64,000 nucleotides of DNA, taken from the NCBI RefSeq assembly GCF_037975245.1, contig NC_092566.1, positions 6,850,001 to 6,914,000 of the forward strand. The letters are read 5' to 3'. Position numbers and translations under genes: made by a program. The DNA is from Apostichopus japonicus. Its lineage: Eukaryota; Echinodermata; Holothuroidea; Aspidochirotida; Stichopodidae. The stretch's first letter is position 1. Every line of letters starts with the position of its first letter. The notes beneath the pieces were generated by a model. It was not told the origin of the DNA and did not search any database. It was given only the letters and a program-made list of their open reading frames with translations. Below, piece by piece: positions 1 through 64,000 of the stretch.

Positions 1-479
1 ACAGATATTGAATATCGTAAAAGATACAAACTTACGTTGGGTGCAACCGGTTACGACGACCAATAACAAGGTAGCGAACACGTACAACACGTACAACTTC
101 ATCGTGATTTGCTTCAAAATGAAATGTTTTTCTGTTGTGCAATTGACGCTAGTCCTTCTCAGATCTGAATTGGAATATTTTCTCTCAGTATATATATATA
201 TATATATATATCGTGATACATCTTATAATATAAGGTGCGTCGTGACTCTCGATAGATAATACCGTGCTTACGTCACTGTTAACAGGAAGACACCAACACC
301 TGAAGGTGATATCGGCACGAGAAATAGTTTCTTTAGATTATATTAAACGAATCATAACAGCTGAAAAGTTGTGCTCACCTTTTTTTTTTCCCCGCAAGAT
401 ATAAATGTTGTAACAAGTAACGTTAGCGGTGCAGGAAGGAGGGCCAGTGGGTGATAACTCCAGTGGATGATAACGTGGG

Positions 480-726
480 GTGTTAGCTCAGTGGTTAATG
501 CCGGTGCCTTTCAATCATAAGGTCCCCGGTTCGAATCACTCCAATATTAATGTATGTCGTCCAGTTACAAAGTTGTTGACAATTGAAAATTCATAATCAT
601 GGACGTTAAATACGAATCTAAGAGACTGACTTCGGTCAGCTTGCGGCTTCGATAAGCCGATGAGGCTTCTTCGCGAGTCCCTGCTTACAGGAGGATCTAA
701 AATACATACATACAAATACATACATA
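480..726 (+). mobile_element. tRNA-derived SINE, array unit 1
   Basis: The head resembles a tRNA with an A box (TTAGCTCAGTGG) and a B box (GGTTCGAATCACTCC), the two internal RNA polymerase III promoter elements. The body contains GACTTCGGTCAGCTTGCGG and CTTCTTCGCGAGT, and the tail is (ATACATAC)n. The same sequence occurs outside the array on both strands, so it is an independent dispersed element. Confidence 0.85.
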
Positions 727-1895
727 CGACTCAGCTTAACAGCACAGCGTTGATCATGACTGCAACAAAGTTTGTATCGTCTGAGATTTCAGCTGCCAAA
801 AAGGAATTCCCCATTCTATACTCATACAACTATCCTCCGCGACTCTTCTGTTGATAACAATGTGGAACTCACATTGAAGAGAGAAAATATCCACGCTGCT
901 AGTTACCCCCCTTCCCTCCCCCTCCCCCATCTCAATATCCTGCCTCTTTAAACTTGAGATATGGTTGATTGCGTGCAACATATTTTAACTGGCTAAACCT
1001 TTATCTACTCCAGGAAGTGGTATTACAGTATAGGGGACTGTGATGTCATCTGGGCAAATGCACTTCAAGACCTTTATTTAGGCTTTTTGATTTCTCGAAA
1101 TGGAAAACTATGGAGTCACTCTTATACTGACCTTCAAAATTGCAAAAAGTCGGCAATGACTATAGCGCGGATCGCAAAGTTCGTAAATTACGATTACGAT
1201 TTTGTGTGTGTCCGGGACGGCAGCATACAGAAACGTTGCACTCCTCACTCAAAGCCGAAGCCAAAGTGAATTAATCAGGTCACACATCATCCGTATAGTC
1301 TATGCTTGCTAAGTTCTGCAATACCGCTCTCAATTCCTTTCGGTGGAAACATTTCATACTGTATAGTTTTGATATAATGTGGCTCTTCTTGATCTGTGCT
1401 TGAAACCGATTACATTTGGAACGTTTGCATGGTTACTGTCAACGTGATCTGTATATAAGTAAATGCATAACGGAAACCGTCTGGGAAATTTTAAAGAATG
1501 GAAACTAGAGATAAGAAATTAATGGCTAGAACGGGATTCAGAACCAGTGGTCTCTCGACAAAAAAATCATAAAAAAATAAAAATAAAAAAACAATAATAT
1601 ATAGTGTTGAAGTGAAATGAAGTGAAGGCTTGAACAATACTTTCGCTTGTTAGAGATGAAGTCTGTATGAAGAACGAGTTGCTCAGGATGTTGCTTTGAT
1701 GTAGATATACCATAGTCCAGTCTCATGAAAACTTTGACAAACTGGCGACGTCCTTAGCTGCAGTGCAGGGGTGATCAGATCTTCTTCTGTTCCCCCCGCC
1801 CACCCCCGCCTACTGCCCCGTTCAATCACTCCTCGCGTCATCAGTTTTCGCATGTATGGAGAAGCAATGCCTCACTGAAGGGTAGAAGACCGGAC

Positions 1896-2112
1896 GTATG
1901 AAAAGCCATTTTAACATTTATTCGGGAATTTTAGATATCTTAAATTGTTTCTAATTTCAGATATCTAAAATTCTATTTCAGATATCTCGAGTTAAATTTA
2001 AGATATCTCGAACTTAATTTAAGATATCTGAAATAGAATTTTAGATATCTGAAATAAGAAACAATTTAAGATATCTAAAATTCCCGATTAAATGTTAAAA
2101 TGGCTTTCATAC
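1896..2112. mobile_element. 217-bp GATATC palindromic element, unit 1
   Basis: Near-perfect inverted repeat with arms of about 100 bp, starting GTATGAAAAGCCATTTTAAC and ending with its complement, rich in AGATATCT words. GGAC flanks both ends (1892-1895 and 2113-2116), consistent with a 4-bp target duplication. A foldback or MITE is the best call; it could form a long hairpin. Confidence 0.8.
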
Positions 2113-3585
2113 GGACGGCGATCCTCACTTGGATCAGCAGGCCTGTCGAAGCGGCTGACCAGGTTATGGCCGCTAATACACGGAAACAGCTATACTTGGA
2201 GCCACAGGTGAGAAGTGAGTGTCAGGTGGAGACCAAAGCTGCATAAATACTCCAAGAACTAAAGAGCACGATGAGTTCTCCAGTCAGAGGTGCCTACCCC
2301 TCCATTACAGCCAAGTACATACCCTATATGTATGTTGCACTATTAGATTGTAAAGTTTGCTTGGTATTGGGGTGTGGGTGGGGTGTGGGTGGGGTGTGGT
2401 GGGTATTGGCAGTTTGACATGCATGGAATAAGACCTTCCATTCTTGCATGAACATCGTCAGACTACCTGTTATTTAGATTTTATCTTTCTGCATATGAAA
2501 AGATTTTTATCCAAAAATGTGAAGTGCAATATAATGAATTAGCTAACACATTAATGTTATACACTCAGCTAACACTTTGAGTTATTACGAAAGGGTTTTT
2601 TCTTCATAAATTCGACATTGAAGCAATGAATAGGTAGAGCAATACTTAATTCATATATAATATTAATTAATATATCATAAAAAAATACAAACAAAATATG
2701 CTCAAGGGGGGGGGGGGTCGCCCCCTTAGCCCCCCCCCCTCTAGGCTACGCGCCTGGGGAGGGGGACACTTTGAAGTCGCCTGTGAGGAACTGTTCCTAA
2801 GAATAACAAGGATTGTAATCGAATATCAACAGAAAGGTGAGAATCCGAGTGAAGAGGGTAAAGTAAACTACTCCAATATGACTATTCACATGTGTTCTAA
2901 GTACTGGACAATGTTTATATGTCTTTTCCTCTAAAAACGATACCAATAAAAAGATTTCCGTAGTGTGCAATACATCAACAAGATGAAAAAAAAACACTTA
3001 ACCTTTAAGAAATAATAACTTCAATGGCTATGCCATTATCTAAACAAATTGGGGACAATGATTCGTTTATATATAAATTTAATAAACTAAGTGTATATCA
3101 GGAAAAATTGATTGATATTTCCATCTTTCTCGTATTGTTTTCGAAGGGGGAGGGGGTTCAAGAAACTTGGACTGGGGTGTCTACCCTTATCCCTCCTACG
3201 CTGGTGGCCACCGTGACAGTGGGTGTTGAACACAAGATCCCTGGTATAAAGGTCTAAATACAGGTGCACTATACTTCCGCAATAATATTACATAGAGACA
3301 CGAACAGGAATTTGTATTAATTGTTTGCATGATTATAATTTTTATTATCCAGAAGATAAAATTAATCATATGTTATATTACTTGATTGAATTCTGAACAA
3401 TTGAAGAAAGGAGTGTTAAAAAAGGAAAACAAAAAACCTCGTATAAAAAGTACATACAGAGTTGATATCTATTTTCTATACCTCGGAAACGTACTATGTA
3501 TAGAAATGGTGTAGATTTCTCTTGAAGAACGCCCTTATCCCTGTCGAAGTTTGGTATTCGATACAAAATATGTGATATATTTACG

Positions 3586-3586
<1 letters not shown>

Positions 3587-3662
<76 letters not shown>
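3587..3662. repeat. TA microsatellite, unit 1
   Basis: About 38 TA repeats; the same site is shorter in unit 2 (13827-13870) and unit 3 (27679-27715). Confidence 0.95.
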
Positions 3663-3666
<4 letters not shown>

Positions 3667-3910
3667 TATAGAAATTTATATATAGAAATTAAAAACTGTT
3701 CGAGTATACGGGAATGAAAAGTTTGTACTAACGGCCTGATCAAAGACGGGGATTACAAATTTAATACTTATTACGAAAGATGTCTGACTATCTACTTACA
3801 AACAGGACTTTTAAGAAAGTAACATTTCATTTTCTGCACCAATTTTTTTTTTTAATTATAGAAAACTTCTTATTTGACCACAAACAAAACAACTACTTAA
3901 TCTTAAATCT

Positions 3911-4030
3911 TCAGTAGGACCCATAATTTTCCAACATAAAACTGTCTTCATTCAGTTTAAGGTTCAACTCGTTAATTAACGTGTGCATCAGGTCCTTTAA
4001 AGATGGTTTGTCGTCTTCTGTTGGTTGAGC
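3911..4030 (-). CDS. Putative terminal coding exon, unit 1
   Basis: On the minus strand a long pyrimidine tract (TTTCTCTTTCTTTTTCTC...) leads to TTTCAATGTAG, an excellent splice acceptor. From there 39 codons run to TGA: AQPTEDDKPSLKDLMHTL, then INELNLKLNEDSFMLENYGSY. The other two frames stop early. The peptide is hydrophilic and amphipathic, and I do not recognise the family. Exon length is exactly 120 nt in all three units although nearby T-runs vary in length, which favours constraint. The upstream exons are not identified. Confidence 0.5.
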   Translation of the reverse strand, partial: AQPTEDDKPSLKDLMHTLINELNLKLNEDSFMLENYGSY

Positions 4031-4991
4031 CTACATTGAAATCAAAAAGAAGAGAAAGAAAAAGAGAAGGTAAGGCAAAATATGAAAGGAAAAATATATA
4101 TAATAATATAAAATTCCCCGCTCCCGTTGTTTGACATGTATGTTACTTATACGGTGGCCTTTCAATCAACACTGATGTTGTGCAACTACAAGATTATATC
4201 ATAACAACCCCATGATGAGAAAGCAAATGGCTGTGGCGTCCCGGGTACAATTTTTGTTGTTGACGATTTCATTTTCTGTATATAGAATACATAATTTATT
4301 CATTCCATATTTCCTCGGGATATGTGGCTGTAGCCCCCCCCCCCTCCCCCCGTCTCATCAAGCCTGGAGACATATCATTTAAGTGTCCATAAAGAAATAT
4401 CTTCCATTTTAAAATTGCAGTTATATCAGCAAACAGTCCACAAGCTTCTTCAAATGAAAGTTTAGAATATGCTCTGTTTTGATCCAGGTGTCGCTTGACA
4501 CAAAGTACACCCCTAAGTTTACACCACTTAAGTTACACCCATAAGTTTACACCCCTTAGTACACCCCTCAGTTTAGAAAAACAATAAAAGAACTAATAAG
4601 TCGTCTATCTATAAAGAGGTTCCTATAGAAAGATTGAGGTGGATTCGGAAGGATCTGTAAGTGAAACACTAATTGAGAAGAAAAAAAAAACGTTAATGTT
4701 TTAAGAATCCCAACAAACTTTCACGTCGAGGCTTAATTTTAAAGCAAACATTTTAAGGCGCGAAAGTTTGGGTAGTGTATTTTGACAGTAAGTAGAGCTT
4801 AAATAATTCAGAATTTTGTTTTTTCGCAAATGTAAGAAATTGGGCCAATTTTCCACCAAAAGTTAGCCCAGGGAAAGTGTCAACGTTGGGTGCTAGTAAT
4901 CAATTCTTTACTTTTACATATATATGAGACAATCTTTCGATAACACCGAGTACTAAATCTTGTTATATTGTCTTGTGAACGATGATTGTTC

Positions 4992-5156
4992 CACCCAAGC
5001 CGAAAAGGTGTGAGCTTATATTTGTTCTTTACGTGTAGCATATTATGCATTTATATGCCAGGGTGTTATAACACACTAACACGTGTTATGTTTTGGGAGC
5101 ATGCGAGAGCTAGATATGTTAAAGATACAATACAGTAAATCGTAGTGGTATTATTT

Positions 5157-5196
<40 letters not shown>

Positions 5197-5399
5197 TAAA
5201 TAATATAAAATATTTTTTTATTTTTTTTATTTTCTTTATATTTTTTTATTTTTATATATATATTTTTTAACACAGGCCGCAATAAAATGTGCCTCTAGCA
5301 TAACACGTGTTATCATGTTATAACACAGATGCATATAAATGCGCAATATATTCAAGTCGAAAACGCTATTATAAGCAACTATACAATTCGGTTCGGGTG
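4992..5399. mobile_element. 408-bp MITE, unit 1
   Basis: The ends read CACCCAAGCCGAA and TTCGGTTCGGGTG, a 13-bp terminal inverted repeat with two mismatches. ATTGTTC is duplicated at 4985-4991 and 5400-5406. Subterminal inverted words (TAACACGTGTTAT, GCATTTATATGC) and a TA/T-rich core give a foldback shape. Unit 3 has the empty site, which confirms insertion. Confidence 0.87.
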
Positions 5400-6182
5400 A
5401 TTGTTCTAAACGTTAACGATTTGCCAGTCCATTCCAATTGTCCTTTTGTCTTATACCTAACTTTGCTAATACTGGCAAAGTATTCATAATATATCAGTCA
5501 CTTTACTTTCACTAATGTGGTTTTCTCTCTGCCATTTCTGCAATTTGGAGGATCGGTGATTATATGACGTCATTTTTAACTTGTAGTTTCTTAATATAAG
5601 AAGTTGCTTTCGTTCTAGTTAAAATGAGTGTAAAACTATAGAAAAGAATGACTCAACGTGTATAAATCACGCATAGGCCATAAAACCATGTGCTTTTCTC
5701 TTCCTCGCCATGTGAATCGTGCTTTCACCACAACATCCATCCGTGGCTATTCGTGTAACTGACGCGATTTCAATATGATTTGATTTTCATCATATTGAAT
5801 GATAGTTTCAAATAAAACGCGTGCACAAAGTCCTTAAGGGATTTTATGGTGGGGAGGGGGGTGACGGGGGATTTTACATAGGTTAGAAACGGAATACGTG
5901 TTTTTAGACTTTTGGGATTAATCTGTTGACAATATTAATGCCCTGGCTGATAATTCTGAAGGGGTCAAAGGACAGTCAAGAAATATCCGGGTAAGATAGA
6001 TACCTGTGTTCATACTCATGTGCGTCGTCGGAGCAAATGAGTTTTGAGTCTAAGGCTCTGATGACTGTGAAGAATAGAAAACTTGCACACTGAAGCAGAA
6101 ATTCGCTTCATTAAAAAATGATAAATCTTTGATGGGATTCGTCCCAAAATGCTAACTTTTCGTCAATTTACAACCTCATATA

Positions 6183-6224
<42 letters not shown>

Positions 6225-6580
6225 TTGCCAATTGCGACAATAGAAAAACCTTTGTCTGGCTTGATGACAATATCATTGCGCTTCCGGAGTCCTTTGATAG
6301 CCTGTCTCTCAGTTTTGCTGAGGTCGTCGTGGAAGTCAGGGGCATAGGTCTGTGTGTTTTTACATCAGATGGGAAAATATTCCTCTTCAATTGCGGAATT
6401 ATATGATTCAAGAGGCGCACAATGGCCCTTGGTCGGATTCCACGAGCTTTTTGGACCCAATGAAAATGAATGAAGAACACATTTACGACTACTGTGGGTG
6501 AAACTTACGATTAAAAGTTCTTCAGGAGTCCTTTCTGCTAAGCGGTTGAATCTCGACCGAACGTATCTTGGAAACTACAA
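6225..6580 (-). pseudogene. Penelope-like reverse transcriptase N-terminal remnant, unit 1
   Basis: In one minus frame VLHSFSLGPKSSWNPTKG recalls the VLSLGPKF motif upstream of the RT domain. After a frame change, FHDDLSKTERQAIKGLRKRN and NDIVIKPDKGFSIVAIGKKY match the conserved 'L...E..A+K.L+....IVIKPADKG..V' start of Penelope-like RTs. The frame is broken and a TA microsatellite follows, so it is dead. Recognition is by motif from family knowledge. Confidence 0.6.
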
Positions 6581-6789
6581 ATAATAGAGATATAGAGTTA
6601 ATATTCATTCAAAATGGAGAGGACAAACGAGTATACCTTATTTGCAATACAGGCTGAATAGCTCAAATCAACTGATCAGAGTGATCAGATTCTTGAGCTG
6701 AATTGGGGTGGAAAATTGGCCCAGTTTCTACATTTGTGGAAAACAGTTCTGATTAATTAACGTTTTCTCAATTAGTGTTCCACTTACAG

Positions 6790-7085
6790 AGCCTTCCCGG
6801 AACCCGCCTCTGCACTCTTTCTACAGGACCTTCTCTAGAGTGACAAAAGTATATAGTTCTTTGATTTCTTTTCTAAACTTAGGGGTGTATACTTTGTGTC
6901 AAACGACACCTGCATGGATCAAAGCAGATCATATTGGAAACTTTCAACTGAAACAGCGTGTTGAATATTTGCTGCTTAATTGCGATTTTAAAATGGAAGA
7001 TATTTCTTTAGTGACTTTTTATATATATGATCAGTGTATCAATGTATTCTCACTAGGCACACATATCTTGGACACTAGAATTTAA
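6790..7085 (+). CDS. Exon-like ORF, unit 1 (unassigned)
   Basis: Begins after CCACTTACAG (acceptor-like) and stays open for 98 codons to TAA. It includes YSSLISFLNLGVYTLCQ, TPAWIKADHIGNFQLKQRVE and YLLLNCDFKMEDISL. A diverged inverted copy lies at 4385-4880 on the minus strand, where this frame shows conservative changes (WIKTEHILNFHLKKLVDCLL) before a stop. In unit 3 (30440-30678) the ORF ends earlier. Not recognised; it may be ancient coding sequence of a mobile element. Confidence 0.3.
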
Positions 7086-8203
7086 AAGAGCTATAGAGAT
7101 AATCAGCATTCCAAATTGAGAGGGGGTAGGAGTATTCTAATGGGGGTATACGGGCTTACTTCCCACATCAACTAATTAGGACGGGCACGGAATTGATCTG
7201 GGGGGTCAAAGTGAGTTTCTGTATCCAATTTTTGCGAGCCGCAACACAACAGGATGTATACACTCTCGAAAAGATGAGAATAAATGGAAATATTGTAATA
7301 TATTGGAAACGAATGTTCAGAAAGCCCCACAGACGGGCATTGTCCATCTGCCATGTTGAAATATCCTATCACAATGCAGTAGAACCAATATTTACGAAAA
7401 CTTAAAATATACATATATAATACTCATTTCCCCCCCTCTTAAATTCTCTAATTGAGCCAAATTCATCGCTTCCCATTGAGTATATTGTAAGTGCTAAGAA
7501 GAGATATTTATTACAGTAAGGTATACACTTTATGCGGCCCCATAAAAAAAGAGTTTTGAAACCTAACAAGCCGCAAAAAATATATATAGGCCCGCGGGTC
7601 ACACTTTTGTCCACCTGTACTCTACAGTGGCATACTCCTGGCATATTAGAGCCTATATCAATCCGCCCGGATGTTCTCCTATCTCAGGAAAAGTGCCAAA
7701 AAATGCAACAGGAGAGCATTTTTTGGGGGTGGTTAATTGAGGCGATTTTTAGACCCCTCTAGGTCTCCCAGGAGCAGCGTACGAAAATTGTTATACTATA
7801 ACGAGTGAAAAGGTTGGTTTACAAGTGACAAAAACTTTAGGCCCTGATATATAGCAACAAAAAACTTCACCGTCATGATATGGGAAGTTGTTGGTGCCCT
7901 GAAAGGCCAACTTGTCAGCTATCCATGGATGGGTAGCGTTTAGCTAGTGAGAACTTCTATCTAAGACTTAGAGACCACATTACTTTTGTAATTTAATGTG
8001 TAAGTCAATGGGGCTTTCAATGAGCGTATGCTATACCCTATCCGATATAGGTCATCAACACATATGCACACTTAAAATTCGAATGATTATGAAGAAAAAA
8101 AGAGAGATGAGACCACTGTCGGTCAAACGTACGGCTGCTGATCGGTCTTGAATGGTCCATCCTGTCGACCGTTTGTCTTCTGTCCACTGTCTTTTGCCAA
8201 TAC

Positions 8204-8230
8204 CTATTTTATATGTTTCTCCTTCTGTAA
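8204..8230 (-). other. Variable 27-bp block, unit 1
   Basis: On the minus strand it follows CTCTCTTTTTCTTTAG (acceptor-like) and precedes GTATTGGC. In the only frame open in all three units it reads TEGETYKI. The sequence on both sides matches units 2 and 3 for hundreds of bases. See findings. Confidence 0.55.
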
Positions 8231-9741
8231 CTAAAGAAAAAGAGAGAGGATACAATAGGTTATATACCTGAAACAAAGTATTCCATGAGATGCCGTCTGT
8301 TGTCCGAAAATGACCTTTCAACGCCTCCATTTTCAAAAGAGGTCTAACACTTATTTTGGGTACTCCAAATAGTATAACAAGTTCGAACGTCAAAAGAGAA
8401 TTGCTTCTTGACTTGCCATGTTTAAAATGTTCTAGACAGACTTTGACATATGTTGACCCCAAATGACATTGACCTTCGACCTTTTTAGTTACGTTGTTTT
8501 TACTAGTCAAGAACATCACACAAACAATCCCCACACACATGCCAGCACTTTCGTATCGGCAACTTACCCGGAAACGACCAAAACAAGTATCATAAACAAA
8601 ACATCAGCTCACTTTTTATTTTTTATATATATATATATTTTTTTTATATAATCACTGCTTTCGAAACCAAATTACAACCCAGGTGACCGTGAGTGGTTAT
8701 CGCCTTTTTGTTCCATATATTATTCTAGGACACGATTCATTAATAAATATGTAAATATAAATTAATTGATATGATGGTGTGTATATCATGACTTTCTTCC
8801 GACTGACATTTGTTTATGCAAAAAAAAACGGTTTGGAGTAATATCAACTACGTGTCTCCGTAGTTGGTAATAGTTTCAAGTGTAAATACGTGTTTGCTGA
8901 TGAATTTCGGAAAACAAACTTCTGAAGCAGATGAAATGTTTCTTATTCTAAATTCACTCTGACCAGGTGGGTTTAATGGAGAAAAGCTGTCGCAACCGGA
9001 AGAAAGATACTTATTTTTCTGTTGCCCTTATGGCGCAAACGATTTACCGTAAAATCACTGCGACCGCCCATATCAACATGTTCATTACACAAATGTAACA
9101 AATATAAACTAGTATCGTCCACTTTTTTGAACCAATTTCACGGAGGAAACGTCTGAAAAAACCTGTTGATGCCTTGTAATGGAAGGAAATGACACAATTA
9201 CGCAAGCTACATCGGTAAGACCGAAAGAAAGATACTATTCAAGATAATGGACCTAACACAGGCTAGCCACGAAAGTGAAAGTAATTCCTAGGCTAGGCAC
9301 AACGATCGTAAACAAAACAGAGAGATTTGATTGGCGCATGATCTGTTGGGCGGGGCTGGCAAATTTTGATTGAAGTTTGTAGAATCTACGGACCTGTTAA
9401 AAAATCAGGCGAATTTTGTTCAGCTAAAAATGTTTAACGACAGATATCTCAATAAAAAATAATGAATATTAATGTGAAAATTGATTAGAACTGTGTCATT
9501 TTCACTGAGCTTTTACGGCAGTAAGCTGGACAGGTCGAAGTTAAAATTTGGCAAACACATTTTGAGACTTTATAACTTTGTGCTGCATTTTAGCAAGAAC
9601 TAGAGTGTCCCATGGACCCGGTCCTCGTGTGATTTGGCGCGAAGTGTTCCAACTTTTCAGGCTAGTTTCGATACTATAGGTGTAGGCTATGTAACGTTTT
9701 TCTATATGCCATCTATGGGACTACCGATTCACACAGAGATT

Positions 9742-10019
9742 ACAGTAACTATACTGTACATCTTAAAGTTTTGCGGTACCACAGTAAGAACTGGATCGTG
9801 CTGATAAATATGATAAATCGGTAGCATGTGCTATTAGGTTTACAGAAATAACTGAGGATATGCGTAATCCCAACAAATGCATGCATTAACCTGGATTTGT
9901 TGGGTTTACACGTATATCCTCAGTTCTAATCCTAATAGCACATGCATGCAACCGATTTATAGCACGATCCAGTTTTTTTTACTTTGGTACAAAACTTTAA
10001 GATGTACAATAGGTACTGT
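9742..10019. repeat. Foldback sequence at the end of unit 1
   Basis: Imperfect inverted repeat with arms of about 130 bp. ACTATACTGTACATCTTAAAG pairs with CTTTAAGATGTACAATAGG, and CTGAGGATATGCGTAATCCC pairs with GGGTTTACACGTATATCCTC. A TA microsatellite follows and then the next unit starts. It could be a MITE or a structural junction element. Confidence 0.7.
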
Positions 10020-10030
10020 GTTCTGTGTGT

Positions 10031-10031
10031 G

Positions 10032-10106
<75 letters not shown>
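10031..10106. repeat. TA microsatellite at the unit 1/2 junction
   Basis: Nearly continuous TA between the foldback and the next unit; equivalents at 21511-21585 and 33685-33773. Confidence 0.95.
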
Positions 10107-10110
<4 letters not shown>

Positions 10111-10685
10111 AAACACATAGATCCGCCCCTGGCCCAGTGGATCCTTAAATGATCCTTAAATATTGTCATTGTTTTAGTGCTGCAAATTGTAACCAACTTA
10201 CGATAAGAAAAACGTGAAATTTCAATACATGAAATAAAAGCGTATATATAGTTACAGTTAATTGATATTGAATATCGTAAAAGATACAAACTTACGTTGG
10301 GTGCAATCGGTTACGACGACCAATAACAAGATAGCGAACACGTACAACTTCATCGTGATTTGCTTCAAAATGAAATGTTTTTCTGTTGTGCAATTGACGC
10401 TTGTCTCTCTCAGATCTGAATTCGAATATTTTCTCTCAGTATATATATATGGTGATACATCTTATAATATAAGGTGCGTCGTGACTCTCGATAGATAATA
10501 CCGTGCTTACGTCACTGTTAACAGGAAGACACCAACACCTGAAGGTGATATCGGCACGAGAAATAGTTTTTTTTTTTAGATTATATTAAATGAATCATAA
10601 CATGATATAAATGTTGTAACAAGTAACGTCAGCGGTGCAGGAAGGAGGGCCAGTGGATGATAACTCCAGTGGATGATAACGTGGA

Positions 10686-10946
10686 GTGTTAGCTCAGTGG
10701 TTAACGCCGGTGGCTTTCAATCATAAGGTTCCCGGTTTGAATCACTCCAATATTAATGTATGTCGTCCAGATACAAAGTTGTTGACACTTGACAATTCAT
10801 AATTATGGACGTTAAATATGAATCTAAGAGACTGACTTCGGTCAGCTTGCGGCTTCGATAAGCCGATGAGGCTTCTTCGCGAGTTCCTGCTTGCAGGAGG
10901 ATCTAAAATACATACATACATACATACATACAAATACATACAACTC
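10686..10946 (+). mobile_element. tRNA-derived SINE, array unit 2
   Basis: Same head, body and tail as the copy at 480, with a longer ATAC tail. The position within the unit is identical, so this copy was inherited through duplication of the unit. Confidence 0.85.
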
Positions 10947-12138
10947 AGCTTAGCAGCACAGCGTTGATCATGACTGCAACAAAGTTTGTATCGTCTGAGA
11001 TTTCAACTGCCAAAAAAGAACTCCCCATTTTTACTCATACAACTATCCTCCGCCACTCTTCGGTTGATAACAATGTGGAACTCACATTGAAGAGAGAAAA
11101 TATCCACGCAGCTAGTTACCCCCCCCCCTCCCCTCCCCCTCCCCTGCCCCATCTCAATATTTTGCCTCTTTAAACTTGAGATATGGTTGATTGCGTGCAA
11201 CATATTTTAACTGGCTAAACCTTTATCTACTCCAGGAAGTGGTATTACAGTATAGGGGACTGTGATGTCATCTGGGCAAATTCACTTCAAGACCTTTATT
11301 TAGGCTTTTTGATTTCTCGAAATGGAAAACTATGGAGTCACTCTTATACTGACCTTCAAAATTGCAAAAAGTCGGCAATGAATATAGCGCGGATCGCAAA
11401 GTTCGTAAATTACGATTACGATTTTGTGTGTGTCCAGGACGGCAGCATACAGAAACGTTGCACTCCTCACTCAAAGCCGAAGCCAAAGTGAATTAATCAG
11501 GTCACACATCATCCGTATAGTCTATGCTTGCTAAGTTTTGCAATACCGCTCTCAATTCCTTTCGGTGGAAACATTTCATACTGTATAGTTTTGATATAAT
11601 GTGGCTCTTCTTGATTTGTGCTTGAAACCGATTACATTTGGAACGTTTGTATGGTTACTGTCAACGTGATCTGTATATAAGTAAATGCATAACGGAAACC
11701 GTCTGGGAAATTTTAAAGAATGGAAACTAGAGATAAGAAATTAATGGCTAGAACGGGATTCAGAACCAGTGGCCTCTCGACAAAAAAATCATAAAAACAA
11801 AAAACAATAATATATAGTGTTGAAGTGAAATGAAGTGAAGGCTTGCACAATACTTTCGCTTGTTAGAGATGAAGTCTGCATGAAGAACGAGTTGCTCAGG
11901 AGGGAGCAGATCCGCCCTCTTTGATGAAGATATACCATAGTCCAGTCTCATGAAAATTTTGACAAACTGGCGACGTCCTTAGCTGCAGTGCAGGGGTGAT
12001 CAGATCTTCTTCTGTTCCCCCCCTCACCGCCCCACCCCCCCCCCCCCCCGCCTACTGCCCCGTTCAATCACTCCTCGCGTCATCAGTTTTCGCATGTATG
12101 GAGAAGCAAATGCCTCACTGAAGGGTTGAAGACCGGAC

Positions 12139-12355
12139 GTATGAAAAGCCATTTTAACATTTATTCGGGAATTTTAGATATCTTAAATTGTTTCTTATTT
12201 CAGATATCTAAAATTCTATTTCAGATATCTCGAGTTAAATTTAAGATATCTCGAACTTAATTTAAGATATCTGAAATAGAATTTTAGATATCTGAAATAA
12301 GAAACAATTTAAGATATCTAAAATTCCCGAATAAATGTTAAAATGGCTTCCATAC
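12139..12355. mobile_element. 217-bp GATATC palindromic element, unit 2
   Basis: Same length, same GGAC flanks and same position in the unit as the 1896 copy, so it was inserted before the array amplified. Confidence 0.8.
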
Positions 12356-13822
12356 GGACGGCGATCCTCACTTGGATCAGCAGGCATGTCGAAGCGGCTG
12401 ACCAGGTTATGGCCGCTAATACACGGAAACAGCTATACTTGGAGCCACAGGTGAGAAGTGAGTGTCAGGTGGAGACCAAAGTTGCATAAATACTCCAAGA
12501 AATAAAGAGCACGATGAGTTCTCCAGTCAGAGGTGCCTACCCCTCCATTACAGCCAAGTACATACCCTATATGTATGTTGCACTATTAGATTGTAAAGTT
12601 TGCTTGGTATTGGGGTGTGGGTGGGGTGTGGTGGGTATTGGCAGTTTGACATGCATGGAACAAGACCTTCCATTCTTGCATGAACATCGTCAGACTACCT
12701 GTTATTTAGATTTTATCTTTCTGCATATGAAAAGATTTTTATCCAAAAATTGTGAAGTGCAATATAATGAATTAGCTAACACATTAATGTTATACACTCA
12801 GCTAACACTTTGAGTTATTACGAAAGGGTTTTTTCTTCATAAATTCGACATTGAAGCAATGAATAGGTAGAGCAATACTTAATTCATATATAATATTAAT
12901 TAATATATCATAAAAAAATACAAACAAAATATGTTCAAGGGGGGTCGCCCCCTTAGCCCCCCCCCTCTAGGCTACGCGCCTGGGGAGGGGGACACTTTGA
13001 AGTCGCCTGTGAGGAACTGTTCCTAAGAATAACAAGGATTGTAATCGAATATCAACAGAAAAGTGAGAATCCGAGTGAAGAGGGTAAAGTAAACTACTCC
13101 AATATGACCATTCACATGTGGTTTCTGTTCTAAGTACTGGACAATGTTTATATGTCTTTTCCTCTAAAAACGATACCAATAAAAAGATTTCCGTAGTGTG
13201 CAATACATCAACAAGATGAAAAAAAAACCACTTAACCTTTAAGAAATAATAACTTCAATGGCTATGCCATTATCTAAACAAATTGGGGACAATGATTCGT
13301 TTATATATAAATTTAATAAAGTAAGTGTATATCAGGAAAAATTGATTGATATTTCCATCTTTCTCGTATTGTTTTCGAAGGGAGAGGGGGTTCAAGAAAC
13401 TTGGACTGGGGTGTCTACCCTTATCCCTCCTACGCTGGTGGCCACCGTGACAGTGGGTTTTGAACACAAGATCCCTGGTATAAAGGTCTAAATACAGGTG
13501 CACTATACTTCCGCAATAATATTACATAGAGACACGAACAGGAATTTGTATTAATTGTTTGCATGATTATAATTTTTATTATCCAGAAGATAAAATTAAT
13601 CATGTTATATTACTTGATTGAATTCTGAACAATTGAAGAAAGGAGTGTTAAAAAAGGAAAACAAAAAACCTCGTATAAAAAGTAGCCTACATACAGAGTT
13701 GATATCTATTTTCTATACCTCGGAAACGTACTATGTATAGAAATGGTGTAGATTTCTTTTGAAGAACGCCCTCATCCCTGTCGAAGTTTGGTATTCGATA
13801 CAAAATATGTTATATATTTACG

Positions 13823-13873
<51 letters not shown>

Positions 13874-14084
13874 CGAGTAAACGGGAATGAAAAGTTTGTA
13901 CTAACGGCCTGATCAAAGACGGGGATTACAAATTTAATACTTATAACGAAAGATGTCTGACTATCTACTTACAAACAGGACTTTTAAGAAAGAAACATTT
14001 CATTTTCTGTACCAATTTTTTTTTTTATATAGAAAACTTCGTATTTGACCACAAACAAAACAACAACTACTTAATCTTAAATCT

Positions 14085-14204
14085 TCAGTAGGACCCATAA
14101 TTTTCCAACATAAAACTGTCTTCATTCAGTTTAAGGTTCAACTCGTTAATTAACGTGTGCATCAGGTCCTTTAAAGATGGTTTGTCGTCTTCTGTTGGTT
14201 GAGC
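14085..14204 (-). CDS. Putative terminal coding exon, unit 2
   Basis: Same as the 3911 copy with an identical translation and the same acceptor. Confidence 0.5.
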   Translation of the reverse strand, partial: AQPTEDDKPSLKDLMHTLINELNLKLNEDSFMLENYGSY

Positions 14205-15166
14205 CTACATTGAAATCAAAAAGAAGAGAAAGAAAAAGAGAAGGTAAGGCAAAATATGAAAGGAAAAATATATATAATAATATAAAATTCCCCGCTCCCG
14301 TTGTTTGACATGTATGTTACTTATACGGTGGCCTTTCAATTAACACTGATGTTGTGCAACTACAAGATTATATCATAACAACCCCATGATGAGAAAGCAA
14401 ATGGCTGTGGCGTCCCGGGTACAATTTTTGTTGTTGACGATTTCATTTTTTGTATATAGAATACATAATTTATTCATTCCATATTTCCCCGGGATATGTG
14501 GCTGTAGCCCCCCTACCCCCTCCCCCCGTCTCATCAAGCCTGGAGACATATCATTTAAGTGTCCATAAAGAAATATCTTCCATTTTAAAATTGCAGTTAT
14601 ATCAGCAAACAGTCCACAAGCTTCTTCAAATGAAAGTTTAGAATATGCTCTGTTTTGATCCAGGTGTCGCTTGACACAAAGTACACCCCTAAGTTTACAC
14701 CACTTAAGTTACACCCATAAGTTTACACCCCTTAGTACACCCCTCAGTTTAGAAAAACAATAAAAGAACTAATAAGTCGTCTATCTATAAAGAGGTTCCT
14801 ATAGAAAGATTGAGGTGGATTCGGAAGGATCTGTAAGTGAAACACTAATTGAGAAGGAAAAAAAACGTTAATGTTTTAAGAATCCCAACAAACTTTCACG
14901 TCGAGGCTTAATTTTAAAGCAAACATTTTAAGGCGCGAAAGTTTGGGTAGTGTATTTTGACAGTAAGTAGAGCTTAAATAATTCAGAATTTTGTTTTTTC
15001 GCAAATGTAAGAAATTGGGCCAATTTTCCACCAAAAGTTAGCCCAGGGAAAGTGTCAACGTTGGGTGCTAGTAATCAATTCTTTACTTTTACATATATAT
15101 GAGACAATCTTTCGATAACACCGAGTACTAAATCTTGTTATATTGTCTTGTGAACGATGATTGTTC

Positions 15167-15323
15167 CACCCAAGCCGAAAAGGTGTGAGCTTATATTTGT
15201 TCTTTACGTGTAGCATATTATGCATTTATATGCCAGGGTGTTATAACACACTAACACGTGTTATGTTTTGGGAGCATGCGAGAGCTAGATATGTTAAAGA
15301 TACAATACAGTAAATCGTAGTGG

Positions 15324-15367
<44 letters not shown>

Positions 15368-15559
15368 ATGATATAAAATATTTTTTTATTTTTTATATTT
15401 TTTTTATATTTTTATATATATATTTTTTAACACAGGCCGCAATAAAATGTGCCTCTAGCATAACACGTGTTATCATGTTATAACACAGATGCATATAAAT
15501 GCGCAATATATTCAAGTCGAAAACGCTATTATAAGCAACTATACAATTCGGTTCGGGTG
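15167..15559. mobile_element. MITE, unit 2 copy of the 4992 element
   Basis: Same ends and target duplication as in unit 1; slightly shorter because of TA/T-run length changes. Confidence 0.87.
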
Positions 15560-16745
15560 ATTGTTCTAAACGTTAACGATTTGCCAGTCCATTCCAATTG
15601 TCCTTTTGTCTTATACCTAACTTTGCTTATACTGGCAAAGTATTCATAATATATCAGTCACTTTACTTTCACTAATGTGGTTTTCTCTCTGCCATTTCTG
15701 CAATTTGGAGGATCGGTGATTATATGACGTCATTTTTAACTTGTAGTTTCTTAAATGTAAGAAGTTGCTTTCGTTCTAGTTAAAATGAGTGTAAAACTAT
15801 AGAAAAGAATGACTCAACGTGTATAAATCACGCATAGGCCATAAAACCATGTGCTTTTCTCTTCCTCGCCATGTGAATCGTGCTTTCACCACAGCATCCA
15901 TCCGTGGCTATTCGTGTAACTGACGCGATTTCAATATTGTTTGATTTTCATCATATTGAAATAATACTCATTTCCCCCCCTCTTAAATTCTCTAATTGAG
16001 CCAAATTCATCGCTTCCCATTGAGTATATTGTAAGTGCTAAGAAGAGATATTTATTACAGTAAGGTATACACTTTATGCGGCCCCATAAAAAAAGAGTTT
16101 TGAAACCTAACAAGCCGCAAAAAATATATATAGGCCCGCGGGTCACACTTTTGTCCACCTGTACTCTACAGTGGCATACTCCTGGCATATAAGAGCCTAT
16201 ATCAATCCGCCCGGATGTTCTCCTATCTCAGGAAAAGTGCCTAAAAATGCAACAGGAGAGCATTTTTTGGGGGTGGTTAATTGAGGCGATTTTAGACCCC
16301 TCTAGGTCTCCCAGGAGCAGCGTACGAAAATTGTTATACTATAACGAGTGAAAAGGTTGGTTTACAAGTGACAAAAACTTTAGGCCCTGATATATAGCAA
16401 CAAAAAACTTCACCGTCATGATATGGGAAGTTGTTGGTGCCCTGAAAGGCCAACTTGTCAGCTATCCATGGATGGGTAGCGTTTAGCTAGTGAGAACTTC
16501 TATCTAGACTTAGAGACCACATTACTTTTGTAATTTAATGTGTAAGTCAATGGGGCTTTCAATGAGCGTATGCTATACCCTATCCGATATAGGTCATCAA
16601 CACATATGCACACTTAAAATTCGAATGATTATGAAGAAAAAAAGAGAGATGAGACCACTGTCGGTCAAACGTACGGTTGCTGATCGGTCTTGAATGGTCC
16701 ATCCTGTCGACCGTTTGTCTTCTCTCCACTGTCTTTTGCCAATAC

Positions 16746-16772
16746 CTGAATAATGTGGGGGGTTTTTTATAC
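16746..16772 (-). other. Variable 27-bp block, unit 2
   Basis: Same boundaries, different content: the same frame reads IKNPPHYS and includes A6 and C6 runs. Confidence 0.55.
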
Positions 16773-17396
16773 CTAAAGAAAAAGAGAGAGAGGATACAAT
16801 AGGTTATATACCTGAAACAAAGTATTCTATGAGATGCCGTCTGTTGTCCGAAAATGACCTTTCAACGCCTCCGTTTTCAAAAGAGGTCTAACACTTATTT
16901 TGGGTACCGTACTCCACATAGTATAACAAGTTCGAACGTCAAAAGAGAATTGCTTCTTGACTTGCCATGTTTAAAATGTTCTAGACAGACTTTGACATAT
17001 GTTGACCCCAAATGACATTGACCTTCGACCTTTTTAGTTACGTTGTTTTTACTAGTCAAGAACATCACACAAACAATCCCCACACACATGCCAGCACTTT
17101 CGTACCGGCAACTTACCCGGAAACGACCAAAACAAGTATCATAAACAAACATCAGCTCACATTTTATTTTATATATATATATATATATTTTATATAATCA
17201 CTGCTTTTGAAACCAAATTACAACCCAGGTGACCGTGAGTGATTATCGCCTTTTTGTTCAGTATATATTATTCTAGGACACGATTCATTAATAAATATGT
17301 AAATATAAATTAATTAATATGATGGTGGGTATATCATGACTTTCTTCTGACTGACATTTGTTTATGCAAAAAAAAAACGGTTTGGAGTAATATCAA

Positions 17397-17672
17397 CTAC
17401 GTGTCTCCGTAGTTGGTAATAGTTTCAAGTCTAAATACGTGTTTGCTGATGAATTTCGGAAAACAAACTTCTGAAGCAGATGCAATATTACTTATTCTAA
17501 ATGCACTCTGACCAGGTGGGTTTAATGGAGAAAAGCTGTCGAAACCGGAAGGAAGATACTTATTTTTTCTGTTGCCCTTATGGCGCAAACGATTTACCGT
17601 AAAATCACCGCGACCGCCCATATCAACATGTTCATTACACAAATGTAACAAATATAAACTAGTATCGTCCAC
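17397..17672 (-). CDS. 91-codon ORF, unit 2 only (unassigned)
   Basis: Begins MDDTSLYLLHLCNEHVDMGG and ends HVFRLETITNYGDT. Units 1 and 3 have one fewer A in an A-run and lose this frame, and unit 3 has a further deletion. Either a decaying gene piece or chance; a GTAAAT donor after GGTGATTTTACG could truncate it as an exon. Confidence 0.22.
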   Translation of the reverse strand: MDDTSLYLLHLCNEHVDMGGRGDFTVNRLRHKGNRKNKYLPSGFDSFSPLNPPGQSAFRISNIASASEVCFPKFISKHVFRLETITNYGDT

Positions 17673-18246
17673 TTTTTTGAACCAATTTCACGGAGGAAAC
17701 GTCTGAAAAAAACCTGTTGATGCCTTGTAATGGAAGGAAATGACACAATTACGCAAGCTACATCGGTAAGACCGAAAGAAAGATACTATTCAAGATAATG
17801 GACGGTTGGACCTAACACAGGCTAGCCACGAAAGTGAAAGTAATTCCTAGGCTAGGCACAACGGTCGTAAACAAAACAGAGAGATTTGATTCGCGCATGA
17901 TCTGTTGGGCGGGGTTGGCAAATTTTGATTGAAGTTTGTAGAATCTGGCGAATTTTATTCAGCTAAAAATGTTTAACTACAGATATCTCAATAAAAAATA
18001 ATGAATATTAATGTGAAAATTGATTAGAACTGTGTCATTTTCACTGAGCTTTTACGGCAGTAAGCTGGAAAGGTCGAAGTTAAAATTTGGAAAACACACT
18101 TTGAGACTTTATAACTTTGTGCTGCATTTTAGCAAGAACTAGAGTGCCCCAATGGACCTGGTCCTCGTGTGATTTGGCGCGAAGTGTTCCAACTTTTCAG
18201 GCTAGTTTCGATACTATAGGTGTAGGCTATGTAACGTTTTTCTATA

Positions 18247-19717
18247 CCCAGCAAAAAATGTACCCTAATTTTACCGCGGTAAACTATGGTAAATGTGTGG
18301 TAAATGGGGTAAATGTGTGGTAAAATTGTGGTAAAATAAACTGCGGTACATTTACCGCAGTTTTACCATGGTATTACCGCGGTAAAAGTAGGGTAAAAGT
18401 GCGGTACATTTACTGCGGTAAATTTACCGCAGTTTTACCATGGTATTACCGCGGTAAAAGTGCGGTACATTTACTACGGTAAATTTACCACAGTTTTACC
18501 ATGGTATTACCGCGGTAAAAGTGCGGTACATTTACTACGGTAAATTTACCATGGTATTACCGCGGTAAAAGTAGGGTAAATGTGTGGTACATTTACTACG
18601 GTAAATTTACCGCAGTTTTACCATGGTAGTATACCGCGGTAAAAGTAGGGTAAAAGTGTGGTACATTTACTACGGTAAATTTACCATAGCTTTACCATGA
18701 TATTACTGGAGTAATTAAGTAGGGTAAATTTATATGGTACATAAACTACATAGGTGAAATTCCTACAATTGTGCCATGATTAACCACAGTAAAATTAGGG
18801 TAAAACTATACAGTGCAATTATACTATGGTAAATTTACCATAATTGTACCATGATTTTACCACAGTAGAACATATATGGGTCACACTATAAAACATGATG
18901 GTACATTTACAGCAATTTTTGCATGATTTTGTCCCATATTTTTGCAATACTGATAAGACAAACCTTTTGCCAGCTTATGTTCTACTCATATCTTAATGTT
19001 GGCAATATAAATTACCTGTGGATATGAGTTGAATTAAGAAGAGAGACCAACTGCTATTCTTATATGTTATAGTATGCATCTCTTTTCCTAAAAAAAAAAG
19101 CAGTAGATATATACATAGAGAATTCCTTCATGTAATCCCTGATAAATTTGAGAGGAGACAACATTTAATTCTTTTTTCATCATGAGGGAGAACCTAAAAG
19201 CCTTTAAAATGAAAAAAAGAACTATATAAACTAGCACACATAAGGCATAGCTTCTGTGCCTCAACACTGAACACACAAAAATTGACCAATCAGTGTCCTC
19301 AGATTTGGGTATTCTCTGTCAGGTCCATTAAATGACATGACAAGTCTATGTGTCGACACTGACACCAATTTTCACCCCGCTCCTTTCTCGTGGTAGGAAA
19401 GTGGCTACACGTGGAAAGCGGTACTCACGTCCTTCGGAGGGGACGTTAAATTGCGGTCCCGGGAGCAGGACTACACACCCCTGCCTCGTTACTTCAGGGC
19501 ACTATTCGAAAAGAGAAGGCGAGTTTCGCCGGTGTCCTTCCACGCACAAAAACTTGGAACCTCAATAATTTCCGACTAAGGATTTCCTTAGTCTGCTGAA
19601 GCACCTTCGGGTGGAAGCGTAATACGAGGTGTATCATATCATCATCATCTACAGAGTAGAGCGGTGAGGTGGCAGAACGGGAGAGAGAGGCGAAATTCGC
19701 CGGTGTCCTTCCACGCA

Positions 19718-19752
<35 letters not shown>

Positions 19753-21186
19753 ATGGAGCCTCAATAATTACCGACTAAGGATTTCCTTAGTTTGCTGAAG
19801 CACCTTCGGGTGGAAGCAGAACACGAGGTGTATCGTATCGTATCGTATCTACAGAGTCTGCAGTACCTGAGGTCCCTGGTTCAAACCTCGGTGTCGACAC
19901 TGACACCAATTTTCACCCCGCTCCTTTCTCGTGGTAGGAAAGTGGCTACACGTGGAAAGCGGTACTCACGTCCTTCGGAGGGGACGTTAAATTGCGGTCC
20001 CGGGAGCAGGACTACACACCCCTGCCTCGTTACTTCAGGGCACTATTCGAAAAGAGAAGGCGAGTTTCGCCGGTGTCCTTCCACGCACAAAAACTTGGAA
20101 CCTCAATAATTTCCGACTAAGGATTTCCTTAGTCTGCTGAAGCACCTTCGGGTGGAAGCGTAATACGAGGTGTATCATATCATATCATATCTACAGAGTA
20201 CTCTCTTCATTTAAACAAAGTTTTTGAGGACAATTGGAGATCAAAAGTCCAATCTGGACTACCAGTTAAGTCTAAAGAAGATAGTCAGGAATCATACCAG
20301 CTAGGGTTATTGAAATTCAACAAAGCTTTCTCATGTGTGAAACCTCCATGGAATTGATGAATTAAAAACTGTTGCATGCTACAACTGTGGACTTACATGT
20401 CAGGCATACACCCATTACAATAAGGGTAAAGGCATATAGCCAAATTATGACACAATACACTAATGGGTGAAATTCAAAGAAATTTATGGTGTACATGCTG
20501 ATTGAAATTAGGACAAAATTTTGCTCAATGTGAGGTAAAACTGTCCTACAATTAGTGTAAAATCCTGGTAAACTGACGTAAAACTAAGGTAAAAGCGTAG
20601 TAAATCTACGGTAAAACAATGGTAAAATTGTGGTAAAAGAATGGTAAAGCGTGGTAAAAGTATGGTAAATTGAGGTAAAACTAAGGAAAAAGCGTGGTAA
20701 ATATACGGTAAAATTGGGGTAAAAGAACGGTAAAACTGTGGTAAATTTAGAGTAAAAGTGTGGTAAATCTACGGTAAAACCATGGTAACCTTGGGGTAAA
20801 ACCATGGTACACTGTGGTAAAAGCATGGTAAAAGTATGGTAAATTGAGGTAAAACTAAGGAAGAGCGTGGTAAATATGCGGTAAAATTGGGGTAAAAGAA
20901 CGGTAAAACTGTGGTAAATTTGGGGTAAAAGCGTGGTAAAAGTGTAGTAAAAGTGTGGTAAAAGTATGGTAACAGCGTGGTAAATTGCGGTAAAATTGGG
21001 GTAAAAGCGAGGTAAAACTATGGTAAATTTGTGGTAATTTACTGCGGTAAACCACGGTTTACCGTGTCCATAGGGCCAAAACACCGCGGTAATGTACAAC
21101 AAATTTACCGCGGTTTTACCCCGGTTTTACCGTGGTAAAATTGTGGTATGTTACCGCGGTAAATTTGAGGTAAATTTTTTCCTGGG
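18247..21186. mobile_element. 2.94-kb TA-flanked element with GGTAAA palindrome arrays, unit 2 only
   Basis: The terminal inverted repeats read CCCAGCAAAAAATGTACC and, at the other end reversed, CCCAGGAAAAAATTTACC. TA is duplicated at 18245-18246 and 21187-21188; units 1 and 3 keep the unoccupied CTATATGCC. The outer 600-700 bp on each side are degenerate repeats of TTTACCGCGGTAAA, including five 56-72-bp repeats at 18360-18680. The long minus ORF at 20584-21102 (repeated F-Y/T-LLP) is a by-product of that repeat. The interior holds another SINE-like repeat (19350-20200). No transposase is seen, so it is non-autonomous. TA targets suit Tc1/mariner or related DDE elements, but the family is not established. 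Confidence 0.85.
19350..20200 (+). repeat. Tandem SINE-like repeats inside the 2.94-kb element
   Basis: Two near-identical ~290-bp copies (19350-19640 and about 19890-20190) with a partial third between them (19667-19850, containing a 31-base A run). The common sequence includes GTCGACACTGACACC, CTTCCACGCACAAAAACTTG, TTCCGACTAAGGATTTCC and a tail of ATCAT or CGTAT repeats. CTGGTTCAAACCTCGG near 19880 resembles a tRNA B box, so a second SINE family is likely. Confidence 0.6.
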
Positions 21187-21223
21187 TATGCCATCTATGG
21201 GACTACCGATTCACATAGAGATT

Positions 21224-21494
21224 GCAGTAACTATACTGTACATCTTAAAATTTTGCGGTACCACAGTAAGAACTGGATCGTGCTGATAAATATGATAAAT
21301 CGGTAGCATGTGCTATTAGGTTACAGTAATAACTGAGGATATGCGTAATCCCAACAAATGCATGCATCAACCTGGATTTGTTGGGTTTACACGTATATCC
21401 TCAGTTCTAATCCTAATAGCACATGCTACCGATTTTAGCACGATCCAGTTTTTTTACTTTGGTACAAAACTTTCAGATGTACAATATGTAGGCT
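21224..21494. repeat. Foldback sequence at the end of unit 2
   Basis: Same sequence as at 9742, directly after the 2.94-kb insertion, followed by a TA microsatellite. Confidence 0.7.
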
Positions 21495-21505
21495 ACTGTG
21501 TTCTG

Positions 21506-21510
<5 letters not shown>

Positions 21511-21582
<72 letters not shown>

Positions 21583-21585
21583 ATA
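21511..21585. repeat. TA microsatellite at the unit 2/3 junction
   Basis: TA tract with one TTTA interruption, between the foldback and the start of unit 3. Confidence 0.95.
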
Positions 21586-22162
21586 GGATTCACTGGACCA
21601 GGAGCAGATATATATATAAATAGATATAGTGGATCCTTAAATGATCCTTAAATATTGTCATTGTTTTAGTGCTGCAAATTGTAACCAAATTACGATAAGA
21701 AAAAGGTGAATTTTCAATACATGAAATGAAAGCGTATATATAGTAGCAGAATGTTGATATTGAATATCGTAAAAGATACAAACTTACATTCATGGGTGCA
21801 ATCGGTTACGACGACCAATAACAAGATAGCGAACACGTACAACTTCATCGTGATCTGCTTCAAAATGAAATCTTTTTCGGTTGTGCAATTGACGCTAGTC
21901 CTTCTCAGATCTGAATTGGAATATTTTCTCTCAGTATATAAATATATCGTGATACATCTTATTATATAAGGTGCGTCGTGACTCTCGATAGATAATACCG
22001 TGCTTACGTCACTGTTAACAGGAAGACACCAACACCTGAAGGTGATATCGGCACGAGAAATAATTTCTTTAGATTATATTAAATGAATCATAACATGATA
22101 TAAATGTTGTAACAAGTAACGTTAGCGGTACATGAAGGAGTGCCAGTGGATGATAACGCGGA

Positions 22163-24185
22163 GTGTTGGCTCAGTGGTTAACGCCGGTGCCTTTCAATCA
22201 TAAGTGTCATGTCATCCAGTCACAAAGTTGTTGACAATTGACAATTCATAATCATGGACGATAAATATGAATCTAAGAGACTGACTTCGGACAGCTTGCG
22301 GCTTCGATAAGCCGATGAGGCTTCTTCGCGAGTTCCTGCTTGCAGGAGGATCTAAAATACATACATACATACACAGTGTTCTCCGCAGGTCATTTTTTTG
22401 TCCGGGTGGTAATCGCCGTCCTGGGGGTAATCGCTGTCCTGGGGGAGGGGTCTAAGGGGAGGGGGTGTCCCCCTCCCCTTTGGAAAATTTTTGCCCTCCG
22501 AAGGTGGGCTAGACGCCAAATGGTGCAATATTTGGTGCTATATTTGCCTTGCATGTATCTCCAGGAATTGCTATTTTTTAGGCAGTGTTTTAAATTTTCT
22601 CTTACGTTTGCCAAATGAAAAAAAAATAAGAACACTTCAAAATTGTTGCTGAAATATGAGTAGTAATGAATAGGCCCTACAGTAAGTCCAATGAAAAATT
22701 ATTCTACACTGTGCAAGGCTAGCCCAACACAGCCTGTGCTTGACTGGGATAACTGCCAAGTTCAGGCATATCAACCAATTATCAGTCCTTATTACACAGA
22801 TGCGCACAATGAATGAAAGAATGATAAATAGATGATCAAATAACAAATTAGTCTTTATTTATTTCAACACCAACAGGATAACAATTGCAGTGAGAAAGTT
22901 GAAAAGAAATAAAGTTTATCAACTTCATGACTTTTGAAGTTGGTAAAAACCCGTCCTTTACAACATTCACTGTATAGAGAACAAAAAAATCAGTAGAAAA
23001 ATTACCAATTGTATACGAAAAGTAACCTTTCAAATTTTACGAAAGCTCGAGCAAAATACTTTCGAAAAATTCACGCGAAACTGGCATTTCGTGCTAAATG
23101 CAACTAATTTCATGTAAACAAGGCTCTAGTACACCCATTTATGAATTAACCATAAGACCACATCTGGTGTTGAGCGGCAGAAAAAGAAAGTATTTTCTAG
23201 AATTTTCACATAAAAAGGAAAAATTAATATCCTACCATAGTTAAGTGTATAGTAAAAAGCCTAACCACTTCGTCGGTTACGGATCTCACGTAACAACAAA
23301 AACACAACTTAAATTGTATTTTGCGAAGTTGACGTTCTCTACGAGGACATGGAAACAATATTTAGCATTTAGTTAATCATGCCAAGTGGCCTAAAACATG
23401 GGATTGCAAGTTTTACTTTGAAAGATGGCCATACTGTAGCTATTGAGGCCTTGATATCGTGCTATGTCTGTATGGTAGGCCTATAGACTGTGCCTGGTGT
23501 ATCATGGGGAATAGATTGTTTTGTTCATGCGGAGGAGTCAGTTGGCTTGAGGTGTGTTTACTTACCCTAATGTTACGGGGATATTTACCTACTTTTCTTG
23601 AACGTATAAGATAATATTTCGCATAACTTTACCAATCCTTTACTAACTGACCTAATTAATTCTAGAGTGGAGCCAAAATACTTTACTCCATGAAAAGTTT
23701 TTTTTTTGGAAACGTGCCAAAAATGTTAAAAACAGGTGTTAGACAGGGGGTTGTTTGGCGACCGGGTACCTGGGAAAATTCGAATCACATGACGCCAGCC
23801 TACCGTGATATTTAAGTAGTGTTAAACACTGCAGTTGTAAACTGATGTACGTATCGTGCACGCTGTTCATTGTTAGGCATTCTAGAAACGGGGCTTTGCC
23901 GAACGTAGTTTGTTTCATAATATCGACAGTTTTGTAAATCATCGCGGCCGCGGCAAAAACAAAACATGTATTTTCGATCAAATTCGTCACTCTTAAAGAA
24001 TATGAGTGACTTTTAGAAAATGTTTGACGAGGTGCCAGTGTATTTTTTTTGCCCGGGCGGCCGAGTTTTTCGTCCGGGCGGTAGCTTTATGTCCGGGCGC
24101 TAGCCAGCCTTTTCAAATTTTGTCCGGGCGGCGCGCCCGGACAAAACCGGTAGTGGAGAACACTGCATACATACAAATACATACA
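22163..24185 (+). mobile_element. tRNA-derived SINE, array unit 3, split by a hAT-like insertion
   Basis: The head is degraded: the A box reads TTGGCTCAGTGG and the B-box region is deleted, so the head runs straight into the body. The ATAC tail is interrupted at 22373/24166 by a 1.79-kb element. Confidence 0.8.
22374..24165. mobile_element. 1.79-kb non-autonomous hAT-like element, unit 3
   Basis: Terminal inverted repeats CAGTGTTCTCC and GGAGAACACTG. Subterminal repeats of GTCCGGGCGG (right) and GTCCTGGGGG (left) are of the type bound by hAT transposases. It sits in the ATAC tail of the SINE, so the 8-bp target duplication cannot be read cleanly. No transposase-like ORF is recognised inside; the 83-aa minus ORF at 23739-23990 is unassigned. 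Confidence 0.75.
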
Positions 24186-24415
24186 ACTCAGCTTAGCAGC
24201 ACAGCGTTGATCATAACTGCAACAAAGTTTGTATCGTCTGAGATTTCAACTGCCAAAAAAGAATTCCCCATTCTACTCATACAACTATGCTCCGCCACTC
24301 TTCGGTTGATAACAATGTGGAACTCACATTGAAGAGAGAAAATATCCACGCTGCTGGTTACCCCCCCCCCCCTCCCCTCCCCCATCTCAATATCTTGCCT
24401 CTTTAAACTTGAGAT

Positions 24416-24753
24416 GTAATGTAAATAAAATCTTATATAGCGCACTACGCGCGATGCATCTATGCGCTTTACAAACAATCTAGAAAATACAATGCCATAA
24501 AAAAATAAATAGAAAAACAGTAAATACATATACCATCTACAGAAATATACAGGAATATGAGATCGAAAACTATTTAAGGTACTGGTGAAGCGTAAAGCGA
24601 TAAAACAGATTGACTACAAAATCTACAATTTGAATGCTAAAAAGTGATAATTCCAATTGAAGTTAGAACCTAAAAACCAACACGACAGAACAATATAAAA
24701 CAGATAAAAACAGGAATATGAGATCGAAAAACTACTAAAAGCACTGGTCAGAT
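24416..24753. mobile_element. ~340-bp insertion, unit 3
   Basis: Present only in unit 3 between TTGAGAT and ATGGTTG; AGAT or GAT is repeated at both ends. It contains TATATAGCGCACTACGCGC and GCGCTTTACA, words common in dispersed repeats of marine invertebrates, and an internal repeat of AGGAATATGAGATCGAAAA. Class unknown. Confidence 0.65.
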
Positions 24754-24857
24754 ATGGTTGATTGAGTGCAACATTGTTTAACTGGCTAAACCTTTATCTA
24801 CTCCAAGATGTGGATCACAGTAGAGGGAGTGTAGCCTAATGTCATCTGGGCAAATGC

Positions 24858-25155
24858 CAAGGGCGTAGGAACCGGGGGGCTGGGGGCGCCAGCCCCCCCC
24901 CCAGCGAAAAATATAGGGGACGGAAGTATCATTCCGCCCCCACCCCCCGCTTCGCAAGTCAGAAAACCCCTTTTCATTTCTCAATAAATGATAGAGTGTG
25001 AAGTGCGCTATACTGCACCAAATTGCATCTGAGGCCACCTGGAAATGCAAAAAAAATCCAAAGGGGAGGGGGACACCCCCTCCCATTAAACCCCTCCCTC
25101 AGGCCGGCCATCAGTGTTCAGTCCCCCCACTCAAAAGTACCTTCCTACGCCACTG
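24858..25155. mobile_element. 298-bp hAT-type MITE, unit 3
   Basis: The 8-bp duplication GCAAATGC lies at 24850-24857 and 25156-25163, and unit 1 has the single copy. The ends read CAAGGGCGTAGGAA and, reversed, CAGTGGCGTAGGAA, matching the CAGNGGCGTAG consensus of hAT termini. The interior is G/C-homopolymer-rich with no coding capacity. Confidence 0.88.
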
Positions 25156-25987
25156 GCAAATGCACTTCAAGACATTTATTTAGGTTTTCGGGTTTCTCGA
25201 AATGGAAAACTATAGAGTCACACTTACTGACCTTCAAAATTGCAAAGTCGGCATTGACTATAGCGCGGATCGCAAAGTCGTTAATTACGGTTACGATTTT
25301 TCTTTGTCCAACACGGCAGCATACAGAAACGTTGCACTCCTCACTCAAAGCCGAAGCCAAAGTGAATTAATCAGGTCACACATCATCCGTATAGTCTATG
25401 CTTGCTAAGTTCTGCAATACCGCTCTCATTCCCTCTCGAGGAAAACATTTCATACCGTATAGTTTTGATATAATGTGGCTCTTCTTGATTTGTGCTTGAA
25501 ACCGATTACATTTGGAACGTTTGCATGGTTACTGTCAACGTGATCTGTATATAAGTAAATGCATAACGGAAACCGTCTGGGAAATTTTAAAGAATGGAAA
25601 CTAGAGTAAAGAAATTAATGGCTAGAACGGGATTCAGAACCAGTGGCCTCTTGACAAACAAACTCATAAAAAACTATAATATATAGTGTTGAAGTGAAGT
25701 GAAGGCTTGCACAATACTTTCGTTTGTTAGAGATGAAGTCTGTATGAAGAACGAGTTGCTCAGGAGGGAGAAGACCCGCCCTCTTTGATGTAGATATACC
25801 ATAGTCCAGTCTCATGAAAACTTTGACAAAACTGGCGACGTCCTTAGCTGCAGTGCAGGGGTGATCAGATCTTCTTCTGTTCCCCCTGCCCCCCCCCCCG
25901 CCTACTGCCCCGTTCAATCACTCCTCGCGTCATCAGTTTTCGCATGTATGGAGAAGCAATGCCTCACTGAAGGGTTGAAGACCGGAC

Positions 25988-26204
25988 GTATGAAAAGCCA
26001 TTTTAACATTTATTCGGGAATTTTAGATATCTTAAATTGTTTCTTATTTCAGATATCTAAAATTCTATTTCAGATATCTCGAGTTAAATTTAAGATATCT
26101 CGAACTTAATTTAAGATATCTGAAATAGAATTTTAGATATCTGAAATAAGAAACAATTTAAGATATCTAAAATTCCCGAATAAATGTTAAAATGGCTTTC
26201 ATAC
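25988..26204. mobile_element. 217-bp GATATC palindromic element, unit 3
   Basis: Identical in layout to the other copies, with GGAC on both sides. Confidence 0.8.
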
Positions 26205-27675
26205 GGACGGCGATCCTCACTTGGATCAGCCGGCATGTCGAAGCGGCTGACCAGGTTATGGCCGCTAATACACGGAAACAGCTATACTTGGAGCCACAGG
26301 TGAAAAGTGAGTGTCAGGTGGAGACCAAAGCTGCATAAATACTCCAAGAACTAAAGAGCACGATGAGTTCTCCAGTCAGAGGTGCCTACCCCTCCATTAC
26401 AGCCAAGTACATACCCTATATGTATGTTGCACTATTAGATTGTAAAGTTTGCTTGGTATTGGGGTGTGGGTGGGGTGTGGTGGGTATTGGCAGTTTGACA
26501 TGCATGGAATAAGACCTTCCATTCTTGCATGAACATCGTCAGACTACCTGTTATTTAGATTTTATCTTTCTGCATATGAAAAGATTTTTATCCAAAAATG
26601 TGAAGTGCAATATAATGAATTAGCTAACACATTTAATGTTATACACTCAGCTAACACTTTGAGTTATTACGAAAGGGTTTTTTCTTCATAAATTCGACAT
26701 TGAAGCAATGAATAGGTAGAGCAATACTTAATTCATATATAATATTAATTAATATATCATAAAAAAAATACAAACAAAATATGCTCAAGGGGGGGGGTCG
26801 CCCCCTTAGCCCCCCCCCCTCTAGGCTACGCGCCTGGGGAGGGGGACACTTTGAAGTCGCCTGTGAGGAACTGTTCCTAAGAATAACAAGGATTGTAATC
26901 GAATATCAACAGAAAGGTGAGAATCCGAGTGAAGAGGGTAAAGTAAACTACTCCAATATGACCATTCACATGTGGTTTCTGTTTTAAGTACTGGACAATG
27001 TTTATATGTCTTTTACTCTAAAAACGATACCCATAAAAAGATTTCCGTAGTGTGCAATACATCAACAAGATGGAAAAAACACTAAACCTTTAAGAAATAA
27101 TAACTTCAATGGCTATGCCATTATCTAAACAAATTGGGGACAATGATTCGTTTATATATAAATTTAATAAAGTAAGTGTATATCAGGAAAAATTGATTGA
27201 TATTTCCATCTTTCTCGTATTGTTTTCGAAGGGGGAGGGGGTTCAAGAAACTTGGACTGGGGTTTCTACCCTTATCCCTCCTACGCTGGTGGCCACCGTG
27301 ACAGTGGGTTTTGAACACAAGATCCCTGGTATAAAGGTCTAAATAGAGGTGCACTATACTTCCGCAATAGTATTACATAGAGACACGAACACGAATTTGT
27401 ATTAATTGTTTGCATGATTATAATTTTTATTATCCAGAATGTAAAATTAATCATATGTTATATTACTTGATTGAATTCTGAACAATTGAAGAAAGGAGTG
27501 TTAAAAAAGGAAAACAAAAAACCTCGTATAAAAAGTAGCCTACATACAGAGTTGATATCTATTTTCTATACCTCGGAAACGTACTATGTATAGAAATGGT
27601 GTAGATTTCTTTTGAAGAACGCCCTCATCCCTGTCGAAGTTTGGTATTCGATACAAAATATGTTATATATTTACG

Positions 27676-27718
<43 letters not shown>

Positions 27719-27928
27719 CGAGTAAACGGGAATGAAAAGTTTGTACTAACGGCCTGATCAAAGACGGGGATTACAAATTTAATACTTATAACGAAAGATG
27801 TCTGACTATCTACTTACAAACAGGACTTTTAAGAAAGTAACATTTCATTTTCTGCACCAATTTTTTTTTTTAATTATAGAAAACTTCTTATTTGACCACA
27901 AACAAAACAACTACTTAATCTTAAATCT

Positions 27929-28048
27929 TCAGTAGGACCCATAATTTTCCAACATAAAACTGTCTTCATTCAGTTGAAGGTTCAACTCGTTAATTAACGT
28001 GTGCATCAGGTCCTTTAAAGATGGTTTGTCGTCTTCTGTTGGTTGAGC
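27929..28048 (-). CDS. Putative terminal coding exon, unit 3
   Basis: Same length and frame; one residue differs (NLKLNE becomes NLQLNE) and the acceptor is CAATATAG instead of CAATGTAG. Confidence 0.48.
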   Translation of the reverse strand, partial: AQPTEDDKPSLKDLMHTLINELNLQLNEDSFMLENYGSY

Positions 28049-29802
28049 CTATATTGAAATCAAAAAGAAGAGAAAGAAAAAGAGAAGGTAAGGCAAAATA
28101 TGAAAGTAAAAATATATATAATAATATAAAATTCCCCGCTCCCGTTGTTTGACATGTATGTTACTTATACGGTGGCCTTTCAATCAACACTGATGTTGTG
28201 CAACTACAAGATTATATCATAACAACCCCATGATGAGAAAGCAAATGGCTGTGGCGTCCCGGGTACAATTTTTTGTTGTTGACGATTTCATTTTCTGTAT
28301 ATAGAATACATAATTTATTCATTCCATATTTCCCCGGGATATGTGGCTGTAGCTCCCCTCCCCCTCCCCCCGTCTCATCAAGCCTGGAGACATATCATTT
28401 AAGTGTCCATAAAGAAATATCTTCCATTTTAAAATTGCAGTTATATCAGCAAACAGTCCACAAGCTTCCTCAAATGAAAGTTTACAATATGCTCTGTTTT
28501 GATCCAGGTGTCGCTTGACACAAAGTACACCCCTAAGTTTACACCACTTAAGTTACACCTATTAGTTTACACCCCTTAGTACACCCGTCAGTTTAGATAA
28601 ACAATAAAAGAACTAATAAGTCGTCTATCTATAAAGAGGTTCCTATAGAAAGATTGAGGTGGATTCGGAAGGATCTGTAAGTGAAACACTAATTGAGAAA
28701 AAAAAAACGTGAATGTTTTAAGAATCCCAACAAACTTTCACGTCGAGGCTTAATTTTAAAGCAAACATTTTAAGGCGCGAAAGTTTGGGTTATGTATTTT
28801 GACAGTAAGTATAGAGCTTAAATAAGTCAGAACTTTGTTTTTTCGCAAATGTCAGAAACTGGGCCAATTTTCCACCAAAAGTTAGCCCAAGGAAAGTGTC
28901 AACGTTTGGTGCTAGTAATCAATTCTTTACTTTTACATATATATGAGACAATCTTTCGATAACACCGAGTACTAAATCTTGTTATTGTCTTGTGAACGAC
29001 GATCGTTCTAAACGCTAACGATTTGCTGCAGTCTATTCCAATTGTCCCCTTGTCTTACATAACTTTGCTTATACTGGCAAAGTATTCATAATATATCAGT
29101 CACTTTACTTTCACTAATGTGGTTTTCTCTCTGCCATTTCTGCAATTTGGAGGATCGGTGATTATATGACGTCATTTTTAACTTGTAGTTTCTTAAATAT
29201 AAGAAGTTGCTTTCGTTCTAGTTGAAATGAGTGTAAAACTATAGAAAAGAATGACTCAACGTGTATAAATCACGCATAGGCCATAAAACCATGTGCTTTT
29301 CTCTTCCTCGCCATGTGAATCGTGCTTTCACCACAGCATCCATCCGTGGCTATCCGTGTAACTGACGCGATTTCAATATGATTTTATTTTCATCATATTG
29401 AATGATAGTTTTAAGTAAAACGCGTGCACAAAGTCCTTAAGGGATTTTATGGTGGGGGGGGGGGGGGAGTGAGGGGGGATTTTACATAGGTTAGAAACGG
29501 AATACGTGTTTTTAGACTTTTGGGATTAATCTGTTGACCATATTAATGCCCTGGCTGATAATTCTGAAGGGGTCAAAGGAAAGTCAAGAAATATCCGGGT
29601 AAGATAGATACCTGTGTTCATACTCATGTGCGTCGTCGGAGCAAATGAGTTTGAGTCTAAGGCTCTGATGACTGTAAAGAATAGAAACTTGCACACTGAA
29701 GCAGAAATTCGCTTCATTAAAAAACGACTAACCTTTGAGGGGATTCGTTCCAAAATTCTAACTTTTCGTCAATTTACAACCTCATATATACTAAGTTATA
29801 TA

Positions 29803-29810
29803 TACTAAGT

Positions 29811-29873
<63 letters not shown>
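29803..29873. repeat. TA microsatellite beside the Penelope-like remnant, unit 3
   Basis: TA tract that truncates the remnant at its downstream side; shorter in unit 1 (6188-6222). Confidence 0.93.
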
Positions 29874-29875
<2 letters not shown>

Positions 29876-30217
29876 TTGTTTGCCCATTGCGACAATAGAA
29901 AAACCTGTTTCTGGCTTGATGACAATATCATTGCGCTTCCGGAGTTCTTTGATAGCCTGTCTCTCAGTTATGCTGAGATTGTCGAGGAAGTCAGGGGCAT
30001 AGGTATGTGTGTTTTTACATCAGATGGGAAAATATTCCTCTTCAATTGCGGAATTATATGATTCAAGAGGCGCACAATGGCCCTTGGTCGGATTCCACGA
30101 GCTTTTTGGACCCAATGAAAATGAATGAAGAACACATTTACGACTACTGTGGGTCAAACTTACGATTAAAGGTTCTTCAGGAGCCCTTTCTTCTAAGCGG
30201 TTGAATCTCGACCGCAC
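29876..30217 (-). pseudogene. Penelope-like reverse transcriptase remnant, unit 3
   Basis: Same region as 6225-6580: LTHSSRKCVLHSFSLGPKSS, then in a shifted frame LSITERQAIKELRKRNDIVI and KPETGFSIVAMG. The usual KPADKG has become KPETG. Unit 2 lacks this block entirely. Confidence 0.58.
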
Positions 30218-31869
30218 ATATCTTGGAAACTACAAATAATAGAGATATAGAGTTAATGTTCATTCAAATGGAGAGGACAAACGAGTATACCTTATTTGCA
30301 ATACAGACTGAATCGCTCAAATCAACTGATCAGAGTGATCAGATCCTTGAGCTGAATTGGGGTGGAAAATTGGCCCAGTTTCTACATTTGTGGAAAACAG
30401 TTCTGATTAATTAACGTTTTCTCAATTAGTGTTCCACTTACAGAGCCCCTTCCCGAAATCAGCCTCAGTCTTTCTACAGGACCTTCTCTAGAGTGACAAA
30501 AGTATATAGTTCTTTGATTTCTTTTCTAAACTTAGGGGTGTATACTTTGTGTCAAACGACACCTGCATGGAACCAAGCAGAGCATATAATTGGAAACTTT
30601 CAACTGAAACAGCGTGTTGAATATTTGCTGCTTAATTGCGATTTTAAAATGGAAGATATTTCTTTAGTGACTTTTTAAAGATATGATCAGTGTATCAATG
30701 TATTCCCACTAGGCACACATATCTTGGACACTAGAATTTAATAGAGCTATAGATAATCAGCATTCCAAATTTTGAGGGGGTAGGAGTATTCTAATGGGAG
30801 TATACGGGCTTACTTCCCATATCAACTAATCAGGGCGGGCACGGAATTGATCTGGGGGTAGGGGGGGGGGGTCAAAGTGAGCTTTTGTATCCAATTTTAT
30901 GCGGGCCGCAACATTTAAGGATGTATACACTCTCGAAAAGATGAGAATAAATGGAAATATTGTAATATATTGGAAACGAATGTTCAGAAAGCCCCACAGA
31001 CGGGCATTGTCCATCTGCCAAGTTGAAATATCCTATCACAATGCAGTAGAACCAATATTTACGAAAACTTAAAATATACATAAATAATACTCATTTTCCC
31101 CTTCTTAAATTCTCTAATTGAGCCAAATTCATCGCTTCCCATTGAGTATATTGTAAGTGCTAAGAAGAGATATTTATTACAGTAAGGTATACACTTTATG
31201 CGGCCCCATAAAAAAAGAGTTTTGAAACCTAACAAGCCGCAAAAAATATATAGGCCCGCGGGTGACACTTTTGTCCACCTGTATACTCTACAGTGGCATA
31301 CTCCTGGCATATTAGAGCCTATATCAATCCGCCCGGATGTTCTCCTATCTCAGGAAAAGTGCCAAAAATGCAACAGGAGAGCATTTTTTTTGGGGGGGGG
31401 GTGATTAATTGAGGCGATTTTAGACCCCTTTAGGTCTCCCATGGAGCAGCGTACGAAAATTGTTATACTATACCGAGTGAAAAGGTTTGTTTCAAGTGAC
31501 GAAAAATGTAGGCCCTGACAGCAAAAAAAAAATTCACCGTCATGATATGGGAAATTGTTGGTGCCATGAAAGGCCAACTTGTCAGCTATCCATGGATGGG
31601 TAGCGTTTAGCTAGTGAGAACTTCTATCAAGACTTAGAGACCACATTACTTTTGTGATTTAATGTGTAAGTCAATGGGGCTTTCAATGAGCGTATGCTAT
31701 ACCCTATCCGATATAGGTCATCAACACATATGCACACTTAAAATTCGAATGATTATGAAGAAAAAAAGAGAGATGAGACCACTGTCGGTCAAACGTACTG
31801 CCGATGATCGGTCTTGAGTGGTCCATCCTGTCGCCCGTTTGTCTTCTCTCCACTGTCTTTTGCCAATAC

Positions 31870-31893
31870 CTATATAAGCTGTTTTATGTTTAC
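31870..31893 (-). other. Variable 24-bp block, unit 3
   Basis: Same boundaries, one codon shorter: the same frame reads KHKTAYI. Confidence 0.55.
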
Positions 31894-32290
31894 CTAAAGA
31901 AAAAGAGAGAGGATACAATAGGTTATATACCTGAAACAAAGTATTCTATGAGATGCCGTCTGTTGTCCGAAAATGACCTTTCAACGCCTCCGTTTTCAAA
32001 AGAGGTCTAACACTTATTTTGGGTACCGTACTCCACATAGTATAACAAGTTCGAACGTCAAAAGAGAATTGCTTCTTGACTTGCCATGTTTAAAATGTTC
32101 TAGACAGACTTTGACATATGTTGACCCCAAATGACATTGACCTTCGACCTTTTTAGTTACGTTGTTTTTACTAGTCAAGAACATCACACAAACAATCCCC
32201 ACACACATGCCAGCACTTTCGTACCGGCAACTTACCCGGAAACGACCAAAACAAGTATCATAAACAAACATCAGCTCACTTTTTATTTTA

Positions 32291-32322
<32 letters not shown>

Positions 32323-33403
32323 TATAATCACTGCTTTTGAAACCAAATTACAACCCAAGTGACCGTGAGTGATTATCGCCTCTTTGTTCTAGGACACGAT
32401 TCATTAATAAATATGTAAATATAAATTAATTAATATGATGGTGGGCATATCATGACTTTCTTCTGACTGACATTTGTTTATGCAAAAAAACGGTTTGGAG
32501 TAATATCAACTACGTGTCTCCGTAGTTGGTAATAGTTTCAAGTCTAAATACGTGTTTGCTGATGAATTTCGGAAAACAAACTTCTGAAGCAGATGAAATG
32601 TTTCTTATTCAAATTCACTCTGACCAGGTGGGTTTAATGGAGAAAAGCTGTCGCAACCGGAAGAAAGATACTTATTTTTCTTTTGCCCTTATGGCGCAAA
32701 CGATTTACCGTAAAATCACCGCGACCGCCCATATCAACATGTTCATTACACAAATGTAACAAATATAAACTAGTATCGTCCACTTTTTTGAACCAATTTC
32801 ACGGAGGAAACGTCTGAAAAAAACCTGTTGATGCCTTGTAATGGAAGGAAATGACACAATTACGCAAGCTACATCGGTAAGACCGAAAGAAAGATACTAT
32901 TCAAGATAATGGACCTAACACAGGCAAGCCACGAAAGTGAAAGTAATTCCTAGGCTAGGCACAACGGTCGTAAACAAAACAGAGAGATTTGATTGGCGCA
33001 TGATCTGTTGGGCGGGGCTGGCAAATTTTGATTGAAGTTTGTAGAATCTACGGACCTGTTAAAAAATCAGGCGAATTTTATTCAGCTAAAAATGTTTAAC
33101 GACAGATATCTCAATAAAAAATAATGAACATTAATGTGAAAATTGATTAGAACTGTGTCATTTTCACTGAGCTTTTACGGCAGTAAGTTGGAAAGGTCGA
33201 AGTTAAAATTTGGCAAACACACTTTGAGACTTTATAACTTTGTGCTGCATTTTAGCAAGAACTAGAGTGCCCCATTGACCCGGTCCTCGTGTGATTTGAC
33301 GCGAAGTGTTCCAACTTTTCAGGCTAGTTTCGATACTATAGGTGTAGGCTATGTAACGTTTTTCTATATGCCATCTATGGGACTACCGATTCACACAGAG
33401 ATT

Positions 33404-33675
33404 ACAGTAACTATACCGTACATCTTAAAGTTTTGCGGTACCACAGTAAGAACTGGATCGTGCTGATAAATATGATAAATCGGTAGCATGTGCTATTAGG
33501 TTTACAGTAATAACTGAGGATATGCGTAATCCCAACAAATGCATGCATCAACCTGGATTTGTTGGGTTTACACGTATATCCTCAGTTCTAATCCTAATAG
33601 CACACGCTACCGATTTATAGCACGATCCAGTTTTTTTCTTTGGTACAAAACTTTAAGATGTACAATAGGTACTGT
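33404..33675. repeat. Foldback sequence at the end of unit 3
   Basis: Same arrangement as in units 1 and 2: foldback, long TA tract, next unit. Confidence 0.7.
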
Positions 33676-33684
33676 GTTCTGTGT

Positions 33685-33707
33685 ATATATATATATATAT
33701 ATATATA

Positions 33708-33773
<66 letters not shown>
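33685..33773. repeat. TA microsatellite at the unit 3/4 junction
   Basis: Long TA tract with one AAATAT interruption. Confidence 0.95.
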
Positions 33774-33779
<6 letters not shown>

Positions 33780-34387
33780 CATAGATCCTCCCCTGGCCCA
33801 GTAGATCCTTAAATGATCCTTAAATATTGTCATTGTTTTAGTGCTGCAAATTGTAACCAACTTACGATAAGAAAAAGGTGAAATTTCAATACATGAAATG
33901 AAAGCGTATATATAGTTGCAGTTTATTGATATTGAATATCGTAAAAGATACAAACTTACGTTTGGTGCAATCGGTTACGACGACCAATAACAAGATAGCG
34001 AACACGTACAACTTCATCGTGATCTGCTTCAAAATGAAATCTTTTTCGGTTGTGCAATTGACGCTAGTCCTTCTCAGATCTGAATTGGAATATTTTCTCT
34101 CAGTATATATATATATATATATCGTGATACATCTTATTATATAAGGTGCGTCGTGACTCTCGATAGATAATACCGTGCTTACGTCACTGTTAACAGGAAG
34201 ACACCAACACCTGAAGGTGATATCGGCACGAGAAATAGTTTCTTTAGATTATATTAAACGAATCATAACAGCTGAAAAGTTGTGCTCACCTATTTTTTTC
34301 CGCATGATATAAATGTTGTAACAAGTAACGTTAGCGGTGCAGGAAGGAGGGCCAGTGGATGATAACTCCAGTGGATGATAACGTGGA

Positions 34388-34730
34388 GTGTTAGCTCAGT
34401 GGTTCACGCCGGTGCCTTTCAATCATAAGGTTCCCGGTTCGAGTTCCTCCCAAGATTGATGTATGTCGCCCAGTTACGTCCTGTAAATGGCATACATCCC
34501 CACGTTACCTTTTTCTTTCCATTTTCGTTTCCCCCTGTTGTTCCCTACATGTATGTCGTCCAGTTACAAAGTTGTTGACAATTGAAAATTCATAATCATG
34601 GATGTTAAATATGAATCTAAGAGACTGACTTCGGTCAGCTTGGGGCTTCGATAAGCCGATGAGGCTTCTTCGCGAGTCCCTGCTTACAGGAGGATCTAAA
34701 ATACATACATACAAATACATACATACGACT
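34388..34730 (+). mobile_element. tRNA-derived SINE, array unit 4, with 90-bp internal insertion
   Basis: The A and B boxes are present. Between head and body sits an extra module (GGCATACATCCCC then a pyrimidine-rich run), and the short word ATGTATGTCG(C/T)CCAGTTAC appears on both sides. The same module precedes the SINE at 47014, so it belongs to a related SINE subfamily or a dimer. Confidence 0.8.
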
Positions 34731-35890
34731 CAGCTTTACAGCACAGCGTTGATCACGACTGCAACAAAGTTTGTATCGTCTGAGATTTCAGCTGCCAAAA
34801 AGGAATTCCCCATTCTATACTCATACAACTATCCTCCGCCACTCTTCTGTTGATAACAATGTGGTACTCACATTGAAGAGAGAAAATATCCACGCTGCTG
34901 GTTACCCCCCTCCCCTCCCCCTCCCCCTCCCCCATCTCAATATCTTGCCTCTTTAAACTTGAGATATGGTTGCTTGAGTGCAACATATTTTAACTGGCTA
35001 AACCTTTATCTACTCCAGGAAGTGGGATTACAGTATAGGGAACTGTGATGTCATCTGGGCAAATGCACTTCAAGACCTTTATTTAGGCTTTTTGGTTTCT
35101 CGAAATGGAAAACTATGGAGTCACTCTTATACTGACCTTCAAAATTGCAAAAAGTCGGCAATGACTATAGCGCGGATCGCAAAGTTCGTAAATTACGATT
35201 ACGATTTTTCTTTCTCCAACACGGCAGCATACAGAAACGTTGCACTCCTCACTCAAAGCCGAAGCCAAAGTGAATTAATCAGGTCACACATCATCCGTAT
35301 AGTCTATGCTTGCTAAGTTTTGCAATACCGCTCTCAATTCCTTTCGGGGGAAACATTTCATACTGTATAGTTTTGATATAATGTGGCTCTTCTTGATTTG
35401 TGCTTGAAACCGATTACATTTGGAAGGTTTGCAGTAAACTGTCAAAGTGATCTGTATATAAGTAAATGGAACTTTTAGAGAATAGAAACTAGAGCAAAGA
35501 AATTAATGGCTAGATTAACGGGATTCAGAACCAGTGGCCTCTTGACAAACAAACTCATAAAAAACTATAATATATAGTGTTGAAGTGAAATGAAGTGAAG
35601 GCTTGCACAATACTCTCGCTTGTTAGAGATGAAGTCTGTATGAAGAACGAGTTGCTCAGGAGGGAGAAGACCCGCCCTCTTTGATGTAGATATACCATAG
35701 TCCAGTCTCATGAAAACTTTGACAAACTGGCGACGTCCTTAGCTGCAGTGCAGGGGTGATCAGATCTTCTTCTGTTCCCCCCGCCCCACCCCCCCCCCCC
35801 CGCCTACTGCCCCGTTCAATCACTCCTCGCGTCATCAGTTTTCGCATGTATGGAGAAGCAAATGCCTCACTGAAGGGTTGAAGACCGGAC

Positions 35891-36107
35891 GTATGAAAAG
35901 CCATTTTAACATTTATTCGGGAATTTTAGATATCTTAAATTGTTTCTTATTTCAGATATCTAAAATTCTATTTCAGATATCTCGAGTTAAATTTAAGATA
36001 TCTCGAACTTAATTTAAGATATCTGAAATAAAATTTTAGATATCTGAAATAAGAAACAATTTAAGATATCTAAAATTCCCGATTAAATGTTAAAATGGCT
36101 TTCATAC
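35891..36107. mobile_element. 217-bp GATATC palindromic element, unit 4
   Basis: Same layout. The right flank has a one-base change that shifts the frame of the overlapping exon-like ORF. Confidence 0.8.
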
Positions 36108-36229
36108 GGACGGCGATCCTCACTTGGATCAGCAGGCCTGTTGGAAGCGGCTGACCAGGTTATGGCCGCTAATACACGGAAACAGCTATACTTGGAGCTA
36201 TGAAACGCGAAAAGGACCACAACATATGA

Positions 36230-36440
36230 TGATGTTTATGATGATCTAATTTTATACGTTCATGTACTAAAAACTTACGATCATGTACTAAACATATACG
36301 ATGATGTACTAAAAAACTAAGATGTACATCAAAACATATATAATGATGTACTAAAAAACTAAGATGTACATCAAAACATCCGATGATGTACTAAAAACGT
36401 AAGATGTACATCAAAACATATACGATCATGTACTGAAAAC
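36230..36440. repeat. Minisatellite just past the array end
   Basis: About four to five copies of a ~45-50-bp unit containing GATGATGTACTAAAAA, AAGATGTACATCAAAACAT and CATATACGAT. It directly follows the breakpoint of unit 4. Confidence 0.75.
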
Positions 36441-36639
36441 TTGTGATGATGATGAAAAAGCGGAAGTTACAAAAAAGTGGCGTATGAATATCCATTTTTG
36501 TCGTTTGAATACGCGTATGAATATTCATATATGGGGCGGTGCTTATATTGGATGAATACACGGGGTGGCTATTATTTTGCTCCTTGGTACGAAGGTTAGT
36601 CGCAACGTACGTAGTCATATACTTTCGTCGAAATAATAA

Positions 36640-37610
36640 TACATGTAATGTTAGGGATAGCCTAGATTAAGTATGTGTACAGGCCTGCCTTACTTAGCCT
36701 ACGCGGGATTTTTAAAATAAAACAATATACTACTAGTACTACTAGCTATAAGAAATGGATTCCCAAGATGCTACAGAAAAACGTTACATTTTTTGTTTAC
36801 ATGATTTAACGTTACTTCTCATTATCGATGAGAGAAACTGAGAACGAACCTCTGCCTCCACTATTATTACTACAGTATCTAGTTTAGCCTAGGCCAGTAG
36901 TAGGGCCTATACTAAGTCTGTAGTACTAGTATAGGGTACTTAGCCTACTATTTACTAGCACTACCAAGGCCAGTAAGGCTAAACGCTCTTACTTTTCTTA
37001 CTCTTTCTTCACAGTCATAGTCTTATCAAATTGCAACAAGTCTATGTTCTTGATACAGTGCTGACTAACGTTACAGTGCTGATTAACGCATATATAGATA
37101 CTTAACACTAGACTTTACAAGGCATGGGCTATGAATGATGGCAGTGATTTCGTATGCTGTGGCCTAAATCATGGGGCCTATGTTCAGGCGGTTCCCGTTA
37201 GTTTCCTGCCCTAAATAACGTTAGTTTCCTCCCCTAAAAACGTTTCTTACCTCCTAAATCATGGGGAGGAAATTATCATTTTTCCAGGGAGGAAGTTGAT
37301 GAAAGCATATTGGCTAGGCTATGTGGAAAGAATAAATTTAGTAGGCCTAGGTCCTAAGTGCAATAACTGTAGGAATTTCTTTTCCTTTCTACCTTTACTA
37401 CAAATATCTCTTCCCATACAGCCTAGCCAATTTGCCTCCCTTGAAAAGTGTTTCTTTCATTGAAATCGTTATTTTCTCTCCTAAATCTAAAATTACAGTT
37501 ACTTCAGTACCTAACTCTTTCTACATAGCCTAGCCAAATGTCTTCTTGCTTGAATTCCTCCCCTGAGAAACATTACTTTCCTCCCTGATAGTTTATTTTT
37601 GTGATTCTAC
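36640..37610. other. No confident gene
   Basis: Holds short imperfect repeats of TAGCCTAGGC/AGTAGGCCTA words and repeated sentences such as CTCCCCTAAAAACGTTT and CATAGCCTAGCCAA. It may be the intron or 5' flank of the ORF at 37611. Confidence 0.4.
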
Positions 37611-37893
37611 TTTCAGGTTTACAAGAAAAAAGTCTGCAGGCAGATGGACCTGTGTTCCTGTTATGGAAAAGAATAGTAACAAGCACATTCCGCAACTGAT
37701 GAAGGACATATTTAGACGGAGGCTTGATGATGTCAATTCTCAACTAGGTGTTGTTCTTGCCGAGGATGACCCAAGGCACATCTCTGGTACAATTCGCCCG
37801 AGCCAACCTCCATCAGCTTCTTTTATAGCATCTTGCAAGTCATCAGAGCAGGATGGGACCAAGCTCTACTTTGTAATGAGTCTAATCTATTAG
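37611..37893 (+). CDS. Exon-like ORF (unassigned)
   Basis: A pyrimidine-rich tract ending TTCTACTTTCAG precedes an ORF that enters in phase 1 and stays open for over 90 codons. It includes FTRKKSAGRWTCVPVMEKN, HIPQLMKDIFRRRLDDVN and LGVVLAEDDPRHISGTIRPS. The composition is protein-like. It ends at a stop (37891-37893) or possibly at a weak donor (TTT|GTAATG). No family recognised. Its 3' part is duplicated downstream at 37971. Confidence 0.4.
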
Positions 37894-38062
37894 TCTTCCT
37901 TGCATCAGCAAGTGATATCATTTTTTTTTTTGGTGGGGGGGGGGGGGGGGAATGGAAATGTTGCACAGCTTGTTGCAAGCCATCAGAGCAGGATGGGGCC
38001 TAGTTCTACTTTGTAATAAGTCAAATCTATAAATCTTCCTCGCTTCAGCAAGTAACATTATT
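37831..38062. repeat. Tandem duplication, ~95 bp, offset 140 bp
   Basis: 37831-37925 (TTGCAAGTCATCAGAGCAGG...) recurs at 37971-38062 with about 10 differences, separated by a G-run; the second copy is followed by another G-run. Confidence 0.8.
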
Positions 38063-38435
38063 TGGGGGTGGGGGGGGGGGTAGGTTGGAGTGATTGAAAC
38101 CTGCATGTCTCCTACAACTTTGCAGTAATTTAAAAAGAAGTAGGGGTGGGAAGGGGGGCTTCTTTTCTCAAAGTCATCAGTCATGCCAATTGATATAAAC
38201 CATAATGCATGTACTAGTTTCGAATCAGATTTGGACTCGAAGAACTATTCCTTGTTTTAAATTTTTGTTGTTGTAAAGATCAGCAGACTTAATCTAAGCA
38301 CATTCATCAATAAAAAAGGAGCAGTTAATTGAACTTGTTATGTGTATTGAAGCTTATTAATGTCCATGTTTCAGAATAAATTAGCACATTAAATTGGAAG
38401 ATTTTGCAGATTGAAGTAAGAACAGCAGTGAAAGA

Positions 38436-38817
38436 AGTCCGTATGAAGAACGAGTTGCTCAGGAGGGAGAAGACCCGCCCTCTTTGATGTAGATATACCA
38501 TAGTCCAGTCTCATGAAAATTTTGACAAACTGGCGACGTCCTTAGCTGCAGTGCAGGGGTGATCAGATCTTCTTCTGTTCCCCCCGCCCCACCCCCCCCC
38601 TCGCCTACTGCCCCGTTCAATCACTCCTCGCGTCATCAGTTTTCGCATGTATGGAGAAGCAAATGCCTCACTGAAGGGTTGAAGACCGGACGTATGAAAA
38701 ACCATTTTAACATTTATTCGGGAATTTTAGATATCTTAAATTGTTTCTTATTTCAGATATCTAAAATTCTATTTCAGATATCTCGAGTTAAATTTAAGAT
38801 ATCTCGAACTTAATTTC
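38436..38817. repeat. Displaced fragment of the array unit
   Basis: About 380 bp matching unit positions equivalent to 35636-36010, including the start of the 217-bp palindrome, which breaks off mid-element into a run of TCGAAC/TATCGAACG words. It lies about 2.2 kb beyond the array end, separated by unrelated sequence. Confidence 0.85.
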
Positions 38818-39089
38818 GAACTTAGTTTATCGAACGAAATTATCGAACGAAGATAATTCGAACTTTATATATATATATATATATATAGACTTCAACAAGC
38901 ACAGTAAGAAAGTATACAAAGCTGTGTGTTCCAATATTTCGCCGGTTAAGGCTTTATCAAGGAATGAGGTGCAACTACCGACTCCGTGTATATAAGTAAA
39001 AACTTAACAACCAATTCCCCTGAGCTGAAACGTACCAGCGAACAAACTGTATTCGGAGCGCACAGACGGACCGGCAAGAGGCGAAAAGC

Positions 39090-39478
39090 TTAAATATCCA
39101 ATTGACGTCCAGCACAGTCATTCATTAACTTATTACTGGCTTTAATGGTAAGGGCTTTGGTTATTTTTCGTTCACTGGTATTAGGTAAGTTGCGATGTAG
39201 GATTTGCCAATTGATGTTTTCTCCAGATTTCGGATTTATATTGTGGGTTTGTAAATGAGTGTATATGGTCTGTTTAGTCATACGTAGATGCTCTTTTATT
39301 CTTGTTCCAATGGTACACCCCGTTTCGCCGATGTATATAGACGAGCAAAGATTGCATTTAATCTTATAGACACAGTTTTTTTGCGAAACAGTTATTCCAG
39401 GGAGTTGTTATGGTTATTCTTCTTTACAGCGATTTTGCAAGTGTCACAGTTGGGTGGGCAACCCTGTTTGTCACGTGA
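39090..39478 (-). pseudogene. Penelope-like element C-terminal GIY-YIG endonuclease fragment
   Basis: The minus-strand translation shows the zinc-finger-like GCPPNCDTCKIA, then after a one-base frameshift near 39400 CVYKIKCNLCSSIYIGETGC, TIGTRIKEHLR, INPKSGENINWQILHRN and RKITKALTIK. This is the classic GIY-YIG order of Penelope-like elements, in which the domain nicks DNA for integration: YIGETG core, Arg helix, H, then E/K region. Downstream at 38945-38975 is CTTAACCGGCGAAAT, like the hairpin found in Penelope 3' ends. The frameshift makes it a remnant. Confidence 0.8.
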
Positions 39479-39525
39479 CGCGGAAAACAAACTCGCTGAT
39501 GGGTTACCTGTCATGAACTGTGTCT

Positions 39526-39563
<38 letters not shown>

Positions 39564-40153
39564 GTGGCCATCATGAGATGTTCGCGTCAGATAAAAGTTT
39601 TCCAATTGTATTACATTAACCCAACTTTCGATCAACCAAAAAGAGAGAGAGAGAGATACAATATGCAAATCCAACTTCTGAACGGTGTCATTAACACGGA
39701 CAGACAGACAGGTAAGATTTAGTTGTCGTGGTGAAATCACGAAGTGCATTCTAAGCAAGAGCAAAAATAAATAAATAAAAATGAAATGATAAACGGAAAC
39801 GGGAAAAAAAACGAAAAAACAACGGCAACACAACAACAAACTATAGGATTATTCTCAAAGGGTGATTTACACACGTTTATGGATTTCCTGCTTAAACCCG
39901 TTTTGTCGTAAGTTTGAAAGAACAAAAAAAAAAAAGACCCATTACATAAGAACTTATACTACATTCAACACAACTCTATACAATGCTGCAACTAAATGTG
40001 ACCAAATATGAAATATTTCGGAAAGGTTTACATGATGTACACATGTCTCCTCTATATATGATCGATATGTGTTATATAAATGTACGTATATATGAGGATG
40101 AAAGTCCAACTTAACCATAGCTGATCAACTCTTCTTCGAAACTTTTCTTATGA

Positions 40154-40577
40154 ATGGAAGAGGAGGTAAAACAATATGTCCTACCCCCTCTTTTCAACAG
40201 AAAGTCCAGAACGAGATGGGGGAATTGTTCGCGCTACGGGAAATCCAGCGCATTGAAAAACCATTATTCCGAGAACATAGCTGCAAATATTTACTTAGAA
40301 GGGTTGGAAAAAGAGCTCCAGGAATTTGAAAGAAAACCAAATGGGTTTATAGGGAGTTGAATCAGATCACATATGGAATGGATAGAAGAAGAAGCCAGGG
40401 GGGGGGGGAGACACCGTCAAAGAGTGTTCCTGGATTTAGAAAAAAACGTAATTATGTCAGTACGTTATTGAGTCACCTCACTAACGATGAAAGGGGAACT
40501 CGTGTTTGAAAATGAGGGCATTCGACGAGAAGTTGATGATTATTACAGGAAGTTTTTCATACGTCAAAAGATTCTCT

Positions 40578-40580
<3 letters not shown>
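40154..40580 (+). pseudogene. LINE-like retrotransposon fragment
   Basis: One frame, with in-frame stops near 40360 and 40465, gives YLEGLEKELQEFERKP, then IRSHMEWIEEEARGG, VFLDLEKN and ENEGIRREVDDYYRKFF. This matches the 'I+S+..WIEEGE+..+YF..LEK...I+.E...YY..LF' linker ahead of the reverse transcriptase in L1/jockey-type LINEs (family knowledge). It breaks off into a TA microsatellite. Confidence 0.5.

Positions 40581-40629
<49 letters not shown>
40580..40629. repeat. TA microsatellite
   Basis: About 25 TA repeats ending the LINE-like fragment. Confidence 0.95.
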
Positions 40630-40631
<2 letters not shown>

Positions 40632-41179
40632 TTCTAAAGCAACATTTTCCTGATCATCATATCCAACAAAATATCCATAATCGAATCAGATGGTCTGGAG
40701 GGTCCACTGATGTATACAGTGAGGTGTATAACGTTCTGGAAAATTATGAAGAATAAGAAGTGTCCTTTTAAAAAATTCACAGTTGAATTTTAAAAAGTTT
40801 TTTAATTGTTTTTTTTTTTTAATTAAAGATATTGGCCAGTTTGGGTTCATAGCATTAAAAAAGCACGGTTATGAATACAATGTTTTCTATTACGCAGAGA
40901 CACACACACACAGATATACATATATATATATATATGTATATATATGGAAGGCCGTAAATCAACATCAATATAATTCATAACACACTCTGTTGCAGACGAA
41001 TTTTTATTTATTGGTAAATGACTGTTTTTTAATGATGAATATATAATGATAAATTTACTCTGTTGTATAAGACAATGAACAATTTCTTTCGAACCACAAA
41101 TCACATACTTCAGACTATAAGTCGCAATTTTGTTGGGGGTTAAATAAAATATTGGCGTGAATTACGTAATGTATGAGGG

Positions 41180-44000
41180 AGGGGGGTGGTTGGCGGAACC
41201 GGTAATGAACGAAATGAAATCATGCAAAGCAAGATTGATTAAGACTATGATTCATCGGTTAATGAACAGATACACGTACTGACACTGTCATAACTCATAT
41301 ACATCTTGTCAGTGAAAATCAGGCGCGTTTGATCATTTCAGTCTCTACGGAAGAGTTTTGCAGCCATCTAATAATATTGTTATCTTCATGGAAATGATTT
41401 TGGATTTCGTACCGCTTTTTCGCATTGTATTGACCATAATATACTTTTGACTGACACTCGAGCGCTAAGAAACTATTATTCCATTGTAGTCGTTCCTTAA
41501 AGTATGTATATAGCTTATTAATTTGCCAAAATTACAGGCTGTATCGTATTACGTCATTATTGCGAATTCCGTTTGATACATACTAGATACAAAAATGTCA
41601 TAGGCTTTTCAGAACTGGTTTGGAAGTCCCAGTCAGTTTTTTCCTCACGTTTCTGATTCCTTTAATAATTAAAGTCCATGAATATAATATATTATGTTGG
41701 CAGAAATTATGATGTTCGTTAATGTTTATAAAGAAGATACAAATACGCATCCGTATTTTATTAAAACTTTGGAAACAGATTTTCATTTGCTGCTTCAGGA
41801 AGTTGTTTTGTGTTTCCTGGGAGGTGTGTCTCCTGGATGTGAAGGGTGGGAGTTATTGTATGGAAAACCTTTCTTTTCGCTCAACTCTATCAGTGTTTGC
41901 ACCCTTTAGCACCCATGAAGCGCATTGTTGGAGTCTGTGCGCTATATAAGACTAGTTATTATTAGTATTATTAACCACGTATGTGGAAGAGTTAACTGTC
42001 ATGAAACCTTACTCCCCCCCCTTATCCCTCCCCCTCCCTCCTCCCCCTTATCCCCCCACCTCCTACCCTTCACATCCAGAAAACACCCGTAATTATTAAT
42101 TATTGAAATAACAGTATTCAACAACTTCTGTTCCCAATCTGTTTCCAATTGGAAGAGATCACAGATTTAATGTTCCTTCACACGCTATATAAGCCTTCAT
42201 CAAGTCTAAATATGACATCGTCGAGTTAAATCTGTTTCAGTTTTGTTTTATTTTATTTTATTTATGACAATCATAATATTTTGAAGATGGCTGTTTACAT
42301 GAGTTTCAGTGTCGATTATGTTTATGAAAAAAATGTTTATGAAAAAATAAACAACAATATTTTTTATCAACTCCTACATCGTCAGTGTAAGCACGATTCG
42401 ATTCATCAGAACAGTCCATTAAGCATTATATCATATTTGTACGTATAAGCGCGGCTAAATATATTTTCGAATTATTTTCTTTCGAAATAGAGGACGCGAT
42501 TCCATAATGAAAGCAGTCATCTTATGTCAGTGAGTTTTGATCTCGTCCTATGACGAACACGATTTAGTGATCCGTGCATTATGCCTAATAGCATTGTTTG
42601 GTATTAAGTCCCAAATATCAAAGGCTCTTACAATAGTTTTGAACTTCCGTGTTGCTTAAATGATTTTAGCACGAATGTAACTCGTTTAATTATGTCAAGA
42701 CTGACCTTGTCTTCATTAGGTCGGAAATTTGAACACATTCCGATCAACTTCATGGAGACTTACGTCACCTAAAATAAGATTAATGTACCTTAAATTGATC
42801 ACCGGGATTATTTTTTGGCAATTATAGGCCTAGTCAAACAAATATTAAATGCAAACCGCTTTTGTTACAAAATTAAGGTTTTCTAAGTGAAATAATTATT
42901 GATGTATTTGAGAGTCCGTAATTATAACTTAATATTTCGAAAACATAACATATTCCATTCCACAAACACATACGCAAACAAAACACGAGAAGGAAGTCAA
43001 AGATGGGGTGAGTTCTGTTTTTTAAAGCAATGACGTGTTCCAATTGATATGATGTAGACTAAAATTGGGGAGGCCGAATACATCTTTGAACAGCTTTTCC
43101 ATTTGTAGGACAAGCGCTAACGCACAACTAGAGGGCGTGGTTTTACAATGCCTAGAGTATATTTCGTTGTTAAGATCATTATTCCGCTCTTGACAAGGTT
43201 ACAAAGTCACGGAAATGAAAGCCTCATGAAGTGCAACTTTCGCTTTTTATTATAATCATGAAAAATACACACAGTTAATTAAATAGTGGAAAAACAACAG
43301 GAAATCGTTAAGTCATATAATTATAATGAGTGATAACAAATGGCTATAACTTTTTTTTTTTTGCCAATTTGGTCGATTGAGTTCCGATCTTAAGTTTGGC
43401 ATTATAAATACATTATATGTTATACTAGTATTATTGCAAATGTGTGGGTTCAATACACTAAACTGATTTAAACTATAGCTACGAATCTTTCACAGTTGTA
43501 GTATTAAAATATTCCCGATTTTCGACTTATAGTCCTGGCCAAGACGTAAGTCAGCATTTTTATATTTATTTTCGCGATTTCAGTGTTTATAGCACTACCG
43601 TCATGGCGATTTCGTCAGGTAGTAGGTTAATTTAAAAGCTTTTCATATTTATTTATAAATGAGACGACGTGCGGTGCTAGGGAAAGAATTAATATAATTT
43701 TCGGAAGCAAACCTCTATAATTTATACCTTATACCATCAGGAATACATGAACTGCAATGATAAGTTTGAATAGGCTATATACTCTCTTATAAGTTCAGAC
43801 AGTTTTTTTAGATTTGATGCAATCTGTTTCTTTACAAATATGCCTCTATGCAGGAGAACAATATTACGTAGAAAGATGCCCACTGTAAGATGGTAGCTTG
43901 TGTGTTCCAGAGTTTGGTAACATGATTTGGTAACATGACTAGGCTGTCTGTTGTATAACAAAAAGAAGAACAACATAGGCCTACCACCTGTACCCCCCCT
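41180..44000. other. No gene recognised
   Basis: AT-rich sequence without convincing ORFs. At 41925-41965 GTGCGCTATATAAGACTAGT followed by TTATTAGTATTATTA resembles the 3' end of a dispersed repeat. A C-rich stretch (42010-42060) lies near the inverted word pair CTGGATGTGAAGG/CCTTCACATCCAG. Confidence 0.5.
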
Positions 44001-44228
44001 GTGTTTGATTTAGCTAACCGTAATAACAGCGAACGGTTTAGTATATATAGTAACAAAACAACATTCAACACAATACATGCCGCGACCGCAAAACTTGAGA
44101 ACTGCTTTCCTAGGATTCATGACGTAGCTATCAGTTGATGCATAATTCATATTTATCTTCAATTCTTTATTTTGATTGGCTCTACAGAATACTGACGCAT
44201 AATCTGCTGAAAAATTGTTGTCATTGTT

Positions 44229-44502
<274 letters not shown>

Positions 44503-44929
44503 AACAACAACAACAAAATCAGAATTTAATACCCAACACGACTGTGAGTTGAATACAAATTTTCGATAGCAAACCTACTTTGATCGACAGTGTGTGACGT
44601 CACATGCCGACTATATTATCGACTACTTTGTTGTTTAGGCTTCCATTCATGAAATGTATTTTATAACCTAAACATAATTAACAATAAATTACAAAATATG
44701 GAATATATAGTTTCGTGTTTATGCTCTATTGTCTTCGTATACAAGTAAACTGTCACGTTAATGACTAAGACACTAAAAATTTAAAAAAAAATCACACTCA
44801 CACACAGAAACAAAAACTTAAATGTCGAGTTCCCATATGACGTCACAGTTAATTATTTAATTGTCCATAAGTATTTTCGATAGTTAATTAGTTTGTGCAC
44901 GTTCCCCGTTTTCAACTCACTACGATTTC

Positions 44930-44933
<4 letters not shown>

Positions 44934-44991
<58 letters not shown>
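44934..44991. repeat. TA microsatellite
   Basis: About 29 TA repeats, between the GAT microsatellite and the degenerate hAT MITE. Confidence 0.95.
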
Positions 44992-44995
<4 letters not shown>

Positions 44996-45070
44996 TCCCA
45001 TATGCATATTGCTGTGACTTAAATCGCAGCAGGGACAGTCTTGCGCATGGTTGGTACCGCACCGATGCAC

Positions 45071-45190
45071 CAGGGGCGTAGCCAGACTTCTTTCTAGCGG
45101 GGCCCGACGATCTTTCTAGACGGGCAGACAGAAACTCTTTGTGGGGTGGGGTGTGGTCAGGGATCACCCCTCCCCGTAGTTACGATACTG
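45071..45190. mobile_element. Degenerate ~120-bp hAT-type MITE
   Basis: Starts CAGGGGCGTAGCCAG; the other end reversed reads CAGTATCGTAACTACGG. Flanks CGATGCAC and CTATGCAC look like an 8-bp duplication with one change. Probably an old relative of the 24858 element. Confidence 0.55.
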
Positions 45191-45199
45191 CTATGCACA

Positions 45200-46890
45200 A
45201 ATTGACTGGAATGAGGTTATACATTAATGATCAACCTGATACAGTATGCTTCGTAAATATTGAGCTACACGCCATTATGAAAGATAACGATGAAATCGTT
45301 TCTTATCCCGGACAGTGGTCAAAGTCATATATTTATCACATCTGACTAATTTTCGTGGTTATTTTATGTAGCACGTGACTAGTCAACTGTTTTACTATGG
45401 GATAATAATATCGAATAATGTCAATCCCTTAATACCCCCCCCCCCCTCTAAAAAAATAAACTCAAAATTCTGTTTCAAAGCATTATCGTTTTCGCGTTTT
45501 TCCGAAATTTACCGACAGAATATCACTGGAAACAGCGTCGCAACTATTTCAACTAAGACACCCACCCTCTCCTACACGTATTCGACAAAATTTTAAAACA
45601 AAATGCGAAATTTTCAAAATTTCAGTTTATAAGTTGAAATTGAAACTTGCATCGATAGTCAAACTAATAACCTACATTTCGTAAAAAGGAAATTTTACAT
45701 CGAATCAGCATCGAAGAAATACACGAGAGACTCAACTGAAAAAAAAAAAAAACTTGTCATGTGGCTTCCGTTCCACCTCTCCCTCCCCCCCCCCCCCCAT
45801 AAAGCACACCAAATGAGCTCAAGCATATACTATAAACGAAAAATCTAGTCACGTTACATGGACCTCTATGGGTTTTCTAATGAAGTCGCTGTAGATTTCT
45901 AAATTTCTGTAGATATAAGTCCCGAATTTAGATTTTAAAAAAGTTCTCTTTCGCTCAAAAATACCCATTGATCAGCTTCGATCAACTTTATTCAATAGAG
46001 GGTGAGGGGGGGGGGGGGGTTCAATCAGTCCATAAAGCCTTCAATTTCGTCACCATGCAATTTCATAGACCATTTCATAGACCTCTGGATACTTTCTGTG
46101 AGGTTTCCAAAGACGTCCTTGATATTCATTAAAAAATTTTTTTTAAATTTGACAAATATTATGGTTTTTTGCGCACCTTTCAGTTTTTAAAATTGCCAAC
46201 CTGCAATCCTGAACAATTCTTAACAAGACTTAACGGCAGTTTTTACTTGTCTAATAATTGGCGTGGGCGGGTATTTTCAGTATAGCTAAACGTAACGACG
46301 AGTTTCCTGTGGACGATTTTCTTAAAGAGTTTAGTACAGGAATTAACATGAACTTGCATTGTATCAGTGGTCAACACAGAAAATCCACAGCGAAAGCGTA
46401 AGACAGGAAAGGATTTGAATTTTTCATAATCTTGAAATAGTTGTCTTTTTACTAATTTCTTTCACTAATTACCTTAATAAAAATATCAAACTTTCAGGCG
46501 GATGCAGTGGAACAAAATAAAAACTTAAAATATCAGAAGAGAAAAGATAATAACCGAAAAAAAGAGTGAAAGTCAAATTCATATTTAATAATACAACAAA
46601 ATCAGAAAATAAAACGGAAATATCCAGCAGGTTAATATTTCTTTGAAGGTGTTTAATTGCAACTGGTCACTTGAAACCTTCCAGGTTATTTGAAACTCAA
46701 ACAGAGAAAGAGATAGAGGGAGGGAGATGGACAGAGAGATATTTCTAGGGAATAAAAAAAGATAACAACTAAAACAACTTAATTGTTGCCAAACAAATGT
46801 GTGTATACTTAAAGACAATGAAAGCGAAGAGTAAATATAGGTAACCATCGTGTAACACCCCTAATATTTCCCATTAGTATAGTGTATATA
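45200..46890. other. No gene recognised
   Basis: AT-rich with C-runs and G-runs; the small ORFs are not protein-like. Confidence 0.5.
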
Positions 46891-46899
46891 GCCTATAGT

Positions 46900-47275
46900 T
46901 TTGTTCCCCTGTATATGGCATACATCCCCCACTTTATTTGTTTCTTTCCTTTTTCCTTTTCCCCTATTGTTCCCCACATAGTCATGTTTATAGGTTACAT
47001 AGTTATGTTTATAGTGTTCGCTCAGTGGTTAACGCTGGTGCCTTTCAATCATAAGGTCCCGAGTTCGAGTCACTCCAAGATTAATGTATGTCGTCCAGTT
47101 ACAGAGTTCAGTTATTGACAATTCATAATCATGGACGTTAAATATGAATCTAAGAGACTGACTTCGGTCAGCTTGCGGCTTTGATAAGCCAATGAGGCTT
47201 CTTCGCGAGTTCCTGCTTGCAGGAGGATCTAAAATACATACATACATACATATATACACGCATATACATACATAG
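46900..47275 (+). mobile_element. tRNA-derived SINE outside the array, composite
   Basis: The head starts near 47014 (GTTCGCTCAGTGG, then GTTCGAGTCACTCC), with the same body and ATAC tail. The 46900-46980 stretch upstream matches the internal module of the 34388 copy. Confidence 0.8.
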
Positions 47276-47279
47276 TTAT

Positions 47280-49600
47280 TTTTACAGAGTTCAGTAACAA
47301 TGAGATCATTATCCCTATAATCCCTATATTGTTTGCTAGAGGAGCACACTGTTCCATCTTTGGTCTATCTCTGGCAGGTTTTACCTCAAGCCGTTCTGTT
47401 ATGACTTGTTGGTTGTAAGTGTCATTTGTTACTCTTAGTTAGGTTGTCTTAAAGGGTGTGAAGACTCGCGCAAAAAGAAACGTCTAATGCCGGTAATCTG
47501 ACCTAGTTTCGAATGAGGTGCAAGTCTTAAGTAAAATCTTGCCTTTTAGGCTGCATGGGATAACTAATTTCTTTCAAAGAAAGCCTCTACTGGCCTAGTG
47601 GTTGGCCTACTATTACCATTGTAGTATTGTAGGCTACGTACTTGACCTAGCCGACTCTAGACATATGAACTACTGCCAGTGGCAGCTAACTCCAATTTAT
47701 TAGGCCTTCGCTAGTCCCGTATAGGCTCCAGTTTAGCACGTAAGCAGGTTGCTTTTTAACTTACCATCTTTGTTTCTGCAGGTGTATTTTGTGTCATCAA
47801 AAATGTTGATGTCGGATTGGGCCTCGTGTAACTGGCGAACTTTAATTTTAGCGGCGTTGCAACCCTTTGTGCATTGGAATGCCGACGTCGTTTCAGTCGG
47901 AGGAGCGCATAACTTCAGGCGTTACCCTAACTACCTGACAGTGTATACTTTAAAGAGCTGCGTTGTGCACAGTATACCTACATGTTACGTAATTAATGAT
48001 CGTCTGTCTGAAGAAAGTCAAACATCAACATTAAACAGGAAAAGAAAATCGTTCCCCCCCCCCTTCCACCTTTGGCAATCGATAAATCGAAAAAGTGAGA
48101 GAGGGGAGGAAAGTGGGGTGGGGGTGTGGTTTGAGAGAAATGGCCTCCGCTGATCTACAATGTTTCATAGGTCATTTGAGTCCTCGACGGGCTGATAAGC
48201 ACCCTCCCCTCCCCCCCCCTCCATTTTAGGACTACCCATCCTGTTTAGGTCTATAGCCTATAATCACCCTTTCAAACAATCTAAACATAGACACCTGAAA
48301 ATCAAGGACATTTGAACCAGGAATTTAAATGCCAAATATGACTATATGTTTTCTATACAGTTCATTGATTTCTTTTGTTACCCGGTGAGCATAAACTAAC
48401 TGAATTTGTTTTCTAATGCTTCTTTTTTTTGTGTGTGTATTACTTTCAGTTTCCGTTCACCCAAAACTTCAGTCGGCGAAGTTTGGAAACAAGTTCTAAC
48501 CTTAATTGATTTCTTCTCTGAAAAGTGGTGTTTAAATTTGAACAGTGTCCCCAACAAGCATGAAACGAAACAACCCATACTGCCACATTACACGGTCAAT
48601 AAAAGTTGCCCAATTATCAATTAAAAAATTGTCCAAATATTTTGATAGTTTATTAACAGCTTCGTGGGAAGCCATCTGTCATTGAGTCGAACTCCAGCTG
48701 ATACTTCGATTTAACGCTTCCGTCGGTCTTTCATTTTCTCTTTGATTCTTCGTGTTACTGCACTTCAACCATCATGAGAAAAGCGCCAGAAAAAGAGAAA
48801 TAATATTAATAATTAGAAAGAGAGAGAGAGAGTAAAAACAAAAAGGAAGAAAATTCTTGTATCTTTCCTTAAAAAACTTGGTCAACTTATTAAGGATAAT
48901 TTAGGGGAACAAAGCAAATTGAAGGGGGAAACAAAACACAAGAACCACGTTTAGTCGAACTGTTTGTGACTTCAATCCGTTATCAAATGGCGCTAGTATT
49001 GCACTATTTGATCTGAATTTCAAAATGAGACAAGGAATATTGAATAAAACGCGAAGTGGAGGGGAGAGGAGGGAGGGGTCGGGGTGGGGGTCGGGGTTGT
49101 GGGAGGTGGGGGTGATTGATGATTTTATTTGATTAATGTAAGCAAACTAAGACTAAAATCCAAAGCTGTTTGTTTTGTTTCAATGAAAACTATATTGGCG
49201 TATTTAAAAATGATATTTGCGTTGAATCGGTCACAAACCTTGGCGTTCCACACAGACCACCACTTAGGCCTATATGATGTTTCTGCTTACATATTCTGTC
49301 CATGACAGTCCATAAACTGTCCATGTTCTGTCCTGGCTTTCGCACCTGGAACCTTCAAATATGGTATAACAGACGATGAAAGACACATATATTATGAACA
49401 CTAGGGTATCCAGTTGAACTGGTCATTTCTTGAAGGTCGGATAACCCCTTCACTTAATTAGGCAGAGTATTTCTAGGGCCTACAAATTTTACCGTGAGGC
49501 CTGTTTTAAAATACAAGTCCAAAAATCCTAACACACGCAATCCGTTTGCAACTAATTACAACACCCTTCATCAAATCCTTTACGAGCTCTATCAAACAGG
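47280..49600. other. No confident gene
   Basis: A 134-codon plus ORF at 47749-48153 follows an acceptor-like TTTGTTTCTGCAG, but its later half runs through a C-run and is low complexity; not recognised. Confidence 0.4.
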
Positions 49601-49639
49601 ATTTTGCTTTATTTCAAGACGATTATTCTGTAGGAGAAT

Positions 49640-50185
49640 CGTTTAAGGTCCACCCCCCCTCCCCATGCTAGCCTTCCGTCAACCCCTTAACCTTAGATTT
49701 CAACTCACTTCCTCGAGACTACCTTACCTAATTTCCACCTCCGTAGGCAATTTCCGTTGTGGAAAACCTGGGTGCCAAATATGCCCCCATATTACCCCGG
49801 GCACCATAGTGAAAATTCCCAATGTTGACTTTGGTCTAAGACCCCATTCCCTCTCTTGTGATTCTAACAATGTCATTTACATATTCTATTGTGTAAATTG
49901 CAAAGAGGGTAATTATGTATGTGAAACAGGTTCTCGGATTCGCTTACGTTTCATTAATCACAAAAAAGTATATATTCGTGACAATTTTGCAGGATTCCCC
50001 GTTTCCGAGCATTTCGATCTTAATAGACATTCTCTCAAAAATCTAAAATGTATTTTATTTGCCTCGAACTTAATTCAAATCCGTAACTTAACGTAAACGA
50101 AAATAACTCGATTTGGATCTCTCGTATTAAGTCTCACTTCACCGGCCTTAACAAAGACTTGGGACCCCCATAAACAACTTAATCC
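49640..50185 (+). pseudogene. Second Penelope-like GIY-YIG C-terminal fragment
   Basis: In order: LAFRQPLNLRFQLTSSRLP (the N-L-R-x-x-L-V-x-S-x-L connector), FRCGKPGCQICPHI (CxxxxCxxC zinc site), then VIYIFYCVNCKEGNYVCETG, where the usual YVGETG has become YVCETG, and FPVSEHF. A frameshift near 50090 leads to ENNSIWISRIKSHFTGLNKD, the typical C-terminus. The Gly-to-Cys change and the frameshift suggest it is inactive. Confidence 0.78.
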
Positions 50186-50299
50186 GCTTCCTGTATAGTT
50201 ATGGTTTATTCGGTTCTATTAACATCAATGCCACTTACACTTATCTAGCGTCATATTTTCATTGTGTTACATTTTGTACTTTTCATTCCACTGCCAAGT

Positions 50300-50335
50300 A
50301 TTGCTGACGAAGGTCCCAGGGGGACCGAAAATTAC
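50300..50335 (+). other. Penelope 3' hairpin-like sequence
   Basis: CTGACGAAGGTCCC...GGGACCGAAA lies just downstream of the GIY-YIG fragment, a stem-loop typical of Penelope-like 3' regions. Confidence 0.45.
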
Positions 50336-50446
50336 AATATATTTTCTAAAACAATACTCCTTATCTGTCAATTATGAGTCATATCTTATTTCTCTTCTTC
50401 TATATATATATACATACACACACACACATACACACACACACACAAT

Positions 50447-50516
50447 CAGCGTCCATAGCATAGGGGTTAGGGTGTCCGCATATAAAGCGGGAGGCCCGGG
50501 TTCGATTGGTTCGAGT
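50447..50516 (+). other. tRNA-like pseudogene or SINE head
   Basis: TAGCATAGGGGTTAGGG resembles an A-box/D-arm, TCCGC and GCGGG can form an anticodon stem around ATATAAA, and CCCGGGTTCGATTGG is a B box. The T-arm does not close, so a working tRNA is unlikely. Confidence 0.5.
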
Positions 50517-50902
50517 AATATTTAGACTATAATTTAGGTATTTATAAATTTCAGATTTAATCGTAAGGTTGTGCTAATAACTAGTTTGAATTTTCAAGTG
50601 TGGTTAGAAAAACAAATGGGGGCGTGGGGGGGGGGAAGGGTCATCCCACAACATATGAAATTAAACATGACAATGGTCTCTAGAGTCATAAAGCCTAGTG
50701 AATCATTTTTAAGTTAGCTCTTATACAGAGTGAAAACACTGACTCGTTTTAGAGCAAAAATTGAAATGTTGTCACTCATTGATAAGTATGCGGAAATTCA
50801 GTCCTACAGAAGTCTTCATTATTTATTTATTCTCTGAACAAAGACAAATATTCTTAGCCAATATTAATAACATTTATAGTATTTGTTTGTTCCATTCCTA
50901 TA

Positions 50903-50951
50903 GGAGCAGCTGCTTGAGGGACGAACATTTATATTTTTACAGTAACAGGCG
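50903..50951 (+). CDS. Candidate short exon
   Basis: Strong acceptor (TTTGTTCCATTCCTATAG) and donor-like G|GTGAGC. Phase 1 reading: SSCLRDEHLYFYSNRR. Its exit phase would join the candidate at 51154. Family unknown. Confidence 0.2.
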
Positions 50952-51153
50952 GTGAGCAACTGCTTTAATGTTGTTTCTAAGGACAAAAGGATGGTTGGGA
51001 GGGGGGGGGGGGTTGCTCAAAGTATAACTTCTGGTGAGTATAGTGGTCGTTCCTGATTGATTCTTAGACTTTATCGAATATGTCACGTGAATTCCAATTC
51101 CTCTAGAACATATCCTATGATGAGAACTTTCGGCTTACTCCCTCTATCCGCAG

Positions 51154-51267
51154 AGCAGTGGGAACAGTATGGAGGGAATACCCACAAATTATGTTTGCAA
51201 CTTCCGGGTATGGACTTTTTTATGGACAGACAGAATTCGCTCGAGCGCAGAGACTTCGTAGAGTGTT
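51154..51267 (+). CDS. Candidate exon with consensus splice sites
   Basis: The acceptor is TACTCCCTCTATCCGCAG and the donor is a perfect GTAAGT. Two frames stay open: one reads QWEQYGGNTHKLCLQLPGM, the other, in phase with the exon at 50903, reads VWREYPQIMFATSGYGLFYG. No family recognised. Confidence 0.28.
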
Positions 51268-51329
51268 GTAAGTACTTCTTATATGGTAAGAGCCATAAAG
51301 AATCGGATGGAACTTAAAGAGAGTTCAAA

Positions 51330-53400
51330 GGATGAGAGGGGGAGGTGTAAAAGCTGAGTAGGCGCATTGTGTCATTATATGTAGAAGTACGTGGGCCTAT
51401 GATGACATTCGGCCTTCTGGAATTAAGCGGGGTGAAATAGTATATTAATCTGCTCGGTTATAAAGGAAGTGAGAGTGAGATAAATATTTTATTGGGAGCT
51501 ATCAGTGGCGGAACTTCGCCATGTTATACCCACCCACCAACATAACATTCTTCGCAAATAAGGTCATGGAAATACGTAGCAATTGAATGGGTATAGACCC
51601 AACCTACAGTGAAGCTTCTTCTCAAGTCAACCGAACTGTGTTTAACATAATTGCGAGTATAATGGATTATTGACATTTCCTGCGACACTTGTATAATTTC
51701 CTTCATGTAAAGTGCAACACAGACAGGTTGGGTCAACTTGCTAAAAAGTGGACAGAATATCGCCGTCCTTACCCGATACTCATAACTAGTACAATAACTA
51801 CTGTTCATGTTTCACAACCGTGTATCAGTAACTTCTGCGTTGTGTTCGCAACACGGTAACATGTGTTACAGGTGGCACAGTAATTACTGCAAAGCTGTTA
51901 CACGTTGAACTACGAGTCCGAAAGGTGAAAATGCGCGGCGGCTGGGTAACATAGACTACTACCTAGTTTTGTACTAGCTATGAGTATCGGGTGCCGTTCT
52001 GGGCATTGCAGTAGGTTGTTGTTGCTGTGTGTATGGGCGGGGAGGGGGGGGGGGACTGGTGGGGAGCTTGAATGTTGGAGCTGCTATCAAGCACAAGGGG
52101 TCATGTTTGAAAAGGTCACAGCTGTATAGGGCTATATCTAATATGGCTTGTCTGCACAGTGCTTTATGGGTACAACATTGACCATACAATTCGTACAATA
52201 TTAAAACAAAAAAAGCAACAACGGAAAACATGAAGGATTTTTTATGTGGTGTCTCTTTCTTTATTTTTTTTACTGTTTAAAGAAAATTTCAAATGTACAA
52301 AGCGATCATATTTGTGATTAGAAAGAAATTTCAGAATCTTACTGCATGAGGATAAAGAAAAACCATATTGATAAAATATTTCTGACTGCATTGTTCTGCA
52401 AACCACTTTGAAAACAAAAACCCACTCTCTCTTTTGTTTTTTTCTTAAAATGTTTTCTCGTATAAAAATAGAGGTGATAAAATATGTGTTTTACTAACTT
52501 TTTACAAACTTTTCTCTTTTACGGAAGCTGCAAATTTACTACGCAACTGCTTTTGATTGTTTTAGCGTCACGATGACGTCAAAAATAGGAATTTAAGAAA
52601 ATGGAATATGTTATTACTTTTCAAGTCAACTAGTACCGGGATGTTTGTCGTAAACTTATCTTTTACGTTAGTACCAAACATAATTTTGATTTAGCTGCAA
52701 CAAGAACTGTGAATTAATTAAAATAATCGTCTTATTCCCAAAATGAGATACTACGAGGCTATGCACAAATTAACGTACAGACAATTACAAATTAACGTAC
52801 AGACAATATGTGCACGGAATAATCTCGTTTCGAACAACATAACAACTTGTTACGTAAATAGTTTCCTGCCAAGTCACGTGATACGCGCACACACACACAC
52901 ACACCCATAAAGGCTCGTATCCACATTTACACAAGATATCACGTGATTAAGAACCTAACAGAGCAGATTAACTCTGAGCTGTCTATTATTCGGGAAAACA
53001 TTTGTTTAAATTCAATCCAGATTGAAAAAAAAAATGAAGAAAGACTGAAATTGGGGAAATTTAAATGACCTTTGCCCCAAATATTTTTTATGAACCAGGA
53101 GACTGTTTAGTCTATCGCGTAGCACTTCAAGAGCACAGGTATGCATATTTTCCTTCTCATATACGATTACATTATGCGCATGTGCACGGGCATCCATCGG
53201 TCATACAACAAGGCGATTAACTTCACGTGATGGTGGCGAAAGATTTGATACAATCAAAGAATGTAAACAATTAATATGACTTATAATAACATTTGAGATT
53301 CAAAGGATAAAATTTACCAAATCATTTTTTTTATTATCTCAAAATGAAAAAAAAGAGGTTAATTGAGATGAAGAACACATACAAAGAGCCACGAAGGTAT
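51330..53400. other. No gene recognised
   Basis: AT-rich intergenic or intronic sequence. Contains a short direct duplication (AAATTAACGTACAGACAAT at 52768 and 52791) and a CA run near 52893. Confidence 0.5.
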
Positions 53401-53411
53401 TGTTCGTCCCA

Positions 53412-53805
53412 ATTAAATTACGTAAATGAGAAAAGGTTTTGTTTACCTCCATTGATGAGCACCGGATGGGTTTTGAAATGTAACATGGCAAAACTAGACC
53501 TTATAGGCCTAGCTATACATTCGTATTTGGGTTGGTAGCCAAACAATCTAGTTTTACCGAAGTACATTCCCTTTTCAGAAAATAATGCCGTCTCACAAGT
53601 GAGAAAGGATTAAATTACGTAAATGAGAAAAGGTTTAGTTTACCTCCATTGATGAGCACCGGATGGGTTTTGAAATGTAACATGGCAAAACTAGACCTTA
53701 TAGGCCTAGCTATACATTCGTATTTGGGTTGGTAGCCAAAGAATCTAGTTTTACCGAAGTACATTCCTTTTTCAGAAAATAATGCCGTCCCACAAGTGAG
53801 AAATA
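53412..53805. repeat. Tandem duplication, two copies of 197 bp
   Basis: 53412-53608 repeats at 53609-53805 with only a few substitutions; the shared sequence starts ATTAAATTACGTAAATGAG. The young age suggests recent slippage or unequal exchange. Confidence 0.9.
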
Positions 53806-54949
53806 ATTGCCGTCTCTTACAAGGTATAACTATATCTTAAGTCACTGCTCGGCGTCCCAATAAAATTCATTGTGCGTACGTAGAAACAGCCTAACATTCA
53901 AACAGTCAATATATACGTACAAAGTACAAACCTACACTCTTATAATCATGTAAAGAGATGTAGTGAAAAGTTGGAACTTAACATAAAAGTAATTAATTCC
54001 AAACATCTTATTAACTGAAAAGGGCGTTTGCTCGTACGTCAGCATATTAGAATTAGTATTTCAGAATAATACAGTATATAAGTAGATATTGGATATCTCT
54101 TCTAAATTAAGATTCGAGTAAATATCTTATGATCCTTCAAGGTAACATTTATACCACAACATAGTACTCTGTATGAGCAATATATGACAAGTCTCTGTTC
54201 ATATAATCTCACATAAAAAATTAAAAATTTCCTAATTCGTAAATCGATCTGAAATATTTCTTTAAGCCAGTCTCCAAATTGTTCTTTTAATTATTATGCA
54301 TTTTATGCGCAAACCTTGATCAAAAATAATAACTTTTGAGTAAAAAACCTCACTAAACTTAATCGTGCTAGTGCAAATCCCCTTTCACCTCTGTTCTTAT
54401 ATCTTTTGCCATAGCTTCCCTTTGCCATATCTGAACAGAAGTTTTATACAGTACATTACAATGTGTTAATACATTTAGGCCTATACGAGGTCATATCGAC
54501 ATAGAAACTGACACTTCAGCTGCAGCATACTCAGTATATATTTATATATAATCAAACTTTAAGGTTTGCGCTTTAGAGAAGAGCGGTTCAATTTCTCTCA
54601 CTTCCTTTTTACTCCGTGAAGCTAGACGGTGGTCTCACTGCCCCACTGAACGCGACTCAACTCAACTCAATCGTCGTGACTTTGTTTTCGTTAGTCTCAA
54701 AGACTGATAGTCGCACGACTCACCCCTCAACAGGACGACTGGTGGACGGGCACTTGTCATAAGTCACATGTTGAAAACTGGGTAGTTGGTGCTGACGAAC
54801 GACTTAAAAACTGACTCACTCTAAGCACACGGACAGTGCCTGTCTATCCACGATATTCCATCGCGTTATGACGATCCATTCAGACACTCTGCGGTCGGAT
54901 GAATGTGTTTCAACGAGTTTTCGGTATTTATAATTAATGTCTTTACCTT

Positions 54950-54984
54950 CTAGAAGAGTCGTTAGGTTTGCTACCTGTAAGTAA
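54950..54984 (-). CDS. Candidate terminal exon of the IRF gene
   Basis: About 1 kb downstream of exon f there is an acceptor-like TACTTACAG. In the required phase the sequence after it reads GSKPNDSSRR and then a stop. The phase fits and the peptide is hydrophilic, but so short a tail could arise by chance and no poly(A) signal was firmly placed. Other terminal exons farther left cannot be excluded. Confidence 0.25.
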
Positions 54985-55177
54985 CTGGTAAATATAGTTA
55001 CCAAGATGCTCAGCGCTCTAATAAGATCGTCACATCTTTGATGAAGCATGTTAACTGGGATTTCAACTATACTTCATTAGAATCTCAAATTATTCGGTTA
55101 CTGCTATTTGATCCGTCTTGCTGCCTCACATACTTGCAGATACAATAGTTTGTTATTGTAAACAAACCTGCAGTCAT

Positions 55178-55292
55178 TGTATCCTAGTGGATCATATTCG
55201 ATCATAGTGGATCCTAGTGGATCATAGTGGATCCTAGTGGACCATATTCGATCATAGTGGATCATATTCGATCATAGTGGATCAAAGTTGAT
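55178..55292. repeat. ~10-bp minisatellite (GGATCATAGT)
   Basis: Alternating GGATCATAGT, GGATCCTAGT and GATCATATTC words, about eleven units. Confidence 0.85.
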
Positions 55293-55854
55293 CTGGTAAT
55301 AAGCTGAGTAACCATTGCTGCTCACTGATCTCATTCAAGTACGCAAACGAGGACTCACGTTGCTCACGTGACTATTTCACAATTTATGATAGGTTGGTGA
55401 CGGTTCTTCTTTAATGCATTCTAAATAGAGAGAGAGAGAGAGAGTGAAAAGAGAAACAAATTAGCTAAACAGTTACAGTTTTCAGAACTGACTAATATTC
55501 AGCAATTAAAAGTAAAAATTAACTAATCGTTTCTGTTCTCTGAAGCTGCTCTATACTTTTGTACAATTGTACGACGAGTTGTTGCTTTGTTTGCTTTGTT
55601 GCTATTATAGTTTCAAGGTTAAAATTTGACGTATGTTGTATTTAATTGTACCTAAGTTTATCTTAGAGAGATTAAAAATGGATATTCCGGTAACAGACAA
55701 TGTAACAATTGTATTTACAGAATAATAAGAATAATAAAAATAAATCTCAACTTGTTGTCCCTAACTCGAGAAATGGTAAGTTTAAAATATGATATAGCTC
55801 GACTAGATATGCCACCCCTTACATCAGATAATTCCAGCATATTTTGATTATTAC

Positions 55855-55859
55855 TATTA

Positions 55860-55894
<35 letters not shown>

Positions 55895-55913
55895 GAAATT
55901 ATTATTATTGTTG

Positions 55914-55953
<40 letters not shown>
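55855..55953. repeat. TTA trinucleotide microsatellite
   Basis: Interrupted TTA/TTG repeats just downstream of IRF exon f; the poly-Asn ORF on the minus strand is an artefact. Confidence 0.95.
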
Positions 55954-55954
<1 letters not shown>

Positions 55955-56005
55955 AAGCAATCAACTTCAGCCACCGGAATAGCGATTGATTTAATTTGAA
56001 CTTAC

Positions 56006-56170
56006 CAGTTCGAGTTGCAGCAACTGCGTCGAAATAGTTCGGTGGAGGATCCCGGTGATAACCAGAAGAAGAACAATCTTCGCTGGGTTCAACTTTTACG
56101 ATGCCGATGGCGGGATGATACACAGTACTTGAGTAATTGTGCGAACTTAAAGAAGTAGATGGCGCTATTG
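56006..56170 (-). CDS. IRF exon f: tail with a SUMO-type motif
   Basis: The acceptor is TGATACAG and the donor is CTG|GTAAGT. The 54 full codons contain [10 protein letters not shown], which fits the sumoylation consensus (hydrophobic-K-x-E) followed by a Pro and Ser. IRF1 and IRF2 are known SUMO targets in vertebrates; modification here is inference. It ends in phase 1, so at least one more exon is needed. Confidence 0.8.
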
Positions 56171-59100
56171 CTGTATCAAAGAAACAGAAAGAGCGAGAAA
56201 TAAGTTAGGGAATATATAAATTTTTTCAATTCGTTCTCTTGATAACAAGTAGACACTCTTGACAGTAGACAATGTATCATAGTATCTTACTGTGGGATCA
56301 GTCTTCAGTCATGGGATCATGGGATCAGCCATGAAATCAGTCATGGGATCAGTCTAGTATTTAGTTATGCAAACGTTGATTATAACTAAGTTTAATCTGT
56401 GCTTATTTACCCATATTTACGATCTAAAAATCTTAAATAAAGCGTTATACAATGCTAAAAAGCAGAAAGCAAAATTCAAACTATATAGAAAATGCTTTTG
56501 TAATGAACTAGCAACCATTTGAAATTAAGTACTATATAGAGTATCTTATCTGAATCATTTGGTATTGGATTATTTAATGAATAATTTTGAAACAGTTTAT
56601 TGTGGAAAAACCATGGGATTCTCGAATCGTCTAACATATGGCTACACCATTTGTACAAACCAACCAATTTAACCAACCAAACTGGACAACATATATATGA
56701 TACAAATATATGATACAAATGTGTATCCATAACTTATATAAGCATGCACAGGCTCAATGACGTCATTTATGTTGTGTATATAGCCGTTAAGTCACATCCA
56801 TAGATATGTAATATTTAGTTTTCAACTTTTCGTGTGACGTCACATAGTTGGAAATGAATCTTACAACTGACTCGATACTTACATGATGTTAGAGATTGCG
56901 TGAGTGGGAGAGGGAACGTCGCCAGCGGGTGGTTGACGTCATTATCCCACATAACGTTGTTATTATTTCTATCAAACTCTAAAGGACTGGAAGGAATTGT
57001 TGTTGTTGGGCTTTGTACTGGGCTATCCTTAATCATCTCATCAACCATCTGTGAATGAGAATGGAAAATAATAAAACAAAACGTTTTTAGTAAATAATCC
57101 ATACAAATAATCCAATACATAATCATAAACATATTAATCATAATCATAATCAAATCATCAAATAATCATAATAATCATAATAATAATATCCTATATTCGA
57201 AAAAGTCAGCTGCATAACTGTTCAGTTTTTAATGAAATATTAATGAAATAAATATAAAATAACAAGTAAAAAGGAACAGAAATTTTTTACGCGATGATGA
57301 GAAGATATCTTAGTTGAAGTGGTTAACTTTCAGTATCAATAAAATGGAAAAGAATGAGAAAGTACTTGAATAACCCCCTACCCCCACCCTACCCCACCCA
57401 GAGTCAAAAGGAAAATTTACTTACATCGACAATCTCCTCGTCTGTCATATTACTGCCGCTTTCACTCAAGTAATCATCTGTAAATTATGAGAAAACAACG
57501 AAAAGAATACGTCATTAACTTATAAGTTCAGGAACATTATTAACATCACTTAAAAGCACTGTTATTATGTAAAAATGAATAATATTCTTTTACATTCTTT
57601 GTTTTTACAAAGAAGCTTGTTGATACAAATATTTAAATGTTTGTTTGTTATATTCTTATGATAACAAGTATTCGTGCATGTATTATAATATCTTCATTCC
57701 ATTTAGATCGTGTGACAAAAGCCGGTTGAGGAGGGCTGATTTTATGTGCATGCGACGAATATATGAAGTTGCATCATGGATATCGATATAGCTATACTGA
57801 TTTGAGCTTGCGCACTTGGCTGAAAGAATGGGGTAGCAGACGGGTACTTGAAGGGTTAAGTTATGGCTGATATTACATCTAACTACAAGAATGGTGTCTT
57901 TCTATAGATGGATAGGTGCTATGATGCTATGATGGATATATGCTAGGCTATATTGACTATATATAGACTATAAAATATAGTATGAATATCTATGACGACA
58001 TGCCGATTCTGGCTGGTATTATATCTAACTACAAGAATGGTGTCCTTCTATAGATGGATAGGTGCTTTGATGCTATGATGGATATATGCTATATTGACTA
58101 TATAGAGACTATACCAAATAGTATGAATATCTATGACGACTTGCCTGCTTCCGGCATATTACCGTTTTGGTAATTTTGCAACTGTTGTTGGTAAAGGTAT
58201 CCCTCATACCAATTTGACTTGGGGGCCAGTGGATGAAGGGAAAGCGGTGTTGTTGGTTGTAATGACGTCACAGACGTTGGACTCGACAACGGTGACTGGA
58301 AATGGTTCTCCTCTTTTGTTGATATGGTAAGTTTATGGTGATGGGTCGGCATGGTACTAGCTTGAGCTGTTGACGAGAAACAATAGGACAGGCTTGTTAA
58401 TTGTTGAAGGAGCTAGAAGAGGGGGAAAGGGGTCGGGGACGATTGGGGTGAGATCGCTAGGGAAGATGAACTCGAGGTCAGATTGTAACGTCCTCGGGTG
58501 TTTTCAGACGCTGTAGTTGTTAATGATTATATAAAATCTATATATAGTTCGTTTCACAGGAGTTAATTTCAGTTCAACGTCATCATAATTAATAAAATTG
58601 GAAAATAGAATGACACCACAAGGTACCATGTTAGTATGAAAGATATCAGAGCCTGGGAAACATTAGGAGATATTGCTTATAAGGAACAAATGAACAGGGA
58701 AAGTGTCCCGGATGAACTGTTGTAATCATGGGCATGGTATACTATCGTATGGCGTGAGAAATTGTACGAATCTTTGTATAACACAAGTCAGCTTCATATA
58801 TAGTTTGTGTGTTCTAAAAGCGAAAGCCGAAGGAAGGGGGGGGGGGGGTATGTACAATGTAAATACACAGAGCCTTTCACACAGTAAACTTACATAACAT
58901 CATCGAAATACGAACACAAAGATCGCACACTAGTGTTCTATTATTAAAATACTCTGAAAGTACACCAGGTGTTTATTAGAAATAAACAACTGAGGTTAAG
59001 CCAAATTCAGTTTATCCCGGTTTGGTAAGAAAGAAAGAAAAATGATATACAAATATCTAACATAAGGATAACAAAAGAAAAAGACAAAACAAAAACAAAA

Positions 59101-60416
59101 AAGAGAGAGGAATATAATATAGGATTTTTGACTTTAAAATGTACAGGTTACGAAATAACTTACGTTGGCCGTATCCAGAGTTACGTTCAGATGGCGTTAG
59201 CGTAGGCTTAACGTCATTAATGGATTTATTGGGTTTTAATGATTTCGTCTTCAGTCCACGTTTCTTGATCGATTTACTTCCATCTGTGGAATAAAAACGG
59301 AAATCAACATTAAATGAAAATAACCAGTTTTTTATACGACTTAAATATAATCTGAAAACACACACACACAGCCCCCCCCCACAAAAAAACCCAAAACAAT
59401 TTCGACTAATATCAACGCACTTCCATTTTTGTAGAGGGTGGGGTGGAGGGGGGGGGATGTGATGGGATGAGGGGATGGCAATGTAGGGTTTAAATTTGTT
59501 TTATATGAAGCTCTGGATATATATTACCGTAACTACTATATATATCAATTGTAATAGAACATTTTATGGAATAGAAAATTCTTTTCAATGTTTTCAGGAA
59601 ATATGCACAGTGATACTGGGTAATAATTAAACAGTGAGAACAAAAGGAATACCATGGTAACAGAAACTATCGGTATTTACTTTCAAACGACTATAAGATA
59701 TGTACTTGGCACATATACGATCCTGTAGAGTTAGCTAGACAACTGAAACAGGGAACTCCTTCCATGGTTACAACAAGGAAATTTAATATTCGCTGAATCC
59801 GGGCTCCTGTAGCCTATCTTATGGTTTAACCTTATATAACTCTCCATGTGGTGTGTGTGCGCATCAGTTATTATAATGTAAAGAAAGGTTAGGCGTATAT
59901 TAGTCTACGGAAATGCACACACGGAAACTTCCCTGGAATACACAAGTCTATATCTTGTATTATCATCTCCGATTCTTTTACTTAATCCCATACACAGATT
60001 TTGATCAGTTTGACAAAATAGTGCGAAGACTGATTAACATTAGTTCAGAAGCCAAGGGAAGCTTTCTTTTCCAAACATTGCTGACCACGTGCACTATGGG
60101 GAAATTTCCTTTTGATAATAAACGAAAAACCTTTTGGAATATAATTGAACAACTAAACCGGCACTGACAAATAAAAAGAAAAAACTCAGCGTGGGAAAAA
60201 TAAGACACCTTTTCGAAATGATAACAATACCTGATTTTAGTTTCGTTGCTTTTGTTCTTGGGATAAGCCTGTAGACTTTATAGGCATCGTTTCCTTTCGT
60301 TTTGCCTCGATCCCTCAGTTCCTCAATGTCGGGTAAGGAATTAATCGCACATCGAAAATTGGCTTTCCACATCTTAGGGTTAGCTTTAGGTGTGTCCGTT
60401 TCTGGATTATACTTCT
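56006..60416 (-). CDS. Interferon regulatory factor (IRF1/2-like) gene, partial, six exons
   Basis: IRFs are nuclear transcription factors that bind GAAA-core (ISRE/IRF-E) sites through an N-terminal winged helix-turn-helix domain. Six exons were placed by frame and splice sites: 60231-60416, 59164-59283, 58145-58366, 57425-57477, 56883-57048 and 56006-56170. All phases agree across the junctions, giving about 303 codons. The first exon holds the C-terminal half of the DNA-binding domain with [17 protein letters not shown]; the Arg, Cys, Asn and Ser of RCAxNS are the recognition-helix residues that read GAAA in IRF1/2. The rest is Ser/Pro/Thr/Asn-rich with acidic patches, as expected of a regulatory tail. 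No IRF-association domain of the IRF3-9 type is visible, so IRF1/2 is the best subfamily. The exons for the N-terminal DNA-binding half (the Trp-rich segment) were not found between 60420 and 64000 and are probably outside the window. The 3' end is unresolved. Confidence 0.88.
56883..57048 (-). CDS. IRF exon e: Ser/Pro/Asn-rich tail
   Basis: The acceptor is CATTCACAG and the donor is T|GTAAGT. It begins [14 protein letters not shown] and contains several Ser-Pro pairs, then an Asn run and a hydrophobic segment (LATFPLPL). Codons are unambiguous from acceptor to donor (55 codons + 1 nt). Confidence 0.8.
57425..57477 (-). CDS. IRF exon d: short acidic exon
   Basis: A 53-nt exon with acceptor TTTACAG and consensus donor GTAAGT. 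It encodes an acidic stretch ([18 protein letters not shown]), a plausible activation segment or phosphorylation-prone region. It enters in phase 1 and leaves in phase 0. Confidence 0.8.
57865..58150. repeat. Tandem duplication of ~146 bp spanning the IRF GC donor
   Basis: 57865-58010 and 58011-58150 are near-identical (TCTAACTACAAGAATGGTGT, GATGGATATATGCTA, TATGAATATCTATGACGAC). The right copy contains the 3' end of IRF exon c and its GC donor; the left copy lies in the intron with a decayed donor. Confidence 0.85.
58145..58366 (-). CDS. IRF exon c: Ser/Pro/Thr-rich tail, GC splice donor
   Basis: The acceptor is GTCAACAG. At the 3' end no GT donor fits, but CAG|GCAAGT at 58144-58143 is a near-perfect consensus for a GC-AG intron and keeps the frame with the next exon exactly (2 + 73 codons + 1 nt). 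Reading through instead gives GKSS and then a stop. The residues are low-complexity Ser/Thr/Pro with a Gln/Asn/Tyr-rich end ([14 protein letters not shown]). Confidence 0.82.
59164..59283 (-). CDS. IRF exon b: basic linker
   Basis: The acceptor is CCACAG and the donor is C|GTAAGT. This 120-nt exon continues phase 1 to phase 1. It encodes a Lys/Arg-rich stretch ([15 protein letters not shown]), plausibly part of a nuclear localisation signal just after the DNA-binding domain as in IRF1/2, followed by a Ser/Thr/Pro segment. Confidence 0.85.
60231..60416 (-). CDS. IRF exon a: C-terminal half of the DNA-binding domain
   Basis: The acceptor is a TTTTACAG-type site and the donor is CAG|GTATTG at 60230-60229. 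The exon start could be 60416 or 60414 because two AGs lie side by side. Translation runs KYNPETDTP, then [18 protein letters not shown], then [15 protein letters not shown]. This aligns with the third coding exon of vertebrate IRF1/IRF2 DNA-binding domains ([17 protein letters not shown]...VYRML from family knowledge). It ends in phase 1. Confidence 0.92.
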
Positions 60417-60429
60417 CTGTAAAAGAAAA

Positions 60430-61930
60430 AAGAAAAAAAAATTAAAGATAAATAAAGAAAATTCACTCTCCAATAGTTAGTTGCTGCATTCGAAAATGTC
60501 ATCATTCAGTTGGCTTATCGATATTGACAATTTTGCGTTTGTCTATGATTGATCTATCGAAGCATTATAATGTTTATAGTTATTATACAAAGGCGTGATA
60601 ATGCGTGATAAAATTGCACGGTATTACAGGAAAATATACGACAATATACAACAAACATGCAGGCATAATAACAGCCATTTCAGTATACAGTAATTTGTGT
60701 CTATATTTCTTTCTCTCTTTTATCTTTATTTTTTAAATTTAATGTCTTTTCTATTTTTTCGGTTTTTGGTTTTTATAATATGTCGTGACCAAATGCGAAC
60801 GATTGAAAATGGTTAAATCAAGCTAGGCTATTTCAAACGAGAAACAAACACTAAAAACGACAACAATAAAAAACAACAACAACATTAAGTGTCATTTTCA
60901 GTTTTGGTAAACAAAGCCAGCACTATGTATTATTGAAGAATTTTCTCCGTCACTCTTTCATCTTTACACAAGTGTTATGTAGGCCTATGGAGGGGGGGGG
61001 GGTGGGTGTTGCTACTTTTCCAGCTCAATTTAACCATCTATGTATTGTTTTGTTTACCGTTACTATTATTCATTTATCAAATCACTTAACCCTAATCGTC
61101 TGACAGATCGACAGACAGACAGACAGACAGACAGACACACGGACAAACAGAGGCTTGAATTACGTATTGCGTCGTACAGAGGGTGACTCACTTAACCTCA
61201 TTTTTAATTAGGTTATCAGATTATTTAATAAGTACACAGCGATAATATTCAAATGGTCATTTCCTGACTCTTGTATGAATATTATGGCACCCTTTTTAGA
61301 TGAACTTGAGTCTTGTGAATAACATTTTGGAAGGACACGTGCAAGCACTTATGTGCGGATTGCAGTACCCTGAAAGTAGTCTTAGTTCTTCTTCTTTATT
61401 TTTAATATTTAAAGAAGAAGAACAAAAAAAGAATCACACATGTTTGTTTGCATATATATTATAACGTGACAAAGGACATGTGACATACTGTAACCTCCTG
61501 TTTGTACACTGCAACTATTTCTAACAACTTAAAGGTGTATCGTTTAGATGCTCTGAATTCATCTATTGTAGTGAAGGAAACTTATTTTTGTTTTCTTGAA
61601 GAGCAAACTTTTTGTTGTAACTGATGACAAATGATGAGCCAGATATTTATAGCAAGACCTAACTAAAAATGTCAACTATGAAAAACCTGATAGGCCTTGC
61701 TAAGCCTGACCCCCCCCCCCGACCCCTCCCGCTCCCCACCTCCTATGGGCGGATCCATGATATTAAGAATATAGTGTGGCCCTTGGGTCGTTGTGGTCGA
61801 CTCTCATGTAGGTGGTCAGTGGATCCTCCCCCCCCCCCCCAGCAAATTCAAATATCTGACGTAATATGGTTGCATTCTGAGGCTATAAATAAGGTCTAGG
61901 ATTAGGTCTACGCACAATGTTGTATTATAT
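60430..61930. other. Probable IRF intron
   Basis: No exon fitting the N-terminal IRF DNA-binding domain was found. Contains a CAGA repeat (61088-61136) and C-runs. Confidence 0.5.
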
Positions 61931-61934
61931 TGTA

Positions 61935-62180
61935 TGTATTGTATGTATGTATTTTAGATCCTCCTGCAAGCAGGAACTCGCGAAGAAGCCTCATTGGCTT
62001 ATCACAGCCGCAAGCTGACCGAAGTCAGTCTCTTAGATTCATATTTAACGTCCATGATTATGAATTGTCAATTGTTAACAACTTTGTATAACTGGAAGAC
62101 ATACATTAATCTTGGAGTGACTCGAACTCGGGACCTTGTGATTGAAAGGCACCGGCGTTAACCACTGAGCTAACACTCCT
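61935..62180 (-). mobile_element. tRNA-derived SINE, minus strand
   Basis: Reverse-complement copy: tail near 61935, body, then B-box and A-box sequences ending with GAGCTAACAC at about 62177. It lies in the upstream flank or first intron of the IRF gene. Confidence 0.85.
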
Positions 62181-62189
62181 GTGCTAATA

Positions 62190-64000
62190 CTCCTTTTGTA
62201 GTTTAGCTGGAAAATGTGTGTGTTTGGGGTGGAGGGGGGGGGGGAGGGGAATACAGCTACTAGTTATACATTAAAAGAAATAAGTAAAACATATAGAATA
62301 GCCTATGAGACAACAAGGTTATAATTTCGCAATAGATTTCATATGCAGACAACAAGTTCCAAAGTTATAGATATACGCGTCAAAACGATTTTTCAACTGT
62401 TTAGAGGAAACCCGTGATAAATCTCGTTATATCATAACCGCATTTAAATAGTCTTTGAGAAGTGGTTTACTTACATAAGGCCAACCACAGAGTTTCATTT
62501 CATGTTCATTTTTTTAGGGGGTACTAAAAAAAAAAATTGTTTATGTTCCGCATTGACTAATAAACTCATTAAAATTTGTTTGTGTTAAGAGATTGTTGCG
62601 ATTCAGTAAGTCATTTCAAGTATATATATATATATTTCTTTTCAATTGCATTGTTTTATTATTTTTCATATTCTTCTACATAAGGAGAATACTAAACAGT
62701 CAAACAGGAGCAAATGTAAAGGGCGTAAATATATATGAGAGACTTTTACTTTCGAATCGCAAAACAGGAAACGACTTTTAGAGGTTGACAGAAGCAAATG
62801 CATATGAGTGAAAACCAATGACTTCGTTTACATAGGCCTATTATGATTACTTCCTTAATCTAGCTACTACACAAAATGAGATCAAACAAACACACACACG
62901 CACACACACGCACACATACTTAAGACATACACATTAAATTAAAAAAAAGAAGAAAGAAGCATATAACCCCTTTGATGAAAAAAGGAATTGTAATTAAAAC
63001 CTGTCCTCTATTAGTTGAAAACAAAAGATCATTTCAAATACTGAAATTCGTGGTATACGGCATGCATAGAACATTAATTTTATTAGTTTGTTTTTGTAGT
63101 AAGTTTGTACTCTCTCCCTCAAATCAAAGTTACACATCCCAAAATGAACCCGGAAAGTTGCCTATGTTGCATTCCTGCATTCGCATTTTCTTGATCATCC
63201 AATCATGTAACGGACTATACTATTTCATGTCAAACAGCCCAATAAATTAATCAAATTAAGGCAAAATTTCGAAGAGTTAATTTGTCATAAATACTAGAAT
63301 AAAGACTTTTTGTATGCCTTCATTAATTTTCAACTTGTTTTTTCTTTTGATCTACTTTATTTTCTCTCTTTACAAATCTTCAGTCTTAACAATGTTCGGT
63401 TTGTATAGACTGCATCATGTAAGAAACTCTTTATACTGCTTTAATTGATCCAAGTGCTAAGCCCATCATAGAAACGATTGTGAAAATGGCTGACGGAAGA
63501 ATATTAATGGGCTGTTAAGATATTAATTAACACTAATGACATCGTAATAATAACAAAACGAGAGTGATTTTTTTTTTTAAAAGTTTAAGTAATTTATACA
63601 ATTAGTTTATCGGTTCGTGTACTGTCGGTAATTTAAACCGTGTTGGTATGATTGCATCTATACTTGTTTTTCGTACCAACGGTGGCAGTGACCGTAAAGG
63701 GGGCTTACGCATGCGCACTGAGCTAATTCACCGATGCTCCTATTACTATGACGTGATTGATGTTACAGTGTAAACTCAATTCAAATACATTGCTTAAATT
63801 CCCATGAAATGGAGTCCGCATCAAGGTGGAGGGGAAGGGGGGGGGGGTTGAGGAGGGGAACGAAAACTCACCATCTCACATTTACCATATCTGTTGTGAT
63901 CCATGACATTCTAGTGCATGAACATTGTTCTTAAAACAAAGCCCATCACAACGCGTTACTTGTATATGAAACCACATATATGAAACCACTGTATACTTAG
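62190..64000. other. Probable IRF intron or upstream flank
   Basis: No coding match; a CA repeat lies at 62889-62917. A GTAAGT donor-like site on the minus strand at 62468-62473 follows a very short ATG frame (MKLCGWPY) but does not look like an IRF start. Confidence 0.4.

What the first reader, a model, noticed from the sequence alone, without database searches (positions are those of the whole stretch)
8204..31893. Variable 24-27-bp cassette between splice-like signals in matching repeats
At 8204-8230, 16746-16772 and 31870-31893 the three units carry unrelated short blocks, while the sequence on both sides matches. On the minus strand each block follows the same strong acceptor-like CTCTCTTTTTCTTTAG and precedes GTATTGGC. 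Lengths are multiples of three (27, 27, 24), and exactly one frame is open in all three (TEGETYKI, IKNPPHYS, KHKTAYI). This would fit a diversifying micro-exon in a tandemly amplified gene, or a hotspot of replacement mutations.
Basis: partly seen in the sequence, partly recalled or inferred. Interest (0 to 1): 0.8.

Follow-up and report, generated by a model that had tools for sequence, protein, structure and literature searches.

The report
Hypervariable sea cucumber muscle-peptide genes
The odd short blocks are the coding core of a secreted amidated peptide made by a small tandem gene family, very probably of a sea cucumber and very probably the genes behind a muscle-active peptide isolated in the 1990s; the copies' peptides differ almost completely although the DNA on both sides is nearly identical.

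Summary
Confirmed: three units of a ~10-kb tandem array carry unrelated 27/27/24-nt blocks between nearly identical flanks. The blocks are coding, but not micro-exons. On the minus strand each unit holds a two-exon gene. Exon 1 encodes a signal peptide (MKLYVFAILLLVVVTDCT) and ends in phase 1. Exon 2 starts with the block and runs through the supposed donor: [block]-GIGKR-QWxEDKR-...-stop. The three precursors (77, 78, 76 aa) are intact. GKR is an amidation plus dibasic cleavage site. Copy C predicts KR|KHKTAYIGI-amide. [quoted passage not shown] its precursor was reported as not found in 2012 and is not in the 2019 precursor table I read. Assembly size points to that species. The end of exon 1, 2-5 kb away, varies too, so variability follows the mature peptide, not the exon. 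In this core each changed codon is nonsynonymous. Copy relationships switch within 36 bp of the block (A/B close on one side, B/C on the other), as gene conversion would leave. Most likely: a single-locus peptide family under diversifying selection, with conversion homogenising the flanks. No transcript data were available.

The parts
10296..10353 (-). Copy A exon 1 CDS: signal peptide MKLYVFAILLLVVVTDCT plus variable end CAA C, phase 1, donor GTAAGT
8231..10295 (-). Copy A intron, 2065 bp (acceptor CTCTCTTTTTCTTTAG at 8231-8246)
8055..8230 (-). Copy A exon 2 CDS incl. stop; precursor 77 aa with TEGETYKI-GIGKR-QWTEDKR
8204..8230 (-). Copy A hypervariable block (peptide core)
7992..7997 (-). 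ATTAAA polyadenylation-like signal 57 nt after the stop; same offset in B and C
21788..21848 (-). Copy B exon 1 CDS, variable end CAT GAA T (3 nt longer)
16773..21787 (-). Copy B intron, 5015 bp, with an insert of about 3 kb
16597..16772 (-). Copy B exon 2 CDS incl. stop; precursor 78 aa with IKNPPHYS-GIGKR-QWREDKR
16746..16772 (-). Copy B hypervariable block; no second place in the assembly found within 3 mismatches
33960..34017 (-). Copy C exon 1 CDS, variable end AAA C
31894..33959 (-). Copy C intron, 2066 bp
31721..31893 (-). Copy C exon 2 CDS incl. stop; precursor 76 aa; KR|KHKTAYIGI|GKR matches KIamide-9 (KHKTAYTGIamide) at 8 of 9 residues
31870..31893 (-). Copy C hypervariable block
36..102 (-). 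Copy 0 exon 1 CDS (MKLYVLYVFATLLLVVVTGCTQ, in-frame 9-nt duplication); its exon 2 would fall in 2500 unreadable bases (N) just left of the window

Best explanation
[quoted passage not shown] Each gene has two coding exons: signal peptide, then variable core + GI-G-KR + QW(T/R)ED-KR + tail. The signal peptide is removed, the core is cut at GKR (in copy C also after a KR whose Arg codon the intron splits) and the glycine makes the amide. Predicted products: a peptide ending LTEGETYKIGI-amide (A), a peptide ending CIKNPPHYSGI-amide (B), KHKTAYIGI-amide (C). Shown from sequence: open frames, matching phases, processing sites, block divergence, mosaic ancestry. Shown by literature plus sequence: a peptide one residue from the product of copy C was isolated from the animal and acts on muscle. 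Inferred: species, splicing, expression of A and B, and the cause of the divergence, namely diversifying selection on the mature peptide while gene conversion homogenises the flanks and stops at the mismatched block. The shared Y-x(1-2)-GI-amide end suggests a fixed receptor-binding end with changing N-terminal parts (inference).
For: Exon 1 ends in phase 1 in all three copies; exon 2 is open in the matching frame in all three, and in no other frame in A and C; in B one other frame is also open over the 150 bases checked. GKR and KR sites are the same in 3 of 3. KIamide-9 = KHKTAYTGIamide, from A. japonicus body wall, inhibits electrically induced contraction of longitudinal muscle and contracts intestine; copy C matches 8 of 9 residues and both ends. 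In the core the changed codons are all nonsynonymous: 10 of 10 compared codons A-B, 7 of 9 A-C (2 same), 9 of 9 B-C; alignment and gaps set by hand. In the intron next to the block B and C differ at 1 of 409 sites; on the other side A and B differ at 5 of 739 and A and C at 20. The best switch point, among 65 variable sites, is 8168-8182, reached by 0 of 2000 permutations. Copy 0 supports A+B on the 3' side: 4 sites for, 0 for either alternative.
Against: No transcript or peptide from this individual was seen. The match to KIamide-9 has one difference (Ile for Thr); no readable copy gives the exact peptide. Copies A and B have no dibasic site before the core, so their N-terminus depends on signal cleavage. 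Only three full copies, too few for a codon-model test. Outside the core, exon 2 shows 2-4 nonsynonymous and 0-2 synonymous changes per pair, no clear excess. A donor further downstream in exon 2 (e.g. at GTACGT) cannot be excluded. The upstream scan showed only TATATAT/TATATAA strings inside TA-rich sequence, so no clear promoter.
Confidence: 0.87

Rival explanations
1. Diversifying micro-exon of 24-27 nt.
For: Good acceptor, lengths multiple of three, AG before GT in all three.
Against: GGTATTGGC encodes the Gly-Ile-Gly needed for a GI-amide peptide, as in KIamide-9; the frame stays open to a shared stop 49 codons on; the exon 1 end varies as well.
Confidence: 0.05
2. Same gene, but the block is replaced as a cassette from donor sequences or by a targeted hypermutation process, rather than kept different by selection.
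For: B and C differ at 11 of 24 block columns plus a 3-nt gap while 409 adjacent intron sites differ once; point mutation alone in that time is implausible.
Against: No donor for block B within 3 mismatches; block C gives itself and two 3-mismatch hits, with 7 hits for the reversed control; block A's search did not complete. The exon 1 end varies too. Flank conversion explains the contrast without a special process.
Confidence: 0.15
3. Pseudogene array or chance open frames: neutral decay with a local indel hotspot.
For: Open frame in the blocks alone is not rare by chance; copy 0 has a changed signal peptide.
Against: Three intact precursors with identical signal peptides and processing sites, and a real peptide matching copy C at 8 of 9 residues.
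Confidence: 0.03
4. Secreted defence or recognition peptides rather than hormones or neuropeptides (antimicrobial, pheromone-like). This is a rival on function only and can hold together with the best explanation of the gene.
For: Hypervariable mature region with conserved signal peptide is typical of defence peptides (general knowledge; such papers appear in the listing).
Against: KIamide-9 is myoactive; the predicted cores differ in charge (two Glu in A, mostly basic in C).
Confidence: 0.2

Closest known systems
KIamide-9 (KHKTAYTGIamide) of Apostichopus japonicus
   Same: Copy C product: 8 of 9 residues, start after KR, GI-amide end; same species by assembly size
   Different: Ile for Thr at position 7; copies A and B make unrelated cores. 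Original isolation papers not seen, only Table 1 of PMC3432112
Other single-peptide precursors of A. japonicus (GLRFA, GN19, stichopin)
   Same: Short precursor (62, 82, 39 residues) with signal peptide and two coding exons (parts of PMC6586643)
   Different: No tandem hypervariable family described in the parts read; GLRFA and GLRFA-like genes on one scaffold, and GLRFA against GLLGL between two species, are the nearest parallel
Conotoxin and amphibian skin peptide genes
   Same: Conserved signal peptide and hypervariable mature peptide (search listings only; rest recalled)
   Different: No cysteine framework as in conotoxins; short amidated linear peptide; only 3-4 copies
Micro-exon genes (schistosome type)
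   Same: Short variable coding segment (recalled)
   Different: Exon 2 CDS is 173-176 nt incl. stop, not a micro-exon

Membership tests
Amidated secreted peptide precursor | N-terminal signal peptide | tested here: met
   By eye only, (hydrophobic MKLYVFAILLLVVVTDC); no signal-peptide program was run
Amidated secreted peptide precursor | Dibasic cleavage sites and amidation glycine | tested here: met
   GKR and KR in 3 of 3 full copies
Amidated secreted peptide precursor | Mature peptide found in tissue | tested here: inconclusive
   KIamide-9 differs by one residue from copy C; nothing for A and B
Known family in Pfam | Profile match | tested here: not met
   Copy A precursor: 0 families at E 0.1; B and C not scanned
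Micro-exon gene | Coding exon of a few to ~36 nt with functional donor | tested here: not met
   Coding continues through GTATTGGC; no RNA available
Conotoxin-type toxin gene | Cysteine-rich mature peptide with conserved framework | tested here: not met
   0-1 cysteine in the core
Neuropeptide | Expression in neurons, cognate receptor | not testable with these tools
   No expression data

The most novel reading that the evidence does not exclude
A muscle-acting signalling peptide family evolves like a toxin or recognition ligand: the receptor-facing GI-amide end is fixed, the N-terminal part is replaced wholesale between near-identical tandem copies, and gene conversion keeps renewing the flanks but stops at the heterologous block, so the array keeps several different peptides and individuals may carry different repertoires.
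Probability: 0.4. Interest if true: 0.8.

Novelty: new variant of a known kind. Interest (0 to 1): 0.62.

Why it matters
It would give a gene to a bioactive peptide whose precursor was searched for and not found, show that this peptide is one of several from one locus, and offer a compact test of how selection and gene conversion shape a peptide hormone family. Signalling peptides are usually conserved (general knowledge); here the coding core is the most divergent spot of a 10-kb repeat.

Tried and rejected
A second divergent spot near 10110-10140 / 21575-21620 / 33770-33800 is the edge of a TA microsatellite inside the intron and was set aside. Donor-cassette idea: block B has no other place within 3 mismatches, block C only chance-level ones; block A was asked seven times and never answered. 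Paralogs elsewhere: exon 1 DNA gives 4 places, exon 2 protein 3, the combined protein 7 in the array plus one at E 0.8 with a stop on contig C15, taken as chance and not inspected. tblastn over 264 kb around the array gave only the array copies and hits at E 0.5 or worse. The exon 2 DNA search did not complete. Rfam: nothing at the gathering score in the window. tRNAs: none. Paper searches for six letter strings of the precursors found nothing; for KHKTAY one paper. A paper search on selection, duplication and sea cucumber neuropeptides listed 5 papers, none on point by title.
Full report
Observation. They sit in a tandem array of roughly 10-kb units, copies A, B and C; a fourth unit (copy 0) runs off the left end. 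Similarity to the unit ends about 10 kb left of the window, and 2500 bases there, right beside the window, read N where exon 2 of copy 0 should be. In the assembly, exon 1 DNA is found 4 times and the exon 2 protein 3 times, all here; a combined protein query gives those 7 places plus one at E 0.8 with a stop. Block differences are 15 of 27, 10 of 24 and 11 of 24 columns against 1.1-2.6% in the 400 bp on each side.

Gene model. On the minus strand, exon 1 encodes MKLYVFAILLLVVVTDCT, identical in DNA in A, B and C, followed by CAAC, CATGAAT or AAAC and a GTAAGT donor. It ends in phase 1 in all three. The acceptor CTCTCTTTTTCTTTAG precedes the block. In the required frame exon 2 reads TEGETYKI, IKNPPHYS or KHKTAYI, then GIGKRQW(T/R)EDKR(S/A)TGWT(I/T)QDRS...HMC-stop. 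An ATTAAA lies 57 nt after the stop in all three. The split codon at the junction is Leu, Cys or Arg, so the variable region spans the intron.

Why not a micro-exon. The supposed donor GTATTGGC belongs to GGT ATT GGC = Gly-Ile-Gly. With the KR that follows this is a standard amidation and cleavage signal (general knowledge). KIamide-9 ends in GI-amide.

Link to a known peptide. From the predicted KR|KHKTAYIGI|GKR I recalled KHKTAYTGIamide; a paper search found it in one paper, PMC3432112. Of that paper I read passages and parts 1 and 5 of 6 of section 3. Its Table 1 lists KIamide-9 among peptides isolated from A. [quoted passage not shown] the text says no precursor was found by BLAST of the transcriptome. 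In PMC6586643 (2019; outline, first parts of sections 39 and 47, passages) KIamide-9 is not among the section headings or in the precursor table, and the word KIamide and the fragments I tried do not occur in the main text; its figures and supplements were not seen. So 'precursor not in print' rests and on this open-access library only. The one-residue difference may be an allele (ATA/ACA), the unreadable copy, or another population (inference).

Species. The assembly has 671,581,487 bases in 35 contigs. PMC10344927 (passages) gives 671.60 Mb for A. japonicus (671,627,515 bases in its tables), 34 scaffolds and chromosomes of 18.21-46.02 Mb; the contig here is 18.96 Mb. Size fits to 0.01%, not to the base, and the scaffold number is off by one. 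This is inference from size, strengthened by the peptide.

Why the core diverges. Codon by codon (11 positions with exon 1 end and split codon, gaps placed by hand) the core shows 10, 7 and 9 nonsynonymous and no synonymous differences for A-B, A-C and B-C; 0, 2 and 0 codons are the same and 1, 2 and 2 are gaps. The relation of the copies changes at the block: on its 3' side A and B differ at 5 of 739 sites and C stands apart (20 and 23); on its intron side B and C differ at 1 of 409 and A stands apart (6 and 7). The best single switch among 65 variable sites at 7.4-9.7 kb is between 8168 and 8182, in exon 2, 22-36 bp from the block (0 of 2000 permutations reach it; Fisher p 3e-5 for the two flanks, which were chosen after seeing the data). 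Further along the intron the pattern changes again (a run of B-specific sites at 8934-9003), so conversion is not confined to the block. Copy 0 confirms A+B on the 3' side by 4 sites to 0. Since B and C could hardly gain 11 differences in 24 bases while 409 intron sites next to them gained one, the block must be older than its flanks or have been exchanged separately. The simplest account: conversion renews flanks, is stopped by or selected against across the heterologous core, and selection favours different peptides. This last step is inference.

Product end. The ends YKIGI, YSGI, YIGI and the published YTGI share Tyr and GI-amide, consistent with a conserved active end (inference from four sequences).

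Limits. No RNA, no population data, three full copies, no signal-peptide program, and copy counts from searches that score only the best candidates.

Noticed in passing
window 60094-60441 (-): ORF with an interferon regulatory factor DNA-binding domain match (Pfam PF00605, E 4.8e-13).
   Followed up: no
window 39090-39407 (-): ORF with a GIY-YIG nuclease domain (E 1.1e-4), perhaps from a Penelope-like element (recalled).
   Followed up: no
window 44231-44501: About 90 copies of TGA at 99% match.
   Followed up: no
window 18247-21186: Insert with two minisatellites (GGTAAAAGTGT- and TTTACCGCGGT-like units), found only in the intron of copy B, which makes that intron about 3 kb longer.
   Followed up: partly
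window 480-724, 10683-10944, 47013-47257, 61931-62179: Dispersed ~245-bp repeat that looks tRNA-derived (SINE-like) by eye; ARAGORN called no tRNA.
   Followed up: no
window 36-102 (-): Copy 0 signal peptide carries an in-frame 9-nt duplication and two amino-acid changes.
   Followed up: partly
window 8934-9003: Run of six sites where copy B alone differs, a further sign of patchy conversion in the intron.
   Followed up: no
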